From: Flavobacteriaceae bacterium GF1
Lineage (GTDB): Bacteria; Bacteroidota; Bacteroidia; Flavobacteriales; Flavobacteriaceae
Assembly (NCBI GenBank): GCA_009797885.1
Contig: WNKP01000007.1
Span: forward strand, 62,001-126,000
Direction: 5' to 3'
DNA length: 64,000 nucleotides
The translations under genes were made by a program, and so were the position numbers. Positions 1 through 64,000 of the stretch are shown in pieces (position 1 is the first letter of the stretch; every line of letters begins with the position of its first letter). The notes under the pieces are model-generated. The model did not search any database. It saw nothing but the letters and a program-made list of their open reading frames with translations, and had not been told where the DNA came from.

Positions 1-280
1 CCTGGGCAAACTACAGCAACAGGGTGTCCAGGTGATTTCTGTGGAGCAAGCTGAAAGTGCTACCCAGTTGCAGCATGTAGAGGTACAACCGGATACGACC
101 TATGCCCTGATCTTTGGCAATGAAGTGAAAGGGGTGTCCCAGGAAGTGGTCTCCGCAAGTGACGGGGTGGTGGAAATCCCCCAGTTTGGGACCAAGCATT
201 CCTTGAATATTTCCGTGAGCGCTGGGATAGTGGTATGGGATTTCTGGACCAAACTCAATGGTATAAAAAGAAAACCCTGA
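1..280 (+). CDS. TrmH/SpoU-family RNA methyltransferase, C-terminal part
   Basis: The gene enters from the left edge in frame 2 and ends at TGA 278-280, so only about the last 92 residues are present. They carry the SPOUT-fold SAM-binding knot seen in TrmH/SpoU proteins: LIFGNEVKGVSQEVV (motif 2) followed by EIPQFGTKHSLNISVSAGIV (motif 3, with the usual NLSVA-like asparagine-serine pair). Family members transfer methyl groups from SAM to the 2'-hydroxyl of tRNA or rRNA riboses. The substrate cannot be told from this fragment. The C-terminus is short and basic. The family is clear; the exact target is open. Confidence 0.85.
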   Translation, partial: LGKLQQQGVQVISVEQAESATQLQHVEVQPDTTYALIFGNEVKGVSQEVVSASDGVVEIPQFGTKHSLNISVSAGIVVWDFWTKLNGIKRKP

Positions 281-296
281 CGGTTTCCCGTCAGGG
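275..296 (+). terminator. Stem-loop overlapping the methyltransferase stop codon
   Basis: CCCTGACGG (275-283) pairs perfectly with CCGTCAGGG (288-296) around a TTTC loop, and the TGA stop codon lies inside the left arm. No long T-run follows, so it may be a weak terminator or an mRNA 3'-end stabiliser. Confidence 0.5.
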
Positions 297-391
297 CGAA
301 ACATATAGTTTGAGTTAGTTAGTTTCTGACTTAGCAGGGTGCTAATAAAATAAAACCATTCGTTATATCCAAATAAAATCCAAAAATTGTC

Positions 392-1537
392 TTAATAGAG
401 AACTTCCAAAATTTTAGTTTCCAATAAGCCCAAGATTGTTTTATAGTCCTCTGGATTATTCACAAAATCCAATTCCTGTAGATCGATGAGCAGGGTTTCC
501 TGTTCGGGATGACTTTTGATAAAATCCAGATATCCCCTATGTATGTTGTCCAGATATTCCGGTGCAATCTGTTGTTCATAATCCCGCCCACGCGTTTTGA
601 TGTTGCGCAGCAGTCTTTCGGTGCTTTGGTAGAGATATACATAAATATCCGGTTTTCGAACCTCGTTGTACATGAAATTAAAGACCTTTCGATACAATTC
701 AAACTCATCTTTTTGAAGGGTAATCTGGGCAAAAATCAAGGATTTAAAAATATCATAATCCCCTACCATAAAGGTTTTGAACAAATCGAATTGGGAGGTG
801 TCGTCCATAAACTGTTGATACCTATCGGCCAAAAAGGACATTTCCAGCGGAAAGGCATATCGCCCCTGGTCCTCGTAGAACTTGGGTAAAAATGGATTGT
901 CCGCGAATCGTTCCAAAACCAGTTTGGCATTGAAGTCCTGGGCAATTTTCTTGGCCAAAGTGGATTTGCCCGCTCCAATGTTTCCTTCAATGGCCAGGAA
1001 CTGCAACTGGGAGAACAGGGTGCGCTGTTCCTTGAACAGCTTATAGGGTGTTTTAGTCAGCGGATTGCCATCCTTGGACTGTTGCAAAAGGTTCCTGGTG
1101 TCCTTCTTTAAAACCGGATGGTAGAACTGCGGGGCAATATCGGCAAGGGGTTTTAGGACAAAATTCCGCTCCGCCATTTTCGGGTGGGGAACCGTAAGGT
1201 TTTCATGGGATATGATGTCCTCATTAAAATAAATGATATCAATATCCAGGGTACGTGAGGAATAGTGTCCGGTTTCAGACCGTTCCCTGCCCATTTCCTT
1301 TTCCAGGGCAAGGATTTCCGTGAGGACTTCCGTAGGATTCCTTTCCGTTTCCAAAAGGATACAGGCGTTCAAAAAATCATCGCCCACAAAGCCAACGGCG
1401 GCATTTTCATAGACGCTGGACATGGCCAAGGTTTTTCCCAGGCGCTCATTCAACCTAAAAATGCACTGCTGGAGTTGGGCAAGCCGATTTCCCTGATTAC
1501 TTCCCAGCGATAGATATACCTTATTGTAACTCCCCAT
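392..1537 (-). CDS. folK: Bifunctional FolK (HPPK) / deoxynucleoside kinase fusion
   Basis: Two enzymes in one 381-residue chain. Residues ~5-160 are 6-hydroxymethyl-7,8-dihydropterin pyrophosphokinase: YLSLGSNQGNR at the start and the signature RTLDIDIIYF near residue 95. This is the folate-pathway step that moves pyrophosphate from ATP to the pterin. Residues ~178-381 are a deoxynucleoside kinase of the dCK/dGK type, with P-loop GNIGAGKS (185-192), the lid-region RxxxRGRDYE motif and a C-terminal NPED segment. The open frame runs 24 residues further upstream to 1609, but that would overlap the divergent sppA promoter; MGSYNKVYLSLGSNQ is the natural start. A separate deoxynucleoside kinase lies at 50646-51260. 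Similar fusions are known in flavobacteria. Confidence 0.9.
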   Translation of the reverse strand: MGSYNKVYLSLGSNQGNRLAQLQQCIFRLNERLGKTLAMSSVYENAAVGFVGDDFLNACILLETERNPTEVLTEILALEKEMGRERSETGHYSSRTLDIDIIYFNEDIISHENLTVPHPKMAERNFVLKPLADIAPQFYHPVLKKDTRNLLQQSKDGNPLTKTPYKLFKEQRTLFSQLQFLAIEGNIGAGKSTLAKKIAQDFNAKLVLERFADNPFLPKFYEDQGRYAFPLEMSFLADRYQQFMDDTSQFDLFKTFMVGDYDIFKSLIFAQITLQKDEFELYRKVFNFMYNEVRKPDIYVYLYQSTERLLRNIKTRGRDYEQQIAPEYLDNIHRGYLDFIKSHPEQETLLIDLQELDFVNNPEDYKTILGLLETKILEVLY

Positions 1538-1576
1538 AAGCCAATGGCAAAGTAAGTAAAACAAAGGTAGATTCCG

Positions 1577-1584
1577 TATCTTTG
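1577..1584 (+). promoter_or_regulatory. Bacteroidota -7 box TATCTTTG for sppA
   Basis: TATCTTTG matches the TAnnTTTG consensus exactly and lies 26 bases before the sppA ATG, in the 72-bp gap between the divergent folK and sppA genes. No clear TTG -33 element was seen. Confidence 0.55.
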
Positions 1585-1609
1585 CCGCCTGAAATAAATC
1601 AGTTTCCAT

Positions 1610-3370
1610 ATGAAATTCTTACGCAATCTTTTGGCAGCCATTCTGGGTTGTCTTATTGCTATCGGTCTTCTTTTTATCATGTTTTTCATTTTTCTCACGT
1701 TAATAGGGAATGCCGGCGATGGTGTGGTCGTTAAGGAAAACTCGGTGCTTAAGATTTCCATTACCGAACCTGTATATGATTATTACGGTACGGATGGAAG
1801 CGATCCTTTTGCCGGATTTTTTGAAGAAGGCCAGGGGCTGGATCAAATCTTACACGCCGTTAAAGTGGCAAAAACAGATAACCGCATCCAAGGCATCAGC
1901 ATAAAAAACAATTTCCTGATGGCCGGGCTGGCCCAAACGCAGGAATTGCGCAAAGCCCTGGAGGATTTCAAGGAATCGGGAAAGAAAATCTATGCGCTAT
2001 CCGATTATTACTCCCAGAAGGATTATTATTTGGCCAGTGTGGCCGATAAGGTGTTCATCAATCCGCAGGGATTGATGGATTTTAAGGGCTTATCCTCGGA
2101 AGTGCTATATTATAAGGACCTACAAGAAAAAACGGGAATAAAGATGGAGGTCATTCGTCATGGGAAGTACAAAAGTGCGGTGGAACCTTTCCTATCCGAT
2201 ACGATGAGTGATGAAAACAGGACCCAGATCAAAGCACTTTTAGACGCTATTTGGACCGCCATGCTTACGGATATTGGCGAATCCAGGGAATTGTCCTTGG
2301 AACAGTTGAATATCCTGGCGGATACCTTAGGGGCGAGAACCCCTGAGATGGCCGTAACTTCAGGACTTCTGGACGGTACACGTTACCAGGATGAATATCA
2401 AATGGAATGGAAGGAGGTCTTGGGATTAGGGGAAGAACAGGATATCAATGTTATTTCACTTTCGGACTATATGACCGCAACGAAAAACAAAAACCTCCCT
2501 TCCGGCAAGGAAAAGATTGCCATTGTGTACGCTCAAGGTGAAATATTGTACGGTGAGGGAAATCGGGATGTCATTGGCCAGGGGACTTTAATGCGTGCCT
2601 TGAAAAAGGTTCGGGAAAATGACAATATAAAGGCCGTGGTACTTCGGGTGGACTCACCTGGGGGAAGTAGTTTGGTTTCTGATATTATCTGGCGCGAAGT
2701 GGAACTCGTTAAGGCAGAAAAACCCGTTTTCGTCTCTTTTGGGAACATTGCGGCTTCCGGGGGGTATTATTTGGCGGTTGGAGCGGATAGGATTTTTGCG
2801 GAATCCACTACCATCACGGGGTCAATTGGGGTATTCGGAACCATTCCCAATATCCATGGGTTGAGCAATGACATCGGAATCAATGCGGAACAGGTGGGGA
2901 CCAATGCCAATTCCGTGGATTATTCCTTTTTTGAACCGATGACCGATAGGTTCCGAAAACAGTTGGAGGAAAGCATTGAAATGACCTATGATACTTTTGT
3001 ACAGCGTGTAGCCGATGGTAGAAATATGTCCAAGGAAGCGGTGGATGAGGTCGCACAAGGTCGGGTTTGGAGCGGTGTGGATGCGGTGGAACTCGGTTTG
3101 GTGGATGAATTGGGCACTTTGGGGGACGCGATTGCCGCAGCAGCTGAAACGGCGGGACTGGAATCCTACGGTATTCGCAAGTACCCAAAATTTAAATCGG
3201 ATTTTGAACGCCTCATGGAAGATTTGAGCGCAGCAAAATTGAAAATTGGGGAATCCATGATCAAGGAAGAGATTGGGGAAGAAGCGTTCCAGACCCTAAA
3301 ACAACTCAAACGAATGACGGAACAAAAAGGAATTCAGGCAAGAATGCCGTTCAACTTGAATATCCAGTAG
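1610..3370 (+). CDS. sppA: Signal peptide peptidase SppA, 67K type
   Basis: Membrane-anchored serine protease that cleaves residual signal peptides in the inner membrane. The chain has 586 residues, the usual length of the two-domain SppA. An N-terminal membrane segment (about residues 5-32) is followed by two tandem ClpP-like S49 domains. The general-base lysine is visible in the first domain (GKYKSAVEPF, Lys188) and the nucleophile in the second (NIAASGGYYLA, Ser383, followed by TTITGSIGVFG). The split of the catalytic dyad over the two halves is as in Escherichia coli SppA. The next gene begins 6 bp after the stop, so the two are probably cotranscribed. Confidence 0.96.
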   Translation: MKFLRNLLAAILGCLIAIGLLFIMFFIFLTLIGNAGDGVVVKENSVLKISITEPVYDYYGTDGSDPFAGFFEEGQGLDQILHAVKVAKTDNRIQGISIKNNFLMAGLAQTQELRKALEDFKESGKKIYALSDYYSQKDYYLASVADKVFINPQGLMDFKGLSSEVLYYKDLQEKTGIKMEVIRHGKYKSAVEPFLSDTMSDENRTQIKALLDAIWTAMLTDIGESRELSLEQLNILADTLGARTPEMAVTSGLLDGTRYQDEYQMEWKEVLGLGEEQDINVISLSDYMTATKNKNLPSGKEKIAIVYAQGEILYGEGNRDVIGQGTLMRALKKVRENDNIKAVVLRVDSPGGSSLVSDIIWREVELVKAEKPVFVSFGNIAASGGYYLAVGADRIFAESTTITGSIGVFGTIPNIHGLSNDIGINAEQVGTNANSVDYSFFEPMTDRFRKQLEESIEMTYDTFVQRVADGRNMSKEAVDEVAQGRVWSGVDAVELGLVDELGTLGDAIAAAAETAGLESYGIRKYPKFKSDFERLMEDLSAAKLKIGESMIKEEIGEEAFQTLKQLKRMTEQKGIQARMPFNLNIQ

Positions 3371-3376
3371 TCCTTG

Positions 3377-4084
3377 ATGGTTCCAAAGAGAAAAAAAGAG
3401 GCTTTCCACATCTACCTCTACCTCGGCGCCTTGTTCATTACCTCACTGGTGGTATCGAACTTAATCTTCCAAAAGTTTTTCTTTTGGAAACCTTTTGGGG
3501 ACGTGACGGTTTTTGGAGCACCCCTTTTTGAACTTTCCGTCGGTATCCTGCCGTATCCCATCACTTTTTTGATTACGGATTTAATTTCGGAAATCTATGG
3601 ACAAAAAAAGGCCAATCAAGTGGTTACTGCGGGTATTTTTGCCTCGGTTTTTTCCATGGGAATCATTTTTGTGGCCAACTATGTCCCGGCCATTGAAAGT
3701 TCTCCGGTAAATGACGCCACCTTTATCGAGGTTTTTGGGCTATCACCCCTGGGGGTTTTGGCCTCCATGTTGGCCTATTTGGCGGCCCAGTATATCGATA
3801 TTTCCATTTATCATTTCTGGAAGCGGTTTACCAATGGTCGCTACCTATGGCTACGGAACAATTTCTCCACATTTACCTCCCAATTCGTGGACACCTTTAC
3901 CGTTGTAGGGTTGTTATGCCTTTTTGGGGTGTTGCCATGGTCCCTCTTTTATGGCCTTGTCGTCAGCGGATTTCTTTTTAAGGTTTTAATCGCCCTGCTC
4001 GACACCCCTTTGCTCTATCTTTTCGTATATCTTTTTAGAAAAAGATTTAACCTAAAGTTAGGAGAGGAAATATCATTGGATTGA
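3377..4084 (+). CDS. Queuosine precursor transporter, YhhQ family
   Basis: A polytopic membrane protein of 235 residues with about six hydrophobic segments. The family signature YPITFLITDLISEIYGQKKA is clear near residues 55-75, and a polar FVDTF segment recurs in a later helix (FTSQFVDTFTVV), as in YhhQ/COG1738 proteins. Family members take up 7-cyano-7-deazaguanine or 7-aminomethyl-7-deazaguanine for queuosine synthesis in tRNA. ATG 3377 is used; the frame can start one codon earlier at a TTG. It lies 6 bp behind sppA and 32 bp before the AsmA gene. No preQ1 riboswitch is possible in that spacing. Confidence 0.85.
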   Translation: MVPKRKKEAFHIYLYLGALFITSLVVSNLIFQKFFFWKPFGDVTVFGAPLFELSVGILPYPITFLITDLISEIYGQKKANQVVTAGIFASVFSMGIIFVANYVPAIESSPVNDATFIEVFGLSPLGVLASMLAYLAAQYIDISIYHFWKRFTNGRYLWLRNNFSTFTSQFVDTFTVVGLLCLFGVLPWSLFYGLVVSGFLFKVLIALLDTPLLYLFVYLFRKRFNLKLGEEISLD

Positions 4085-4116
4085 TTTTCCTTCGTTTCTT
4101 GTAAAAAAATAGCAGC

Positions 4117-6801
4117 ATGAAGAAAAAGATCCTCCGGGTTTTGGGAATATTGATTTTGGTCTTCCTGGGCCTCATTATAGCCCTTCCGTTCTTTTTGGAA
4201 GGAAAAATTGCCGATATTATAAAGAATAAGGTCAATCAAAATATCAATGCCACTTTGGATTTTGAAGAGGCCAATCTCAGTTTGATCAAGAGCTTTCCGT
4301 ATGCCTATGTGGATTTAAAAGGGATTTCCCTGGTGAATAAAGCCCCTTTTGAGGGGGATACCCTATTTGCTGCCCGGGACATTGCTTTGGATATGTCCAT
4401 AAAGGAACTGTTCAAAACGGCAGATGACCCCATTGGGATACGCAAGCTTACGGTAGATGGCGCTGTTTTGCACATTCAAGTGGACGAAGCCGAAAACGCC
4501 AACTACGATATTGCCCTGGAAAAGGAAACCGCACCATCAAGTGAGGAAGAAACCAGTACCAACTTCACACTGGATCTAGAGGAATATGGTATTATGGATT
4601 CCGAAGTGGTCTATGACGATTTCTCCAGTGGAATGCATTTGGTCATTTCGGAAATGAACCATTCGGGGACTGGTGATCTGTCACTGGAAAGTTCACAATT
4701 GAAGACAAGGACGGATGCCCTGGTCTCCTTCGAAATGGATAGTACGGCATATCTCAATAATAATAAAGTGGCCCTGGATGCCCTTATTGGTATTGATCTG
4801 ACCCAAAACAAATATTCTTTTTTGGAGAACAAGGCGCTGGTGAATCAACTGCCTTTGGTCTTTGATGGTTTTGTGCAGCTCAATGAGGACAATCAGGAAG
4901 TGGACGTTACGTTTAAAACACCTTCGTCAGATTTTAAAAACTTCTTGGCGGTCATCCCGGAAGCGTATTCCAAAAACATTGAGGATGTGGAGACCACAGG
5001 GAATTTTGAGGTAAATGGACAGTTTAAAGGTATTGTTGACGATGTCCATATTCCCACGTTTACCATCGGTATCAATTCGCAAAATGCCTCCTTTAACTAT
5101 CCTGACTTACCAAAAGCAGTGGAAAACGTCTATATCGATGCACAAATTTATAACCAAACCGGTATTGTTGAGGACACCTATGTAGATATCAATCGGCTTT
5201 CCTTTAAGATCGATGGGGATCAATTCAACCTCAATGCCAAGATTAAGGAGCTGTTGGGGAATGCAAAAGTGGATTTGCATGCGGATGGTGTCATTAACCT
5301 AGCCAATATTTCACAGGCATATCCGCTACCGGCGGACTACAATCTTACGGGAATCGTACAGGCCGATGTTACCACCGCCTTTGACATGGCCTCTGTGGAA
5401 AATCATCGCTATGAAAATACAAAGACCAGTGGCACAGCAAGATTAACGGGCTTCAACTACAATTCCGAGGAACTTAAAAACCCCATTGCCATTTCGGACG
5501 CTTCCGTAAGCTTTACACCCAATACGGTTTCCTTGGATGCCTTTGAGGGAAAAACAGGGCAAACGGACTTTAAAGCCAATGGTACTATTGACAATCTTCT
5601 AGGCTATCTTTTTAATAAGGAAAATATAGAGGGAAACTTTAGTCTGCAGTCCAACACCTTTGCCGTAAACGATTTTATGACGGAGGAAACGAGTGGCGAT
5701 GGGGAAGGAGGGACCACTCCGGAAGTTTCGGAGCGTGTACAAATTCCGTCGTTCTTGGATTGTACCATCGATGCCAGTGCGCAAAACGTGCTTTATGATA
5801 ATCTGGCCCTAAGAAATATGTCCGGTCGCTTGCGAATCAAGGATGAAACGGCCTACTTGGAAGATGTTACCTCCTCCATTTTTGATGGGAAGGTAAAACT
5901 GAACGGTTCGGTATCCACTAAACCGGAGACACCCACCTTTGATATGGCGATGGGCCTGGATGCCATTAAGATCAGTGAGTCGTTTCAATTGTTGGATATG
6001 TTCAAAGCACTTGCTCCGGTAGCCAAGGCTTTGGAAGGGCGTTTGAATACGGATATTAAACTATCGGGTAATTTAAAGGAGGATATGACCCCCAATCTGG
6101 GGACACTCTCGGGGGACCTACTGGCACAATTGCTTTCCGCCAAGGTGGATACTAAAAATGCACCTTTATTGACGGCGTTGGACGGGCAGTTTGCGTTTTT
6201 GGACTTGAAGCAATTGAATTTGAACGACCTCAAAACGGCCTTGTCATTCAACGATGGCAAAGTAAGTGTAAAACCCTTTGCCATTACCTATCAGGATATT
6301 GTGGTCAATGTATCCGGAGGACATACGTTTGACCAACAATTGGCCTACACGGCTTCTTTGGACATTCCGGCGAAATACCTGGGGGATGAGGTCAACACGT
6401 TGATTGCAAAAATTAATGATGACAGTCTTAAGGATTTGACCATTCCGGTGACCGCCACCATTGGAGGGAACTATACCAGTCCCAAAGTAAACACGGATTT
6501 GACTTCTGGTGTCAAAAGCCTTACTACGGAACTGGTGGAAATCCAGAAACAGAAACTGCTGAACCAAGGGAAGGATAAGGCAAAGGATTTGATCGGGGGA
6601 TTTTTAAAAGAGGATAAAACCGACAGTACCCAAACCCAGGGTTCTGGGGTAACGGAGGCCCTTGGCGGATTATTGGGCGGTAAAAAAGATGCGGAACAAA
6701 CGGATACCACAGCGGCTAAAAAAGATGAAGTGAAGGAAGCTGCAAAAAGTATCCTTGGTGGATTGCTTAAAAAGAAAAAGGATACAACGAAGAAAAATTA
6801 A
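4117..6801 (+). CDS. AsmA-family envelope protein
   Basis: 894 residues with one N-terminal membrane anchor (ILRVLGILILVFLGLIIALPF) followed by a long, beta-rich periplasmic region. Its start (IADIIKNKVNQNINATLDFEEANLSLIKSFPYAYVDLKGISLVN) and its C-terminal half (GRLNTDIKLSGNLKEDM... LTALDGQFAFLDLKQLNL) are typical of AsmA/TamB-like proteins, which are thought to bridge the periplasm and carry phospholipid to the outer membrane. The last 90 residues are low-complexity, rich in Lys, Thr and Gly, with two related LGGLLxxKKD segments. It follows the queuosine transporter by 32 bp, in the same direction. The family call is firm; the cargo is not known. Confidence 0.85.
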   Translation: MKKKILRVLGILILVFLGLIIALPFFLEGKIADIIKNKVNQNINATLDFEEANLSLIKSFPYAYVDLKGISLVNKAPFEGDTLFAARDIALDMSIKELFKTADDPIGIRKLTVDGAVLHIQVDEAENANYDIALEKETAPSSEEETSTNFTLDLEEYGIMDSEVVYDDFSSGMHLVISEMNHSGTGDLSLESSQLKTRTDALVSFEMDSTAYLNNNKVALDALIGIDLTQNKYSFLENKALVNQLPLVFDGFVQLNEDNQEVDVTFKTPSSDFKNFLAVIPEAYSKNIEDVETTGNFEVNGQFKGIVDDVHIPTFTIGINSQNASFNYPDLPKAVENVYIDAQIYNQTGIVEDTYVDINRLSFKIDGDQFNLNAKIKELLGNAKVDLHADGVINLANISQAYPLPADYNLTGIVQADVTTAFDMASVENHRYENTKTSGTARLTGFNYNSEELKNPIAISDASVSFTPNTVSLDAFEGKTGQTDFKANGTIDNLLGYLFNKENIEGNFSLQSNTFAVNDFMTEETSGDGEGGTTPEVSERVQIPSFLDCTIDASAQNVLYDNLALRNMSGRLRIKDETAYLEDVTSSIFDGKVKLNGSVSTKPETPTFDMAMGLDAIKISESFQLLDMFKALAPVAKALEGRLNTDIKLSGNLKEDMTPNLGTLSGDLLAQLLSAKVDTKNAPLLTALDGQFAFLDLKQLNLNDLKTALSFNDGKVSVKPFAITYQDIVVNVSGGHTFDQQLAYTASLDIPAKYLGDEVNTLIAKINDDSLKDLTIPVTATIGGNYTSPKVNTDLTSGVKSLTTELVEIQKQKLLNQGKDKAKDLIGGFLKEDKTDSTQTQGSGVTEALGGLLGGKKDAEQTDTTAAKKDEVKEAAKSILGGLLKKKKDTTKKN

Positions 6802-6987
6802 AATCCCCTTTTGGGAGTGGTTTGTAACGGTTCATGTCAGACCAAGTAAGTCAAAACCCGCGAATTATTGTTGGGGGATGAAGGGAAGTCTTCAAAAAGT
6901 GTGAGTTTTCAATGGGATGTTAAGTGCCCTGTCCTCCATCATCAACCAAAAATTGGAGTAGGTTGTATTTTCCATGACTGCTATGGC

Positions 6988-8733
6988 TTAAAGATAGCTC
7001 CTTAATACGCCTTCCAACGTTGCTAATATAGGGTCTGGATCCGTATGATTACTTTGCTGAAGAAGTTTTTTAGCTTTTTTGAAATCGTCGGCCGCTAATT
7101 CAAATTGCCTTTCTTCAATTCTAAAAACACATCTCATTTTATAAAAGATGGCTTCTTCAAATCCCGAATCTATCGCTTGTGTTAGAATATACACTCCCTT
7201 ATCGAATCGTTTCATTTCGTAGTACAGCGAACTTAAATTCATATAAAGACGTTGATTCTTGTTTGTTTTTAAACAGTGTAGGTAGTACGCTTCGGCGGTG
7301 TCATACGATTTGATCTTTTGATAAGCCTTACCAGCGTTTTCCAGGTTGGGTAAAGTAGGATATAAACTGGCTGCCTTGCTAAAATACTCCGCTGATTTCT
7401 CCGGATCGCTTTCTGTGGTCATCATACCCAAGGAGCCGTATAGATAGCCATATTTTTCCGGTTCAAACCTGTAATCGGGTTTTTGATCCACTTTCTCGAA
7501 ATCCCTTTTTGCCTCCGCATACATCTTCTTTTCATAATACAGATTGCCACGCATTCCATTTGAAAAAGTTGACTTTTGATGTTTTAAATTATTTGACCAC
7601 AATGTTATGGTATCTTTCCAGTAAGTAGTTTGGACTTTGGCCATTCCAAAAAACAATCCCAAAACAAGAACCCCAATAATTGACACCGTTCTTTTTTGCT
7701 TTTGCCCTACCAGACTAAATACGGCTATCCAAATGCCCAGCGTTGAAAGGTAACCATATCGATCGGCGAAGGGGCTCAAAAATTTTGTAAAGAAAGTGGT
7801 GTGCAAAATGATATTGGACAAAAAGAACAAAATCCCAAATACAAACAGTTTGTTCTTTCGCTTTGCAAAAGAGAGGTAACCGATAGCGATTACTATTCCT
7901 ATGGATACAAAAAACCATAAACTTTTAATTTGTTCAGGCCAATCGTATACTATTCCCAATTTTATGGGAACGAAAGACTTATAGATGTACCAGGCAATTT
8001 GTGAAGGCACAAGGTATATGGGGTTGTAATCCCCTGAAAAACCGGATTGGTCCTGTCTAAAGCCTAAACCAATAAAAAGAAAAATAAGCGCAATGGTAAG
8101 GAAAGGAATTTTTGAAAGTATTCTTTTGGCATCAATCAGTTTTTCACTCCGTAAATAATCCAATAAGAACAAAATCCCTACAAAGGGTATGATCTGTACT
8201 TTGGAAAAGCATCCCAATAAAAAAAGTAAAATGGAATAGACGTAGTATTTTCTTTTGGTATGCTCCAGGTACCTGTCATATTGAATCGTTGCCATTAAAA
8301 AGAAACAGGTAAAAAGGACCGTACTGGTCGCCGACACCCAGGAGACCGCCTCTACGGCCAATGGGTGCAAGGCAAAGAGCAAAGGAATAAGATAGGGGTT
8401 TATTCTATTTGAAAAGAGGCGTTTTCCAAGAACGTAGACCAGAAAAGTATTGATAATGTGTACCGAAATGCTAAAGAAATGAAACGCGGTCGCTGTCTTA
8501 AATCCAAAAAGTGCAATGATAAAGGCAAAGCACAAAGAGGTCAGCGGTTGATACATCTTTATGGTATCAGTGGTGAAAATTGATTTCAAATTTTCACCGG
8601 TCAACTCATGGATGATCACATTGTCCAAAACTTGATTTCCGTCATCAATGGCAATAAATCCATACCCAACATTGGTCATGTATAAAATAATAACCGGGAC
8701 ACTTAATATAAAAAATGGAAGTAGCTTTTTCAT
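6988..8733 (-). CDS. TMTC-like multipass membrane protein with C-terminal TPR repeats
   Basis: 581 residues. The first ~380 hold about ten membrane helices and resemble the GT-C/PMT-like fold of TMTC (transmembrane and TPR) O-mannosyltransferases: an early acidic loop (FIAIDDGNQVLDN), MYQPLTSLCFAF, and LIPLLFALHPLAVEAVSWVSATSTVLF, which matches the family's LHPxxxEAVxWxxxRxxLL motif. Residues ~390-581 are tetratricopeptide-like helices (NLYYEKKMYAEAKRDFEK, LENAGKAYQKIKSYDTAEAYY). A glycosyl-transfer role with a polyprenyl-linked donor is inferred from the family, not shown. It stands alone, with 186 bp behind it and a hairpin in its leader. The acceptor is unknown. Confidence 0.7.
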   Translation of the reverse strand: MKKLLPFFILSVPVIILYMTNVGYGFIAIDDGNQVLDNVIIHELTGENLKSIFTTDTIKMYQPLTSLCFAFIIALFGFKTATAFHFFSISVHIINTFLVYVLGKRLFSNRINPYLIPLLFALHPLAVEAVSWVSATSTVLFTCFFLMATIQYDRYLEHTKRKYYVYSILLFLLGCFSKVQIIPFVGILFLLDYLRSEKLIDAKRILSKIPFLTIALIFLFIGLGFRQDQSGFSGDYNPIYLVPSQIAWYIYKSFVPIKLGIVYDWPEQIKSLWFFVSIGIVIAIGYLSFAKRKNKLFVFGILFFLSNIILHTTFFTKFLSPFADRYGYLSTLGIWIAVFSLVGQKQKRTVSIIGVLVLGLFFGMAKVQTTYWKDTITLWSNNLKHQKSTFSNGMRGNLYYEKKMYAEAKRDFEKVDQKPDYRFEPEKYGYLYGSLGMMTTESDPEKSAEYFSKAASLYPTLPNLENAGKAYQKIKSYDTAEAYYLHCLKTNKNQRLYMNLSSLYYEMKRFDKGVYILTQAIDSGFEEAIFYKMRCVFRIEERQFELAADDFKKAKKLLQQSNHTDPDPILATLEGVLRSYL

Positions 8734-8746
8734 TAAAGTGGATGTT

Positions 8747-8785
8747 CATGGTATAAAGACATCCTGACTCCGATGTCTTACCATG
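8747..8785. repeat. Long imperfect hairpin just upstream of the TMTC-like gene
   Basis: CATGGT (8747-8752) plus AAGACATC (8756-8763) pair with GATGTCTT (8772-8779) plus ACCATG (8780-8785), leaving a 3-base bulge and an 8-base loop. The structure lies 14 bp before the start codon. It could be an operator or a translation-controlling hairpin. No T-run follows on the minus strand, so a terminator is less likely. Confidence 0.5.
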
Positions 8786-8900
8786 GTCTTGTGAAGGATT
8801 TTGTCACCTAAATTGGGTAAATCCCTGAACTGAAAAAATAGAATAGTAATAAATGGACGTTAAAAGGAATAAGTGGAAATACAATAGACCCTACATCCTA

Positions 8901-9716
8901 TTATCGGGTCGCCTTTTTTATTTCAGTTGTTTGGGAAGTGATGCTTTTCGTCTGTAGTTCAAGGGAGAAAATTTCCAATTCCGTTTTTAAGTTCATTTCC
9001 ATTTCCAGATGGAACTTTGTAAAAAACTGCTTTGCTATGTCATAATCTATATGTCCCTTTCCGGTCCCCTCCAATTCCATTTCATAGTCTTTTGTTGCAG
9101 ATTTTAGGGTGTAAACTTGGTCAAGGTCAAAATATCCAATTCCGTTTTCCACTTTTTTTAAGGTGTAAATTGAATTTATCTCCATCTCAATGGTTATCTC
9201 TGCAATTGGCAGTGACATCGGATTTTTTTGTTCGAAGCTTTCTCCAACCTTAATTTTCTTATTTGGATATTCAATTTGGTTTATCATCGATTCCATTGCA
9301 GGAAGTAGTATTCTCTTTTTTTCTTCGGTCATTGTCGGTGAAGAAATAGAGTCAATTTTGGTTTTTCCATCAATCCATGTTCCAAAAAATTTGGTTCCAC
9401 TCACCAGTGTGGGATTATTGGACTCCAACAGTTCTATGGCAATCGGAAATTCGTTTCCATTCCATTCACCGGTTTTGGAAACACTTTTTAAGAAGCTTGT
9501 GTCCTTGATGACGGTCGGATTTTTAATTCCGTTGTTTTTTAGGTTCTGAATTATCTCGTCAGAGGCGATATAGGTTACCTTGTTTTCCGAAATCTGTTCC
9601 TGGGTCAAGGTGTAATTGAAGTTTGGTAAGTATCCCACTTTAAAGTCTATTTCCTTTTGACCCCTGCAGCAATACGTTGCCAATATCAATAAAAGAAGTA
9701 GGGATGCTTTTTTCAT
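8901..9716 (-). CDS. Secreted protein of unknown function (DUF6263-like)
   Basis: 271 residues with an N-terminal signal peptide (MKKASLLLLLILATYC, ending near CCRGQ) and no further membrane segment, so the product is periplasmic or surface-exposed. The rest is beta-rich and hydrophilic, with repeated TLKS/TLKK strands (IYTLKKVENGIGYFDL, VYTLKSATKDYEMELEG) and a conserved-looking VGESFEQKNPMSLPI segment. The layout recalls the DUF6263 family of Bacteroidota exported proteins, but I recognise no motif that fixes the family. No operon partner is evident: 167 bp separate it from the gene downstream and 55 bp from the gene upstream. Confidence 0.6.
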   Translation of the reverse strand: MKKASLLLLLILATYCCRGQKEIDFKVGYLPNFNYTLTQEQISENKVTYIASDEIIQNLKNNGIKNPTVIKDTSFLKSVSKTGEWNGNEFPIAIELLESNNPTLVSGTKFFGTWIDGKTKIDSISSPTMTEEKKRILLPAMESMINQIEYPNKKIKVGESFEQKNPMSLPIAEITIEMEINSIYTLKKVENGIGYFDLDQVYTLKSATKDYEMELEGTGKGHIDYDIAKQFFTKFHLEMEMNLKTELEIFSLELQTKSITSQTTEIKKATR

Positions 9717-9771
9717 TTTGTTTATTGGGCTATAGGTAATCGTTTTTTATGACCATATGTCCATGATATCC

Positions 9772-10566
9772 CTAAGTGATATCAATCCCCACATAATAGC
9801 CTTCACTTCCCCGAACATTAAAAACGGTTTGATCCTCAAAAAGGAGGTATTGCCCTTTTATGCCCTTTAACACCCCTTCATAGCTTGGGGTTTTCTCTAG
9901 ATTCAGGCTTTTTACCTTTTGGGGATATTGCAATACGGGGAATTCCAGATGGGTCTCCGTATGATCTTCAAGAAAGTAATTTGAGGCCTCTTCTGGGATA
10001 AAGGGTTTTAACTTGTTGCGCCATTCCACCAAATCCAAGTCCTCCAAATCGTTTTTTAGCATTTTTTGCCAACTGGTCTTGTCGCTCACATGTTCTTTGA
10101 GGGCCACTTCGGTAATTCCGGCCAGGTAGCGGTTGGGTACTTCCACAATTTCTATGGCCTCATGGGCACCCTGGTCGATCCATCGGGTGGGGACCTGTGT
10201 CTTTCGGGTTACCCCAACCTTAACATTACTGCTATTGGCCAAATACACGATATGGGGTTGTAGCTGCATTCTTTTTTCATAGTCCAGATCGCGGTCCTCT
10301 ATGTTCAGGTGTGCAGTGCTGAGTTCAGGTCGCATTATCCAATCACCTGCTGCCGCAGATTCAAAAAAATATGATTTACAAAATCCTTGGCGGTAAATGG
10401 GTTCATTTTTACCGGTGCCAAGACATTGGTACTTGATAAATTGAATTTTAAGCCTTTTGTTCAAGGCTTGGTTAAGGTTGAGGACATCGTCCTCCAGCAT
10501 CAAATAATACTGGATGGGCGAACCCATTTCGGTTCGCATTTTTCGCAGGACCCCTTCGTAAAGCAT
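9772..10566 (-). CDS. DUF2797 family protein
   Basis: 264 residues, soluble, no signal peptide. The central segment YLANSSNVKVGVTRKTQV followed by PTRWIDQGAHEAIEIVEVP and AGITEVALKEHVSDKTSW is the hallmark of DUF2797, which is widespread in Bacteroidota and actinobacteria. That region resembles a GIY-YIG-like fold with conserved Arg/Trp. The cysteines and histidines expected for a metal site in the N-terminal half are only partly present (one visible Cys in YQCLGTG, one in GFCKSY). The biochemical role is not established. It is divergent from the GH3 gene, and the two probably share the intervening promoter region. Confidence 0.8.
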   Translation of the reverse strand: MLYEGVLRKMRTEMGSPIQYYLMLEDDVLNLNQALNKRLKIQFIKYQCLGTGKNEPIYRQGFCKSYFFESAAAGDWIMRPELSTAHLNIEDRDLDYEKRMQLQPHIVYLANSSNVKVGVTRKTQVPTRWIDQGAHEAIEIVEVPNRYLAGITEVALKEHVSDKTSWQKMLKNDLEDLDLVEWRNKLKPFIPEEASNYFLEDHTETHLEFPVLQYPQKVKSLNLEKTPSYEGVLKGIKGQYLLFEDQTVFNVRGSEGYYVGIDIT

Positions 10567-10576
10567 AGTAAGGTTG

Positions 10577-10608
10577 TTTGAACAAATTTGAAATAAAGGT
10601 TATTTTAG
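10577..10608 (+). promoter_or_regulatory. Candidate promoter for the GH3 gene
   Basis: TTTG (10577-10580), a 20-bp spacer, then TATTTTAG (10601-10608), one mismatch from TAnnTTTG. The predicted transcript start falls about 30 bases before the ATG at 10644. This supports the internal ATG over the longer frame that starts at 10578. Confidence 0.5.
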
Positions 10609-10643
10609 CTACTGGCCAAACCGGCCCGTTAAAGATACCCAAA

Positions 10644-12170
10644 ATGCCAATACCGTTATTCAATTCCATTGCTTCCTGGTTGCTAAAAAAGCGGTACCAC
10701 CAAATTGAGCTTTTTATAAAATACCCAGTGGATGTGCAGCAAGAGGTCCTACGGCAGCTGTTTGACTATGCCAAGGACACGGAAGTAGGTAAAATGCACC
10801 ATTTTGAGTCCATTACCACCTATGAGGATTTTACGGAGCGTGTGCCTATTGTCAGTTATGAGTGCGTTGCACCAATGATTGAGCGCACCCGAAGGGGGGA
10901 ACAGAATGTGTTTTGGCCCACCCATATTAAATGGTTTGCAAAGAGCAGTGGCACTACCAATGCGAAAAGCAAATTTATTCCAGTGAGTATGGAGGCGTTG
11001 GAGGACTGTCATTACAAATCGGGGAAGGATTTACTCTGCCTGTACCTGAACAATAATGAAAACTCACAACTGTTCAACGGCAAAAGTTTGCGGTTGGGGG
11101 GGAGCAAGGAACTGTACGAGGACAACGGGAGCTTTTTTGGGGACCTTTCCGCCATTCTTATAGATAATATGCCCTTGTGGGCAGAATATAGCAGCACACC
11201 GAGCAATAAGGTGTCCTTGATGAGCGAATGGGAACTAAAGATGGACGCCATTATAGAAGAAAGTATCAAGGAAAATGTAACCAGCCTGGCAGGGGTGCCT
11301 TCATGGATGTTGGTATTGTTGAACAATGTGCTGGAGAAAACGGGAAAAAACCACCTTTTTGAGATTTGGGAGAATTTGGAGGTCTATTTTCATGGGGGGG
11401 TGAGTTTTGCACCCTATCGGGACCAGTACAAAAAGTTGTTGCCCAGAAAACGATTCAACTATTATGAGACCTATAATGCTTCTGAAGGCTTTTTTGGCAT
11501 ACAGGACCGGAACAATTCCGAGGACTTATTGCTGATGCTGGACTATGGTATTTTTTATGAGTTCATACCCATGGATTCCTATGGCAAAGAGGAGCAGCGG
11601 GCCATTCCCATTTGGGAGGTTCGAACGGGAATCAATTATGCCATGGTGATTAGCACCAATGCTGGGCTATGGCGCTATAAAATTGGGGATACTGTTCGAT
11701 TTACCTCCCTGGACCCTTATCGCATTCGGATAACGGGTCGTACCAAACATCACATCAATGCTTTTGGCGAGGAGTTGATCATTGAAAATGCGGAAGAAGC
11801 CCTTGAACAGGTCTGTAAAAAGACAGGTTCGGAAATTAAGGATTATACGGCGGCCCCTATTTTTATGAATGGTACCGAAAAGGGATCCCATGAATGGATC
11901 ATTGAGTTTCGAAGGGCTCCGGAAAACCTCAATTATTTTATTGAACTGATGGACAATGCCTTAAAATCACTCAATTCGGATTATGAGGCCAAACGCTATA
12001 ACAACATTACCCTAAAAATGCCACGTGTCCACATGGCGCGGGAAGATCTGTTTTATGATTGGTTAAAGTCCAAGAACAAATTGGGTGGGCAACATAAGAT
12101 TCCACGATTGTCCAATTCCCGCGAACATTTGGAAGAACTTATGGATTTAAACAGACAATCCGTACACTAA
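10644..12170 (+). CDS. GH3-family acyl-acid amido synthetase-like protein
   Basis: 508 residues, near the usual length of bacterial GH3 proteins. The adenylating-enzyme signatures are visible: the P-loop-like KSSGTTNAKSKFIPVS near residue 100, YNASEGFFGIQ (the second motif, with the acidic residue that contacts ATP) and YKIGDTVRFTSLDPYRIRITGRTKHHINAFGEEL (the hinge motif with its TGR). In plants GH3 enzymes conjugate amino acids to acyl acids via an adenylate; the substrates of the bacterial forms are unknown. The frame extends 22 codons further upstream, but MPIPLFNSIASWLLKKRYHQIELF is the standard flavobacterial N-terminus and a promoter covers the upstream part. Confidence 0.88.
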   Translation: MPIPLFNSIASWLLKKRYHQIELFIKYPVDVQQEVLRQLFDYAKDTEVGKMHHFESITTYEDFTERVPIVSYECVAPMIERTRRGEQNVFWPTHIKWFAKSSGTTNAKSKFIPVSMEALEDCHYKSGKDLLCLYLNNNENSQLFNGKSLRLGGSKELYEDNGSFFGDLSAILIDNMPLWAEYSSTPSNKVSLMSEWELKMDAIIEESIKENVTSLAGVPSWMLVLLNNVLEKTGKNHLFEIWENLEVYFHGGVSFAPYRDQYKKLLPRKRFNYYETYNASEGFFGIQDRNNSEDLLLMLDYGIFYEFIPMDSYGKEEQRAIPIWEVRTGINYAMVISTNAGLWRYKIGDTVRFTSLDPYRIRITGRTKHHINAFGEELIIENAEEALEQVCKKTGSEIKDYTAAPIFMNGTEKGSHEWIIEFRRAPENLNYFIELMDNALKSLNSDYEAKRYNNITLKMPRVHMAREDLFYDWLKSKNKLGGQHKIPRLSNSREHLEELMDLNRQSVH

Positions 12171-12200
12171 TCAGGTCATTTGATACAGACTCCAAACGAT

Positions 12201-12220
12201 TTACGAAAACGTTTTCGTAA
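12201..12220. promoter_or_regulatory. Perfect 20-bp palindrome, LacI-type operator candidate
   Basis: TTACGAAAACGTTTTCGTAA is a perfect palindrome with the central CG typical of LacI/GalR-family operators. It lies 31 bp after the GH3 stop and 107 bp before the hydrolase ATG. No LacI-type regulator is encoded in the window. Confidence 0.6.
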
Positions 12221-12286
12221 CTTCCCGTAGTTTATCGAACAAAAATTGAAACTGAACCAATATTTTAGGAATTACTTCGTTTTGTA

Positions 12287-12303
12287 GTCACCTTTAGGTC
12301 ACC
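12287..12303 (+). repeat. GTCACC direct repeat, 11-bp spacing
   Basis: GTCACC occurs at 12287-12292 and again at 12298-12303, one helical turn apart, 24 bp before the hydrolase start codon. It may be a second protein-binding site in this leader. It is short enough to be chance. Confidence 0.3.
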
Positions 12304-12326
12304 AAAACTTGCAACAATCATTTACA

Positions 12327-12866
12327 ATGGCAGAAAAACTACTCGTCTTATCAGATATGTGGGGCATTAAAAAAGGCCTCTGGATCACTTCTTATTTTGG
12401 ATACCTGCAGCAGTATTATAACATTGAATTTTATGATATACAGCAATTGGCAAATCTGGATATTCCGGTTATGACGGAGGAAAACATACACCAATCTTTT
12501 GTGGAAGGAGGTATCGATACCGCTGTTGCCCATTTGTTGAAGAAAGAAACCAAACCATGCCATGTGTTGGCTTTTAGCATGGGGGGCACAATTGCATGGA
12601 AGGCCGGTCTTAACGGATTGCCCATGAAATCCCTCACTGCCATATCACCAACACGGATTCGATTTGAAAATGAAGCTCCCAATTGTGAGATCAACTTGAT
12701 TTATGGAGAGTGTGATAAATTTAAACCTAGTATGAAGTGGTTCAAAACCATGGATGTGGATTTTAAAATTGTTTCCAGTTTTGGTCACGAACTATATTCG
12801 GATGAGAAGATCATAGGTGAGGTTTGCGTTAAGATGCTCCAAAAAATCACTCAAAAAGCGGTTTAG
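12327..12866 (+). CDS. Small alpha/beta-fold hydrolase
   Basis: 179 residues. The nucleophile elbow AFSMGGTIAW places Ser84 in a G-x-S-x-G-like turn (here F-S-M-G-G). A candidate acid sits in LIYGECDKF, and the histidine is probably His159 in SSFGHELYSDE, so the catalytic triad looks complete in a minimal alpha/beta-hydrolase core without a cap. No signal peptide, so it is cytoplasmic. The frame can begin at a TTG at 12309, but ATG 12327 is preferred. It is a single-gene unit with its own upstream palindrome and a strong terminator behind it. The substrate cannot be deduced. Confidence 0.7.
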   Translation: MAEKLLVLSDMWGIKKGLWITSYFGYLQQYYNIEFYDIQQLANLDIPVMTEENIHQSFVEGGIDTAVAHLLKKETKPCHVLAFSMGGTIAWKAGLNGLPMKSLTAISPTRIRFENEAPNCEINLIYGECDKFKPSMKWFKTMDVDFKIVSSFGHELYSDEKIIGEVCVKMLQKITQKAV

Positions 12867-12885
12867 TCAATACCATATAGCAAAC

Positions 12886-12910
12886 AAAAAGGGGCATGTG
12901 CCCCTTTTTT
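12886..12910. terminator. Bidirectional terminator between the hydrolase gene and clpX
   Basis: AAAAAGGGGCA and TGCCCCTTTTTT form a compact stem with A- and T-runs on both sides. It can serve the plus-strand hydrolase and the minus-strand clpX transcripts, which converge here. Confidence 0.85.
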
Positions 12911-12931
12911 GTATACCTGAATCCTGGTTGT

Positions 12932-14167
12932 CTAGGAGACGGCTTTAAGCTTTTTAATGGTCTCCATGGAAAGTTTTTCCTCGGCATAGGCCTTGGTCAC
13001 CTTAAATTCCTTTTCCTCCGAACTGGGTAGGGTAAACATGGCATCCGTGAAAATGGCCTCACATAATGATCGAAGTCCCCTGGCGCCCAGTTTATATTCC
13101 ACGGCCTTATCCACTATATAGTTCAGGGCCTGTTCGGTAATATCAAAAGTTATCCCGTCCATGCCAAATAACTTTTCGTACTGCTTAATGATGGCGTTCT
13201 TGGGTTCGGTAAGAATGGCACGTAACGTTTTTCTGTCCAATGGATTCATATGCGTTAGCACGGGAAGGCGTCCAATGATTTCAGGAATCAAACCGAATTC
13301 CTTTAAATCCTTCGGAATAATGTATTGCAAAATGTTTTCGGCATCCAGTCTATCTTCCGCTTTGGAAGCACTGTAGCCCACCGCTTGCATGTTCAAGCGT
13401 TTGTTGATGATTCGTTCTATGCCGTCAAAAGCCCCACCGGCAACAAATAGGATGTTCTCGGTATTTACCTCAATAAACTTCTGGTCTGGATGTTTTCGTC
13501 CTCCTTTAGGGGGAACATTGACCACCGTCCCTTCCAATAATTTTAGTAGGCCCTGTTGTACGCCCTCTCCGGAGACATCACGGGTTATTGACGGGTTGTC
13601 ACTTTTACGGGCAATTTTATCAATTTCATCAATAAATACGATACCTCTTTCGGCTTTCTCCAAGTTGTAATCCGCAGCCTGCAATAATCGGGTCAAAATA
13701 CTCTCCACATCTTCACCTACATAACCCGCTTCGGTCAAAACCGTGGCATCAACAATGGCCAGGGGCACATTGAGCATTTTGGCAATGGTTTTTGCCATCA
13801 AGGTCTTACCAGTACCCGTTTGGCCAACCATAACAATATTGCTTTTTTGAATTTCCACCCCATCATCTTTACTCGAGGGCTGTAACAAACGCTTGTAATG
13901 GTTGTAAACCGCAACGGACATCACCTTTTTGGTACGTTCCTGTCCAATGATAAAGGTGTCCAGAAAATCCTTGATTTCCAACGGTTTTTTAAGGACCAAT
14001 TCCGAAGATAGGTCATTGGTTTTGGATTGCTTGGACTCTTCGGCCACTATACTGTATGCTTGTTCAATGCAGCGATCACAGATGTGCGCGTCCAAGCCGG
14101 CAATCAAAAGATTGGTTTCCGGTTTTTTCCTTCCACAAAATGAACATTCCAAATTTTCCTTCGCCAT
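12932..14167 (-). CDS. clpX: ATP-dependent Clp protease ATP-binding subunit ClpX
   Basis: 411 residues. AAA+ unfoldase that feeds substrates into ClpP. The N-terminal zinc-binding domain has all four cysteines (Cys8, Cys11, Cys30, Cys33). Walker A is GQTGTGKT (115-122), the pore loop GYVG is at 148-151, and Walker B IVFIDEID is at 176-183. The RKH substrate loop is present in KGGRKHP, and the C-terminal small domain carries the sensor-2 GARGLR motif. The gene lies 85 bp downstream of clpP on the same strand, with a small hairpin between them. ClpP and trigger factor upstream complete the classical tig-clpP-clpX order. Confidence 0.98.
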
Positions 14168-14225
14168 TGTCTTATCTTAACAGTACAGCTATAACGTGTA
14201 AAACGTGCTGAAATTCTACAATTAG

Positions 14226-14248
14226 GTACTTAAGCCAATGTTAAGTAC
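14226..14248. repeat. Short hairpin between clpP and clpX
   Basis: GTACTTAA (14226-14233) and TTAAGTAC (14241-14248) pair perfectly around a 7-base loop, immediately after the clpP stop on the minus strand. No T-run follows. It may reduce or process read-through from clpP into clpX. Confidence 0.5.
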
Positions 14249-14252
14249 GGAT

Positions 14253-14933
14253 TTATCCTTTTTCCCTTACTAAAATCTCGTCAATCATACCATAATCCCT
14301 GGCTTCCGGAGCTTTCATCCAATAATCCCGATCACTGTCCTCATAAACCTTATCAAAGGTTTGCCCGGAATGATTGGCGATGATATGATATAATTCATCC
14401 TTAATTTTCAATACTTCCTTGGCCGCAATTTCAATGTCGCTGGCCTGACCTTGGGCACCTGACAGGGGTTGGTGGATCATAACCCTGGAATGCGGCAATC
14501 CACTGCGTTTTCCCTTTTCACCGGCACAGAGCAATACCGCAGCCATAGAGGCAGCTATTCCTGTACAGATCGTTGCAACATCGGGCTTGATGAACTGCAT
14601 GGTATCATAAATGCCCAATCCTGCATAAACCCCACCACCAGGGGAATTGATATAAATGGATATGTCCTTTGATGCATCGGTGCTTTCCAAAAACAACAAC
14701 TGTGCCTGGACAATGTTCGCAACTTGATCATTGATTCCCGTGCCCATAAAAATGATGCGATCCATCATTAAACGGGAGAAAACATCAAAAACAGCGATGT
14801 TCATTTGGCGTTCCTCAATTATATTCGGGGTCATGTTTACGGGAAGCATACTACTTACGATTTGGTCGTAGTACATGCTGCTTATCCCGTGGTGCTTGGT
14901 AGCGTATTTTTCAAATTCCTTTCCGTAATCCAT
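14253..14933 (-). CDS. clpP: ATP-dependent Clp protease proteolytic subunit ClpP
   Basis: 226 residues, a serine protease that forms the two-ring ClpP14 barrel. The catalytic triad can be read directly: Ser129 in CTGIAASMAAVLL, His154 in RVMIHQPLSGAQGQ, and Asp203 in SDRDYWM. The N-terminal ~30 residues are a little longer than in E. coli ClpP and probably include a short propeptide. The gene is separated from tig upstream by a clear terminator, so it probably has its own promoter as well. I found no good TAnnTTTG match in the 83-bp gap. Confidence 0.98.
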   Translation of the reverse strand: MDYGKEFEKYATKHHGISSMYYDQIVSSMLPVNMTPNIIEERQMNIAVFDVFSRLMMDRIIFMGTGINDQVANIVQAQLLFLESTDASKDISIYINSPGGGVYAGLGIYDTMQFIKPDVATICTGIAASMAAVLLCAGEKGKRSGLPHSRVMIHQPLSGAQGQASDIEIAAKEVLKIKDELYHIIANHSGQTFDKVYEDSDRDYWMKAPEARDYGMIDEILVREKG

Positions 14934-14955
14934 AGGATTTTCAATGGGTTTAAAA

Positions 14956-14994
14956 CAAAAAACGGTCCTGAAAAACTCAAATTTTCAGAACCGT
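14956..14994 (-). terminator. Intrinsic terminator downstream of tig
   Basis: On the minus strand ACGGTTCTGAAAA pairs with TTTTCAGGACCGT (one mismatch) and is followed by TTTTTTGTTTT. This should end most tig transcripts before clpP. Confidence 0.85.
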
Positions 14995-15016
14995 AAATAT
15001 ACAATTATTTGGTGCG

Positions 15017-16339
15017 TTAGCCGTAAACCTCTTTTACAAAGTTTTCGTAACTGATTTCTTTGTTTTTAAGGTTGGCCTTCTCTTTGTAAAGGGTGAGTAA
15101 CTTCTGGCTCATCAATTGCTCGGAAAGGCGCTTTACCTCATCTTGGTTACCCATGACACGGGCGGCAATGTTTTCCAATTCCTCCTCTTTAGGGTCCATA
15201 TGACCGTATTGTGCCATCTGTGATTTGATAAATCCTTTGGCAAACTCCTTCAGCTCGTCAAACTGGACTTGAAGATCATTCTCCTTAATCACCTTACCTT
15301 CAATCAATTGGTACCGTAATCCTTTTTCCGATTTCTCGTATTCCTCTGAGGCCTCTACTTCCGTCAGTTCCTTTTCCCCACTGACTTGGATCCATTTTTT
15401 TAGAAATTCCGAAGGCAGATCGAACTTGGTTTCCTCAATAAGCTTTTCCGTAATGTCATTGAGCAATTTTTGATCGGACTGTTGTTCAAACTGTTTTTCA
15501 GAGTCTGTCTTAATTTTTTCCTTCATTTCCGCCTCACTTTTGACCGTGTCTTCCCCAAAAAGCTTATCGAAAAGTTCTTGGTTCAGTTCGGCAGGCTCAC
15601 GTTCATTGATTTCTTCAATGGTGAGCGTGACTTCAATGTTGAGGTTTTCGGCTTTTTCCTGGGGAATGCCCAAACTTGAGGACAATAGATAGTCTTCCTT
15701 AAAGAGTCCTTTGGTCTTTAAAGTAACGGTCTCCCCAACCTTTTTGCCCAATAAGGTATCAATGGCCTTTTTGGCCTTTATTTTGGAAAGTTCAATTGTG
15801 GTTTTATGGTCTATTTCCTCGGTTTCGTTTTTGAACGTTCCATTTACCTCTGCTGTCTTGGTAACCTCGGGTTTGGAGACAATTTTCCCATATTGCTTCT
15901 GCAGTCGCTCCACTTGTTCATTCACCATCTTTTTATCAGCCACAATTTTGTAATGGGTAATGGGCTTTTTGGTGTTCAACTTTACCTCAAATTCAGGGGC
16001 CAGGCCCAGTTCAAATTCAAAGTCGAAGTTTTCCTTGTCCCAATCAAAATTTTCCTGAGGTTTTGGCAATGGATTTCCAAGGACGTCCAATTTTTCTTCC
16101 GTAAGATATTTGTTGAGGTTGTCCTGAAGCAATTTGTTCACTTCATCCACCAATACCGCTTTTCCGTATTGTTTTTTGATCAACCCCATGGGAACCTGCC
16201 CTTTTCTAAAACCGGGGATGTTGGCCTGCTTTCTATAATTTTTAAGGATGTCGTTCACCTTTTCCTCATAGTCCTCCTTGGTGATGGCAACCTTGACCAC
16301 TGCATTTAAACTGTCTATCTGCTCTTTTGAAATGTTCAT
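15017..16339 (-). CDS. tig: Trigger factor, ribosome-associated chaperone
   Basis: 440 residues. The N-terminal ribosome-binding domain has the signature GFRKG (43-47) in the loop that contacts ribosomal protein L23. The middle region is a diverged FKBP-type PPIase domain (KVGETVTLKTKGLFKEDYLLSSSLG), lacking much of the canonical FKBP active-site pattern, as is common in Bacteroidota. The C-terminal helical arms follow. It assists folding of nascent chains and is the first gene of the tig, clpP, clpX series on the minus strand. A promoter with both elements can be read upstream. Confidence 0.93.
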   Translation of the reverse strand: MNISKEQIDSLNAVVKVAITKEDYEEKVNDILKNYRKQANIPGFRKGQVPMGLIKKQYGKAVLVDEVNKLLQDNLNKYLTEEKLDVLGNPLPKPQENFDWDKENFDFEFELGLAPEFEVKLNTKKPITHYKIVADKKMVNEQVERLQKQYGKIVSKPEVTKTAEVNGTFKNETEEIDHKTTIELSKIKAKKAIDTLLGKKVGETVTLKTKGLFKEDYLLSSSLGIPQEKAENLNIEVTLTIEEINEREPAELNQELFDKLFGEDTVKSEAEMKEKIKTDSEKQFEQQSDQKLLNDITEKLIEETKFDLPSEFLKKWIQVSGEKELTEVEASEEYEKSEKGLRYQLIEGKVIKENDLQVQFDELKEFAKGFIKSQMAQYGHMDPKEEELENIAARVMGNQDEVKRLSEQLMSQKLLTLYKEKANLKNKEISYENFVKEVYG

Positions 16340-16363
16340 TACAACCTACTTTTGAATGGCTGG

Positions 16364-16394
16364 CAAAAGTACTACATTTTGTTTTGCTCAACAA
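16364..16394 (-). promoter_or_regulatory. Promoter of tig
   Basis: On the minus strand TTG (16394-16392), a 20-bp spacer, then TACTTTTG (16371-16364), an exact TAnnTTTG -7 box. The predicted start is about 20 bases upstream of the tig ATG at 16339. Confidence 0.7.
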
Positions 16395-16426
16395 GTTTTT
16401 AAGGAGTTGTGTATCAGCTATAAACC

Positions 16427-16777
16427 TTACTTCTTTTTGTCCTCTTTTAAAAGGGAAAACAGTATGGATTGCAAGAAGGACAGCAAAAGACTGAATAATA
16501 GCGCCCACCAAATATTGGCTACCGAAAACCCAGGGATAAAATAATCTGCAAGTAGTATAATAATGGCATTGATAAAAAGAAGGAATATCCCAAGGGTCAC
16601 AATGGTAATGGGCAGGGTCAAAACGATCAATATCGGTTTAACGACAAAGTTGAGCAAACTCAGCACAATGGCGACTAGGATTGCGGTGATGTAAGTGTCC
16701 ACGGCGACGCCGGGAAGAAGTTCGGATAGGATGACCACGGCCAACGCACTCAAAAGTAGTCGAAGGATAAATTTCAT
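16427..16777 (-). CDS. Membrane protein of the phage-holin-4 superfamily (YvlD/DUF360 type)
   Basis: 116 residues, nearly all hydrophobic, with four predicted membrane helices and a basic KEDKKK tail. The pattern NFVVKPILIVLTLPITIVTLGIFLLFINAIIILLADYFIPGF is that of the YvlD family. The name is historical: these are chromosomal envelope proteins of unknown role, and nothing around it is phage-derived. It is on the same strand as the SGNH lipoprotein gene upstream (64 bp away), but a terminator lies between the two. Confidence 0.85.
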   Translation of the reverse strand: MKFILRLLLSALAVVILSELLPGVAVDTYITAILVAIVLSLLNFVVKPILIVLTLPITIVTLGIFLLFINAIIILLADYFIPGFSVANIWWALLFSLLLSFLQSILFSLLKEDKKK

Positions 16778-16795
16778 GATATGGTTTTTAAATGA

Positions 16796-16821
16796 AAAAG
16801 CACCGCCTAAGCGGTGCTTTT
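16796..16821 (-). terminator. Terminator downstream of the SGNH lipoprotein gene
   Basis: AAAAGCACCGC (ending at 16806) and GCGGTGCTTTT (from 16811) pair around a CTAA loop. On the minus strand the stem is followed by TTTTTCATTT. Confidence 0.8.
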
Positions 16822-16841
16822 AATATAGTGATTTTTTGATT

Positions 16842-18437
16842 CTAATTGAGGTAAAGGCCGGTAAATGCCAATGGATTTACTTCGGGTAATGTGGAACCAT
16901 ATTTTTCATTGATCGCCCCGATAAAGGCGTTGGCCAAAATGGCATAACCCCTTGGTGACGGATGAACTCCGTCCAAAGAGAAACCACCACCTGTGGCAAA
17001 AACGGAGGTCACTAAACTTCCATCGGCCAATGGAAAGCCATTTTCGTTAATATTGGCCAAAAGGGCATTGGCATCAACAAAAGCCAAATCAAAAGTTTGG
17101 GCCAGTTGTTCAATTAACTGGTTGTAGGCCATTAGCGCGGTATTGGCAGTTGCTTGTTCTTCCGGAGTCAAAACCCACTGGTCTTCCAATGGCCAGGTAA
17201 TACCATTTACTGATAACTGCCCTGCAGTGGCAGCATCAACGCCCAAATCCTGAAGAAATGCAAAAGCATCCGCATTGGGTTCCGCAATTACGCCCTGGCT
17301 GGTCAAAACCAAAAGATCTTCCGCTGTAGCCTGTCTTGCCTGCCCATAGACCAAGCCGAGAACGGTAGCCGTACCGGCATCAAGGCCCCCTCCAATAAGT
17401 ACTTGTGTCAATTGTGCGGACAAGTCGACTAAATCTTCATCCTTAATGACCACAGCACTGGCTGCGGTAGTACTGAACTCCAATTTCCGGTCTGGGAAAC
17501 CCAAAAAATCGAAGGCTTGGTTCAGTCCAGCAAATTGTGCGTTCAGGGCCGGTATTTGGGGAGCAAAATCAGGGTTTGCCGGACTTAGTGGCGCAAAAGG
17601 TACCGTTGTCAAAAATGGAATAGTGGTCACATCGGGAAGATTGGCAATCACACCTTCCGCACCAGTAGCGGCCATGGCTTCCAAAATTCCTTGAATGGAA
17701 CCGGCAACCACACTGGGGTCGGAAATATCGGAACCACCATAGGTGGATGGATCCATATTACCACTTTGGTCAATACCTGCCCCACCAGCAGTTACATATC
17801 CCAAAACATCATTATTTCCTATCCAAAGGGTAAAAAATGTTGGATTCTGTGCTACGGCATCGCCTAGTACGGTAGCTGTTGGACCAGAAGCAAATCGGGC
17901 AAAATAAGGATTGGCCAATCCAGCAGCTATGCCGGCGACGTTGCCATAACCCGGGGCCAGTAAGTGATAGCTCTTGGCTCCTGGGACACCCATGTTGTTA
18001 AAACTTCCAGATAAGGTATTTGTAATTTCCGTGCTACCCTGACCTCCAAGACGAGTGGGTGTGGGTGAACCGGATGCGAAAGATAGAATAAAGCGGTTAT
18101 CGAATTCAGGAATTCCATCCCCGTTCAAATCTGCCATTCCATTCAAGGTCATTCCACCCAAATCATCTGCCATAAGGGGAATTTCAAAGGAACCCCCTCC
18201 GGCCAATGCAAATTGTGTTGCCAGCATGTTGGGTAAGGAAGCTGCCTGCCCCGATCTAAAAAGGGCACCATCGGAAAAACCGGCTGTTAAGGAATTGCCC
18301 AAGGCCACATAATTCGAAAAATCTGCTGAACCATTGGTGACTTCGACCATGGTTTCCATTTCAGTGCCATCGTCGTCATCGTCACATGCCACAAAGATTA
18401 ATCCAAGCAAGGGCAAAAGGGCGAGGAACTTTTTCAT
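16842..18437 (-). CDS. SGNH/GDSL-type hydrolase lipoprotein
   Basis: 531 residues. A lipoprotein signal peptide ends at Cys18 (LIFVAC) and is followed by a run of aspartates, the Bacteroidota surface-export pattern. Block I is GNSL with nucleophile Ser49. Block III is seen in LWIGNNDVLGY with the oxyanion asparagine. Block V is DGVHPSPRG, with the catalytic Asp489 and His492. It should therefore act as a surface or outer-membrane esterase/lipase. In flavobacteria relatives of this protein are often next to FadL-type fatty-acid porins, which is recalled knowledge and not visible here. A full promoter and a shared palindrome lie upstream. Confidence 0.85.
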   Translation of the reverse strand: MKKFLALLPLLGLIFVACDDDDDGTEMETMVEVTNGSADFSNYVALGNSLTAGFSDGALFRSGQAASLPNMLATQFALAGGGSFEIPLMADDLGGMTLNGMADLNGDGIPEFDNRFILSFASGSPTPTRLGGQGSTEITNTLSGSFNNMGVPGAKSYHLLAPGYGNVAGIAAGLANPYFARFASGPTATVLGDAVAQNPTFFTLWIGNNDVLGYVTAGGAGIDQSGNMDPSTYGGSDISDPSVVAGSIQGILEAMAATGAEGVIANLPDVTTIPFLTTVPFAPLSPANPDFAPQIPALNAQFAGLNQAFDFLGFPDRKLEFSTTAASAVVIKDEDLVDLSAQLTQVLIGGGLDAGTATVLGLVYGQARQATAEDLLVLTSQGVIAEPNADAFAFLQDLGVDAATAGQLSVNGITWPLEDQWVLTPEEQATANTALMAYNQLIEQLAQTFDLAFVDANALLANINENGFPLADGSLVTSVFATGGGFSLDGVHPSPRGYAILANAFIGAINEKYGSTLPEVNPLAFTGLYLN

Positions 18438-18490
18438 GTTCTAATAATTTACGTTAGTTTAAGTTGAAGTTATAGTTAAATCAGTATGTT

Positions 18491-18521
18491 CAAAACTAGC
18501 GGAAATTTGTCACCCATACAA
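18491..18521 (-). promoter_or_regulatory. Promoter of the SGNH lipoprotein gene
   Basis: On the minus strand TTG (18521-18519), a 20-bp spacer, then TAGTTTTG (18498-18491), an exact match to the Bacteroidota consensus. The predicted start is about 46 bases before the ATG at 18437. Confidence 0.7.
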
Positions 18522-18537
18522 CGAAAGGCCCAAAAAA

Positions 18538-18553
18538 ATTATGCATGCATAAT
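18538..18553. promoter_or_regulatory. Palindromic operator candidate ATTATGCATGCATAAT (site 1)
   Basis: A perfect 16-bp palindrome that lies 17 bp upstream of the -33 element of the SGNH gene and 15 bp beyond the end of ybfF. The identical 16-mer lies at the centre of the 26-bp palindrome upstream of etfB (42802-42827). No other copy was noticed in the window. Confidence 0.65.
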
Positions 18554-18568
18554 AAAATGGGGTGAATT

Positions 18569-19342
18569 TTAACGATTTAGGAATTCCAGGGATTTGATGA
18601 AAAAAGCCTTTGGATTCTCTGCATGTAGCCAATGACCTGCCTGATCAATGGTAGCTATCGTGGCCTTTGGAAAGTGTTTTTTGATAAGGGTGGCATCGTT
18701 GGGATGGATATATTCCGATCGGCTGCCCCTTAAAAACAGTGTAGGTTCCCCAAAAGTCTCCATTTCCGAAATGGCCTCCCCAATTTCCTCCAACTTGTTT
18801 TGGAGTACGGGCAGATTGAAACGCAAACCTAATTGTCCTTTTTCCACCCAAAACAGGTTTTTCAGCAAAAACTGACGGATTCCAAAATCAGTGAGCGATT
18901 CTGACAACTTCTTATCGGCTTCCGATCTGGTTTTGATCTCGTCAAAATCTAAGGTGTTCAGTGCAGTAACAATAGCTTGGTGGTGTGGGGGATAATATTT
19001 AGGGGCAATGTCGGCCACTACCAATTTTTCCAACTTTTCCGGAAATTCCACGGCAAACTGCATTGCCGTTTTTCCACCCATGGAATGACCTAAAACATGG
19101 GCCTTGGTAGTGTCATGGTACTCCATATAGGTATTAAGGTCCTGCGCCAAAATTTCATAATTGAATTCTTCTGAATGAAAACTTCGCCCATGGTTTCTTT
19201 GGTCGATCAAGTGTACTTGAAAGCCATTTTCGGCATATTTGTTTCCTAAAGTTTTCCAATTATCGGACATTCCAAGAAACCCATGGAGTATAAAAAGGGG
19301 ATGGCCATCCCCTATAATGGTGGAGTGAAGGATTTTATTCAT
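18569..19342 (-). CDS. Alpha/beta-fold hydrolase, YbfF-like esterase
   Basis: 257 residues. Typical alpha/beta-hydrolase features: an oxyanion HGFLG loop (20-24), DQRNHGRS after strand 4, nucleophile elbow GHSMGG with Ser87, and a C-terminal AGHWLHAENP with the catalytic His. The whole layout matches E. coli YbfF, an esterase active on short acyl and possibly acyl-CoA substrates. The start codon overlaps the pdxJ stop by 4 bp (ATGA), so the two genes are translationally coupled in that order, though no pathway link is known. Cytoplasmic; the exact substrate is open. Confidence 0.85.
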   Translation of the reverse strand: MNKILHSTIIGDGHPLFILHGFLGMSDNWKTLGNKYAENGFQVHLIDQRNHGRSFHSEEFNYEILAQDLNTYMEYHDTTKAHVLGHSMGGKTAMQFAVEFPEKLEKLVVADIAPKYYPPHHQAIVTALNTLDFDEIKTRSEADKKLSESLTDFGIRQFLLKNLFWVEKGQLGLRFNLPVLQNKLEEIGEAISEMETFGEPTLFLRGSRSEYIHPNDATLIKKHFPKATIATIDQAGHWLHAENPKAFFIKSLEFLNR

Positions 19343-20052
19343 TTCAAGCGATGTAAATACATGTTCACCACATTTTCCAAACCAAGATAAATGGACTCGC
19401 AGATAAGGGCATGCCCTATGGAGACCTCAAGTAGGTCGGGAATGCTTTCCTTAAAAAAAGCAATGTTGTCCAAGTTTAGGTCATGTCCTGCATTGATTCC
19501 CAATCCCATCTTTTGTGCTACTTCGGCAGCTTTTATAAAAGGAACAATACCTTCCTTGTTTCCCTCGGCATAGGTTTTTGCAAAACTTTCGGTGTACAAT
19601 TCAATTCTATCGGTCCCTGTTGCAACGGCCCCTTCCACCATTTTGGGATCGGGATCTACAAATATGGAGGTGCGGATTCCATTTTCCCTAAAAGTGCCTA
19701 TGGTGTCCTTTAGAAAATCCTTGTGTCTTAAAGTGTCCCAGCCTGCGTTGGAAGTAAGGGCGTTCTCGGCATCAGGAACAAGGGTCACCTGGGTAGGCTT
19801 TACCTTTAGCACCAAATCTACAAATTTTGGTATGGGATTACCTTCTATATTAAATTCGGTCTTTACGACCGATTTTAAATCCAGGGCATCCTGGTAGCGG
19901 ATATGGCGCTCATCCGGTCTTGGATGAATGGTGATTCCTTGCGCCCCAAAAGCTTCAATATCCTGTGCGGACTGCACTATATTTGGCATGTTACCTCCCC
20001 TTGAATTTCGTAAAGTAGCCAGCTTGTTGATGTTTACACTGAGTTTTGTCAT
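19339..20052 (-). CDS. pdxJ: Pyridoxine 5'-phosphate synthase
   Basis: 237 residues, a TIM-barrel enzyme that condenses 1-deoxyxylulose 5-phosphate with 3-amino-2-oxopropyl phosphate to pyridoxine phosphate, the last ring-forming step of DXP-dependent vitamin B6 synthesis. Recognisable family segments are LSVNINKLATLRNSRGGNMP at the start, GITIHPRPDERHIRYQD, VTLVPDAENALTSNAGWD, RTSIFVDPD, GINAGHDLNLDN and VSIGHALICES near the end. The length is normal. It is the first gene of a two-gene unit with the YbfF-like hydrolase. Confidence 0.97.
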   Translation of the reverse strand: MTKLSVNINKLATLRNSRGGNMPNIVQSAQDIEAFGAQGITIHPRPDERHIRYQDALDLKSVVKTEFNIEGNPIPKFVDLVLKVKPTQVTLVPDAENALTSNAGWDTLRHKDFLKDTIGTFRENGIRTSIFVDPDPKMVEGAVATGTDRIELYTESFAKTYAEGNKEGIVPFIKAAEVAQKMGLGINAGHDLNLDNIAFFKESIPDLLEVSIGHALICESIYLGLENVVNMYLHRLK

Positions 20053-20074
20053 GGTCTAAAACTGTTGGAGCGAG

Positions 20075-20082
20075 CAAAAATA
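20075..20082 (-). promoter_or_regulatory. -7 box TATTTTTG for pdxJ
   Basis: Exact TAnnTTTG match on the minus strand, 22 bases upstream of the pdxJ start codon. Confidence 0.55.
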
Positions 20083-20117
20083 CAAAATGGGCACACCTTT
20101 TGCGCTGTATTAATTTG

Positions 20118-20125
20118 TAGTTTTG
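20118..20125 (+). promoter_or_regulatory. -7 box TAGTTTTG for the CBS-nadK unit
   Basis: Exact TAnnTTTG match 15 bases before the ATG at 20141, in the 88-bp divergent gap with pdxJ. It probably drives the start of the envelope-biogenesis run. Confidence 0.55.
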
Positions 20126-20140
20126 CCTTGATTTTTAATC

Positions 20141-20800
20141 ATGAACATACAAGAACACATCGTAACGTCCTTACCTGTTTTTCAAGTAACCGAAAACTTG
20201 AATAAGGTCATCTCCTTTTTTGAGGAAACCACGTTCTCACATGTTGCCGTAGCGGAAAAAGATGGTTTTTTGGGGTTGTTGTCCGAAAATGACCTGGCCT
20301 GTTTTGAGCCGGAAAGGACAATTGAGGAATTTCGCTATCAATTGGAGACTTTTCATGTAACCAAAGAAACCCTTTGGTTGGACGTTTTGGAGGTCTTTGC
20401 CCGGAACGAGGCGAATATACTTCCCGTTTTGGATACCAATGCCCATAGGGTACTGGGATACTATGATCTTAATAATGTGGTTTCCCAATTCATAGGAACA
20501 CCTTTCTTTACCGAACCCGGGGGTATTTTAGTGGTTTCAAAGGGGATTAAGGATTATTCCCTGAGTGAGATTTCCCAAATAGTGGAGAGTAATAACGGCA
20601 AATTATTGGGAGCCCTTGTAACCGATAACCAAAACGATTTGGTACAGGTGACCCTTAAAATCAACAGTGGCAATCTCAACGAGGTCATTCAAACATTTAG
20701 ACGCTACAGTTATAACATATTGTTCGGTAACAATGATGACCAATTTTTGGAAGATTTAAAAGAGCGCTCTGCCTATTTGGACAAATATCTAAACGTCTAA
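20141..20800 (+). CDS. CBS-domain protein
   Basis: 219 residues, soluble. Two CBS motifs make up the first ~125 residues (IVTSLPVFQVTENLNKVISFFEETTFSHVAVAEKDGFLGLLSENDL and ETLWLDVLEVFARNEANILPVLDTNAHRVLGYY). These pair to bind adenine nucleotides. The C-terminal ~80 residues look like an ACT-type ligand-binding fold (GGILVVSKGIKDYSLSEIS, then LVQVTLKIN). The stop codon is one base from the nadK start, so a link with NAD(P) metabolism is plausible, for example sensing an adenine nucleotide. No function is established for this flavobacterial family. Confidence 0.82.
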   Translation: MNIQEHIVTSLPVFQVTENLNKVISFFEETTFSHVAVAEKDGFLGLLSENDLACFEPERTIEEFRYQLETFHVTKETLWLDVLEVFARNEANILPVLDTNAHRVLGYYDLNNVVSQFIGTPFFTEPGGILVVSKGIKDYSLSEISQIVESNNGKLLGALVTDNQNDLVQVTLKINSGNLNEVIQTFRRYSYNILFGNNDDQFLEDLKERSAYLDKYLNV

Positions 20801-20801
20801 C

Positions 20802-21683
20802 ATGAAAGTCGCTATCTATGGCCAAGTGTTACAGGAACATGATGTGGTGCATGTCCATAGTCTGTTGGACGCCCTAAAAGAGGAAGGGGCTTTCATCGCC
20901 ATAGAAAAAGAATTTCTTGCCCTTTTAAATTCCCATACAAAAATCGGGGCGTTTTCCAGTTTTACACAAGAGAAGGGGCTGGACAGTTCTTTTGGGTTAT
21001 TTGTAAGCTTTGGTGGTGATGGAACAATGTTACGGGCCATCTCCTATATAGGACATTTGGGCATTCCCATAGTTGGTGTCAACACTGGACGATTGGGTTT
21101 TTTGTCCACCTTTAAAAAGGAGGATGCTCGAAAATTGGTTGCTGAGTTCGTAGCCGGTAATTTTACCTTGGAAGAAAGGAGCTTGGTGGAAATCAGCTCG
21201 GATTCCAATATTGGGGAATTTGGGGAGCTTAATTTTGCGCTGAACGAGATTACGGTCAGTCGTAAGGATACTACCTCTATGATAACCGTTGAAACATTTT
21301 TAAATGATGAGTATTTGACCTCGTATTGGGCCGATGGACTTATTGTCTCCACACCTACGGGTTCCACAGGGTATTCCTTGAGTTGTGGCGGTCCGGTCAT
21401 GGCCCCTACGGCCAAATCCTTAGTGCTCACCCCCATAGCTCCACATAACTTGAACGCACGCCCCTTTGTGATTTCCGATGATACCAAAATTCGGTTAAAG
21501 GTTTCGGGCAGGGAAGAGCACCATCTGGTTTCTTTGGATTCCAGGATTGCCACAATTCCAAACGGAAAGGAGATTATAGTACAAAAGTCACCTTTTACCA
21601 TCAATATGGTGGTGTATACATCGGAGAGCTTTCTAAAAACACTTCGCAATAAGCTTCTTTGGGGGGAAGACCGCCGTAACTAA
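20802..21683 (+). CDS. nadK: NAD kinase
   Basis: 293 residues. Phosphorylates NAD to NADP with ATP. The family motif GGDGTML is at residues 71-77, followed by GVNTGRLGFLST, a conserved NE/D pair in LNEITVSRKD, and the glycine-rich stretch ADGLIVSTPTGSTGYSLSCGGPV that forms the NAD pocket. The length is normal for bacterial NadK. It lies between the CBS protein gene (1-base gap) and the DUF6089 gene. Confidence 0.97.
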   Translation: MKVAIYGQVLQEHDVVHVHSLLDALKEEGAFIAIEKEFLALLNSHTKIGAFSSFTQEKGLDSSFGLFVSFGGDGTMLRAISYIGHLGIPIVGVNTGRLGFLSTFKKEDARKLVAEFVAGNFTLEERSLVEISSDSNIGEFGELNFALNEITVSRKDTTSMITVETFLNDEYLTSYWADGLIVSTPTGSTGYSLSCGGPVMAPTAKSLVLTPIAPHNLNARPFVISDDTKIRLKVSGREEHHLVSLDSRIATIPNGKEIIVQKSPFTINMVVYTSESFLKTLRNKLLWGEDRRN

Positions 21684-21787
21684 GGGTTTCAATAACAATA
21701 AATGGCGTTAAAAGTTGTTTTACAAGGGAACACTATTTGGCAATGAAAGGGGCTTTCCCTGCCATTGTTAGTTATGCAACCGTATTT

Positions 21788-22471
21788 ATGAGAACAATTG
21801 TTTTGGTTTGTTTGTTCGCCATTGGCAGTATCAAGGCGCAAACCTATGAAGTTGGTTTATTTGCTGGTGGAATGAACCATATTGGTGATGTGGGCAGGAC
21901 CAATTACATCTTACCATCAGGGGGGGCTTTTGGAGCCCTGTTCAAATGGAACAAGAGAAAACGATATGCCTGGAGGGCAAGTGTCTATAGGGGAAGTTTT
22001 GTTGCGGACGACTCAAAGTCCAGTAAAGCCTCCCGACAGCAACGTGGATTTCGTGTAGAAAATTCAATCACCGAATATTCCGCAGGAATGGAATTCAACT
22101 TTGTGGATTATAACCTACATAAGTTGGGACCGGCCTTTACTCCTTATTTATATACCGGGTTTACCTATTTTAGATATGACTTTAACTACATAGATGCACA
22201 ACAAGTTCAGGATATTAACCAAAAAGATGGTAGTTTCGCGATTCCAATGACCGTTGGGGCCAAGTTTCGTTTAAACCAGTTTTTAATTATAGGGGCGGAA
22301 ATAGGGGCTAGGTATACCTTTACGGATAATTTGGATGCCAGTAATCCGGAAGGTTCGAATTTTGAACAATTCAGATTTGGCAATATTTTAAGTGAAGATT
22401 GGTACGTGTTTTCGGGTATTACGTTGACCTACACTTTTGGAAGAAAACCTTGCCAAGACTGTTTTGAATGA
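21788..22471 (+). CDS. DUF6089-type secreted/outer-membrane protein
   Basis: 227 residues. The chosen start gives a clean signal peptide (MRTIVLVCLFAIGSIKAQ). A longer frame could start at ATG 21743 or TTG 21737. The mature part is beta-rich, with alternating aromatic residues and a small-barrel look (YEVGLFAGGMNHIGDVG, FTPYLYTGFTYFRYDF, FIVGAEIGARYTFTDNLD-like strand, WYVFSGITLTYTFGRKPC), and ends in a CxxC-containing tail. In flavobacteria this family sits between nadK and uppS just upstream of bamA, as here (3 bp before uppS). A role in outer-membrane assembly is suggested by position only. Confidence 0.75.
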   Translation: MRTIVLVCLFAIGSIKAQTYEVGLFAGGMNHIGDVGRTNYILPSGGAFGALFKWNKRKRYAWRASVYRGSFVADDSKSSKASRQQRGFRVENSITEYSAGMEFNFVDYNLHKLGPAFTPYLYTGFTYFRYDFNYIDAQQVQDINQKDGSFAIPMTVGAKFRLNQFLIIGAEIGARYTFTDNLDASNPEGSNFEQFRFGNILSEDWYVFSGITLTYTFGRKPCQDCFE

Positions 22472-22474
22472 AAA

Positions 22475-23215
22475 ATGAGCAATCTGGACCACATCAATGA
22501 AGAGAATTTGCCAAGGCACATCGCCATTATAATGGATGGCAATGGTAGATGGGCAAAGCAACGCGGTAAGATGAGGGTTTTTGGTCATGAGAATGGGGTC
22601 GAAGCTGTGCGGAGAACCGTTGAGAACTGTGCAAAACTTAAAATAGATTTCCTCACCCTTTATGCGTTTTCCACAGAAAACTGGAAGCGACCGAAAATTG
22701 AAGTACAGACCCTGATGCGTTTGTTGGTAGCCTCCCTTCGAAAAGAATTAAAAACACTCAACGACAATAGCATTCGTTTAAATGCCATCGGAAATTTGGA
22801 TTTTCTTCCTGCAAAGGTGGCCAAAGAGCTAAATGAAGTCATCTTAAAAACATCAAACAACAAAGGATTGACCCTAACTTTGGCCCTTAGTTACGGTTCT
22901 CGGGAAGAACTAAAATCGGCTGTTAAGGCCATAAGTGCCAAAGTTAAAAATAACATAATTTCAGAGGATGATATTGACGAAACCGTTATTAATACTCATC
23001 TTTACACGCATGACCTGCCAGATGTGGACCTGCTTATTCGTACAAGCGGAGAGCACAGAATAAGCAATTTTCTACTTTGGCAAATTGCATATGCCGAATT
23101 ATATTTTATTGACGTATTTTGGCCCGATTTTAATGAGCAGCATTTGGTTGATGCAATTATCAATTACCAGAATAGAGAACGAAGATTTGGAAAGACTAGT
23201 GAACAACTCGGTTAG
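22475..23215 (+). CDS. uppS: Isoprenyl (undecaprenyl) diphosphate synthase
   Basis: 246 residues, a cis-prenyltransferase that makes the C55 lipid carrier for peptidoglycan and O-antigen. The signature HIAIIMDGNGRWAKQRG carries the catalytic Asp21. FLTLYAFSTENWKRP and the C-terminal DLLIRTSGEHRISNFLLWQ segment, followed by YAELYFIDVFWPDF, are canonical. One small variation is SGEHRISNFLLWQ, where many family members have GExRxSNFLLWQ. The gene overlaps the start of bamA. Confidence 0.97.
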   Translation: MSNLDHINEENLPRHIAIIMDGNGRWAKQRGKMRVFGHENGVEAVRRTVENCAKLKIDFLTLYAFSTENWKRPKIEVQTLMRLLVASLRKELKTLNDNSIRLNAIGNLDFLPAKVAKELNEVILKTSNNKGLTLTLALSYGSREELKSAVKAISAKVKNNIISEDDIDETVINTHLYTHDLPDVDLLIRTSGEHRISNFLLWQIAYAELYFIDVFWPDFNEQHLVDAIINYQNRERRFGKTSEQLG

Positions 23216-25847
23216 AGGGTTAAAAAAAATTACGTTACTCGGCAAAATTCTCCTTCTTTTTTTAGCAATTCCACAGATGACTTCGGCGCAACAGACCTCG
23301 CTTGAGGCTGCTAAGAAATACATTCTTGGAGGGTTGGAGGTTACAGGGCTTCAAAGCTATAATGAACAGACCGTAAAAACATATACCGGGCTTAGGATAG
23401 GTCAACCCATCACCATTCCAGGGGAGGAGATCAGTGGTGTTATAAAAAAACTTTGGGGGCTGGAACTTTTTAGTGAATTGGATTTCTTTTATGCGGTTGA
23501 GGACGATAAGGTTTTCCTTGAATTGCGCATAAAAGAGCGACCAACACTTTCCGGGGTTACGGTTTATGGGGTAAAAAAGCGAAAGGTCCAAGGTATTATT
23601 GATGATACGGATTTAAAGAAGGGAAAGAAAATCACCGAGAGCCTCATCGCAAATACCAAAAACTACCTTGAGAATAAATACAAAAAACAAGGCTTTCTTA
23701 ATGCAAAGGTGACCATTGCCACTGCAAAGGATACCGTTGGCACCAATAGCGAAAGTATGGTCGTTAACGTTAAAAAGGGGGATAAGGTCAAAATTAAAAG
23801 TATAGAATTTGAAGGAAATGAAAAAGTTTCCAACAAAAGATTGCGCAAGGCCTTGGGAAAGGCCAAGATTCGAAAGAAAAAACTCGGGGCCTTCTGGCAA
23901 CGCTCAAAATATACGGAAGAAGAATACAAAGAAGGGTTGGATAATTTGGTGGATGCCTATGCCGAAAGGGGTTACAGGGATGCCAGGGTGGTTTCCGATA
24001 CCTTTATTAAATTGGATGAAAACAATATCGCCTTAAAAATAGGGGTGGAAGAAGGGGACCGTTATTATTTTGGGAATGTTGATTTTGTAGGCAACTCGGT
24101 GTATACCGATCGGCAATTGGCCCAAGTCCTCGGAATAAAGAAAGGGGATGTCTACAATGGGGTACTTTTGAAGGAACGAATTGCGGACGACTCAAAACCA
24201 GATGGAGAGGATTTAACCAATTTATACCAAAATAATGGATATCTCTTCTCAAGTATTAATCCGGTGGAAGTTTCTGCGATAAATGACACCATAAATTTTG
24301 AAATACGGATCATTGAGGGAAAGGAAACCTTTCTGAACCATGTTACGGTTACCGGAAATGACAAAACCAATGACCATGTCATTTTTCGTGAACTCCGCAC
24401 AAGGCCCGGACAACGATACAGCAAGGACAATATCATAAGAAGTGTACGTGAATTGGGCCAATTGGGATTCTTTGACGCAGAACAGATCGTTCCGGACATT
24501 CAGAATCCAGATCCAAATTCCGGAACTGTAGATCTAAAATATAGTTTGGTGGAAGCAGGTTCCAGTCAAATTGAACTCCAAGGAGGTTTTGGGGGTGGCG
24601 GTTTTATAGGGACATTGGGTCTGTCCTTTAATAACTTTTCCTTTCAAAACATTTTCAATGGGGAAGCCTATAAGCCCGTACCCATGGGAGATGGCCAAAC
24701 CTTTGCCCTTAGGTTACAGGCCAGTAGATCCTTTAGGGTATACAGCCTTAACTTTGCCGAACCATGGTTGGGTGGTCGAAAACCGGTTCGATTTAATCTT
24801 TCTTTTTCAAGAACACAGCAATTCGATACCAGATTTGATAACCGGGGTCGATTGGATATAGATAGGGACCGGAGTTTTTCCATAACCGGGGTTTCCATGG
24901 GACTGGCAAAACGGGTTCAGTGGCCAGACGACTTTTTTACCATTTCCCATTCCGTGAATTATCAACTTTATGATTTTAATGACTTCAATAGGGGGTTGTT
25001 CAATTTTGGGAACGGTAGCTCCAATTCTTTGACCTATACTTTAGGTATTGCCAGAAGTTCTCAAGGTCCGAGTAGGATTTTTCCATTGACCGGTTCCAAT
25101 TTTGAGCTTACGGCAAGGCTTACCCCACCATTCTCCCTTTGGAGCGGCAAGGATTTTAAGGCCATTCGAGAGGAAATAGAGGAAGTTACCCTGGAATTAT
25201 TGGAAATTGGCCCAAATGATCCAGCGGCACCGGCCTTAAGCGATCAATTGGAACGTTTGGAGGAAGAGCGTTTTAAATGGTTGGAGTTTTTCAAGATCAA
25301 GTTCAGGGGGGATTGGTACACCCGCTTGGTGGACAAATTGGTCTTGAGAACCAATGCCGAGTTTGGCTTCTTAGGGGCGTTCAACAACGATATTGGCAAT
25401 GTTCCCTTTGAACGATTTTTTGTAGGGGGTGACGGACTAGGAAACTTTACCCTGGACGGAAGGGAAATCATACAATTACGCGGCTACGAGAACAGTTCCA
25501 TTACCCCTGTAAGCACCAATCCAATTACAGGTGGACAAGAGCAGGATGGCGGTACCATCTACAATAAGTATACAATGGAGCTCAGATATCCCCTCACGCT
25601 AAAGCCTTCTGCTTCCATTTATGTACAGTCTTTTTTGGAAGCAGGTAACGCTTGGAATAATTTTAATGATTTTAATCCGTTTCAGTTAAAGAGATCGGCT
25701 GGAGTGGGGCTACGAATTTTTATGCCAGCCTTTGGACTCTTGGGGATAGATTTTGGATACGGCTTCGACGAAGACCTTCGCCCACAATCCGTAGGCAATG
25801 GCCCAAGTGGATGGCAAACCCACTTCATTATTGGTCAACAGTTTTAA
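23199..25847 (+). CDS. bamA: Outer-membrane protein assembly factor BamA
   Basis: 882 residues with the proposed start. A signal peptide (LLGKILLLFLAIPQMTSAQ) precedes five POTRA repeats up to about residue 450, including FEGNEKVSNKRLRKALG, DFVGNSVYTDRQLAQVLGIKKGD and VTVTGNDKTNDHVIFRELRTRPGQ. A 16-strand barrel follows and ends in FIIGQQF with the C-terminal Phe. It inserts beta-barrel proteins into the outer membrane. No ATG lies just before the signal peptide: the frame is open back to 23085, inside uppS, and GTG 23199 gives the most sensible leader (TTG 23187 and ATG 23151 are alternatives). A charged insertion of about 50 residues interrupts the barrel (25141-25300). Confidence 0.93.
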   Translation: MNNSVRGLKKITLLGKILLLFLAIPQMTSAQQTSLEAAKKYILGGLEVTGLQSYNEQTVKTYTGLRIGQPITIPGEEISGVIKKLWGLELFSELDFFYAVEDDKVFLELRIKERPTLSGVTVYGVKKRKVQGIIDDTDLKKGKKITESLIANTKNYLENKYKKQGFLNAKVTIATAKDTVGTNSESMVVNVKKGDKVKIKSIEFEGNEKVSNKRLRKALGKAKIRKKKLGAFWQRSKYTEEEYKEGLDNLVDAYAERGYRDARVVSDTFIKLDENNIALKIGVEEGDRYYFGNVDFVGNSVYTDRQLAQVLGIKKGDVYNGVLLKERIADDSKPDGEDLTNLYQNNGYLFSSINPVEVSAINDTINFEIRIIEGKETFLNHVTVTGNDKTNDHVIFRELRTRPGQRYSKDNIIRSVRELGQLGFFDAEQIVPDIQNPDPNSGTVDLKYSLVEAGSSQIELQGGFGGGGFIGTLGLSFNNFSFQNIFNGEAYKPVPMGDGQTFALRLQASRSFRVYSLNFAEPWLGGRKPVRFNLSFSRTQQFDTRFDNRGRLDIDRDRSFSITGVSMGLAKRVQWPDDFFTISHSVNYQLYDFNDFNRGLFNFGNGSSNSLTYTLGIARSSQGPSRIFPLTGSNFELTARLTPPFSLWSGKDFKAIREEIEEVTLELLEIGPNDPAAPALSDQLERLEEERFKWLEFFKIKFRGDWYTRLVDKLVLRTNAEFGFLGAFNNDIGNVPFERFFVGGDGLGNFTLDGREIIQLRGYENSSITPVSTNPITGGQEQDGGTIYNKYTMELRYPLTLKPSASIYVQSFLEAGNAWNNFNDFNPFQLKRSAGVGLRIFMPAFGLLGIDFGYGFDEDLRPQSVGNGPSGWQTHFIIGQQF

Positions 25848-25951
25848 CAAAATTGGAAAATTCGGCCATATTTAAAAGCGCTAAAGCATTCATTTTAAAA
25901 TATTTAAATATTTTGGCATGATATTTTCTATGTAAAAAATCGGATTCAACA

Positions 25952-26791
25952 ATGAAGACAAAAACGTTCTTTTTTTTAGGGCTCTTCTTAGTTGCCATGA
26001 GTTCTTTTGCACAACGTGCCGTAGGGGTCAGGATTGGATATGTGGATATGGAATACATCCTTGAAAATGTTGAGGAGTACCGTGATGCTACGGAACAATT
26101 AAGCGCAAAGGCGGCTAAGTGGAAACAGGAGGTGGAATTGCAGTTGGGCAAAATTGAACAATTGAAGAAAGACCTTGCAGCAGAAAAAGTGCTGCTAACG
26201 GATGAGTTGATTGCCGAACGGGAAGAAGAGATCCAACTATTGGAGACCGAGGCGTTGAACTATCAACAAGATCGATTTGGTCCACAGGGAGACCTGGTGC
26301 TACAAAAAAAGCTGTTGGTACAACCGATACAAGATCAAGTTTTTGTTGAGGTACAGAAAATAGGTAAAAATAAAAGGTACGATTTTATTTTTGATAAATC
26401 CGCAGATGTCGTAATGTTGTACTCCGAAAAAAGGCACGATATCAGTGACTTGGTTTTAAGGGAAATAGGGCGCACGAGAAGAATAAGCAAATCCAATAGG
26501 GCGGAGAAGGAAAGAAACAGATTAAAGGAGTTTCAGGAAGAAGAGGCCCAGGTGGACAAGGAAATAAGTGAAGCACTAAAAGAAAGGCAGGAAAAGGCCA
26601 AAGCAGACAAGGAGTCCAGGACCAAGGCAGTTGAGGATAGGAGGGCAGAGCAATTGCGCCTGCGGGAAGAACGGAAAAAGGCCTATGAAGAACGAAGAAA
26701 GAAATTACTGGAAGAACGGGAGGCCAAACGAAAGGCAAAAATGGAAGAACGAAATAAGGAACAACAGAAAGATTCAACAAATCAAGGATAA
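25952..26791 (+). CDS. OmpH/Skp-family periplasmic chaperone, long form
   Basis: 279 residues, with signal peptide MKTKTFFFLGLFLVAMSSFAQ. Residues ~25-170 are the OmpH/Skp fold (RIGYVDMEYILENVEEYRDATEQL, coiled coil, then YDFIFDKSADVVMLYS). An unusual extra tail of about 105 residues is almost entirely charged (repeated Glu, Arg and Lys) and should form a long single helix. Skp-type proteins hold unfolded outer-membrane proteins for BamA, whose gene is just upstream. The paired second OmpH (26836) lacks the tail. Confidence 0.9.
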   Translation: MKTKTFFFLGLFLVAMSSFAQRAVGVRIGYVDMEYILENVEEYRDATEQLSAKAAKWKQEVELQLGKIEQLKKDLAAEKVLLTDELIAEREEEIQLLETEALNYQQDRFGPQGDLVLQKKLLVQPIQDQVFVEVQKIGKNKRYDFIFDKSADVVMLYSEKRHDISDLVLREIGRTRRISKSNRAEKERNRLKEFQEEEAQVDKEISEALKERQEKAKADKESRTKAVEDRRAEQLRLREERKKAYEERRKKLLEEREAKRKAKMEERNKEQQKDSTNQG

Positions 26792-26835
26792 ACTGAACAC
26801 TAAAATTGTATACTCAAATTAAACTATTAGGAATT

Positions 26836-27342
26836 ATGAAAAATGTAAGGAAGTTGGTTGTTGCGGTGGTGTTGATAGCGGCAACCGGATTTGTAAATGC
26901 ACAGAGTAAGGTAGCCCATATTAATGTGCAGGAGTTATTGGGAGCAATGCCAGAGATGAAATCCGCCCAGGCAGAACTAAAAAAATTGCAGGAAACATAT
27001 CGCGCAGATTTGGAAAGCTCAATGACCGAGCTAAAAAATAAGTTGACGCAGTATCAGAACGAGGCTTCTTCCATCTCAAAGGAAGAAAATGAAAAGCGTG
27101 CGCTCGAACTACAGGGTTTCGAGAGAAATATTCAGGAAGCGGAGGCATCGGCGATGCAGGAAATGCAAAAGAAGCAAGCAGAACTCTTTGCGCCCATCAC
27201 GGAAAAAGCAAAGGTGGCCATTGAAAAGGTGGCAGCTGCCCAAGGTTTTGACTATGTGATAGATGCCTCACAAGGGGGTGGTCTAATCGTAGCCAAAGGA
27301 AAGGATCTGCTTCCAGAGGTAAAACAAGAACTTGGTTTCTAA
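26836..27342 (+). CDS. OmpH/Skp-family periplasmic chaperone, short form
   Basis: 168 residues. Signal peptide MKNVRKLVVAVVLIAATGFVNAQ, then KVAHINVQELLGAMPEMKSAQAELKKLQ, two coiled-coil arms and FDYVIDASQGGGLIVAKGKDLL, the standard Skp architecture and length. ATG 26836 is used; an upstream in-frame ATG at 26806 would add ten residues before the signal peptide. A strong terminator follows, which marks the end of the transcription unit that began at the CBS gene or at bamA. Confidence 0.92.
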   Translation: MKNVRKLVVAVVLIAATGFVNAQSKVAHINVQELLGAMPEMKSAQAELKKLQETYRADLESSMTELKNKLTQYQNEASSISKEENEKRALELQGFERNIQEAEASAMQEMQKKQAELFAPITEKAKVAIEKVAAAQGFDYVIDASQGGGLIVAKGKDLLPEVKQELGF

Positions 27343-27364
27343 TACTTAAGTTAAAAAAGGATTT

Positions 27365-27405
27365 AAAACCGTCGGTGCTTGTCAGTTAAAGTCCGACGGT
27401 TTTTT
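27365..27405 (+). terminator. Terminator after the ompH pair
   Basis: AAAACCGTCGG (27365-27375) pairs with CCGACGGTTTT (27393-27403) and is followed by more T. It ends just 13 bases before the murI ATG, so murI must be reached by read-through or from a promoter not recognised here. Confidence 0.8.
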
Positions 27406-27417
27406 AGTTGCAAATTT

Positions 27418-28197
27418 ATGCATGGACCAATAGGGGTTTTCGATTCGGGAATTGGAGGTACCTCCATTTGGAAGGAAATTACAAAGCTTTTGCCTTTCGA
27501 AAACACCGTCTATCTTGCTGATAGTAAGAATGCACCTTACGGGGAAAAATCAGAGGAGGACATCCTGCAGTTGAGTATCAAGAATACAGATCTTCTGCTC
27601 AAAAAAAAGTGCAAACTCATTGTGGTGGCCTGTAATACGGCCACAACCAACGCCATACACTTCTTAAGAAAAAACTATTCGGTACCCTTTATTGGAATAG
27701 AACCTGCCATAAAGCCTGCGGCATTACGGACCAAAACCAAAAAAGTTGGTGTTTTGGCCACCAAAGGGACATTGTCCAGTACACTGTTTCACAACACGGC
27801 CAAAATACATGCGTCCGGGATACAGATTGTGGAACAAGAAGGAAAAGGTTTGGTGGAACTTATTGAAAAGGGAAAAGTGAATGCCAAGGAAACTGCGGTT
27901 TTGTTGGGAAAATACATCACCCCCATGCTGGAACAGGACATTGACTGTCTTGTTTTGGGATGCACCCATTATCCCTATCTCGTCCCTGTTTTAAAAAGAA
28001 TCTTACCTGGAAACGTACAAATTATAGACTCCGGATTTGCTGTTGCCAAACAGACCAAAGTAGTATTGGAGCGTACGCAGATGTTGAATACCGGACAAAA
28101 GGAACCTAAACACTTTTTCCATATCAATACGAATTCGGAAGTGCTCAAATCTTTTGTTGATCAAAAGAACACCTCTATTTCCATCCTGGATTTTTAG
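27418..28197 (+). CDS. murI: Glutamate racemase
   Basis: 259 residues. Makes D-glutamate for peptidoglycan by a two-cysteine racemisation: Cys72 in VVACNTATTNA and Cys182 in LGCTHYPYL are both present. The substrate loop GVFDSGIGGTSIWKEI is at the N-terminus. The open frame reaches back to 27379, inside the terminator stem; ATG 27418 (MHGPIGVFDSG) is clearly the start. Its stop codon overlaps the convergent folA stop by three bases. Confidence 0.96.
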   Translation: MHGPIGVFDSGIGGTSIWKEITKLLPFENTVYLADSKNAPYGEKSEEDILQLSIKNTDLLLKKKCKLIVVACNTATTNAIHFLRKNYSVPFIGIEPAIKPAALRTKTKKVGVLATKGTLSSTLFHNTAKIHASGIQIVEQEGKGLVELIEKGKVNAKETAVLLGKYITPMLEQDIDCLVLGCTHYPYLVPVLKRILPGNVQIIDSGFAVAKQTKVVLERTQMLNTGQKEPKHFFHINTNSEVLKSFVDQKNTSISILDF

Positions 28198-28691
28198 TTG
28201 GGGTTCCGTTCAAAGGTCTGGTACGTAAAACTGAATTGGTGGCGTTCATCTTTTGCGTGATGTTCTTCTTTGACCAATTTCCATTTCTTCAGATCAATTT
28301 CCGGAAAGAACGTATCTGCCTCGAACGAGTGGTGAATTCGGGTAAGCTCAATATGTGTGGCATGCTCCATGGATTGCCGGTAAATTTCCCCGCCACCAAT
28401 AATGTATGCTTTGGAGTCCTCGCCAATCAATTGTAGGGCCTCCTCCAGGGAGTTCACAAGGGTACATGGAAATTTGGGTCGGTACGTTTTGTCCCGCGTA
28501 ATGGCAATATGTTCCCTATTGGGGAGCGGTTTTGGAAAACTATCCAAAGTCTTGCGGCCCATAACGATCTTATGACCTGAGGTCAATTGTTTAAAACGTC
28601 TAAAATCATCGGGAAGGTGCCAAGGTAAATCGTTGTTGATGCCCAGGGCGTTGTTTTCTCCGGCTGCGGCGATTATAATGAGTTCGTTCAC
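28194..28691 (-). CDS. folA: Dihydrofolate reductase
   Basis: 165 residues, normal for bacterial DHFR. Reduces dihydrofolate with NADPH. Motifs include AAAGENNALGINNDLPWHLPDDFRRFKQLT (substrate and cofactor loop, with the catalytic acid in the DDF segment), KIVMGRKTLDSFPKPLPNREHIAITRD and AYIIGGGEIYRQSM. It overlaps the upstream 2TM-protein gene by 4 bp (ATGA), and its end overlaps murI. ThyA, which generates the dihydrofolate, is in the same window at 37794-38618 but is not linked. Confidence 0.96.
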   Translation of the reverse strand: MNELIIIAAAGENNALGINNDLPWHLPDDFRRFKQLTSGHKIVMGRKTLDSFPKPLPNREHIAITRDKTYRPKFPCTLVNSLEEALQLIGEDSKAYIIGGGEIYRQSMEHATHIELTRIHHSFEADTFFPEIDLKKWKLVKEEHHAKDERHQFSFTYQTFERNPN

Positions 28692-29077
28692 TCTTTTTTT
28701 TTATTGATTTGGGATAATGGAAAGTCCGTTTCTATTTCCTTTTGCAATGTAGCAATTCGTTCCTTTTGTTTTTTTACCAACTGTTCCCTTTGTTTGCGTT
28801 CCCATTCCTTTCCCATGAACTTATGGGTGATAAAGACGTTGAAAGCGTGGATGGCGAACAAAAAGGCCCAGGCGATCGTGACCCATATGGACCAATCATA
28901 ACCTTCGCCGTATTTCAGGATTTTGTTGATTAACACAAGAAATACGCCGCCTATCAAAAAAATCACGAAATGACTGAACAGACGTTTTTTTTGTTTGATA
29001 CGCCTTTGGGCATTTTCCAACAGTTCATGTTGCTCAAGCTCTATTTGGGAACCCTCCTTCTTTTTTGAGAACATCAT
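28688..29077 (-). CDS. 2TM-domain membrane protein
   Basis: 129 residues. Two membrane helices (LFSHFVIFLIGGVFLVLINKIL and WVTIAWAFLFAIHAFNVFI) are separated by a short YGEGYDWS turn and flanked by highly charged cytoplasmic tails. This is the 2TM (PF13239) architecture, which in Bacteroidota is also found at the N-terminus of LytTR-type sensor kinases, but here the domain stands alone. It is translationally coupled to folA (4-bp overlap). Its function is unknown. The start could be the next Met at 29074. Confidence 0.82.
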   Translation of the reverse strand: MMFSKKKEGSQIELEQHELLENAQRRIKQKKRLFSHFVIFLIGGVFLVLINKILKYGEGYDWSIWVTIAWAFLFAIHAFNVFITHKFMGKEWERKQREQLVKKQKERIATLQKEIETDFPLSQINKKKE

Positions 29078-29081
29078 TGGC

Positions 29082-29101
29082 TATCTTTAGCAACAAAGAT
29101 A
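29082..29101. promoter_or_regulatory. Overlapping divergent -7 boxes
   Basis: TATCTTTA (29082-29089) on the plus strand and TATCTTTG (29101-29094) on the minus strand form an inverted repeat in the 28-bp gap between the PLP enzyme and the 2TM gene. The minus-strand box matches TAnnTTTG exactly and the plus-strand box has one mismatch. Each would give a leader of about ten bases. Confidence 0.5.
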
Positions 29102-29105
29102 AGCA

Positions 29106-30191
29106 ATGGGCATTTCACCAAAATTGAGAAAAAAATTCCCCGTCCTTAGACAGGGTATTTATGCAAATACGGCAACTTCGGGATTGTTGAGTGAGGATCT
29201 GTTGGAATGGCGGCAGGAGCATGACCTCGATTTTTTGATTGGTGGAAGCGGGGCCAAAATGGGAAGCGATAAATTATTGGCCGCTACAAGGCTTACCGTT
29301 GCCCGGTTTTTCAATTTCATGGACGAAAACGTGGCATTGGTGCCAAGTTTTAGCCAAGGCCTGAATCTGTTATTGGAAGGGTTGGGTAATTCTGAGAAAA
29401 TTCTCTTGTTAAAAGGGGACTATCCCTCTTTAAATTGGCCGTTTGAAAGCCGGGACTTTTCCATCGTATATCTTGAGATTGGTAAAGATTTGGAAGAACG
29501 GATCTATACGGAGGTCAAAGACAGGAACATTACTGTTTTTGCCTGTAGTGCCGTTCAGTGGTTGAATGGATTTAAAATCGATTTTGATTTTTTAAAGCAA
29601 CTTAAAGCGGACTTCCCCCATTTGTTGGTCCTAATGGACGGCACCCAGTTCTGTGGTACGGAGTATTTTGATTTTTCCGGATCAGGAATTGACGTACTGG
29701 GTTCCAGTGGTTATAAGTGGTTACTTTCCGGATACGGTAATGGGTTTTTTCTGGTGAAGCCGGAAATTCAGGATCGGTTCAGATTAAGGAGCAAAGGCTA
29801 TGGTTCCGGAAGAAATTCTAAACATCAAAAGGACGGTAGGGAATTTTGTAAGCACTTGGAACCGGGACATCTGGATTCCCTGAGTTTTGGAAGCCTCGAT
29901 TTTTCCATGAAATTTTTGATGGATGTTGGATTGGAGGCCATAGGGGAGCACAATCAAAAACTGGCAAGTTTTACAAAGGACAATTTGGTTTCCCATGGGC
30001 TTTTGGATGATGTCGTGGCCCATAGGGGGCCCTGGGGTACCATTTTTAATATCCAGAAGAAAGATGGTTATGATGATTTAGTGAAGAATACTATCGTATG
30101 TGCACGCCGTGGTGATGGAATCCGGTTGAGTTTTCACTTTTATAATACCATCAACGAAGTGGAGGCCATTCTGGAAATTCTTAAAAAATAG
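29106..30191 (+). CDS. Aminotransferase class V-fold PLP-dependent enzyme
   Basis: 361 residues. The fold-type-I PLP signatures of class V aminotransferases (NifS/kynureninase/EgtE group) are present: Asp178 in LLVLMDGTQFCG, which contacts the pyridine nitrogen, and Schiff-base Lys204 in VLGSSGYKWLLSGYGNGF. The N-terminus FPVLRQGIYANTATSGLLSEDLLEW and the C-terminus DGIRLSFHFYNTINEVE are also typical. The cysteine-desulfurase mobile-loop cysteine is not evident, so it is unlikely to be IscS/SufS. The substrate is unknown. One possibility, given egtB-egtD 0.8 kb away, is a C-S lyase role like EgtE (inference only). Confidence 0.8.
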   Translation: MGISPKLRKKFPVLRQGIYANTATSGLLSEDLLEWRQEHDLDFLIGGSGAKMGSDKLLAATRLTVARFFNFMDENVALVPSFSQGLNLLLEGLGNSEKILLLKGDYPSLNWPFESRDFSIVYLEIGKDLEERIYTEVKDRNITVFACSAVQWLNGFKIDFDFLKQLKADFPHLLVLMDGTQFCGTEYFDFSGSGIDVLGSSGYKWLLSGYGNGFFLVKPEIQDRFRLRSKGYGSGRNSKHQKDGREFCKHLEPGHLDSLSFGSLDFSMKFLMDVGLEAIGEHNQKLASFTKDNLVSHGLLDDVVAHRGPWGTIFNIQKKDGYDDLVKNTIVCARRGDGIRLSFHFYNTINEVEAILEILKK

Positions 30192-30352
30192 CTTCTTTTT
30201 GTCATTAGAAATGAATTGGCCTTACTTTTTTGAAAAAGTCAAGCTTAGTTGAACCATATTTTATTAAAATGATAAATCGCACGTAACCTATTGACAGCTA
30301 ATAGTTTTATGATTTGCTTTGTCCTTTAATTCAATAATAAACAATATTTACC

Positions 30353-30649
30353 ATGGCAATTAAAAAACAATATCTAAAAAGCAAACCAGTTTGCAAGGTA
30401 ACTTTTAGTGTTCCGGCAAAAGATGCAGATACAGTAGCCGTTGTTGGCGATTTCAATGACTGGAACCCAAAAGGGAGCATGTTGAAAAAACTAAAGAACG
30501 GAACGTTCAAAGGGACTTTTGAGCTTCCCAAGGAAAATTCTTATGAATTCCGCTATTTAGTGGATGATGCCTATGTGAACGACAGTGAGGCAGATCGTTA
30601 CCAATGGAACGATTATGCTGGAACCGAAAATGCGGTTCTCGAAGTATAA
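30353..30649 (+). CDS. Isoamylase early-set (CBM48/AMPK-beta-like) glycan-binding protein
   Basis: 98 residues that consist of little more than a single early-set immunoglobulin-like domain: VTFSVPAKDADTVAVVGDFNDWNPKGSMLKKLKNGTFKGTF then YEFRYLVDDAYVNDSEADRY. The VxxxGDFNxW core is the CBM48 and AMPK-beta glycogen-binding signature. It has no catalytic domain or signal peptide, so it is a free cytoplasmic glycan-binding or regulatory module. It is its own transcription unit with a 161-bp leader and no glycogen genes nearby. Confidence 0.85.
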   Translation: MAIKKQYLKSKPVCKVTFSVPAKDADTVAVVGDFNDWNPKGSMLKKLKNGTFKGTFELPKENSYEFRYLVDDAYVNDSEADRYQWNDYAGTENAVLEV

Positions 30650-30673
30650 TAATTCAAAACTCGCCATTGGAGA

Positions 30674-30955
30674 TTATTCTTCAATGGCGACTCCTTTCCA
30701 AAAAGCTACATAGCCCTTAATTTGCTTGGCGAGTTCGCTTGTCTCCGGATAGTACCAGGCAGCATCTGTATTTCGCTTTCCATCCACTTCCAAGGTGTAA
30801 TAGGAAGCGACTCCCTTCCAGGGGCAAGTGGTGTGGGTGTCACTAGGTTTAAAAAACTCCGTACTAATACTGTTGGGGGGAAAATAATGATTTCCTTCAA
30901 TTACTTTGGTCTCATTGCTTTCTGCAATGATCTGTCCATTCCATATGGCTTTCAT
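30674..30955 (-). CDS. DUF427 family protein
   Basis: 93 residues. KAIWNGQIIAESNETKVIEGNHYFPPNSI, then STHTTCPWKGVASYYTLEV-like text (read as DTHTTCPWKGVASYYTLEVDG) and DAAWYYPETSELAKQIKGYVAFWKGV match the compact DUF427 beta-fold, whose TxCPWKG motif is conserved. No reaction is assigned to the family. The open frame is longer (to 31135), but that part lies inside egtD in another frame. The start at 30955 is one base after the egtD stop codon, so it is the third gene of the egtB-egtD operon. Confidence 0.85.
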   Translation of the reverse strand: MKAIWNGQIIAESNETKVIEGNHYFPPNSISTEFFKPSDTHTTCPWKGVASYYTLEVDGKRNTDAAWYYPETSELAKQIKGYVAFWKGVAIEE

Positions 30956-30956
30956 A

Positions 30957-31928
30957 TCAATTTTTCTTAAAAATATAATCTTTAAAATATCCCTTTTTGT
31001 CCTCAAATGAAGTGAGGATTTGGAGTCCGGCTTCATTGGCCAACCATTTGACCACCTCGTCATCATATTTTTGGGAAATTTCGGTATGGATGGTCTCCCA
31101 AGGTTTAAAGGAAACCCCCAAATCCAAGGCGTCAATAAAAACTTCCTGTGCTTTTTTGGATACTAAATAACTTTTTGCCGTACCATTTTCAGGGTCGTAG
31201 ACTTCCCAATGTAGAAACCCCTCCAAATCAAAGTTGCCGCCCAATTCCATATTAATGCGCTGCAGAACGTTTTTGTTGAAGGCTTCGGTAATACCTGTTT
31301 TGTCATTATAGGCATCCAAAACAACCTGGGGATGTTTTTTTTGGTCCATTCCCATAAAAAGTAAGTCGTCCGGGGCCATTACGTCCTTTAATTGCCTCAA
31401 AAAGGAAATGGCATTGGGATGCAGTAAGTTGCCAATGTTGGAGCCCAAAAACAGGATGACCTTCCGTTTTTCCTGTTGTTTCCCAATAGCCGCCAAGGTC
31501 TCAAAATAGGTGCCTTGAAGCGGATTGATCGTAATTGGGGGCAGTTCCTTGATCAATGTTTTTTCAAGACTATCCAGGGCATTTTGGCTGATATCAATGG
31601 GACGGTAGTCAAAACGGTACCCATTGTCAATTAAATGTCTCAGTAATATTTTGGTCTTTTTGCCATCTCCCGCCCCTAATTCAAAAAGACTAAAATCCTC
31701 GTCCTTATGGGAAAACAGTTTTGCAATCTCTGCAACGTGATCTAAAAGTATTTCGAGCTCACTATCGGTCAAATAGTACTCGGGCATATCCATAATCTGT
31801 TGGAACAATCGATCTCCGGTTTCGTCATAGAAGTATTTGGACGACAAGTATTTGGGGAAGCTCGTCAATCCTTCCCGTACCTCATTGGCAAAAACCGAGG
31901 TAAGGTGTTGGGTGGTGTTCTCTTGCAT
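30957..31928 (-). CDS. egtD: L-histidine N(alpha)-methyltransferase EgtD
   Basis: 323 residues, the usual length. Trimethylates histidine to hercynine with three SAM. Recognisable parts are GLTSFPKYLSSKYFYDETGDRLFQQIMDMPEYYLTDSE at the N-terminus, the SAM motif LFELGAGDGKKTKILL, YRPIDIS, LFLGSNIGNLLHPNA and, near the end, EISQKYDDEVVKWLANEAGL. All fit EgtD (methyltransferase family 33). It lies between egtB (16 bp upstream) and DUF427. With EgtB it supplies the first two steps of ergothioneine synthesis. Confidence 0.93.
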   Translation of the reverse strand: MQENTTQHLTSVFANEVREGLTSFPKYLSSKYFYDETGDRLFQQIMDMPEYYLTDSELEILLDHVAEIAKLFSHKDEDFSLFELGAGDGKKTKILLRHLIDNGYRFDYRPIDISQNALDSLEKTLIKELPPITINPLQGTYFETLAAIGKQQEKRKVILFLGSNIGNLLHPNAISFLRQLKDVMAPDDLLFMGMDQKKHPQVVLDAYNDKTGITEAFNKNVLQRINMELGGNFDLEGFLHWEVYDPENGTAKSYLVSKKAQEVFIDALDLGVSFKPWETIHTEISQKYDDEVVKWLANEAGLQILTSFEDKKGYFKDYIFKKN

Positions 31929-31944
31929 GTAATTTTTGTCGAAA

Positions 31945-33099
31945 TTATTGTGCCAACCTTAATCCGGTAAACTGCCATCTCAAGGAGGGTTGAAAAAAGT
32001 TGCGGTACGTGGGTCGGGTATGATGACTTGGTGTGGCTATGGAAGCTCCTCGAAGAACTTTTTGATTGACCATAAATTTACCATTGTATTCCCCCAAAGC
32101 GCCATCTGCCTTTTGGTAGTTGGGGTATGGTAGATAGGCACTTTCAGTCCATTCCCATCGTTTTCCCCAGGGAAAATAGGGCGCAGCGACTTCCCATTCA
32201 AACTCCGTTGGAAGGCGTAAACCTTTCCATTGTGCATAAGCAAAGGCTTCGTAATAGGAAATATGGGTTATTGGGGCATCCAATGGAACTTTCTGCAATC
32301 CCGAGAAGCTATAATGGTACCATTCGCCTTCTACAGGGTGCCAATATAGTGGGGCTGAGATTTGATTTTGGTTTACCCAGTCCCATCCTTCGGCATGCCA
32401 AAGCTCAAAGCGGGCATATCCCCTATCACTTACAAACTCCAAAAACTCCCTATTGGTCACCAACTTGTTCGAAATTTGGTAAGAATGAAGATAAACCTTG
32501 TGCCTGCCGAGTTCATTATCGTAACAGAACCCACTGGAACCATGCCCAATATCATAAACCCCTTCATCCACGGAAACCCAATCTTGCTGGTACGTTTCTA
32601 TCGGATGTTCCGCAATGGTTTTGGAATATACGGGAAGCAATGGGTTATTGCCCAAAATGAATTTAATATCGGTCAATAGCAATTCCTGATGCTGCTTTTC
32701 ATGATGGATGCCGATTTCCAATAAATCCTGAAGTTCCTTTGACTGGTCTGATTCAAAAAGACTTTTAATACCCTCGGTTACATAATCCCGATATTCATAC
32801 ACTTTCTTGACCGAAGGTCTACTTAGGTTTCCCCTATCTGCCCGAACCACCCGTTTTCCTACCGTTTCATAATAACTATTGAAGACAAAGGAAAAATCGA
32901 CATCAAAAACCTTATAATTACTGGCGTAAGGCTTTAAGATGAACTCTTCAAAGAACCACGTAGTATGTCCCAGGTGCCATTTAGGTGGGCTTACATCCAC
33001 AACGGGCTGTACTACATAATCTTCAATTTCAAGGGGTTCACAAATCGCTTCGGAATGCTTTCGGGTTTCGATGAAAAAATCCAAAAGCGAAACAGTCAT
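31945..33099 (-). CDS. egtB: Ergothioneine-type sulfoxide synthase EgtB
   Basis: 384 residues. The N-terminal DinB-like domain supplies a three-histidine iron site: His45 in KWHLGHTTWFFEEF and His133/His137 in HHEKQHQELLLTD. The C-terminal formylglycine-generating-enzyme-like (sulfatase-modifying) domain follows (VSVDEGVYDIGHGSSGFCYDNE, LPTEFEWEVAAPYFPWGKRWEWTESAY, RPTYRNFFQP). EgtB couples O2 to C-S bond formation between hercynine and cysteine or gamma-glutamylcysteine. No egtA or egtC is nearby, so direct use of cysteine is plausible. ATG 33099 is preferred over 33105. An OvoA-like (ovothiol) activity cannot be excluded by eye, but the C-terminal methyltransferase of OvoA is absent. Confidence 0.9.
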   Translation of the reverse strand: MTVSLLDFFIETRKHSEAICEPLEIEDYVVQPVVDVSPPKWHLGHTTWFFEEFILKPYASNYKVFDVDFSFVFNSYYETVGKRVVRADRGNLSRPSVKKVYEYRDYVTEGIKSLFESDQSKELQDLLEIGIHHEKQHQELLLTDIKFILGNNPLLPVYSKTIAEHPIETYQQDWVSVDEGVYDIGHGSSGFCYDNELGRHKVYLHSYQISNKLVTNREFLEFVSDRGYARFELWHAEGWDWVNQNQISAPLYWHPVEGEWYHYSFSGLQKVPLDAPITHISYYEAFAYAQWKGLRLPTEFEWEVAAPYFPWGKRWEWTESAYLPYPNYQKADGALGEYNGKFMVNQKVLRGASIATPSHHTRPTYRNFFQPSLRWQFTGLRLAQ

Positions 33100-33155
33100 T
33101 AACATGAAAGGCAGTTTTTTTAAAGATAGTCAATAATCGAATTGACCAAGGGATT

Positions 33156-34661
33156 TTAAACCAAACTTAACCCATTTTGATAGACAGGAAGGCTAAAACT
33201 AAATGTAGTACCCTCATTGGGCCTACTGAACACCTTGATACTGGCATCATGCAATTCAATTATTTTGCGTACAATGGCCAGTCCCAATCCGGCCCCTTCC
33301 TTTTCCTTTCCTGTTTTGGTCTGCCTGTATCGTTCAAAGACCAACTGCTGGTTTTCTTTTGTTATTCCCGGACCGGAGTCCTTTATGGCGATTTCCACAT
33401 TTTTTTTCACCAGTTTTATTTCTACGATGACCTCACCATTTTCCGGTGTGAACTTAAGGGCATTATCCATTAAATTCTGTATGGCCCGTTCCACCAGGGA
33501 GATATCCGCAAAGACCAAGGGCACTTGTTCTTCCATATTTAATTTGAGGGCAATGTTTTTCTTGTTGGCCAACATTTGATAATCCCTATGGATATCATTG
33601 GCCAGTTCCGAAATCAGGAACGGCTCTTTTTGTGGCTCTACCTGATTGGCTTCCAGTTTTGAATATTCAAACAATTGTGTGATCAACTTGGACAGGCGCT
33701 CTCCACTGGAATTGATTTTGTTGAGATAGTCCTCGCGTTCCACAGGGGTAAGTTCGGACTCCTTCATTTGAAGGGTTTCTATATACCCCTGTATAATGGC
33801 CAAAGGGGTTCGTAGGTCATGGGAAATATTGGCTATTAAGTCCCTACGTAGTTTTTCCAGGGATTTTATCTTGTCCATATCCGTTAAAATGGTCTCGGCC
33901 ATATTGTTGTAAGTTTGGGCCAGACCGGTAAGGTCGGTCTTATGGTGCTCCGCAATCCGATATCCCAGATCGCCCTGTTGGAAACGTTGGGCAGCATAGT
34001 TGATTTCCCTTAGGTTTTTGGTCAAGTACCAAATGGAGAGCACCCCTAAAACAGCAGCGAAAAACAAGGTAAGGAAAGAAGCGCCCAACCCCACTTTTAA
34101 CGCATAGCTTCCAAAAAGGGTGTTCTGTGTGGCCAAATATTTTTCCCCTGCCAAGACAATATAAATGTATCCCTCCTTGCCCCCTTTGTTGAATTTTGCT
34201 GCAGAGAATACCTTTTTGTTTTCAGGATCTCTTGGGTCATCTCCCAAAATGTAGTCTTGCCCTTTGGATGCAATAAAGCGGTGAATGGGTTCAAGGGAAA
34301 CTTTTTCGGGTATGGAATTGGGGTCGGAATGGTCCAATACCACCGAATATTGAACGTTTCCCTCAACATCAAGGAGGTAGACCTCAATTGCCCTGTTCAC
34401 GGCCATCATATCGTGCATGAGGTCACCAAAAAGCGCTTTGTTCACCTTTCCCAAACTGTCTATTGGACTTTGTTCCACAAATTTTTCGTCAATAAGGTCC
34501 TGCGCAAGATGGGCATGCAAACGTTGATTGGTCTCACTAAAGTACTTGTTCGAATAATATAGTGTGGAAAGCATGTACCCTATCCCGGCCAGCAACAGAA
34601 TGGCGATGGAACTGAGGATTAATTTGGTAATCAGTTTGTTGGAGAAAAGGGAATTGTTCAT
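33156..34661 (-). CDS. Sensor histidine kinase with HAMP domain
   Basis: 501 residues. One membrane helix near 13-33, a periplasmic sensing region (about 35-183), a second helix (~188-212), then HAMP (LTKNLREINYAAQRFQQGDLGYRI), the HisKA dimerisation helix with phosphoacceptor His281 (ANISHDLRTPLAI), and the HATPase domain with N-box (QNLMDNALKF), G1 (KDSGPGI) and G2 (KEGAGLGLAI). The periplasmic part looks like a PAS/dCache-type double domain; its ligand is unknown. It overlaps the response regulator gene by 4 bp, and the regulator comes first in the operon. Confidence 0.92.
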   Translation of the reverse strand: MNNSLFSNKLITKLILSSIAILLLAGIGYMLSTLYYSNKYFSETNQRLHAHLAQDLIDEKFVEQSPIDSLGKVNKALFGDLMHDMMAVNRAIEVYLLDVEGNVQYSVVLDHSDPNSIPEKVSLEPIHRFIASKGQDYILGDDPRDPENKKVFSAAKFNKGGKEGYIYIVLAGEKYLATQNTLFGSYALKVGLGASFLTLFFAAVLGVLSIWYLTKNLREINYAAQRFQQGDLGYRIAEHHKTDLTGLAQTYNNMAETILTDMDKIKSLEKLRRDLIANISHDLRTPLAIIQGYIETLQMKESELTPVEREDYLNKINSSGERLSKLITQLFEYSKLEANQVEPQKEPFLISELANDIHRDYQMLANKKNIALKLNMEEQVPLVFADISLVERAIQNLMDNALKFTPENGEVIVEIKLVKKNVEIAIKDSGPGITKENQQLVFERYRQTKTGKEKEGAGLGLAIVRKIIELHDASIKVFSRPNEGTTFSFSLPVYQNGLSLV

Positions 34662-35362
34662 AGCTCTTCATTGAATTTGTACCCTACACCCCAGGTGGTC
34701 AAAATATATTTGGGATTGCTCATGTCCGGTTCTATTTTGGAACGCAATCTATTGATATGGGAATTTACGGTATGTTCGTAGCCTTTAAAATCATAGCCCC
34801 AAATCAAGTTCAACAGCTTGGTTCTGTCATAGCTTTTTCCGGGATTGGAAGATAGTAGGGCCAAAAGTTCAAATTCTTTCGGGGAAAGCTCGATCCGCAA
34901 TCCGTTGTGGACCACTTTTCGTTGGTCTATGTTTATGGTCAACCCATCAAATTTTAAGGACTGTTGATCTTTGGTGTGCCCTTTTGGGCTTTTGCTCATT
35001 TTCTGTCTTCGGAAGATGGCCTTTACCCGCGCTATGAATTCCCGTACACTAAAAGGTTTGGTCAGATAATCGTCCGCACCGACCTCCAATCCCAGTACCT
35101 TATCTATTTCCTCGGATTTTGAGGTCAACATCATAATTGGGGACTGTACATTGTTGGCCCTTATTTTTTGGCAGACTTCAATACCATCCATTTCAGGTAG
35201 CATTACGTCCAAAATCACCAGATCGGGTTCATGTTCAATGGCCATTCGCAAACCAGAGTCCCCCTGTTTAGCGGAAATTGTGGAACAGCCCAAATCCTTT
35301 AGATGGATTTCCAAAAGTTGGATGATCTCCGGGTCATCCTCAACAATGAGTACATTTTTCAT
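34658..35362 (-). CDS. OmpR-family response regulator
   Basis: 234 residues from ATG 35362 (the longer frame starts at a TTG). The receiver domain has EDD acid pocket residues 8-10, phosphoacceptor Asp52 (LVILDVMLPEMDG), a Thr/Ser switch (MMLTSKSEE) and Lys in YLTKPF. The C-terminal winged helix (LSPKEFELLALLSSNPGKSYDRTKLLNLIWGYDFKGYEHTVNSHINRLRSKIE) is of the OmpR/PhoB type. It partners the kinase at 33156-34661. The divergent gene, the repeat lipoprotein at 35581, shares the 218-bp gap and could be its target. Confidence 0.94.
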   Translation of the reverse strand: MKNVLIVEDDPEIIQLLEIHLKDLGCSTISAKQGDSGLRMAIEHEPDLVILDVMLPEMDGIEVCQKIRANNVQSPIMMLTSKSEEIDKVLGLEVGADDYLTKPFSVREFIARVKAIFRRQKMSKSPKGHTKDQQSLKFDGLTINIDQRKVVHNGLRIELSPKEFELLALLSSNPGKSYDRTKLLNLIWGYDFKGYEHTVNSHINRLRSKIEPDMSNPKYILTTWGVGYKFNEEL

Positions 35363-35580
35363 TGGGTTCAAATTAAAAGGTAAAATCTCACGAAAAGTTC
35401 ACGGGATCGTCCCAGCTACGGGGGTATTGGTCGTGAAAACCTTTGGGAAATTGCGAAAACTTAAAAAGAAAATACGTAACTACCTAAAATATAGGGTGTT
35501 GTAAAATTTGAAGTTTGTGTGAACTTTCTGCAACAACTTACAAATTTCTTTGTGATAGCATTAAAACATATATAAAAGCT

Positions 35581-37650
35581 ATGAACTTAAAAACATTGAC
35601 AAAGGGTATGGCAGCAATGATGCTCATCATTGGCTGTTCAGATGATTCGGATGATGACAATCCGGTAGTATTGGAGGCAGGAACACTATCAGGGGGACCC
35701 TACAGTTTTACGGTGGACGGGGTTCCGGATATGGTGAGTGGAATAAGCCTATCTGGATTTAATGGAACAGGGGATGTGCAATCCTATGTGATTACCGATG
35801 ATTCCAGAAACATTTTGGGACTACCACCTACCTTGGAGGCGTTGGAGGACGTTGATTTTGATGGTGCAGGCGTAGGGGACTGCTATATTTACCATATCAC
35901 CTACACTGAAGGACTAACAGGGCTCGTGACCGAAGAAAACCTGGATGACCTTTCCGGTAATTTTGATCTTTCCAATTTTGTTGTGGTCAACCGTAGTGCA
36001 CTCAATGCAGGCGAGCTTTCCGGTGGGCCATATGAATTTGTGGTGGATGGCTTGCCGGATATGGTGAGTGGTATTGTTTTGGACGATTCCAACTTGAACG
36101 GCGATAACCAAACCTATGTCATCACCGACGATTCCAGGAACATCCTGGGTATTCCACCAACATTGGAGGCCGTTGAAGGGGTGGATTTTGATGGTGCAGG
36201 CGTAGGGGACTGCTATATCTACCATCTCACCTATTCCACAGGTCTTGGTGGGCTGGAAATGGGCAATAACCTGGATGATGTAACAGGGCTATTTAATCTT
36301 TCCAATTTTATTGAGGTGAATAGGATAGCGTTAAATGCAGGCGAGCTTTCCGGTGGTCCTTATGAATTTGTGGTGGATGGTTTACCGGATATGGTATCCA
36401 ATATTGCCCTGGATGATTCCAATTTAACCGGTACTAACCAAACCTATGTGATAACCGATGATTCCAGAAATATTCTGGGTATTCCACCAACCTTGGAGGC
36501 GGTGGAAGGGGTGGATTTTGATGCGGCCGGTGTAGGGGACTGCTATATCTACCATCTCACCTATTCCACTGGACTTGGTGGGCTGGAAATGGGCAATAAT
36601 TTGGATGATCTGACCGGTGAATTCGGCTTGTCCAATTTTATTGAGGTGCGTAGGATGGCTTTGGATGCGGGGGTGCTCTCAGGTGGTCCTTACAATTTTC
36701 TAGTCGATGGAAACCCGGATATGGTATCCAATATTGCCTTGGATGACACTGGCCTTAACGGCAATAATCAGACCTATGTCATTACGGATGACAATCGGAA
36801 CATTTTGGGTATTCCTCCAACGCTTGAAGCGGTAATGGGTGTGGATTTTGATACCGCTGGGGTAGGCTCTTGCTACATTTATCATTTGACCTACTCCACA
36901 GGCCTTGGGGGGCTGGAAATGGGTAATAATTTAGATGACCTCACTGGCCTGTTCGACCTTTCCAATTTTGTGGTCGTAAACAGAAATGCGTTGAATGCAG
37001 GTACCTTAAACGGTGGACCCTATATGTTCTCTGTCGATGGAACTCCGGACATGGTAAGTGGAATCTCTTTGGATGCGACCAATCTTACGGGTACCAACCA
37101 GGGTTATATTATTACTGATGGGGATTTAAACATTTTAGGCCTTCCCCCAACTTTGGAGGCCGTTGAGGGTGTGGATTTTGATGCAGCAGGGATTGGTCTT
37201 TGCCTTATTTGGCATATTACGTATGAAGATGGTATTACGGGACTGAGCATGGGTGAAAATGCGGCTAACCTGGATGGCTTTTTTGCGCTCTCCAATTCCA
37301 TTAGGGTGTACCGAAACCCAAATGCGGGAACCATTTCTGGGGGCCCATACACTTTTACGGTTGACGGTACACCGGATATGGTCAGTGGTCTAAGCTTGGA
37401 TGCAAGCACTGCCACGGGGACCAATGGTACATGGATCATCACTGACGATCAGAACAACATTTTAGGATTGCCACCAACATTGGCCGCTGTGGAAAATGTT
37501 GATTTCGATGCTGCCGGAACAGGCATCTGCTACATCTGGTACATGCGTTATGAAGATGGACTTACCGGTTTGGAAATGGGAAGCAATATCATGACAGATT
37601 TGGAGGGCCTTTATGGCTTGTCCAATGGTGTCAGGGTTACGAGAAATTAA
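35581..37650 (+). CDS. Lipoprotein made of six tandem 110-residue repeats
   Basis: 689 residues. A lipoprotein signal ends at Cys19 (MLIIGCSDDSDDDN), and the following acidic stretch fits surface export. The rest is six consecutive copies of one domain that start at bases 35677, 36007, 36337, 36667, 36997 and 37324, a 330-bp period (327 for the last step). Each copy runs GGPYxFxVDGxPDMVSxI, YVITDDxxNILGxPPTLEAV, VDFDxAGVGxCYIYHxTY, GLxxLEMGxNxxDLxGxFxLSN. Copies 2-4 are nearly identical even in DNA. The unit occurs in other Bacteroidota surface proteins, from memory, but I know no function for it. The frame upstream of ATG 35581 is ignored because it would precede the signal peptide. Confidence 0.82.
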   Translation: MNLKTLTKGMAAMMLIIGCSDDSDDDNPVVLEAGTLSGGPYSFTVDGVPDMVSGISLSGFNGTGDVQSYVITDDSRNILGLPPTLEALEDVDFDGAGVGDCYIYHITYTEGLTGLVTEENLDDLSGNFDLSNFVVVNRSALNAGELSGGPYEFVVDGLPDMVSGIVLDDSNLNGDNQTYVITDDSRNILGIPPTLEAVEGVDFDGAGVGDCYIYHLTYSTGLGGLEMGNNLDDVTGLFNLSNFIEVNRIALNAGELSGGPYEFVVDGLPDMVSNIALDDSNLTGTNQTYVITDDSRNILGIPPTLEAVEGVDFDAAGVGDCYIYHLTYSTGLGGLEMGNNLDDLTGEFGLSNFIEVRRMALDAGVLSGGPYNFLVDGNPDMVSNIALDDTGLNGNNQTYVITDDNRNILGIPPTLEAVMGVDFDTAGVGSCYIYHLTYSTGLGGLEMGNNLDDLTGLFDLSNFVVVNRNALNAGTLNGGPYMFSVDGTPDMVSGISLDATNLTGTNQGYIITDGDLNILGLPPTLEAVEGVDFDAAGIGLCLIWHITYEDGITGLSMGENAANLDGFFALSNSIRVYRNPNAGTISGGPYTFTVDGTPDMVSGLSLDASTATGTNGTWIITDDQNNILGLPPTLAAVENVDFDAAGTGICYIWYMRYEDGLTGLEMGSNIMTDLEGLYGLSNGVRVTRN

Positions 37651-37702
37651 GCTTATGAAAAAGAAAGATGTTTTGTAGTGTTGTTTATGCTTAATTAGTT
37701 GT

Positions 37703-37734
37703 AAAACGCCCAGACCTTGGTATGGGCGTTTTTT
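37703..37734 (+). terminator. Terminator after the repeat lipoprotein gene
   Basis: AAAACGCCCA (37703-37712) pairs with TGGGCGTTTT (37723-37732) around a 10-base loop and continues into T. It also lies between the convergent lipoprotein and thyA genes. Confidence 0.85.
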
Positions 37735-37793
37735 GAAGGAAAAACTTTTACTGTAACTGGATGATATCCGCCTAGATGTAAACATGATCTCCG

Positions 37794-38618
37794 TTAAACC
37801 GCAACCACGGCCTTAATGTGTGGATGTGGGTCATAATTCAATAGCGTGAAGTCGTTAAATGTAAAATCAAATATATCCTTGACCTCCGGGTTAAGGTGTA
37901 TGGTGGGCAAAGGCCTTGGTTCACGGGACAGTTGCAGTTCCACTTGCTCCAAATGGTTACTGTAAATATGGGCATCACCAAAAGTATGTATAAACTCTCC
38001 CGGTTCATAGCCACAAACCTGGGCCATCATTAAGGTAAATAGGGAGTAGCTGGCAATGTTAAAAGGAACGCCCAGGAAAATATCCGCACTGCGTTGGTAG
38101 AGCTGGCAACTCAGCCTGCCTTCGGCTACATAAAACTGAAAAAAGGCATGACACGGAGGTAATGCTGCCTTGCCGTTGGCCACATTTTCCGAAAAGGAAA
38201 CCGAGGTATCCGGTAAAACGCTGGGGTTCCAGGCAGAGACTAACATTCTACGACTATTGGGATTCGATTTTAAAGTTTCAACCACTTCTTTGATCTGGTC
38301 GATTTCCTCAGAGTTCCAATTTCTCCATTGATGGCCGTATACCGGGCCCAGGTCCCCATTTTCATCCGCCCACTCGTTCCAGATACGGACGCCGTTTTCC
38401 TGAAGGTAGCCCACATTGGTATCACCCCGTAAAAACCAGAGTAGTTCATGGACAATCGATTTTAAGTGCAACTTTTTCGTGGTCACCATGGGGAAACCTT
38501 CCTGTAGATCAAACCGCATTTGGTATCCAAAAACACTTATGGTCCCGGTTCCTGTGCGGTCGCCTTTTTGATTTCCTTGCTTTAAAACATGCTCTAATAA
38601 GTCATGATACTGCTTCAT
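37794..38618 (-). CDS. thyA: Thymidylate synthase ThyA
   Basis: 274 residues. Methylates dUMP with methylene-tetrahydrofolate. The nucleophilic cysteine is in [13 protein letters not shown], the folate/dUMP loop is [20 protein letters not shown], and the Arg-containing [20 protein letters not shown] is at the N-terminus, all as in E. coli ThyA. Upstream lie 254 bp without a gene and then nupC on the same strand, and FolA is also in the window. Confidence 0.97.
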
Positions 38619-38872
38619 TCAAAAGTATTTTTAAGATAAAATAATCAATTCAAGTGATTTCAGATGGCTGAAATGGTATCGAGGATAGGTTTTAAAAACC
38701 CGTTTTTGATACGTCTAAATCCGCTTCAAACACTCAAACTGACGTTTCTAAAAAATCCTAACTAAAGTAATGGGAATCCCAATCTTAAATTGGATAAGGA
38801 TACATCAGTTATAAAATAATTATCAACCAAAAAATCCCTAAACTCTGAGGTAGTGAATTTAGCCGAGGAGAT

Positions 38873-40297
38873 TTATCCAAGGATCATACCCGCAATGGTG
38901 GCAGAAATCAATGAGGCCAAGGTGCCACCAAGAACGGCACGCATTCCGAATTCGGATAAGGTCTTGCGTTGGCCTGGGGCCAGGGAACCAATACCGCCAA
39001 TTTGAATACCGATGGAAGCAAAATTCGCAAAGCCACAGAGCATATAAGTGGCCATAATAACGGACTTATTGTAGGTAAAATGGGTGATGCTGGCCATATT
39101 TTTGAGTTCGGCCAGCTGAATATATCCAACAAACTCACTGGCGGCCAATTTAATGCCCAACAATTGTCCCATGAGCATGATATCCTCGTTGTTTACACCG
39201 ATCAGCCACATCAATGGTGCGAAAACCGTTCCCAATATGGCTTCCAGGGAAAATGCTTCATAGGGTGAATTGGCAGCGATCCAATGGTTTAAGGTTGTCC
39301 AATCGCCCATCCAACCCAAAATTCCATTGATCATAGCGATAAAAGCCACAAAGACCAGGAGCATGGCTCCAACATTTAGTGCGAGTTTTAGTCCTTCCGT
39401 AGTTCCATTGGCAATGGCATCCAAAAAATTTGCCCCAATTTTATCGGAGGAAACATGTACATCGGTATTTATCCCTTCTGTTTGTGGATATAGTATTTTG
39501 GAGACCACAATGGCACCGGGAGCGGCCATCACGGATGCTGCAAGCAAGTGCTTTGCAAAAACCAATTGTAGCGCTGGGTCATCACCTCCCAAAAAACCAA
39601 TATAGGCGGCCAAAACAGCACCGGCAACGGTTGCCATACCACCAATCATGACCAGGAGGATTTCCGATTTGCTCATCTTCTCCAAATAGGCTTTGATCAG
39701 CAAGGGTGCTTCGGTCTGTCCCAAAAAGATATTACCGGCAATGGAAAGACTTTCCGCTCCGGAAATGCCCAAAGATTTGGTCAGCAACCACGCAAGTGCC
39801 TTGACCACTTTTTGAATAATCCCCAAATAGAACAACACCGAAGTGAGTGCAGAGAAGAAAACAATGGTGGGCAATACCTGAAAGGCAAAAATATATCCAA
39901 AAGTGTCCGTGTCCACCACTAGGCCTTCAAACAGGAACTTACTTCCGGAACGCGTAAAATCAAGGATGCTGATGAATACCTTTCCAATACTCTCGAATGC
40001 GATTTTCACAAAAGGTATTTTTAGGACCCCAATGGCAATGAGCAACTGGATGCCCAGACCAATCCCAACGGTTTTCCATTTAATGGCCCTTCGGTTGGCA
40101 CTGAACAGATATGAAATCAATATTAAAACGGCCATGCCCAAGGCTCCTCTGGCCAGTCCGCCCCAGGTAAAACCCTCATTGGGGACCAGTCTGTCCACCT
40201 CCGTGGAGGTTGATGTCAAAACCGCTGTTTCCTGGCCCAAGACCTCACCAAAGCATGCCAATAGCAAGATGAGCATCAAAAGTCCAGTTTTTCTCAT
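38873..40297 (-). CDS. Concentrative nucleoside transporter, NupC/CNT family
   Basis: 474 residues. About ten membrane helices after a cleavable-looking N-terminal helix (MRKTGLLMLILLLACFGEVLG) and a periplasmic linker, which are typical of Bacteroidota CNTs. Family motifs: GIQLLIAIGVLKIPFVKIAFESIG, the first hairpin region GNIFLGQTEAPLLIKAYLEKMSKSE, GGMATVAGAVLAAYIGFLG, IGVNNEDIMLMGQLLGIKLAASEFVGYIQL and CGFANFASIGIQIGGIGSLAP. Takes up nucleosides with Na+ or H+. The start at 40297 replaces an extension that would run into the upstream gene. It follows the bifunctional-nuclease gene by 16 bp and is probably cotranscribed with it. Confidence 0.92.
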   Translation of the reverse strand: MRKTGLLMLILLLACFGEVLGQETAVLTSTSTEVDRLVPNEGFTWGGLARGALGMAVLILISYLFSANRRAIKWKTVGIGLGIQLLIAIGVLKIPFVKIAFESIGKVFISILDFTRSGSKFLFEGLVVDTDTFGYIFAFQVLPTIVFFSALTSVLFYLGIIQKVVKALAWLLTKSLGISGAESLSIAGNIFLGQTEAPLLIKAYLEKMSKSEILLVMIGGMATVAGAVLAAYIGFLGGDDPALQLVFAKHLLAASVMAAPGAIVVSKILYPQTEGINTDVHVSSDKIGANFLDAIANGTTEGLKLALNVGAMLLVFVAFIAMINGILGWMGDWTTLNHWIAANSPYEAFSLEAILGTVFAPLMWLIGVNNEDIMLMGQLLGIKLAASEFVGYIQLAELKNMASITHFTYNKSVIMATYMLCGFANFASIGIQIGGIGSLAPGQRKTLSEFGMRAVLGGTLASLISATIAGMILG

Positions 40298-40313
40298 GTA
40301 AGGTTGGTTGGTT

Positions 40314-40940
40314 CTACTTTCGTTTGGAAATCTCGTCCCGTAGTTTGGCCGCTTTTTCGTAATCTTCGTTGGCAACGGCCTTGTCCAGTTCTTTATGAAG
40401 TTCCTCCAGGGTCATTTCCCGATAGGCATCACCTGCCCCAGATTCAATTTCCACGGTTTCCCCTTCTTGAAGGATTTCGTCCACCATAATGCTATCATCG
40501 TTTTCTTCATCTTTTTCCTTGGAAGAAAACTTCAAGAAAATGCCAGCCTTGTCCAAAATGGTTTTATAGGTAAAGATTGGCGCATTGAACCGCAGGGCCA
40601 GTGCAATGGCATCGCTGGTTCTTGCATCAACAATCTCTTCATCGCCATCCCGTTCGCTGATAATACTCGAGTAAAAAACACCATCCACCAGTTTGTGGAT
40701 AATGACCTGTTTTACCACAATGCCAAAACGATCGCAAAAGTTTTTGAACAGATCATGGGTCAAGGGTCTTGGCGGCTTTATTTCCTTTTCAAGAGCTATG
40801 GCTATGGACTGGGCCTCAAAGGCACCAATGACAATAGGCAGTTTTCGGTCACCTTCCACTTCGTTCAGAATAAGTGCATAGGCACCGTTCTGGGTCTGGC
40901 TATATGAAATCCCTTTTATTTTAAGTCGTACTAAACTCAT
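40314..40940 (-). CDS. Bifunctional nuclease (DUF151/BFN) with C-terminal UVR motif
   Basis: 208 residues. The first ~135 are the BFN domain: VRLKIKGISYSQTQNGAYALILNE, KLPIVIGAFEAQSIAIALEKEIKPPRPLTHDLF and ARTSDAIALALRFNAPIFT. The C-terminal EMTLEELHKELDKAVANEDYEKAAKLRDEISKRK is a UvrB/UvrC interaction motif (UVR). The fusion is common in Bacteroidota. BFN homologues have been reported to show both RNase and DNase activity in plants. The bacterial role is unclear, and the UVR motif suggests contact with repair or protease partners. It is followed closely by the nucleoside transporter. Confidence 0.88.
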   Translation of the reverse strand: MSLVRLKIKGISYSQTQNGAYALILNEVEGDRKLPIVIGAFEAQSIAIALEKEIKPPRPLTHDLFKNFCDRFGIVVKQVIIHKLVDGVFYSSIISERDGDEEIVDARTSDAIALALRFNAPIFTYKTILDKAGIFLKFSSKEKDEENDDSIMVDEILQEGETVEIESGAGDAYREMTLEELHKELDKAVANEDYEKAAKLRDEISKRK

Positions 40941-40960
40941 GAAATATCTTAGGATAAAAT

Positions 40961-41005
40961 AAAAAAGCTGTTCAAATAAGTGGCTCTATGCATTATCTGA
41001 ACAGC
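40961..41005 (-). terminator. Terminator downstream of etfA
   Basis: On the minus strand a stem of GCTGTTCA/TGAACAGC extends with ATAA/TTAT and further partial pairs, and is followed by TTTTTTATTTTAT. It separates the etfBA operon from the nuclease gene. Confidence 0.8.
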
Positions 41006-41032
41006 CGCTTCAAAGAAGCAAAGTAACAAAAT

Positions 41033-42001
41033 TTAGGCGTTCTGGGCCTTAAATTCCTTCAATTTTTCGATGAGTTCGGGAACCACCTCAAAGGCATCCC
41101 CAACTATACCATAATCTGCGGCTTTAAAGAAAGGAGCCTCAGGATCATTGTTAATGACCACCTTTGTTTTGGAAGCACTTACACCGGCCAAATGCTGAAT
41201 TGCACCTGAAATTCCGATGGCTATGTAAAGATTGCTCGCTACAGGCTTTCCCGTTTGTCCCACGTGCTCCCCGTGGGGCCTCCAGCCCAAGTCGGAAACA
41301 GGTTTGGAACAAGCGGTTGCCGCTCCCAAAACATCGGCCAATTCTTCTATCATTCCCCAATTTTCAGGGCCTTTAAGTCCACGGCCTGCAGAGACCACAA
41401 TATCGGCATCGGCAATGGTTGCCTTCCCGACCACTTTATCCACTTCCACGGATTTTACACCAAAATCATTATCGTTAATGTTGGGATCAAAGGGCTCCAC
41501 AACGGCATCCGTAGTATTTTCAACAAGGCCAAATGCATTATTGGAAACACCTATAATTTTAACTTCGGAAGAGATTTCGGTATGGGCAAAACCCTTGTTG
41601 CTAAAGGCTGTCCTTTTAACCACAAAAGGGGAAATACCCTCTGGTGCCGCTACAACGTTTGGAACATATCCGGCATTGAGTCTTGCCGCAAGGATTCCAC
41701 TTAAATATTTACTGTCCGCGCTTGAGCATACAATGATGACCTTACTCCCTTCCAATTCTGCGGCCTGTGCAATGGCACTGGCATACGCTTTTGCGTTAAA
41801 GCCTTTTAGGGAGTCATTGGATATTCCCAACACTTTTGAAACGCCATAAGTTCCCAATTCATCGGCATTTTCGGCATTTATGGCAAGGGCAGTGACACTT
41901 TCGCCCATTTGATCGGCAACGTGCTTGGCATAGGACGCCACTTCAAAAGCGTTTTTCTTAAATTTTCCGTTATCAGTTTCTGTATATACGAGTATTGACA
42001 T
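41033..42001 (-). CDS. etfA: Electron transfer flavoprotein subunit alpha
   Basis: 322 residues. The C-terminal FAD-binding domain is complete: VSAGRGLKGPENW, AATACSKPVSDLGWRPHGEHVGQTGKPVASNLYIAIGISGAIQHLAGVSASKTKVVINNDPEAPFF. The N-terminal half is the ETF alpha/beta fold. It takes electrons from acyl-CoA dehydrogenases through FAD and passes them to ETF:quinone oxidoreductase. It is 11 bp downstream of etfB and ends at a strong terminator, so etfBA is a two-gene operon. Confidence 0.96.
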   Translation of the reverse strand: MSILVYTETDNGKFKKNAFEVASYAKHVADQMGESVTALAINAENADELGTYGVSKVLGISNDSLKGFNAKAYASAIAQAAELEGSKVIIVCSSADSKYLSGILAARLNAGYVPNVVAAPEGISPFVVKRTAFSNKGFAHTEISSEVKIIGVSNNAFGLVENTTDAVVEPFDPNINDNDFGVKSVEVDKVVGKATIADADIVVSAGRGLKGPENWGMIEELADVLGAATACSKPVSDLGWRPHGEHVGQTGKPVASNLYIAIGISGAIQHLAGVSASKTKVVINNDPEAPFFKAADYGIVGDAFEVVPELIEKLKEFKAQNA

Positions 42002-42012
42002 AACTTTTTGAA

Positions 42013-42759
42013 TTAAAGGGCTTTAGCTTCGTTGTGCAATAAATTCACCAGTTCACCTACGTTTCCGGCATCTACCAATTTTACCGGTCCCTTGGCTGCG
42101 GGACGCTCAAACTTTTTGTCATTGGTTGGGGAAGGTGCATCAATTGGGTCTACAATGTTCAAGGCTTTTTTTCTGGCCATCATGATTCCGCGCATATTGG
42201 GAATACGAAGGTCGCTTTCTTCAACCAGACCCTTTTGCCCTCCTATGATGAGTGGAAGACTGGTGCTTATTTTTTCCTTACCGCCATCAATTTCCCTTTG
42301 GGCCGTAGCCTCGGTACCATCAACTTCCAAATCAATGCAGGTATTTACAAAGTTCATGTCCAACAAAGAGGCCATAATCCCAGGTACCATTCCGCCATTG
42401 TAATCAATGGACTCACGTCCGGCAATGACAAGGTCATATCCTCCATTTTTGACGATTTCGGCGAGTTGTCTGGCCACAAAAAAACCATCTTTGGGCGCAG
42501 CATTTATTCGAATGCCCTCATCAGCGCCAATGGCCAATGCCTTGCGTATAGTTGGTTCAACGGAAGCATCGCCTACAGTGGCCACATGTACGGTGGCACC
42601 TTGTTTTTCCTTGAACCACATGGCCCTTGTTAGACCAAATTCATCATTTGGATTAATTACAAACTGTACGCCATTGGTGTCAAACTTGGTATCATCATCG
42701 GTAAAGTTGATTTTTGACGTGGTATCGGGTACATTACTGATACAAACCAAAATCTTCAT
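42013..42759 (-). CDS. etfB: Electron transfer flavoprotein subunit beta
   Basis: 248 residues from MKILVCISNVPDTTSKINF (the frame runs 13 codons further, across the leader). The signature region for ETF-beta, DLVIAGRESIDYNGGMVPGIMASLLDMNFV, is present, followed by TSLPLIIGGQKGLVEESDLRIPNMRGIMMARKKAL, the recognition loop that contacts dehydrogenases. It forms a heterodimer with EtfA. Promoter and operator elements can be read in its 150-bp divergent gap with pdhB. Confidence 0.96.
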   Translation of the reverse strand: MKILVCISNVPDTTSKINFTDDDTKFDTNGVQFVINPNDEFGLTRAMWFKEKQGATVHVATVGDASVEPTIRKALAIGADEGIRINAAPKDGFFVARQLAEIVKNGGYDLVIAGRESIDYNGGMVPGIMASLLDMNFVNTCIDLEVDGTEATAQREIDGGKEKISTSLPLIIGGQKGLVEESDLRIPNMRGIMMARKKALNIVDPIDAPSPTNDKKFERPAAKGPVKLVDAGNVGELVNLLHNEAKAL

Positions 42760-42780
42760 ATGTAGAAATTTTATCGGCGT

Positions 42781-42788
42781 CAAAGATA
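42781..42788 (-). promoter_or_regulatory. -7 box TATCTTTG of etfBA
   Basis: Exact TAnnTTTG match on the minus strand, 21 bases upstream of the etfB ATG. The -33 position expected from the usual spacing falls at the edge of the 26-bp palindrome 42802-42827, so a protein bound there should affect RNA polymerase. Confidence 0.6.
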
Positions 42789-42801
42789 TTAAAAACAATC
42801 T

Positions 42802-42827
42802 AATTTATTATGCATGCATAATAAATT
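42802..42827. promoter_or_regulatory. 26-bp palindromic operator candidate (site 2)
   Basis: A perfect 26-bp palindrome with core ATTATGCATGCATAAT (42807-42822), extended by five further symmetric A/T bases on each side. It lies 42 bp before etfB and abuts its -33 region, and is about 50 bp upstream of the pdhB -7 box. The same 16-bp core occurs at 18538-18553. Confidence 0.75.
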
Positions 42828-42877
42828 TTTCGTTCAAAATTTGAGCGGTCCCACCTTTCGTTTCCTATAGATTTTCC

Positions 42878-42885
42878 TATTTTTG
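42878..42885 (+). promoter_or_regulatory. -7 box TATTTTTG of pdhB
   Basis: Exact TAnnTTTG match 27 bases before the pdhB ATG. Confidence 0.55.
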
Positions 42886-42912
42886 TTCGCACTTTAAAAA
42901 CGCTCCATCAAT

Positions 42913-43893
42913 ATGAAAACATTACAATTTAGGGAAGCAATTGCAGAGGCCATGTCCGAGGAGATGCGGCGGGACGAGTCCATTTATTTAATGGGTGAGG
43001 AAGTAGCCGAGTACAACGGCGCTTACAAGGCTTCCAAGGGCATGTTGGACGAGTTTGGTCCCGACCGGGTTTTGGATACCCCGATTTCTGAATTGGGTTT
43101 TGCAGGTGTTGGAGTGGGTTCGGCAATGAATGGCAACCGTCCGATCATTGAGTTCATGACCTTCAACTTTTCCCTGGTGGGAATTGATCAAATTATCAAC
43201 AATGCCGCTAAAATTAGGCAAATGTCCGGGGGACAGTTCAATTGTCCAATAGTGTTCCGGGGGCCTACGGCGTCAGCAGGCCAATTGGCAGCGACCCATT
43301 CACAGGCATTTGAGAGCTGGTATGCCAACTGTCCGGGTCTTAAGGTAGTTGTTCCTTCCAATCCGGCGGATGCCAAAGGTTTATTGAAGAGCGCCATTCG
43401 GGATGACGATCCCGTAATCTTTATGGAATCGGAACAGATGTACGGTGATAAAGGTGAAGTGCCTGAAGGGGAATATACCATTCCGTTAGGTGTTGCGGAT
43501 ATCAAGAGGGAGGGTACGGATGTCACCATTGTGTCCTTTGGAAAAATTATCAAGGAAGCCTACAAGGCCGCAGAGGAATTGGAAAAAGATGGCATAAGCT
43601 GCGAAATCATTGACATTAGAACAGTAAGGCCAATGGATTACGATGCCATTCTCAACTCGGTAAAGAAGACCAATCGATTGGTTATCCTGGAAGAGGCTTG
43701 GCCCTTTGGCAATGTAGCCACTGAAATTATCTATCAAGTACAACACCAGGCATTTGACTATTTGGATGCCCCGGTAGTTAAATTGAACACTGCGGATACC
43801 CCGGCACCCTATTCCCCCGTGCTTTTGGCAGAGTGGTTGCCCAATGCCCAAGATGTCATTAAGGCTGTTAAGAAAGTGTTATACAAAAACTAG
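42913..43893 (+). CDS. pdhB: Pyruvate dehydrogenase complex E1 component, beta subunit
   Basis: 326 residues, thiamine-pyrophosphate-dependent alpha-keto acid dehydrogenase E1-beta. MKTLQFREAIAEAMSEEMRRDESIYLMGEEVAEYNGAYKASKGMLDEFGPDRVLDTPISELGF is the standard N-terminus with the acidic residues of the TPP site. GGQFNCPIVFRGPTASAGQLAATHSQAFESWYANCPGLKVVVPSNPADAKGLL and the transketolase C-terminal domain (SCEIIDIRTVRPMDYDAI) follow. E1-alpha and E2 are not in the window. The closest match is to pyruvate, rather than branched-chain, E1-beta, though eye-reading cannot fully separate them. Confidence 0.93.
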   Translation: MKTLQFREAIAEAMSEEMRRDESIYLMGEEVAEYNGAYKASKGMLDEFGPDRVLDTPISELGFAGVGVGSAMNGNRPIIEFMTFNFSLVGIDQIINNAAKIRQMSGGQFNCPIVFRGPTASAGQLAATHSQAFESWYANCPGLKVVVPSNPADAKGLLKSAIRDDDPVIFMESEQMYGDKGEVPEGEYTIPLGVADIKREGTDVTIVSFGKIIKEAYKAAEELEKDGISCEIIDIRTVRPMDYDAILNSVKKTNRLVILEEAWPFGNVATEIIYQVQHQAFDYLDAPVVKLNTADTPAPYSPVLLAEWLPNAQDVIKAVKKVLYKN

Positions 43894-43917
43894 AACAAAA
43901 TTTGTAAGCTATATTAG

Positions 43918-43946
43918 CCCCGTCAACTTAAGTTGGTGGGGTTTTT
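43918..43946 (+). terminator. Terminator after pdhB
   Basis: CCCCGTCAA pairs with TTGGTGGGG (two G-T pairs) around CTTAAG and is followed by TTTTTCTTTT. Confidence 0.8.
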
Positions 43947-44039
43947 CTTTTAAAGGGAACATTTTATTGATAGACTTCTACACGCAATCAAAGTAAACGA
44001 ATAGTACAGGGAACCAGGGTAATGGTTTCCTATTTTATT

Positions 44040-46535
44040 ATGAAAGGATTCCTTTTAACTGTTTTCTTTTTTGTTATCGCCTTCTCGTATTCCCAAACTA
44101 AGGTTGGAGGTATTGTAGTAGATGAATCTGGAGACCCCGTTGCCTTTGCCAATGTGTTGTTCAAGAATTCTTCGGAAGGTGCCATTACCAATGATAATGG
44201 CCGTTTTTATTTTGAATCGGATAACGACTACGATGTACTTATAATTTCCTTTATTGGGTATGAAACCCAAGAGTTGGAATTAAAGGGCAGTGTAAACCAA
44301 AATCTAAGGATAGTACTTCAAGAATCGACCGAGCAATTAAATGAAGTGGTCATTTATGTAGGAAAACAATCCAAAAAGAACAACCCTGCAATCGACATCC
44401 TCAAAAAAATCTGGGCCAAGAAACGGGAGAATGGGGTTCGGATGTTCAAGAGTTACGAATATGATAAATACGAAAAGGTCGAATTCGATCTAAACACCAT
44501 AGACAGTGCCCTTATTAAAAGCAGGTTGTTCAAGGGATTGGAATTTATGTTCGAGAATTTGGATACTTCTCGAATTACGGGGAAGACCTACCTGCCCATG
44601 TTTTTGAATGAAGTTTCTTCCAAGATTTATGGCGATAATGGTTTGGGACTGGAAAAAGAGGATGTACTGGGAAACAAAAGCTCCGGATTTGGGGGAAACC
44701 AAGCCATTACGGCTTTTGTGGAAGATTTATATTCGGATTACAACATTTACGATAATTACCTCAAATTCTTTGATAAAAGCTTTACAAGTCCCTTGTCCAA
44801 GACCGGAGTGGATGTGTACAACTATGTGCTTTCGGACAGTACATTTATCGATAACAAATGGTGTTACAACATTATTTATTATCCCCGCAGAAAAAATGAA
44901 CTCACCTTTAAGGGGGACTTTTGGGTAAATGATACCACCTTCGCCATAAAGAAAATTAATATGGAGGTGGTGAAAAGTGCCAATATCAACTGGGTCAAGG
45001 AAATCTATATTGAACAGGATTTCAATGTCGTAAATGATTCGGTTTTCCTCTTAAAACGGGACTATATGCTCACCGATTTTGCTTTTTCCAAAAAGGAAAC
45101 ATCACGTGGGGTATATGGCAAGCGTACTACGGTTTTCGATAATTATCAATTTAATCTGGACCGACCCAAGGACTTTTATAAGGCCGAATCCGATCCCTAT
45201 GATCCCAGGGTCTTTTCCAGGGACAGTATCTTTTGGAGAAATGCCCGACTGGAGAAATTGAATGATGATGAGGCCGGAATTTTTAAATTGCTCGATACCC
45301 TGAAAACCGTTCCCAAGTTTAGGACCTATTATGACATTGTAAGTATTCTTGGTTCTGGATATATTGAGATTGACAAGTGGGATCTGGACATTGGCGATAT
45401 TTACAGCACTTTTGGTTTTAATGACGCAGAAGGGATTCGTCTACGGGCAGGGGCCCGAACCTTTTTTGGTCAAAATGACACCTGGCGTCTGGAGGGTTAT
45501 ATGGCCTATGGATTTGAGGATAAAAAGTTCAAGCACGGATTTTCAGGTAAGTTTTTATTGGATCGAAAAAATCGTTTGATCCTTTCGGGAGGTAACCGAA
45601 GGGATATTGAACAACTGGGAATTAGTCTTACCAGTACCACGGATGTATTGGGAAGGAGTATTGCTTCTTCGGCTTTGGTCACGGTGGGCAACAATAATCG
45701 GTTGAGCAACATCAACCTTTCCGTTTTGGCCCTGGAAATGGAACCGGTAAAAAATCTTCGCTTTAGGGTAGGGGGTTCCTTTCGCACCTTAAGTTCTGCC
45801 TTGCCGGAGGATTTCAGTTTGGATTATGTCGATCCAAGTTCTCCCACCGGGATTTCCTCTGAAGTAAAGCAATTTGATATCAATACCACACTCATTTATA
45901 CCCCCAACAGGAGAACTATTGGCTATGGCGTGGAACGCAAGGACGTAAATGAAAACTATAGTACGCTGGTATTGAACTATACCAAAGGCTCCGAAGGTTT
46001 TCTGGAGAGTGATTTTAACTATCAACGGCTTCAGTTTTCCTATATCCAACCATGGCAACTGGGTGGTTTTGGGAGATTGCGAAGTACCGTGGAGTTGGGC
46101 AAAACGTTTGGGGAAGTACCGCTTGGCCTGTTGAGTGTTATCCCCGGCAATCAAACCTTATTTTCCCTGTACAATACTTTTCCGAATTTGGATTTTTACG
46201 AGTTTGTAACGGATACCTATGCCACAGTGCATTTAGAACACAATTTTAACGGTCGTCTTTTTTCCAGGATTCCCTTGCTCCGAAAATTGAACCTTCGGGA
46301 AATTGTGGGTGTCAGAGGTGCTTGGGGCTCCATTTCCGATGCAAATATTGCGCTGAGCTCTCCAAGCAATATCCCACTTCAGGCCCCTGATAAGGAACCG
46401 TATTGGGAATATTCCTTTGGAGTGGGCAATATCTTTAAGATTTTTCGAATCGATTTTAATTTCCGCGGCAATTACCTGGATGCTCCAAATGCCAGGCCTT
46501 TTGGTGTTACCGGTACTTTTGGTTTCAGCTTTTAA
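44040..46535 (+). CDS. DUF5686 outer-membrane protein with carboxypeptidase-like regulatory domain
   Basis: 831 residues. Signal peptide MKGFLLTVFFFVIAFSYSQ, then a CarboxypepD_reg-like beta-sandwich (KVGGIVVDESGDPVAFANVLFKNSSEGAITNDNGRFYFES) to about residue 100. The DUF5686 region starts at ILKKIWAKKRENGVRMFKSYEYDKYEKVEFDL and continues into a C-terminal barrel-like half that ends in GVTGTFGFSF, with the terminal Phe of an outer-membrane barrel. There is no TonB plug, so it is not a classical receptor. The function of the family is unknown. The start at 44040 is preferred over ATG 44022 because it gives a clean signal peptide. Confidence 0.88.
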   Translation: MKGFLLTVFFFVIAFSYSQTKVGGIVVDESGDPVAFANVLFKNSSEGAITNDNGRFYFESDNDYDVLIISFIGYETQELELKGSVNQNLRIVLQESTEQLNEVVIYVGKQSKKNNPAIDILKKIWAKKRENGVRMFKSYEYDKYEKVEFDLNTIDSALIKSRLFKGLEFMFENLDTSRITGKTYLPMFLNEVSSKIYGDNGLGLEKEDVLGNKSSGFGGNQAITAFVEDLYSDYNIYDNYLKFFDKSFTSPLSKTGVDVYNYVLSDSTFIDNKWCYNIIYYPRRKNELTFKGDFWVNDTTFAIKKINMEVVKSANINWVKEIYIEQDFNVVNDSVFLLKRDYMLTDFAFSKKETSRGVYGKRTTVFDNYQFNLDRPKDFYKAESDPYDPRVFSRDSIFWRNARLEKLNDDEAGIFKLLDTLKTVPKFRTYYDIVSILGSGYIEIDKWDLDIGDIYSTFGFNDAEGIRLRAGARTFFGQNDTWRLEGYMAYGFEDKKFKHGFSGKFLLDRKNRLILSGGNRRDIEQLGISLTSTTDVLGRSIASSALVTVGNNNRLSNINLSVLALEMEPVKNLRFRVGGSFRTLSSALPEDFSLDYVDPSSPTGISSEVKQFDINTTLIYTPNRRTIGYGVERKDVNENYSTLVLNYTKGSEGFLESDFNYQRLQFSYIQPWQLGGFGRLRSTVELGKTFGEVPLGLLSVIPGNQTLFSLYNTFPNLDFYEFVTDTYATVHLEHNFNGRLFSRIPLLRKLNLREIVGVRGAWGSISDANIALSSPSNIPLQAPDKEPYWEYSFGVGNIFKIFRIDFNFRGNYLDAPNARPFGVTGTFGFSF

Positions 46536-46614
46536 ACCTAAAATAATCTAAAGCAGAACAATTTCGTACAATTACCTGCGTTCCACTACCTTTACCCAAT
46601 AAAAACTAAAAACC

Positions 46615-47142
46615 ATGTCCGAAAAAGATAACGTAACCTTTGATGTTCTCATAGAAATACCCAAAGGAAGTCGTAACAAATATGAGTACGATTTCACCCT
46701 GCATAAAATTCGATTTGATAGAACCCTGTTCTCTTCAATGATGTACCCTGGGGATTATGGGTTTATACCAGAAACACTGGCTTTGGACCAAGATCCCTTG
46801 GATGTGCTGGTCATTGGGACCGAACCAACCTTTCCCATGGTGGTCATGGAGGTAAAACCTATTGGGGTTTTCCATATGACCGATGAAAAGGGCCCTGATG
46901 AGAAGATCATATGTGTTCCGGTGAACGATCCCATTTGGAGCAAAAACAATGATATAAGCGATTTAAATCCCCACAGGTTAAAGGAAATAGAACATTTCTT
47001 CCAAGTGTATAAGGATCTGGAGGAAAAAAAAGTGGATACCGGTGGCTGGAGTGGGGCCGACGATGCCAAGGAGATTTATAGAAAATGCGTTCAACGTTAT
47101 CAGGAGAGCAGCCATAAAATGAAACGTACTTTTATGATTTAA
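46615..47142 (+). CDS. ppa: Inorganic pyrophosphatase, soluble family I
   Basis: 175 residues. Hydrolyses pyrophosphate. The metal-binding acidic signature reads DPLDVLV, preceded by MMYPGDYGFIPETLALDQ, and continued by EKIICVPVNDPIWSKNNDI and LKEIEHFFQVYKDLEEKKV, the usual family I core with its active-site Lys and Tyr residues. A strong terminator separates it from the membrane pyrophosphatase gene that follows. Confidence 0.97.
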   Translation: MSEKDNVTFDVLIEIPKGSRNKYEYDFTLHKIRFDRTLFSSMMYPGDYGFIPETLALDQDPLDVLVIGTEPTFPMVVMEVKPIGVFHMTDEKGPDEKIICVPVNDPIWSKNNDISDLNPHRLKEIEHFFQVYKDLEEKKVDTGGWSGADDAKEIYRKCVQRYQESSHKMKRTFMI

Positions 47143-47159
47143 GCACTTCAAAATGAAAT

Positions 47160-47197
47160 AAAAAGCCCGTTGCTGATGCCAGTAACGGGCTTTTTTT
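47160..47197 (+). terminator. Terminator after ppa
   Basis: GCCCGTTGCTG pairs with CAGTAACGGGC (one G-T pair) around ATGC, flanked by an A-run and by TTTTTTT. Confidence 0.9.
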
Positions 47198-47214
47198 ATT
47201 CTAAGTCATTTTAC

Positions 47215-47222
47215 TACATTTG
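47215..47222 (+). promoter_or_regulatory. -7 box TACATTTG of hppA
   Basis: Exact TAnnTTTG match, 48 bases before the hppA ATG and 17 bases after the ppa terminator. Confidence 0.55.
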
Positions 47223-47270
47223 CAGCCATCAAAAATTCTTAAGAAAACCTGAAAATTAACTGAATAAACT

Positions 47271-49646
47271 ATGGAACAAATCGTAACATTTTTACCGGCC
47301 TTTGGTGTCCTTGGCCTATTGTATGTCTTTATTAGGAGCGGATGGGTCTCCAAACAAGACGTGGGCGAGGAGAAAATGGCCAAAATTGCCAAAAACATTG
47401 CGGATGGAGCTATGTCCTTTCTTAAAGCCGAATACAAAATCCTGAGTGTTTTTGTGGCGGCAGTAGCGGTTTTGCTCTTTTTCAAAGGAAGCAATGAACC
47501 CGGTAGCAATGGTATGGTGGCCGTTTCTTTCATAGTAGGTGCCATTTGTTCCGCCCTGGCCGGATTTATTGGAATGAAGGTCGCGACCAAAGCCAACGTG
47601 AGGACGACCCAAGCGGCGAGGACTTCACTGGGCAAGGCCTTGGAAGTTGCTTTTGCCGGAGGTGCCGTAATGGGACTTGGTGTTGTTGGTTTGGGCGTAT
47701 TGGGTCTTAGCGGGTTGTTTATGATATATAGCGGACAAGGTTGGGAAATTGGAGAGGTATTGAACGTCCTTTCCGGGTTCTCCCTGGGTGCATCGTCCAT
47801 TGCATTATTTGCCCGTGTAGGGGGAGGTATTTACACCAAGGCTGCCGATGTTGGTGCCGACCTTGTTGGTAAAGTGGAGGCAGGCATTCCGGAAGACCAC
47901 CCTTTAAACCCTGCCACCATTGCGGATAATGTAGGGGATAATGTAGGTGATGTGGCCGGTATGGGTGCTGACCTTTTTGAGTCTTACGTTGGGTCCATCA
48001 TAGGGACCATGGTATTGGGTGCCGCATTTACCCAAATTCCCGCATTCCAGGGAACCTTTGACGGTCTTGGGGCGGTATATCTTCCGTTGGTATTGGCTGC
48101 CGTTGGTATTTTGATGTCCATTATCGGTACCTTCTTTGTCCGTGTTAAGGACGGGGGAAATCCACAAACAGCACTGAATATCGGTGAATTTGGTTCTGCC
48201 GGGTTGATGTTGGTGGCGTGTTATTTTATCATCACTTCCATGTTGCCGGAAAGCTGGACCTTCAATGGGATAGAATATGGTTCTTTAGGTGTTTTTATTG
48301 CAGTGCTTGCTGGATTGATCGCCGGACTCGCCGTAGGTAAGGTAACGGAATATTATACCGGAACCGGTACAAAACCGGTGAACTCCATTGTACGTCAGTC
48401 AGAAACGGGTTCAGCTACCAATATCATTGCTGGTCTAGGGGTAGGTATGATGTCTACCATGTTCCCCATTATCCTGATCGCAGGAGCAATTTTGGTTTCG
48501 CATCACTTTGCAGGTCTCTATGGAATTGCGATTGCCGCCGTTGGGATGTTGGCCAATACGGGCATTCAGTTGGCGGTTGATGCTTACGGACCTATTTCCG
48601 ACAATGCCGGTGGTATTGCGGAGATGGCAGAACTGCCCAGCGAAGTACGCGAACGTACCGATAAATTGGATGCCGTTGGAAATACGACCGCTGCCATTGG
48701 TAAAGGATTTGCCATTGCTTCAGCGGCCTTAACAGCTTTGGCCTTGTTTGCGGCCTTCATGCAAACGGCAAATGTGCAGGGAATTGATGTTTCCAAGCCT
48801 ACCGTAATGGCTGGACTATTGGTGGGAGGGATGCTCCCATTTGTATTCTCAGCACTATCAATGAATGCCGTAGGAAGGGCTGCCATGGCAATGATTGAGG
48901 AAGTACGTCGCCAATTTAGGGACATTCCCGCATTGAAAGCGGCTTTGGAAGTTATGCGCAAATACGATTCCGATTTGTCCAAAGCTTCGGATGCGGATAG
49001 AAAAATATTTGATGCCGCCGATGGTGTTGCGGAGTACGATAAATGTGTGGAAATTTCCACACAAGCATCCATCAAGGAAATGGTATTGCCCGGGCTATTG
49101 GCCATTGCCGTTCCTGTGGCTGTAGGCTTTATTGGTGGAGCGGAAATGTTGGGCGGATTGTTGGCCGGTGTGACCACCGCGGGGGTACTGATGGCTATTT
49201 TCCAATCCAATGCCGGTGGGGCATGGGATAACGCCAAAAAAACTATTGAAGGAGAAGGGCGAAAAGGTTCTGATGCCCACAAGGCTGCCGTTGTAGGGGA
49301 TACGGTTGGTGATCCCTTTAAAGATACTTCTGGACCTTCGTTGAACATTTTGTTGAAGTTAATGAGTGTTGTGGCACTGGTTATTGCACCCAGTATAGCC
49401 ATTAGTGCGGATAAAATGATGGCCTATAATGAAGAAAGGATACCTACCGAAGTTGTGGAACAACAAGAGCAACAAATTCGTGTAGAGATGAGCAATACTG
49501 AAGATGGTACGTTCAAAGCAATTGTTACGACCACTACCGAAATCAATGGTGAAGTGAGTGAAGAGGTCAAAGAATTTACCGGAACTACCAAGGAAGAGGT
49601 CAACGCAAAAGTAGCGGCGTATAACAAAAATATATCCATGGAATAA
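47271..49646 (+). CDS. hppA: Membrane ion-pumping pyrophosphatase
   Basis: 791 residues, about 16 membrane helices. Couples hydrolysis of pyrophosphate to H+ or Na+ export. The active-site loops are intact: [46 protein letters not shown] near residue 192, and [22 protein letters not shown] near the C-terminus. [10 protein letters not shown] near residue 470 has Ala at the position that is Lys in K+-independent enzymes, so this one is probably K+-dependent. The last helix ends near residue 712 and is followed by an unusual soluble tail of about 80 residues rich in Glu and Thr. Whether Na+ or H+ is pumped cannot be read reliably. Confidence 0.95.
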
Positions 49647-49671
49647 ATAGCTAATTCAAATAATTCCATTG

Positions 49672-49700
49672 AAAAACCATCCGTTTACGGATGGTTTTTT
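49672..49700 (+). terminator. Terminator after hppA
   Basis: AAAAACCATCCG pairs with CGGATGGTTTTTT around TTTA, a compact stem with a T-run. It lies between the convergent hppA and tonB-like genes. Confidence 0.9.
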
Positions 49701-49723
49701 CGTTTTGTACTGACCTCTTTAAG

Positions 49724-50428
49724 TTATTGAAGGACAAAATTAATGGGCACTGAAAAAGGAACTTTTACCGGTGTCCCCCGTTGTTTTCCCGGGGTCATTT
49801 TAGGAAGTTTTGAAATGATTCGGGCTGCTTCCTTCTCCAGGATTTGATAAGGCCCCCGAAGTTTTACATCATCAACGGTACCGTCTTTTTGAATGGTAAA
49901 TTGTACATACACTTTTCCCTGTTGGTTCATCGAAATGGCCGATTCGGGGTACTTAAAATTTCTCCGAATATGTTTTTGCATCATTTCCTGAAAACAAGCA
50001 TATTTATCCGAGGCACTTTCACAGCCTGGGAATACAGGCTTTTCTTCCACCACAATGAAATCTATGGTTTCATTGATAGTAGGTTCTACATAATCGGGAA
50101 TAGTTGGAACATCGGGGATTTCAGTCCCTGGGTCAGGTTCAATAAATTCAGGGATGGATTCTTCCACATCCATATCATCGGGAAAGGGCTCATTGATAAT
50201 TGGAATAAACTTTGGTTTTGGGGGTTCTGGATGATTTGTAATTGGGGGTATATTTTCATGTGTATCATCCTGTCCGCCCACGTAAACCAATTCACGGAAT
50301 GGAGTATCGTCATAGGTTTTCCATTCCAATGCGACATACGATAGCCCTAAGACCAGACACAATCCCAAAACAAAGTACAAACCTGAATTTTTCTCAATTC
50401 GCATCTTTTCATTCTTTTTTGCTTCCAT
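49724..50428 (-). CDS. Energy transducer TonB
   Basis: 234 residues. A cytoplasmic N-terminus, one membrane helix (SGLYFVLGLCLVLGLSYVAL), a Pro/Glu-rich periplasmic spacer (about 60-125), and the TonB C-terminal domain from residue ~130 (KYACFQEMMQKHIRRNFKYPESAISMNQQGKVYVQFTIQKDGTVDDVKLRGPYQILEKEAARIISKLPKMTPGKQRGTPVKVPFSVPINFVL). The VxF and KWxPG-like MTPGK motifs are present. It transmits proton-motive force to outer-membrane receptors. ExbB and ExbD are not nearby. Confidence 0.9.
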   Translation of the reverse strand: MEAKKNEKMRIEKNSGLYFVLGLCLVLGLSYVALEWKTYDDTPFRELVYVGGQDDTHENIPPITNHPEPPKPKFIPIINEPFPDDMDVEESIPEFIEPDPGTEIPDVPTIPDYVEPTINETIDFIVVEEKPVFPGCESASDKYACFQEMMQKHIRRNFKYPESAISMNQQGKVYVQFTIQKDGTVDDVKLRGPYQILEKEAARIISKLPKMTPGKQRGTPVKVPFSVPINFVLQ

Positions 50429-50525
50429 GATATCAAATTTTAGTTACTACCTTGAAAGTAAAGGTGGCCACTGGACTTTGAAACCTAGAATGAGGGAAGT
50501 CCCTATTTGGTTTAGGGTAATTTGG

Positions 50526-50597
50526 GATTTCCCTTCGCTTTGCACTTTCGAAATGACAATACATAGGTTATCGTCATTTCAACTGTAGTGGGAAATC
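50526..50597. repeat. Intergenic REP-like inverted repeat
   Basis: GATTTCCC (50526-50533) and GGGAAATC (50590-50597) form the outer stem, and GAAATGAC (50550-50557) and GTCATTTC (50573-50580) the inner one. This nested layout resembles the dispersed 'tcatttcgactg...gggaaatct' repeats of Flavobacteriia. It lies in the 217-bp gap between the tonB-like and deoxynucleoside kinase genes. A degenerate relative may be at 61689-61716. Confidence 0.5.
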
Positions 50598-50645
50598 TAG
50601 ATAAAAAGGAATTTAATCCTGCACGGAAGTAAGAACGGGATGTAA

Positions 50646-51260
50646 TTAAAACAACCCATGGATTTCTGCATCGATACGGTTGATGACTTCTCCCAAATCT
50701 TCGGGATTGTCCACAAAATTGATGTCATCTACATTAAAAACCAATAATTTGCCTTTTTCATAGGTATTGATCCACGCTTCATAGCGTTCGTTCAATCGGC
50801 TCAAATAATCAATGGAGATGCTGCTTTCATATTCCCTGCCCCGGGTATGGATCTGCTCTACCAGGTTGGGGATGGAACTCCGCAGGTATATCATTAAATC
50901 TGGTGGTTGCACCAAACTTTCCATCAATTCAAACAGACTTTTGTAGTTGTTAAAGTCCCTATTGGTCATCAAGCCCATGGCATGCAGGTTGGGAGCGAAA
51001 ATATGGGCGTCCTCATAAATGGTACGATCCTGAATCACATTTTTCCCACTTTGCCGAATCCTCAAAATCTGCCGATACCGACTATTTAAGAAATAGATTT
51101 GCAGGTTAAAGCTCCAACGTTCCATTTGGGTATAAAAATCATCCAAATACGGATTGTCCACCACATCCTCAAAATGGGCTTCCCATTTGTAATGTTTTGC
51201 CAATAAAGTGGTCAATGTGGTTTTTCCTGCTCCTATATTTCCAGCTACGGCAATGTGCAT
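50646..51260 (-). CDS. Deoxynucleoside kinase
   Basis: 204 residues. P-loop AVAGNIGAGKTTL at the N-terminus, the ERW and DRTIYEDAHIF (DRS-like) motifs, and the lid RGREYESSISIDYLSRLNERYE. These are the signatures of the dCK/dGK/dAK-type salvage kinases. It phosphorylates deoxyadenosine, deoxyguanosine or deoxycytidine; the precise substrate is not clear. The kinase half of the fusion protein at 392-1537 is a paralogue, so the organism has at least two such enzymes. It stands downstream of a two-component system on the same strand, 102 bp from the regulator's end. Confidence 0.93.
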   Translation of the reverse strand: MHIAVAGNIGAGKTTLTTLLAKHYKWEAHFEDVVDNPYLDDFYTQMERWSFNLQIYFLNSRYRQILRIRQSGKNVIQDRTIYEDAHIFAPNLHAMGLMTNRDFNNYKSLFELMESLVQPPDLMIYLRSSIPNLVEQIHTRGREYESSISIDYLSRLNERYEAWINTYEKGKLLVFNVDDINFVDNPEDLGEVINRIDAEIHGLF

Positions 51261-51362
51261 GGGGTCGTATTTTTGTTAGCGGATTTTTTGAAAGTCGGAG
51301 CCCGCAATATACAACGAATAATGGTTTTTTTAGGAACATTAAGAACTGAAATTCCACAGGTT

Positions 51363-52043
51363 TCAACAAATCAATTTGTATCCATAACCGCGCACGTTGA
51401 TTATCTGTATGTTCTCATCCTTCTTGAGCTTTTTACGCAATTTGGTGATGAATACGTCCATGCTACGGGCATTAAAGAAGTCATCATCGCCCCATAGACG
51501 TTTCAGAATAATGGAGCGATCTAAAATCTCATTGCGCTTTTCAGTTAAATGATAAAGTAGTTCGGCCTCTCGATGGGTCAGATGGATTTCCTCATGTTCA
51601 ATCTGTAGGAGTTGTTTTATATAGTTGAAATGAAACCTCCCAATTGAAATGACCTCTTTGGACCTTTTGTGCTGTATTCGGCCCAACAGCGCCTTAATTC
51701 GCACAATCAACTCTTCCATGCTGAATGGCTTTTTCAAATAATCATTCCCCCCATGAACAAAACCCTGGACAACGTCTTTAGTTTGTGACTTGGCCGTCAA
51801 AAAGATGATGGGGATTTGCTTATCATAACTCCTGATTTCCTGGGCCAGTGCAAAACCATCCAATTTTGGCATCATCACATCCAGGACCAGGAGTTCAGGT
51901 TTTTTGGCTTTGTAGACCTGCAGGGCTTTTTCGCCGTCTTCGCAAAGAAATACTTCAAAATCACGGGTTTCCAGACTTTCCTTAATGATCATGCCCAATG
52001 CGGGTTCATCTTCGGCGAGCAGGATTTTGATGGTTGCGCTCAT
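51363..52043 (-). CDS. OmpR-family response regulator
   Basis: 226 residues. The receiver has acidic residues in LLAEDEPA, phosphoacceptor Asp55 (LLVLDVMMPKLDG), the switch Thr (IFLTAKS) and Lys in YLKKPF. The winged-helix DNA-binding domain covers about 130-226 (IHLTHREAELLYHLTEKRNEILDRSIILKRLWGDDDFFNARSMDVFITKLRKKLK). Its start overlaps the upstream histidine kinase gene by 4 bp. The WGDDDFFNARSMDVFITKLRKKL form is the Bacteroidota-typical subgroup. The likely target is the divergent region with three GTTAAC boxes at 53556-53581. Confidence 0.94.
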   Translation of the reverse strand: MSATIKILLAEDEPALGMIIKESLETRDFEVFLCEDGEKALQVYKAKKPELLVLDVMMPKLDGFALAQEIRSYDKQIPIIFLTAKSQTKDVVQGFVHGGNDYLKKPFSMEELIVRIKALLGRIQHKRSKEVISIGRFHFNYIKQLLQIEHEEIHLTHREAELLYHLTEKRNEILDRSIILKRLWGDDDFFNARSMDVFITKLRKKLKKDENIQIINVRGYGYKLIC

Positions 52044-53515
52044 AAGGTTACTTTAAAGACGGTATTTTTTTTGGTAGGCACCAATTGTATGCTGCCACCA
52101 TGCTTCTCGATAATTTTTTTGGTATAAAAAAGGCCAATTCCAAAGCCTTTTACATCATGGCGGTTACCCGTGGGAATCCGATAAAATTTATCGAAGATTT
52201 TTTCGCGTTGCGAAGAATCAATGGGTCCACCGTCATCGGCTACTGTAATTTCAAGGCCATCCATTACTGAAGTAATGTTCAACTCTATTTTCCTTCCCCC
52301 ATATTTGATGGCGTTGTCAATTAAATTGGCCAATGCATTTTCAAAGTGAAAAGCATCTACCTTTACATTCAATTCGGAAACATTGGTGCTGAACAACAAC
52401 TCCTTATTCGGGGCGATCATCCGGTATTTTTCCACCAACTGATGTAATAGCTTCACCACATCCAACCCTTCCTTGTTGATGAGTAATTTATCATTGTCCA
52501 GGGTAGCGGTTTCCAACAACTTTTCAACCATTTGATGCAGTTTCCGTAGCTGTTGGTTGGAGATATCAAGGTACTTTTCCGTTTTCGCCCGATCATTGGT
52601 GGCATTGAAATTCTTAATTCCCTCAATGGCCGTGGAAACCGTGGCAATAGGGGTTTTGAATTCATGGGTGATGTTACTGATCAGGTCGTTTTTGATTTCG
52701 GCCAACTGCTTTTGCTTTTTAATGATGTGCAGCAAAAAGAACAAACTGCCAATGATTAAGCCAGACAGCAAAACGGATAAAAGAATACCGGTTAAGCTAC
52801 GTTTTAGGACCATCAAAGTTGGATTGTTGAACTTTAACAGCAAGGTTTCGTCCTGGGGAAGGTAGGTTGATTTGGACAAGGTGGACAAGAGGAGCTTGCC
52901 GTTTCGCGTATCAGTGTTCCATCTAAAAACGGTGTCCTTGGTCGTATGGGTAAATGAATACAGAATATCGATTTTTTTTCGGCTGAGTTCATTTTCAAAA
53001 TAATCCCTCAATCTCGGGAAATCCAAGGAATCCCTCGTGAACGAAATAATGATCTTATTCGCCAGACCTTCAATATCGCGAATACTATCTGCAGTTTTTC
53101 CGCGAAAGACGGAAACGGCCGATATATTGCCCAAGGTATCAACTGTCACGCCCGAGGTAGAATCGAATAATTGTGTAAAACCAATGGGCTTTTGTGTAAG
53201 CCCTGAGGTATCTGCGCCCAGTTCCAAAAACAGGGAATCAATGCGGTTACCCTTTATTTTGGAAATGAAGCTGCCTGCTTTTTTCGTAAAATCCTGATTT
53301 GGTGTTCTATTATCCACAAAAGCCAGGACATTGGTTTTGGCAATATCGGCAAAGTAGGCCTCAACACCATTGTCAAGACTTATTTGCACTTCATTGATGA
53401 GCCGCTGTTTATTGGCCGCGTAATGCTGTGCGTTCCAATAGACCTGAATGGCGATCGTAATTACAATGGTAATCCCAATAAGATAGGCGATATGATTGAA
53501 TCGATTTCGGTTCAC
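52040..53515 (-). CDS. Sensor histidine kinase
   Basis: 491 residues with the chosen GTG start at 53515 (MNRNRFNHIAYLIGITIVITIAIQVYW). A longer frame from GTG 53563 would overlap two of the three GTTAAC boxes (53556-53571). Helix 1 (about 10-27) and helix 2 (about 240-263) enclose a periplasmic sensor region of ~210 residues. The HisKA helix has His284 in SNITHEFKTPIATV, followed by the HATPase N-box (ALANLIDNAIKY), G1 (VADDGGPI) and G2 (VKGFGIGLFY). There is no HAMP linker. It is the first gene of the kinase-regulator operon and faces the GLPGLI gene divergently. Confidence 0.9.
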   Translation of the reverse strand: MNRNRFNHIAYLIGITIVITIAIQVYWNAQHYAANKQRLINEVQISLDNGVEAYFADIAKTNVLAFVDNRTPNQDFTKKAGSFISKIKGNRIDSLFLELGADTSGLTQKPIGFTQLFDSTSGVTVDTLGNISAVSVFRGKTADSIRDIEGLANKIIISFTRDSLDFPRLRDYFENELSRKKIDILYSFTHTTKDTVFRWNTDTRNGKLLLSTLSKSTYLPQDETLLLKFNNPTLMVLKRSLTGILLSVLLSGLIIGSLFFLLHIIKKQKQLAEIKNDLISNITHEFKTPIATVSTAIEGIKNFNATNDRAKTEKYLDISNQQLRKLHQMVEKLLETATLDNDKLLINKEGLDVVKLLHQLVEKYRMIAPNKELLFSTNVSELNVKVDAFHFENALANLIDNAIKYGGRKIELNITSVMDGLEITVADDGGPIDSSQREKIFDKFYRIPTGNRHDVKGFGIGLFYTKKIIEKHGGSIQLVPTKKNTVFKVTL

Positions 53516-53555
53516 TACCCAAAAGTAGCTACAAAATTTGGGCGATTTTCCCTTG

Positions 53556-53581
53556 GTTAACACTCGTTAACGTTGGTTAAC
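53556..53581. promoter_or_regulatory. Three GTTAAC boxes at exact 10-bp spacing
   Basis: GTTAAC occurs at 53556-53561, 53566-53571 and 53576-53581, in phase on one face of the helix. They lie about 65-90 bp upstream of the GLPGLI gene and 40-65 bp upstream of the kinase start. Direct repeats spaced by one helical turn are the usual form of OmpR-type binding arrays. The cognate regulator is inferred to be 51363-52043. Confidence 0.65.
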
Positions 53582-53646
53582 CTTTTTCTGTTTTTGCAAA
53601 GGGCAAATTTGTGGCATAGAAAAACCCATTTATAAACTACTCCGTT

Positions 53647-54486
53647 ATGAAAAATTTGATTTTAATAGCCGCACTACTTGGGATGTTGTGCCCCTTTGCC
53701 CTTAATGCACAAGAATTTACAGGCCTTGCAACGTACAAAACGGCCGCAAAAATGTCCATCACTTTGGATAGTACAAAAACTTCTTCCGCTGAACAGGAAA
53801 TGATCAACCAAAGGTTAATGAAGGCCCTGCAGAAGGAATACGAACTGACGTTTAACAAAACAGAGTCCAATTGGAAAGAAGTTGAAAAGTTGGACAACGG
53901 TGCCACGGGCGCCGGTGTTGAAGTAGTGATGATAGGTATGGGTGGTGGCAGTGATGGACTGCTGTACAAAAATACCAAGGACAAGACTTCCCTGGAGACC
54001 ACCGATAGCTTTGGAAAACTTTTTTTGGTCTCCGGCAATTTGGTTCCCTATGAATGGGAAATGACCTCGGATACCAAACAGATAGGGCGCTATACCTGTT
54101 ACAAGGCAATCGCAAAACGTGAAACTACCCAAATCCGCGTTGCTGAGGTCAATGGGGAAAAAGAGGAGAAATCAGAAAAAAGGACCCAAACCATAACGGC
54201 CTGGTATACCCCGGAAATTCCGGTTACCCATGGCCCGGACGACTATTGGGGACTTCCGGGTTTGATTATGGAAATCAGTAATGGCAGTAGGATCATGGTA
54301 TGCAATAAGGTAGTGTTGAATCCAAAAGAGGCCATTGCCATTGAAATTCCTTCCAAGGGAAAAGAGGTAACCGATGAGGAATACGAAGTGATCATGAAAG
54401 AGCAGGTCCAAAAAATGAAAAATAGATATGGGGGAGAAAGGCGAAAAGGAAAAAATGCCAATGTCGAAATCAAAATAGGGGGTTAG
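53647..54486 (+). CDS. GLPGLI family protein
   Basis: 279 residues, with signal peptide MKNLILIAALLGMLCPFALNAQ. The eponymous GLPGLI motif is at residues 202-207 in DDYWGLPGLIMEISNG, preceded by the conserved YEWEMTSDTKQIGRYTCYKA and TAWYTPEIPVTHGP. The C-terminal ~25 residues are Lys/Gly-rich. The family is almost restricted to Bacteroidota, and members are secreted and encoded beside an outer-membrane beta-barrel receptor, as here (43 bp upstream of the next gene). The function is unknown. Confidence 0.92.
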   Translation: MKNLILIAALLGMLCPFALNAQEFTGLATYKTAAKMSITLDSTKTSSAEQEMINQRLMKALQKEYELTFNKTESNWKEVEKLDNGATGAGVEVVMIGMGGGSDGLLYKNTKDKTSLETTDSFGKLFLVSGNLVPYEWEMTSDTKQIGRYTCYKAIAKRETTQIRVAEVNGEKEEKSEKRTQTITAWYTPEIPVTHGPDDYWGLPGLIMEISNGSRIMVCNKVVLNPKEAIAIEIPSKGKEVTDEEYEVIMKEQVQKMKNRYGGERRKGKNANVEIKIGG

Positions 54487-54529
54487 GAACCAGAATTCCT
54501 TTACATAACCAACCTAAAACAATCAAAAA

Positions 54530-57217
54530 ATGATCAGAATTGCTGTTGCCCTTATTTATGGGGTGGTGACGTTGTCTTGCCTTACCGGACGTGCCCAAAA
54601 CGTCGTAATCAACGGTAAGGTAAGCGACACCATCAATAATCCACTGGAACTTGCCAATATCATCGCCATAAGCAAACGGACCAACGCCATAGCTTCGTAT
54701 GGCATTACGGATAGTGACGGTAAATTTCAGTTGCGATTAAAAAAAGATAGCCTCTATACCTTTCGGGCCAGCTATTTGGGCTTTGAAACTTGGGAAGAGG
54801 ACTTTAGGGCAACCAATGACCAAACCAAGAACATTGTCTTACGGCCATCACCAAATCAGTTGGATGAGATTGAATTGGTGGAAGAGTTTCCGGTAACCGT
54901 ATCCGGCGATACCATTACCTATAACGCCGATTCCTTTACCACAGGAAGGGAAAAGAAATTGGAGCATGTGCTGGAACGCCTACCGGGCTTTGAAGTTACC
55001 GATGAGGGAGAAGTAAAGGTGCAGGGCAAGAAGGTTGAAAAAGTGTTGGTCGAGGGGAAAGCCTTCTTTGATGGCGATAGTAAAATGGCCACCAGGAACA
55101 TTCCCGCAAATGCCATAGACAAGGTGCAGGTACTCCGGGACTTTAATGAAGTGGGCCCATTGAACGGAATCAGTGATAGTGATGCCATTGCTTTGAACGT
55201 TAAGCTCAAGGACGGAAAGAAAAACCTTTGGTTCGGTGACGTCGCTGTAGGCGCCGGACCCGAAGGACGCTATCTTGCCCATCCGAATTTGTTCTATTAT
55301 TCGCCCAAGACCAGTTTTAATTTTATTGGGGATTTGAACAATATTGGGGAACAGGCATTTACCCTGCAGGATTATTTTCGCTTTAACGGGGGCTTGGCAA
55401 ATCTGGGCAAAAGGTCGGGATCTACGGTTGAGCTTTCGAGCGATGATATTGGTCTTTCACTTTTGCAGAACAATCGGGCGCAGCAAATAGAATCACAGTT
55501 GGCGGCCATCAATTTTAACCATAATCCCAATAAAAAATGGAAGCTTTCCGGTTTTGGTATTTTCTCGGATGTCGATACCGATCTATCAAGTGTTTCAAGA
55601 CGGACCTATATTCGGGAAACGGGTGATAATCTAGAGACCTTAACGTCCAACACACTGCAAAAGAACACTGCCGCCTTGTTAAAAGTGGCCTCCACCTATA
55701 CTCCAGATTCAAGATGGCACGTAAGCTATGATGGTTTTTTAAAGGGAGCAAAAATTGAGGATATTGGTGTGCTGGCCTCTAATTTTGAAACCTTTAGCAA
55801 CAGTATTCGCCCTACCGATTTGCGAAGGCCTTTTTCAGTGGAACAATCGCTGAACGCTTTTTTTGCCAAAGACGACAAAAATGTGTTTTCGCTTGAGACC
55901 AATTATCTTTTTAAAGAACAACGACCTGATTATGATTTGATATCGACCCAACAACCCTTTTTGGGTACCATACCCTTGCAGGCCGATACTCCCTTTAACC
56001 TGTTTCAATCGCAAACGATTTTGACCAATAAGTTGGATGCCGAGATCAATTATTACAGGGTATTGAACAACACCAACCATTTGAATTTTACATTGGGCAC
56101 GGTCATCAATGGGCAGCGCATGCAATCGGCACTTTCGCAGCGTTTTCAAGGTGGTTCTGAACAGGAATTGGGCCAACGTCAATTTAACAATCAGGCCAGT
56201 TTTGATTTTTGGGACCTTTATATGGGTCTTTCCTATCGTGTAAAACTTGGAAAATTAACGCTAAACCCGGGCGTGACCTTTCATATCTATGATACAGGGA
56301 ATACACAGTTTGAGGAAGAAGTAAATCTGGATAAAACCTTACTGTTGCCCCAATTACGGGCCAAGTATAAGTTTAACAAAGCGCAGAGCCTACAACTGGA
56401 TTATAGCATTCAGGCAGAATTCGCTGATATCCGAAATTTGGCACAAGCCACATTGCTCTCGGGCTACAATAGTCTTTTTGCGGGTAATCCGGGACTTCGT
56501 AATGCCTGGTACCATAATGCCACATTGAACTATTTTAATTTTAGTATGTTCAATTTTACCAACATCAATGGGGGAATCGTTTATCAAAAAAGGTTTGAGG
56601 CCATCACCAATACTTTACGTTTTGTTGGTTTGGACCGCGAAGCAACACCGATCAATATTGATGAACCCAATGAGACCTTTTCCCTTTTTGGGAATTATGA
56701 ACGTCGATTTCCATATGTAAAAGGACGTTTGGAAGCAAAGTTGGGCTATAGTAAGTTTAATAACCAAATTGATGGGCTAGCCAATTTCAATCGTTCCTTT
56801 ACCCAGAATTACACGATTTCATTGGAGACCCGTTTTAAGGAAGCACCCAACGTGGAAGTGGGTTTTGAGAAGATATGGAACGACTATGGTACGGCGACCA
56901 TTGACAACCGCTTTGTGACAAATCGTCCTTTTGCCAATATCGAAGCCTATTTTCTTAAAAACTTTACGATGACCGTTGACTATGAGTACAACGAATACAA
57001 AAACCGGGCAGGAGGGGTGAGCAGTTACTATGATTTTTTGAATGCCGCTTTGTATTTTGAAAAGGAAGATAGTCCATGGGAGTTTAAGATTACAGGGTTG
57101 AACCTTTTGAACACGGCTTCGATCCGTCAGGATTCCTTTAGTGAAAACCTGATCAGCACCTTTGAATATTTTGTACAGCCAAGGTATTTTCTGCTCAGTG
57201 TAAAATATTCCCTTTGA
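54530..57217 (+). CDS. Outer-membrane receptor-like beta-barrel protein with carboxypeptidase-like regulatory domain
   Basis: 895 residues. Signal peptide to about residue 23 (RAQ), then a CarboxypepD_reg-like domain (25-110, VVINGKVSDTINNPLELANIIAISKRTN). A plug-like segment follows (about 120-240: SGDTITYNADSFTTGREKKLEHVLERLPGFEVTDEGEVKVQGKKVEKVLVEGKAFF... IDKVQVLRDFNEVG), then a 600-residue barrel ending in FLLSVKYSL. It looks like a SusC/TonB-receptor relative of the kind encoded with GLPGLI proteins, but without an evident N-terminal TonB box. The pair probably transports or modifies a substrate sensed by the adjacent two-component system (inference). Confidence 0.85.
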   Translation: MIRIAVALIYGVVTLSCLTGRAQNVVINGKVSDTINNPLELANIIAISKRTNAIASYGITDSDGKFQLRLKKDSLYTFRASYLGFETWEEDFRATNDQTKNIVLRPSPNQLDEIELVEEFPVTVSGDTITYNADSFTTGREKKLEHVLERLPGFEVTDEGEVKVQGKKVEKVLVEGKAFFDGDSKMATRNIPANAIDKVQVLRDFNEVGPLNGISDSDAIALNVKLKDGKKNLWFGDVAVGAGPEGRYLAHPNLFYYSPKTSFNFIGDLNNIGEQAFTLQDYFRFNGGLANLGKRSGSTVELSSDDIGLSLLQNNRAQQIESQLAAINFNHNPNKKWKLSGFGIFSDVDTDLSSVSRRTYIRETGDNLETLTSNTLQKNTAALLKVASTYTPDSRWHVSYDGFLKGAKIEDIGVLASNFETFSNSIRPTDLRRPFSVEQSLNAFFAKDDKNVFSLETNYLFKEQRPDYDLISTQQPFLGTIPLQADTPFNLFQSQTILTNKLDAEINYYRVLNNTNHLNFTLGTVINGQRMQSALSQRFQGGSEQELGQRQFNNQASFDFWDLYMGLSYRVKLGKLTLNPGVTFHIYDTGNTQFEEEVNLDKTLLLPQLRAKYKFNKAQSLQLDYSIQAEFADIRNLAQATLLSGYNSLFAGNPGLRNAWYHNATLNYFNFSMFNFTNINGGIVYQKRFEAITNTLRFVGLDREATPINIDEPNETFSLFGNYERRFPYVKGRLEAKLGYSKFNNQIDGLANFNRSFTQNYTISLETRFKEAPNVEVGFEKIWNDYGTATIDNRFVTNRPFANIEAYFLKNFTMTVDYEYNEYKNRAGGVSSYYDFLNAALYFEKEDSPWEFKITGLNLLNTASIRQDSFSENLISTFEYFVQPRYFLLSVKYSL

Positions 57218-57254
57218 TTTTTTGTGAAAACGGGTCTGACAATGAAAGATTTTA

Positions 57255-57262
57255 TATTTTTG
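57255..57262 (+). promoter_or_regulatory. -7 box TATTTTTG of metK
   Basis: Exact TAnnTTTG match. The transcript would begin near 57269, just ahead of the SAM-II motif at 57275. Confidence 0.6.
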
Positions 57263-57274
57263 GCCTCCGATAAT

Positions 57275-57325
57275 GAGGACAGATTTGACTGATTGCAACC
57301 TCTATAAAAAATGCTAAAAAGCAGT
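57275..57325 (+). ncRNA. SAM-II (SAM-alpha) riboswitch candidate upstream of metK
   Basis: P1 is GAGG (57275-57278) with CCTC (57299-57302). The loop reads GATTTGACTGATTGCAA, and the 3' part ends in GCTAAAAAGCAG. From memory, the SAM-II consensus has GATTTAAC..TTGCAA in the loop and a 3' GCTAAAAAG, with a pseudoknot between loop and 3' tail. Here CTG of the loop can pair with CAG at 57322-57324. The element is 51 bases before the metK ATG. SAM-II is known from Alphaproteobacteria and Bacteroidota, where it represses SAM-synthesis genes. A covariance search was not possible. Confidence 0.72.
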
Positions 57326-57375
57326 GTAAACTTCTTTGAGGGCATTCGTCAAATCTTGTCACTAAACTAAATTGA

Positions 57376-58629
57376 ATGCCGTATTTATTTACCTCTGAAT
57401 CCGTAAGTGAGGGACATCCGGATAAAATTGCGGACCAAATCAGCGATGCCTTATTGGATAATTTTTTGGCCTTTGATAGCAATAGTAAAGTGGCTTGTGA
57501 AACTTTGGTCACAACAGGACAGGTGGTATTGGCCGGAGAAGTGAAGAGCGGAACGTATTTGGATGTGCAGACCATTGCCCGGGAGGTCATTAACAAAATT
57601 GGCTATACCAAAGGCGAATATAAATTCAGTGGGGATTCCTGTGGGGTGATTTCCCTAATTCATGAACAATCCCAAGATATCAATCAAGGTGTGGATAGGA
57701 CCACCAAAGAAGAACAGGGTGCTGGGGATCAGGGAATGATGTTTGGGTATGCTACCAAGGAAACGGAGAATTATATGCCCCTGGCTTTGGATATTTCACA
57801 TAAAATCCTACAGGTTTTGGCTGAGCTAAGACGCGAGGGAGATACAGTTACCTATTTACGCCCAGATGCCAAAGCCCAAGTAACCATTGAATATTCCGAT
57901 GATAACGTGCCCCAACGAATCGATACCATAGTGGTGTCCACCCAGCATGACGATTTTGACGCAGATGAAGCCATGCTGGCTAAAATAAAGACGGATATCA
58001 TCGAAACCTTGATTCCCAGGGTTAAATCACAATTGCCCAGTACTATCCAGCAACTCTTTGATGATGATATTACCTATCACATCAATCCAACGGGAAAATT
58101 TGTTATTGGAGGCCCACATGGTGATGCAGGGCTCACCGGGCGTAAAATTGTGGTAGATACCTATGGGGGAAAGGGAGCACATGGAGGAGGTGCTTTTAGT
58201 GGGAAAGACCCCAGCAAGGTAGACCGAAGTGCAGCCTACGCGGCCAGACATGCTGCAAAGAATTTGGTGGCGGCCGGAGTTGCGGATGAGCTATTGGTCC
58301 AGGTAAGTTATGCTATTGGGGTGGTGGAACCCACATCCATTTTTGTAGATAGCTATGGTACTTCAAAAGTTGGTCTTAGTGATGGAGAGATTGCCAAGAA
58401 AGTGGCCACTCTTTTTGATATGAAACCCTATGCCATAGAGAACAGATTAAAGCTTCGAAACCCCATATATTCGGAAACTGCGGCCTATGGACATTTTGGG
58501 AAAGCACCCAAAACGGTAACCAAGGTATTTGAGTCACCCTACAATGGTCGCATTGAAAAAGAGGTAGAGCTTTTCACTTGGGAAAAATTGGACAAGGTGG
58601 AAGAGGTAAAGACCGCTTTTGGGTTGTAG
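57376..58629 (+). CDS. metK: S-adenosylmethionine synthetase
   Basis: 417 residues. Makes SAM from methionine and ATP. Family motifs are complete: [63 protein letters not shown] and the C-terminal [15 protein letters not shown] segment. A helical stretch [12 protein letters not shown] includes the ATP loop. A promoter and a SAM-II-type leader lie upstream, which fits feedback control by the product. A gene-free stretch of 363 bp that includes a MITE follows. Confidence 0.98.
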
Positions 58630-58694
58630 ACTTAGAATAACGCTGGCTTCGAGAAGCTTAGCCATCAAGAATTAGGTTTTTCCGCATGGTCTAT

Positions 58695-58720
58695 GTTGCC
58701 TGAGGTAACTCGAAGGCAAC
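58695..58720. repeat. Small hairpin in the metK 3' region
   Basis: GTTGCCT (58695-58701) pairs with AGGCAAC (58714-58720) around a 12-base loop. No T-run follows. Apart from this and the MITE, nothing is seen in the 58630-58804 stretch. Confidence 0.3.
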
Positions 58721-58804
58721 ACTTTAGCTAAATTCACCAATCCTAAAGAATAGGCATAAGTACCCAGTCCCATTCTTTTGCCTTCTTAATTCTTTGTAGT
58801 TTTA

Positions 58805-58964
58805 GAGCCTGTTTGGGAATCTGTCAATTGTTTTCTTATGTCCCTTTTTGCACGGCACATTGTTAAAATTTTAGTCCATAACTATGGCTATGTACAAAAA
58901 TTTAGCCGCGTTCCGCACAAAAATGACCTGTAACAATTCCAATCACAAATTCCCAAACAGGCTC
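58805..58964. mobile_element. 160-bp MITE (IS5/IS1031-type ends)
   Basis: Perfect terminal inverted repeats of 16 bp, GAGCCTGTTTGGGAAT at the left end (58805-58820) and its complement at the right end (58949-58964), are bounded on both sides by TTA (58802-58804 and 58965-58967). The TTA is a 3-bp target duplication of the TNA kind made by IS1031/IS5-family transposases. The arms remain partly complementary for about 50 bp inward, so the element can fold into a long hairpin. It has no coding capacity. The GAGCCTGTTT start is recalled as typical of IS5-group ends. No parent transposase is in the window. Confidence 0.75.
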
Positions 58965-58992
58965 TTAAATTTCAATCCAATATAAAAATTCC

Positions 58993-60930
58993 ATGAAGCA
59001 GACCGTTCGTCTTTTTGTTCTTTCGGCTTTCTTTTTGATCGCGTTTCAGTCCTGTAAAAAAACAACCCAAAAGGTAGGACTTGACGTAGCTGAAAACTAT
59101 GTGGCCAACAACTATACCAAGCAGGAGGTGGATATAGCAATGAGGGATGGGGTAAAATTGCATACCACCATCTACTCCCCAAGGGATACCTCCAAAGAAT
59201 ACCCCATTATCATGCAGCGAACGCCTTACAGTTCAAGGCCTTATGGAAAAGGGAACTTTAGAAAGCAGATAGGACCCAATATCAATATGATGAAGGACGG
59301 CTACATTGTGGTGTATCAAGATGTCAGGGGGCGTTGGTTAAGTGAAGGGCATTATGAAAATATGAGGGCCTATATTCCAAACAAAACGGATAGTACCCAG
59401 GTTGATGAAAGCTCGGATACCTATGATACCATTGAATGGCTGGTAAACCACGTAGCTAACAATAATGGGCGTGTTGGGCTTTGGGGCATTTCATATCCCG
59501 GGTTCTATGCTACCTATGGGACCATTGATCCACATCCTGCCTTAAAGGCATCTTCACCCCAAGCCTGTATTGGGGATTTCTTTTTTGACGATTTTCACCA
59601 TAATGGTGCCTATTTGTTGAGTTATTTCCGGGCGACCTCCCTTTTTGGAACACCACGACCTAACGGAGATCAACCTATTGATACCGCCTGGTATACCCTT
59701 CCAGATATTGGAACGGAAGACCAATATGAATTTTTCCTGGAGGCCGGCCCCCTCAAAAATCTAAACACTTTCTTTGAGTACGATATCAAAGACCAAATCT
59801 CCTTGGCCCCAGATGGGATGACCGATGATTTCTTTTGGAATGAATTGAAGGAACATCCCAACTATGATGAACTCTGGCAACGGCGGGGATTGATACAACA
59901 TTTGGACAAAACCAAACCGCATGTGGCCACGATGATCGTGGGGGGATGGTTTGATGCCGAAGATTTATATGGTCCCCTGGAAACCTACAAAAACATTGAA
60001 AAACACAATACGGGAGCATACAACACTATGGTTTTTGGTCCCTGGGACCATGGCCGGTGGGCAAGACGCAATGGCCGGAGTTTGGTGGGCAATTATTATT
60101 TTGGGGATTCCATTTCGGAGTTTTACCAGGACAAGATCGAGACGCGGTTTTTTCATCACTTTTTAAAGGGAGAGGCCGATGGCAAAACGGGACTGCCAGA
60201 AGCTTATGTGTACGATTCCGGCAGAAAGGAATGGAGCGAAATGGATGCCTGGCCTCCCAAGAAGACCACAAAGAAAACGATGTTCCTTTCAGAAAATCAG
60301 GAATTGACCTTGGAGCCTAAAGGGACCAAGGGCATTCAGTTCGTTAGTGATATCAAAAAGCCAGTTCCCTATTCCGAGGATATTAAATCGGTCTTTACCC
60401 CAAGAAAGTACATGACGGATGACCAACGGTTCGCTGCAAGACGTTCCGATGTTTTGGTTTTTGAGACTGAGATATTGGAAGAAGATTTGACTTTGGCCGG
60501 GCCCATTATGGCCAATCTTAAGGTTGCTACCACCGGCACTGCGGCCGATTGGATCGTAAAAGTAATAGATGTACATCCGGCCAATGCGGAAACCAATGCG
60601 GAAATGCAGGATCATCTAAAAATGAGCAACTACCATTTAATGGTTCGGAGTGAAGTGTTGCGGGGACGTTTTCGAAATAGCTTTACCGATCCGGAGCCAT
60701 TTACCCCAAATGCAAAGACCACTGTCGATATCAAATTACAAGATGTCTTTCATACGTTTAAAAAGGGACATAAACTTCAGGTTCAAGTGCAGAGTACCTG
60801 GTTTCCATTGATTGATCTAAATCCGCAGACCTATGTGGAAAATATCTTTAAAGCGGACGAAAGCGATTTTAAAACACAGACCCATACCGTGTTTACGGAC
60901 TCTAGTCTTGAGTTTTCCATTTTGGAATAA
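58993..60930 (+). CDS. CocE/NonD-family hydrolase (X-Pro dipeptidyl-peptidase S15 type), exported
   Basis: 645 residues. A lipoprotein-like signal ends at FQSC with Cys21. The alpha/beta-hydrolase domain has its nucleophile Ser167 in WGISYPGFYATY, an oxyanion RTPYS segment (77-81) and VVYQDVRGRWLSEG, all standard for the S15/CocE group. A helical cap is inserted near 210-290. The C-terminal jelly-roll domain (from ~450: SDVLVFETEILEEDLTLAGPIMANLKVATTGTAADWIVKVIDVHP) is the PepX_C type. Such enzymes act as alpha-amino acid ester hydrolases or acyl/peptide hydrolases in the periplasm or at the surface. The end of the MITE duplication is 25 bp before its start codon. Confidence 0.88.
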   Translation: MKQTVRLFVLSAFFLIAFQSCKKTTQKVGLDVAENYVANNYTKQEVDIAMRDGVKLHTTIYSPRDTSKEYPIIMQRTPYSSRPYGKGNFRKQIGPNINMMKDGYIVVYQDVRGRWLSEGHYENMRAYIPNKTDSTQVDESSDTYDTIEWLVNHVANNNGRVGLWGISYPGFYATYGTIDPHPALKASSPQACIGDFFFDDFHHNGAYLLSYFRATSLFGTPRPNGDQPIDTAWYTLPDIGTEDQYEFFLEAGPLKNLNTFFEYDIKDQISLAPDGMTDDFFWNELKEHPNYDELWQRRGLIQHLDKTKPHVATMIVGGWFDAEDLYGPLETYKNIEKHNTGAYNTMVFGPWDHGRWARRNGRSLVGNYYFGDSISEFYQDKIETRFFHHFLKGEADGKTGLPEAYVYDSGRKEWSEMDAWPPKKTTKKTMFLSENQELTLEPKGTKGIQFVSDIKKPVPYSEDIKSVFTPRKYMTDDQRFAARRSDVLVFETEILEEDLTLAGPIMANLKVATTGTAADWIVKVIDVHPANAETNAEMQDHLKMSNYHLMVRSEVLRGRFRNSFTDPEPFTPNAKTTVDIKLQDVFHTFKKGHKLQVQVQSTWFPLIDLNPQTYVENIFKADESDFKTQTHTVFTDSSLEFSILE

Positions 60931-60973
60931 ATAAATTGATTTTTAATGAAAAAGTATTGCGCGTTCGGTATTT

Positions 60974-61645
60974 ATGGGAGATGATTCCAAAAAGGGAACT
61001 AAAGAACCATGGCCCACAAAGGCGGCAATGGAACAAATCTACGCGGCCAAGCTATGGGGGGACAATGGGTCTAGGTTTTACTCCGGTCACGGTTCCCACC
61101 ATCCAAGGTTGGTTGATCCTTATATTGGGATTTTAACGGCATTCCTGAAATCTTTTGAGGAACCCATTACGGTGTGTGATTTGGGCTGTGGCGATTTTAA
61201 TATTGGAAAGGAATTGGTGCCCTATGTCCGGAAATATATTGCGGTGGATATTGTTCCCGAACTCATTGATTTTAATACCAAAGTGTTCCAATATCCAAAT
61301 TTGGAATTCCAGTGTTTGGATATGGCGAAAGACGATTTGCCAGATGGGGACTGTGCAATTTTAAGGCACGTATTGCAACATTTATCGAATGATGAAGTTG
61401 AAAATGTGGTGAACAAGTTGTATGATTTTGACTATGTTATTTTAACGGAACATGTCCCAGAGGGCCATTTTATACCCAATATGGACATTGTTTCCGGTCA
61501 GGGAATCCGTTTAAAAAGACAAAGTGGTTTGGATTTGTTAAAAGCTCCATTTCACTTGAAGGTAAAAGAAGGGAAACCGTTATTGTCCGTTTGCCCAACG
61601 GATCAAAAAGGAGTGATCGTCACCACCTTATACAGGTTGTCTTGA
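60974..61645 (+). CDS. Class I SAM-dependent methyltransferase
   Basis: 223 residues. Motif I VCDLGCGDFNIGKEL binds SAM, post-I YIAVDIVPELIDFN and motif II/IV LDMAKDDLPDGDCAILRHVLQHLSNDEVENVV follow, as in class I Rossmann methyltransferases. The N-terminal EQIYAAKLWGDNGSRFYSGHGSHHPRLVDPYIGILTAFL is a substrate-binding helical cap found in related small methyltransferases of Flavobacteriia. The substrate is unknown. It lies 43 bp behind the CocE gene and could be cotranscribed. A second Met at residue 19 is a possible alternative start. Confidence 0.78.
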   Translation: MGDDSKKGTKEPWPTKAAMEQIYAAKLWGDNGSRFYSGHGSHHPRLVDPYIGILTAFLKSFEEPITVCDLGCGDFNIGKELVPYVRKYIAVDIVPELIDFNTKVFQYPNLEFQCLDMAKDDLPDGDCAILRHVLQHLSNDEVENVVNKLYDFDYVILTEHVPEGHFIPNMDIVSGQGIRLKRQSGLDLLKAPFHLKVKEGKPLLSVCPTDQKGVIVTTLYRLS

Positions 61646-61796
61646 TTTGTGTTTTCCTGGAAGGTACCATTATAACTCGCGATATAAGGGTCGTTTCGAA
61701 CGAATGTGGGAAATCCAAAAATCGCAAAGTCCCACCAATCCACTGGGATTTTGTGAATTTTTTCAAAATGATTAGGTTTTTCAAAAATTCTGCCTT

Positions 61797-61804
61797 TATA
61801 TTTG
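61797..61804 (+). promoter_or_regulatory. -7 box TATATTTG of the metY-metX leader
   Basis: Exact TAnnTTTG match. A start near 61811 would place the SAM-I aptamer about 20 bases into the transcript. Confidence 0.55.
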
Positions 61805-61830
61805 TCCCAATAAGTTCAAACACGTATTGA

Positions 61831-61975
61831 ATAGTTATCAAGAAAGGTGGAGGGAATAGACCCTGTGAAGCCTTAGCAACCCTCGTCTTCGAGAAGGTGC
61901 TAAATTCTACCCATTCCAAACTTGTCTTTGGGACCGGTTGAAGTGATTTCAACTATTTATGGGAAGGATAACAAC
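61831..61975 (+). ncRNA. SAM-I (S-box) riboswitch upstream of metY-metX
   Basis: P1 is GTTATC (61834-61839) with GATAAC (61967-61972). Between them are the conserved core segments AGAAAGGTGGAGGGAATAGACCC, GTGAAGCCTTAGCAACCC and GGTGCTAAATTC, which match the S-box SAM aptamer order (kink-turn in P2, J3/4, P3, P4). It binds SAM and represses methionine/SAM genes. A hairpin follows directly. The leader to the metY ATG is about 270 bases. Confidence 0.92.
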
Positions 61976-62010
61976 TACCGATGTATTCGGTATCGCTTTC
62001 TTATAACTTT
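61976..62010 (+). terminator. Expression-platform hairpin of the SAM-I riboswitch
   Basis: TACCGA (61976-61981) pairs with TCGGTA (61987-61992) around TGTAT, followed by a T-rich stretch (CTTTCTTATAACTTTTTG). It directly abuts P1, so an alternative structure can be imagined. The terminator is weak and the switch could act otherwise. Confidence 0.5.
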
Positions 62011-62082
62011 TTGATTTTGCTGCTCTCATAAGGAGGGAAGCTTCGTGTTTTTAAATCATTTTATAACTAAAAATTTAAAACC

Positions 62083-63381
62083 ATGAGCGATCAAAATTTT
62101 TCAAACGCAACAAACGCCCTACATGCCGGGCATGACACCACGCAAACCAGCGGTACACGAGCGGTACCCATTTTTCAGTCCACTTCCTATGTCTTTAAGG
62201 ATACAGACCATGCTGCCAATCTTTTTTCCTTGGCTGAATTGGGTTTTATTTACACCCGTCTGAATAATCCGACGAACCAAATCCTGCAAGAGCGCTTAGC
62301 TGCTGTTGAAGGTGGGGTAGGGGCGGTGGTATTTGCTTCGGGCACAGCGGCCATTTCAACTGGACTATTGACCTTGTTGAGGGCTGGTGACCATATTGTG
62401 GCATCGAGCAGCCTTTATGGGGGAACCTTTAATCTCTTAAAGGTCACCTTACCGCGTTTAGGTATCACCACCACATTTGTGGATGCATCCGATCCAGGGA
62501 ATTTTGGAAAGGCCGTACAGGAAAATACTCGGGCTATTTTTGTGGAATCCCTGGGGAACCCAAAATTGGACGTATTGGATTTAAAAGCGATATCAGCACA
62601 GGCCAAAGCTGCCAAAGTTCCGTTTATTGTTGATAATACCGTGGCCACTCCGGGACTTTTAAATCCTATTGAACACGGAGCAAACCTGGTTATTCATTCC
62701 TTGACCAAATACATCAACGGAAATGGAACCGCTTTAGGTGGTGCCATAATTGATGCCGGCACCTTTGATTGGGCCAATGGCAAATTCCCTGAATTTACGG
62801 AACCTTCTGCGGGCTATCATGGATTGGTGTATCATGAGGCATTGGGCGCTGCCGCATTTACCTTCAAATTGATTTTGGAAGGTCTTCGCGATTTTGGGGG
62901 TGCCCTGAGCCCGTTCAATGCATTCCAGATTATACAGGGCTTGGAAACACTGGACGTTCGTATCAAAAAGCACAGCGAAAATGCATTGGCTTTGGCGAAG
63001 TGGTTACAGGATAGGGATGAAGTAGCTTGGGTAAACTATCCTGGGCTGGCATCCAGCAAATACAAAGATTTGGCCGATGCATACTTGCCAAAAGGCCAGA
63101 GTGGTTTGGTAACTTTCGGGGTGAAGGGTGGTTTTGAAGCGGCCAAGCAATTGACCGATGCAACAAAGGTGTTCTCCTTATTGGCCAATATCGGTGACAC
63201 CAAGTCTTTGATCATACATCCTGCCAGTACGACCCACCAACAATTGTCCGAACAAGAACAGTTAAGTACCGGGGTATCCCAGGATTTGATTCGTTTATCC
63301 GTAGGTCTTGAAGATTTGGATGATTTAAAGGCCGATTTAGAGCAGGCATTTGCCACGATTGACAAATCAATTCTTGCATAA
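62083..63381 (+). CDS. metY: O-acetylhomoserine aminocarboxypropyltransferase (sulfhydrylase)
   Basis: 432 residues, a Cys/Met-metabolism PLP enzyme. Makes homocysteine directly from O-acetylhomoserine and sulfide. N-terminal FSNATNALHAGHDTTQTSGTRAVPIFQSTSYVFKDTDHAANLF and YTRLNNPTNQILQERLAAVEGG match the family, with the Schiff-base Lys209 in VIHSLTKYINGNGTALGG. The length of ~430 fits the MetY rather than the shorter MetB/MetZ group. It stands behind a SAM-I riboswitch and 57 bp upstream of the metX-like gene. Confidence 0.96.
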   Translation: MSDQNFSNATNALHAGHDTTQTSGTRAVPIFQSTSYVFKDTDHAANLFSLAELGFIYTRLNNPTNQILQERLAAVEGGVGAVVFASGTAAISTGLLTLLRAGDHIVASSSLYGGTFNLLKVTLPRLGITTTFVDASDPGNFGKAVQENTRAIFVESLGNPKLDVLDLKAISAQAKAAKVPFIVDNTVATPGLLNPIEHGANLVIHSLTKYINGNGTALGGAIIDAGTFDWANGKFPEFTEPSAGYHGLVYHEALGAAAFTFKLILEGLRDFGGALSPFNAFQIIQGLETLDVRIKKHSENALALAKWLQDRDEVAWVNYPGLASSKYKDLADAYLPKGQSGLVTFGVKGGFEAAKQLTDATKVFSLLANIGDTKSLIIHPASTTHQQLSEQEQLSTGVSQDLIRLSVGLEDLDDLKADLEQAFATIDKSILA

Positions 63382-63438
63382 AAATGATTGGCCCGTAAGG
63401 TTTAAAAGGCCTTACAATTATTGAATTTGTAGAGGAAT

Positions 63439-64000
63439 ATGCTCCAAAAATTGGAAATAAAGGATTTCACTACCCTTAGTGGTCATACCCAGGACATTCA
63501 ACTGTCCTATGAGGTCTTTGGACAGCCTTTGGACAAGGCACCTATTGTTTTGGTCAATCATGCCCTAACGGGAAATTCCAATGTGGCCGGAGCAAAGGGG
63601 TGGTGGACTGATTTGATTGGCGATGGGAAGTGCATCAATACCCAGAAGTTTGCCGTTTTGGCCTTTAATATTCCGGGCAATGGTTACGATGGATTTGTTA
63701 TTGATGCCTATAAGGAGTTTGTGGCCGGAGACATGGCTCGTATTTTTGTGAAAGGACTGGAACTCTTGGGGATTACCCGTCTTTTTGCCATCATTGGTGG
63801 GTCTCTGGGGGGCGGAATTGCCTGGGAAATGGCTGCCCTGAATCCCAATCTGACAAAACATTTAATTCCTGTGGCCTCTGATTGGAAGTCCACGGATTGG
63901 CTGATCGCCAATTGTCAGATTCAGGAACAGATTTTAAAAAACTCGAGTCAGCCCGTCCATGATGCCCGGATGCATGCCATGCTGTGTTACCGCACACCGG
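63439..64000 (+). CDS. metX: Homoserine O-acetyltransferase MetX-like alpha/beta-hydrolase, 5' part
   Basis: Translated by hand from ATG 63439 to the window end (187 residues, open at the right edge). VLVNHALTGNSNVAGAKGWWTDLIGDGKCINTQKFAVLAFNIPG and AIIGGSLGGGIAWEMAALNP follow the MetX plan, with nucleophile Ser122 in GGSLGG and HALTG at the oxyanion strand. The segment after FNIPG is shorter than in long MetX proteins, where a GSxGP loop follows (NGYDGFVIDAYKEF here), as in Bacteroidota homologues. It would make the O-acetylhomoserine used by MetY and is probably cotranscribed under the SAM-I switch. Confidence 0.82.
   Translation, partial: MLQKLEIKDFTTLSGHTQDIQLSYEVFGQPLDKAPIVLVNHALTGNSNVAGAKGWWTDLIGDGKCINTQKFAVLAFNIPGNGYDGFVIDAYKEFVAGDMARIFVKGLELLGITRLFAIIGGSLGGGIAWEMAALNPNLTKHLIPVASDWKSTDWLIANCQIQEQILKNSSQPVHDARMHAMLCYRTP

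Follow-up and report, generated by a model that had tools for sequence, protein, structure and literature searches.

The window, meaning the whole 64,000 nt stretch from Flavobacteriaceae bacterium GF1, contains two related palindromes, one upstream of a lipoprotein gene and one upstream of etfBA. The features are given below, with the putative −7 elements assigned by the promoter consensus of Bacteroidota (TTG or TTTG at −33, TAnnTTTG at −7).

16842–18437, minus strand: gene of a GDSL-type lipoprotein (531 aa), candidate regulon member; Pfam Lipase_GDSL_2, 41.6 bits (cut-off 32.9)
18491–18498, minus strand: putative −7 element TAGTTTTG in the promoter of the lipoprotein gene; distance to the palindrome center 47 bp, as in 10/10 genus promoters listed
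18538–18553, no strand: predicted operator, 16-bp palindrome ATTATGCATGCATAAT upstream of the GDSL lipoprotein gene, kept at this promoter in 11/11 genus genomes
41033–42001, minus strand: etfA, electron transfer flavoprotein subunit; Pfam ETF_alpha, 109.6 bits, and ETF, 98.7 bits
42013–42759, minus strand: etfB, electron transfer flavoprotein subunit; Pfam ETF, 90.3 bits
42781–42788, minus strand: putative −7 element of etfB, TATCTTTG; distance to the palindrome center 26 bp
42802–42827, no strand: predicted operator with extended arms, a perfect 26-bp palindrome between etfB and the pdhB-like gene, present at etfB in 11/11 genus genomes
42913–43893, plus strand: pdhB-like gene (transketolase-type E1 beta), divergent from etfB and a possible second target; Pfam Transket_pyr and Transketolase_C

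Consistent with the initial annotation, ATTATGCATGCATAAT is exact both at 18538–18553 and inside 42802–42827, and the 26-mer is its own reverse complement. No other copy had been noticed, and the window holds no third one even with up to three mismatches; TGCATGCA likewise occurs in only two places, the lipoprotein site and the etfB site. The position of the latter palindrome between the divergent etfB and pdhB-like genes had gone unmentioned. In the window alone, two matches with at most three mismatches compare with a shuffle mean of 0.45, and at least two were obtained in 7 of 100 shuffles. As this doublet is by itself only mildly unusual, the rest of the genome and its relatives were brought in.

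A whole-genome search for the 16-mer with one mismatch yielded seven copies, four exact and three with a single mismatch, plus one with two mismatches; all eight retain the core TATGCATGCATA, and the next-best matches already carry three mismatches. TATGCATGCATA occurs eight times in the genome (reversed control, 0) and ATGCATGCAT 11 times (reversed control, itself palindromic, 0); the three remaining ATGCATGCAT copies lack TA flanks on both sides, and two of them lie inside open frames. Instead of many copies at random positions there are thus only eight core copies, each preceding a lipid or electron-transfer gene, and the lipid regulon that had been surmised holds. The eight sites precede a MarR-fadB-fadA-fadE operon, etfBA, a split EtfD, a TonB receptor, the GDSL lipoprotein, a thioesterase/NMO pair, a KASIII gene and a cluster of TetR and WS/DGAT-acyltransferase genes. 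The lipoprotein may be an esterase releasing fatty acids, judging from its GDSL domain. A FadL-family search of the genome gave one PF03349 match, below the cut-off, and FadL was set aside as an uptake target.

The split EtfD consists of two adjacent proteins (442 and 259 aa) behind one site, which match residues 14–333 (E = 1.5e-41) and 496–744 (E = 8.3e-77) of chain 9ojn_A. Fer4 families and CCG were found by Pfam, and the proteins are homologous to the membrane, Fe-S and CCG parts of the mycobacterial EtfD structure (PDB 9OJN; PMC13083937). In contrast to the mycobacterial protein as described in that paper, EtfD is here divided between two genes and linked by a shared site to the fad and etf genes. 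The shared site is circumstantial and predicts that the split EtfD serves EtfBA, oxidizing it and reducing menaquinone.

All 11 genomes of the genus harbor 5–8 core copies, 79 in total versus 3 for the control; the genomes compared are related and hence not independent, so p-values computed over them are too optimistic. When 76 of the 79 sites were inspected (three sites of G010 were left out), 73 were found at eight orthologous promoters. The perfect palindrome spans 24–32 bp at the MarR, etfB and EtfD sites (27/28) and 12–18 bp at the other targets (45/45).

The placement of the site relative to the promoter differs among targets. At the lipoprotein gene, TTG begins 24 bp and TAGTTTTG 47 bp from the center, which places the site upstream of the putative −33 element; at etfB, TATCTTTG begins 26 bp from the center, so that the expected −33 position is covered by the palindrome. 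These distances agree with the initial annotation, which had placed the site upstream of −33 at the esterase and against −33 at etfB. The expected −33 and the −7 element flank the site in the fad and split etfD operons; at the promoters of the lipoprotein and the TonB receptor, the site is found further upstream with a constant spacing of 45–47 bp. The pdhB-like promoter has TATTTTTG at 42878–42885, 63 bp from the palindrome center (61–63 bp in 10/10 genus promoters). A sigma-70 scan of the lipoprotein promoter returned two weak matches against 0.7 expected.

Which protein reads the palindrome is suggested by the operon that begins with a MarR gene, located at C3:55120–55566 in the same genome and directly downstream of a fadD-like gene. 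The MarR protein scores 44 bits with PF01047 (cut-off 24.6), and Pfam assigns it to MarR-type families only; the top PDB matches of its monomer model (pLDDT 87.1) are all of the MarR family. Among family relatives picked by MarR alone, TATGCRYGCATA lies upstream of the MarR gene at 39/39 loci and at 80/80 loci of the best-scoring orthologs (64–98% identical), and TAnnTTTG is located 17–18 bp from the site center at 77 of these 80 promoters. When the central two bases were left free in the search, they were always AT, GT/AC or GC in 154 distinct MarR genes, a set biased by some loci fetched because they bear a site. The palindromic site in its own promoter predicts that MarR is autoregulated. 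Of the TetR- or MarR-type regulator guessed at earlier, the MarR part holds: it is a MarR gene that stands first in the fadBAE operon and has the site in its own upstream DNA.

MarR and the site also co-occur beyond the genus. In the family, the site is present in 274 of the 282 genomes with MarR, and 8/282 show no RY core. Seventeen family genomes gave no MarR hit, and 15 of them lack an exact core; the RY-core (TATGCRYGCATA) search among these 17 covered G148 and G217 only, which have no MarR hit and hold seven cores (including those at etfB and the TonB receptor) and two cores, respectively. Among genomes of the phylum, 46 have both MarR and core, 8 MarR only, 11 the core only and 231 neither. 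Outside the family, the RY core lies upstream of 13/24 MarR genes and a one-mismatch core at six more, while no site was found upstream of four (G403, G488, G511 and G557). At the G511 locus (L398) there is no RY core, and the nearest match in a relaxed search has four mismatches. G403 and G511 nevertheless carry sites at EtfD and acyl-CoA-dehydrogenase genes, although 2/4 sites in G403 and 5/9 in G511 lie at genes without an evident lipid role. All five sites of G545 have a G...C flank versus 0/146 family sites, indicating that the sites of one genome shift together; two further MarR sites of f8 have G...A rather than G...C. L182 was excluded from the alignment.

The target genes were followed at 75 family loci, a subset of the family sites made up of the places listed for 25 genomes (G166 in part) and four of G148, with four pairs of adjacent sites each counted as a single locus. 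The palindrome before etfB, whose conservation in relatives had been in question, occurs at 16/75 loci of other genera in addition to the 11/11 genus genomes, and also before etfB of L231, from a relative at class level whose EtfB is 50% identical. Eleven of the 75 loci adjoin none of the reference genes.

Taken together, we consider it probable, at roughly 80%, that the palindrome serves as operator for a single MarR-family regulator of the same genome, which would repress beta-oxidation, ETF, EtfD and itself and be released by a lipid metabolite. A MarR homodimer would bind TATGCRYGCATA, the arms of which are extended by A/T sequence at the core targets. A site between −33 and −7 (fad, etfD) or over −33 (etfB) should block RNA polymerase, and we infer that MarR represses these operons and its own gene by covering their promoters. 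By analogy, MarR would leave the DNA on binding a lipid metabolite, for which the best candidate is a long-chain acyl-CoA produced by FadD. Where the site is further upstream, as at the lipoprotein and TonB-receptor promoters, the effect may be activation or otherwise differ in sign.

The ligand is where another reading departs from this one. FabT of streptococci, enterococci and lactococci is an autoregulated MarR protein, encoded first in the fatty-acid synthesis operon, with acyl-ACP as corepressor, according to PMC13046290 and PMC5487221. MarR might similarly be mainly a sensor of fatty-acid sufficiency that takes acyl-ACP as corepressor and tunes both synthesis and degradation, with no release by acyl-CoA. 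Sites before KASIII genes (6/11 genus genomes, 9/75 family loci) point in this direction, among them L314, where fabH is followed by a biotin-carrier-like frame, as does a site preceding an acyl-carrier-protein frame in G217. We regard this reading as rather unlikely, as catabolic genes (fadBAE and etfBA) are the targets that vary least and the regulator has a fadD-like gene next to it. As far as those sources describe FabT, the two share the MarR family, a role in lipid regulation, autoregulation (here predicted) and the first position in a controlled operon, whereas FabT heads a synthesis operon and MarR heads fadBAE in another phylum.

It is improbable that the regulon is real but read by another protein, such as a global factor or the TetR_C_23-type regulator at C60, with the MarR operon merely one target. 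The TetR_C_23 gene is preceded by one of the eight sites, G148 and G217 hold sites without a MarR hit, and G403, G511 and G557 possess MarR without a site before its gene. However, MarR is the most constant site-bearing gene and co-occurs with sites across the family and phylum, and TetR was set aside as the regulator because its site is found in 6/11 genus genomes and the regulon in 11/11.

That the palindromes are RNA stem-loops terminating upstream genes is scarcely credible, and folding energies reject the hairpin as a general account: L037 and L056 are strong hairpins (−15.6 and −15.7 kcal/mol, before a T run and behind an rplI-like gene) and the etfB site folds at −7.6 kcal/mol, but the TonB-receptor (−0.5 kcal/mol) and lipoprotein (−4.5 kcal/mol) sites fold no better than shuffles, the core is conserved in base sequence and not just in pairing, and its distance from the −7 elements is constant. 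L037 and L056 may be operators too, because in another genus (L341) the L037 spot has the core without pairing arms before the same TonB receptor (70% identical). L383 resembles these two in appearance.

We propose that the candidate MarR works like FadR or FabT, a likeness of function and not of identity with either. FadR of Escherichia coli belongs to the GntR family and has a different operator. As with FadR, one regulator would govern fatty-acid degradation and perhaps, by site placement, synthesis, with acyl-CoA release proposed by analogy; in contrast, the regulator here is of the MarR family without a GntR domain, and would also reach ETF, EtfD, the TonB receptor and lipid storage genes. 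The PsrA/FadR-type regulators of fatty-acid degradation are TetR-family proteins, unlike the proposed MarR-type regulator, and the TetR_C_23 protein is here only one predicted target. CouR, FerC and HcaR are MarR repressors of hydroxycinnamate catabolism, of which CouR and FerC leave the DNA in response to CoA thioesters (PMC5487221). In that account they resemble our candidate as MarR proteins over catabolic genes (here predicted) but act on aromatic substrates and single pathways. The best structural matches include HcaR; by sequence, the CouR chain 6c28 is matched weakly (E = 0.027).

A full-text literature search at the level of titles and abstract openings, in which subscription journals are thinly covered, yielded no description of the motif or regulon, nor of a regulator of flavobacterial fatty-acid degradation. 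Flavobacteria rank among the main consumers of organic matter in the sea, and in many of them one MarR regulator probably docks at the palindrome and appears to control fat breakdown, electron carriers, and lipid uptake and storage. More tentatively, a single MarR might be the lipid master switch in much of the Flavobacteriaceae and related Bacteroidia: it would repress beta-oxidation, ETF and the split EtfD and, through placement at 45–47 or 61–63 bp, activate or tune lipid uptake, KASIII/fabH, wax-ester or triacylglycerol storage and perhaps pyruvate dehydrogenase, thereby setting the choice between lipid- and sugar-derived acetyl-CoA. The TATGCRYGCATA code lets the regulon be read in hundreds of genomes and names a candidate regulator. 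It also marks the TonB receptor and the GDSL lipoprotein as candidate components of lipid uptake, and places genes for wax-ester/TAG storage under the same predicted control. Flavobacteria would thus gain a candidate master switch for lipids that is open to direct test.

The 16-mer ATTATGCATGCATAAT is perfect at 18538-18553 and at 42807-42822 of the window, and the latter copy is enclosed by a perfect 26-bp palindrome at 42802-42827, as the initial annotation had claimed. A search of the window revealed no copy of TGCATGCA beyond these two sites. The first falls in an intergenic gap, with an alpha/beta hydrolase gene facing it with its 3′ end and a GDSL lipoprotein gene (531 aa) with its start, both on the minus strand; the second lies between the divergent etfB and pdhB-like genes. 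Elsewhere in the window (30957-33105, minus strand), a gene for a histidine-specific methyltransferase (PF10017, 334 bits) adjoins an FGE-sulfatase/DinB-type gene, a pair that we take to resemble ergothioneine-type EgtD/EgtB.

In the whole genome (5.28 Mb, 62 contigs; the window is C60:62001-126000), the 16-mer matches exactly at four places, with one mismatch at three and with two at a single one, the next-best matches already carrying three mismatches. TATGCATGCATA is kept in all eight sites, and a search with TATGCRYGCATA returned the identical eight, the reversed control none.

Sites of the genome, the genes they precede, and inspected genus sites at the same promoter
Site 1 (MarR gene at C3:55120-55566): MarR regulator (149 aa), then fadB (801 aa), fadA (thiolase, 396 aa) and fadE (603 aa); 11
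Site 2 (window 42802-42827): etfB-etfA; 11
Site 3 (L028:7851-9969, contig C14): membrane 4Fe-4S protein (442 aa) and CCG protein (259 aa), a split two-gene EtfD; 6
Site 4 (window 18538-18553, gene on the minus strand): GDSL lipoprotein; 11
Site 5: TonB-dependent receptor (911 aa), behind a presumably glmS-like gene; 11
Site 6: hot-dog thioesterase and divergent NMO-family protein; 11
Site 7: KASIII (FabH model 197.9, below the cut-off of 292.1); 6
Site 8: TetR_C_23 protein, presumed ABC1-kinase-like protein, wax-ester synthase/DGAT, S33-type hydrolase and glycerol-3-phosphate acyltransferase-like protein; 6

Profile searches support fadE (NF058590, 722.8 bits; cut-off 600) and the wax-ester synthase/DGAT (386.6 bits; cut-off 309.95), and the NMO-family protein matches the FabK model at 92.8 bits, far under its cut-off. 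An AMP-binding fadD-like gene ends upstream of site 1. Each of the two site-3 proteins matches one half of mycobacterial EtfD (PDB 9OJN, PMC13083937; residues 14-333 and 496-744), and a short distance upstream, in the same orientation, an MlaD-type gene ends. Outside the window on C60 (L032:707-11276), the wax-ester synthase/DGAT, acyltransferase-like and S33 hydrolase genes lie behind the TetR_C_23 gene. By eye, we take small proteins adjoining this site to be phasin-like, one of which (96 aa) has no Pfam match; the cluster possibly represents storage-lipid genes in a flavobacterium.

The core is present in all 11 genus genomes at five to eight copies each (79 in total vs 3 for the control). 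Among the 76 sites inspected (8 own, plus 60 and 8 from relatives), 73 fall at the same eight promoters. The other three are a copy at an acyl-CoA dehydrogenase gene (L043) and two hairpin-forming copies (L037 and L056) in the interval that separates an rplI-like gene from a second TonB receptor; a 70% identical receptor in another genus also has the core (L341). The perfect palindrome spans 24-32 bp at MarR, etfB and EtfD (27/28) and 12-18 bp at the other five targets (45/45), and this difference between target groups suggests a graded affinity of the sites.

We classified 75 loci from other family genera by adjoining gene: MarR-fadB (14), etfB (16), TonB receptor behind glmS (10), thioesterase/NMO (2), NMO-like (10), KASIII or FabH (9), other TonB receptors (3) and none of these (11). 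At L314 the site comes after an rpmF-like frame and stands 177 bp upstream of fabH (348 bits; cut-off 292.1), behind which lies a biotin-carrier-like frame; five more loci have a KASIII match at similar positions, compared by coordinates rather than base by base. In a class-level genome (G545), all five sites precede fadA-like, etfB, MarR-fadB, EtfD-like and acyl-CoA-dehydrogenase genes, and of the three sites in an order-level genome (G319), two are at MarR-fadB and one at etfB. EtfD-like, acyl-CoA-dehydrogenase or thiolase genes adjoin 4/9 sites in G511 and 2/4 in G403, the others being at genes with no evident lipid role. The sites almost certainly form a regulon.

The exact core occurs in 233 of 299 family genomes and the control in 24 (counted by hand), and 282 of the 299 encode a single MarR ortholog. 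Of the 51 MarR-bearing genomes lacking the exact core, 43 have TATGCRYGCATA, so that 274/282 combine MarR with a site. Fifteen of the 17 genomes without a MarR match also lack the exact core. The remaining two have sites: in G148, two at L233:220-2683 (contig C35) adjoin two secreted ester-hydrolase-like genes, one of them matching PF12740 (PET hydrolase-like; 170.8 bits) and carrying a Por secretion tail; in the small genome G217, the core precedes an acyl-carrier-protein gene (L225:1501-1842), followed by a frame that by eye we take to be FabF-like. In a phylum sample of 296 genomes, 46 have both exact core and MarR, 8 MarR alone, 11 the core alone and 231 neither (Fisher p 6e-35; 2e-14 without the family), p-values that are overstated because the genomes are related. 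Beyond the class, the core was seen solely as single copies in nine genomes of this sample.

The regulator has a MarR domain (44 bits, Pfam), and no named NCBIfam regulator reached its cut-off. The monomer model of a 98% identical ortholog (L135; pLDDT 87.1) is a MarR winged helix whose best PDB matches are Variovorax MarR, HcaR and MepR. A site lies upstream of the MarR gene in 39/39 cases (34 exact, 5 RY variants), in 80/80 named relatives (74 exact, 6 variants) and at all 154 distinct genes, from loci in part selected by site, where the centres are invariably AT, GT/AC or GC. Upstream of the MarR gene, the 24 non-family MarR genomes have an RY core (13), a core with one mismatch (6) or two (1), or none (4). 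A G-core-C flank is found at 5/5 G545 sites, 3/4 others of the non-family groups f8 and f10 and 0/146 family sites; two additional f8 MarR sites have the flank G...A. Sites within one genome thus shift together, which fits a single protein reading all of them; MarR is very probably that reader. Five order-level MarR promoters (L227 and L414-L417) have two core copies, 83 bp apart in four and 78 bp in one.

The distance from palindrome centre to the presumed −7 element TAnnTTTG is 17-18 bp at fad/MarR (10/10 genus promoters; 77/80 named relatives), 16-17 bp at EtfD (6/6), 25-26 bp at etfB (6/10, the remaining four having no canonical element there), 24-25 bp at NMO (9/9) and 47 bp at the lipoprotein (10/10). 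The full element is absent from all TonB-receptor promoters (TATCTT stands at 45 bp in 8/9) and from most of the KASIII and TetR promoters, and the thioesterase site is 18-21 bp upstream of ATG in 9/9. At short-spaced sites a MarR dimer would cover the core promoter and repress by occlusion, and repression at fad, etfB and etfD is likely on this geometry. The lipoprotein and TonB-receptor sites lie upstream of −33; a different regulatory sign at these sites is a tentative idea that we lean against. The −7 element of the pdhB-like gene is 61-63 bp from the palindrome centre in 10/10 genus promoters (window 42796-42893), and because the operator lies between this gene and etfB at such constant spacing, pyruvate dehydrogenase may be under the same operator.

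The proposed mode of action resembles that of FadR and FabT (for FabT, PMC13046290), but the regulator differs from each in a defining feature that could be checked. No published description of the motif or regulon was found in the full-text literature searched, and an earlier account may exist elsewhere. CoA thioesters can release MarR repressors, as CouR-type proteins show (PMC5487221); acyl-CoA is a somewhat favored candidate for the releasing ligand. Leaving the ligand aside, we put the probability that MarR would act as a repressor on these operators at roughly 0.82. The best supported reading is an autoregulated MarR protein that would repress fat breakdown and would be released by a lipid ligand.
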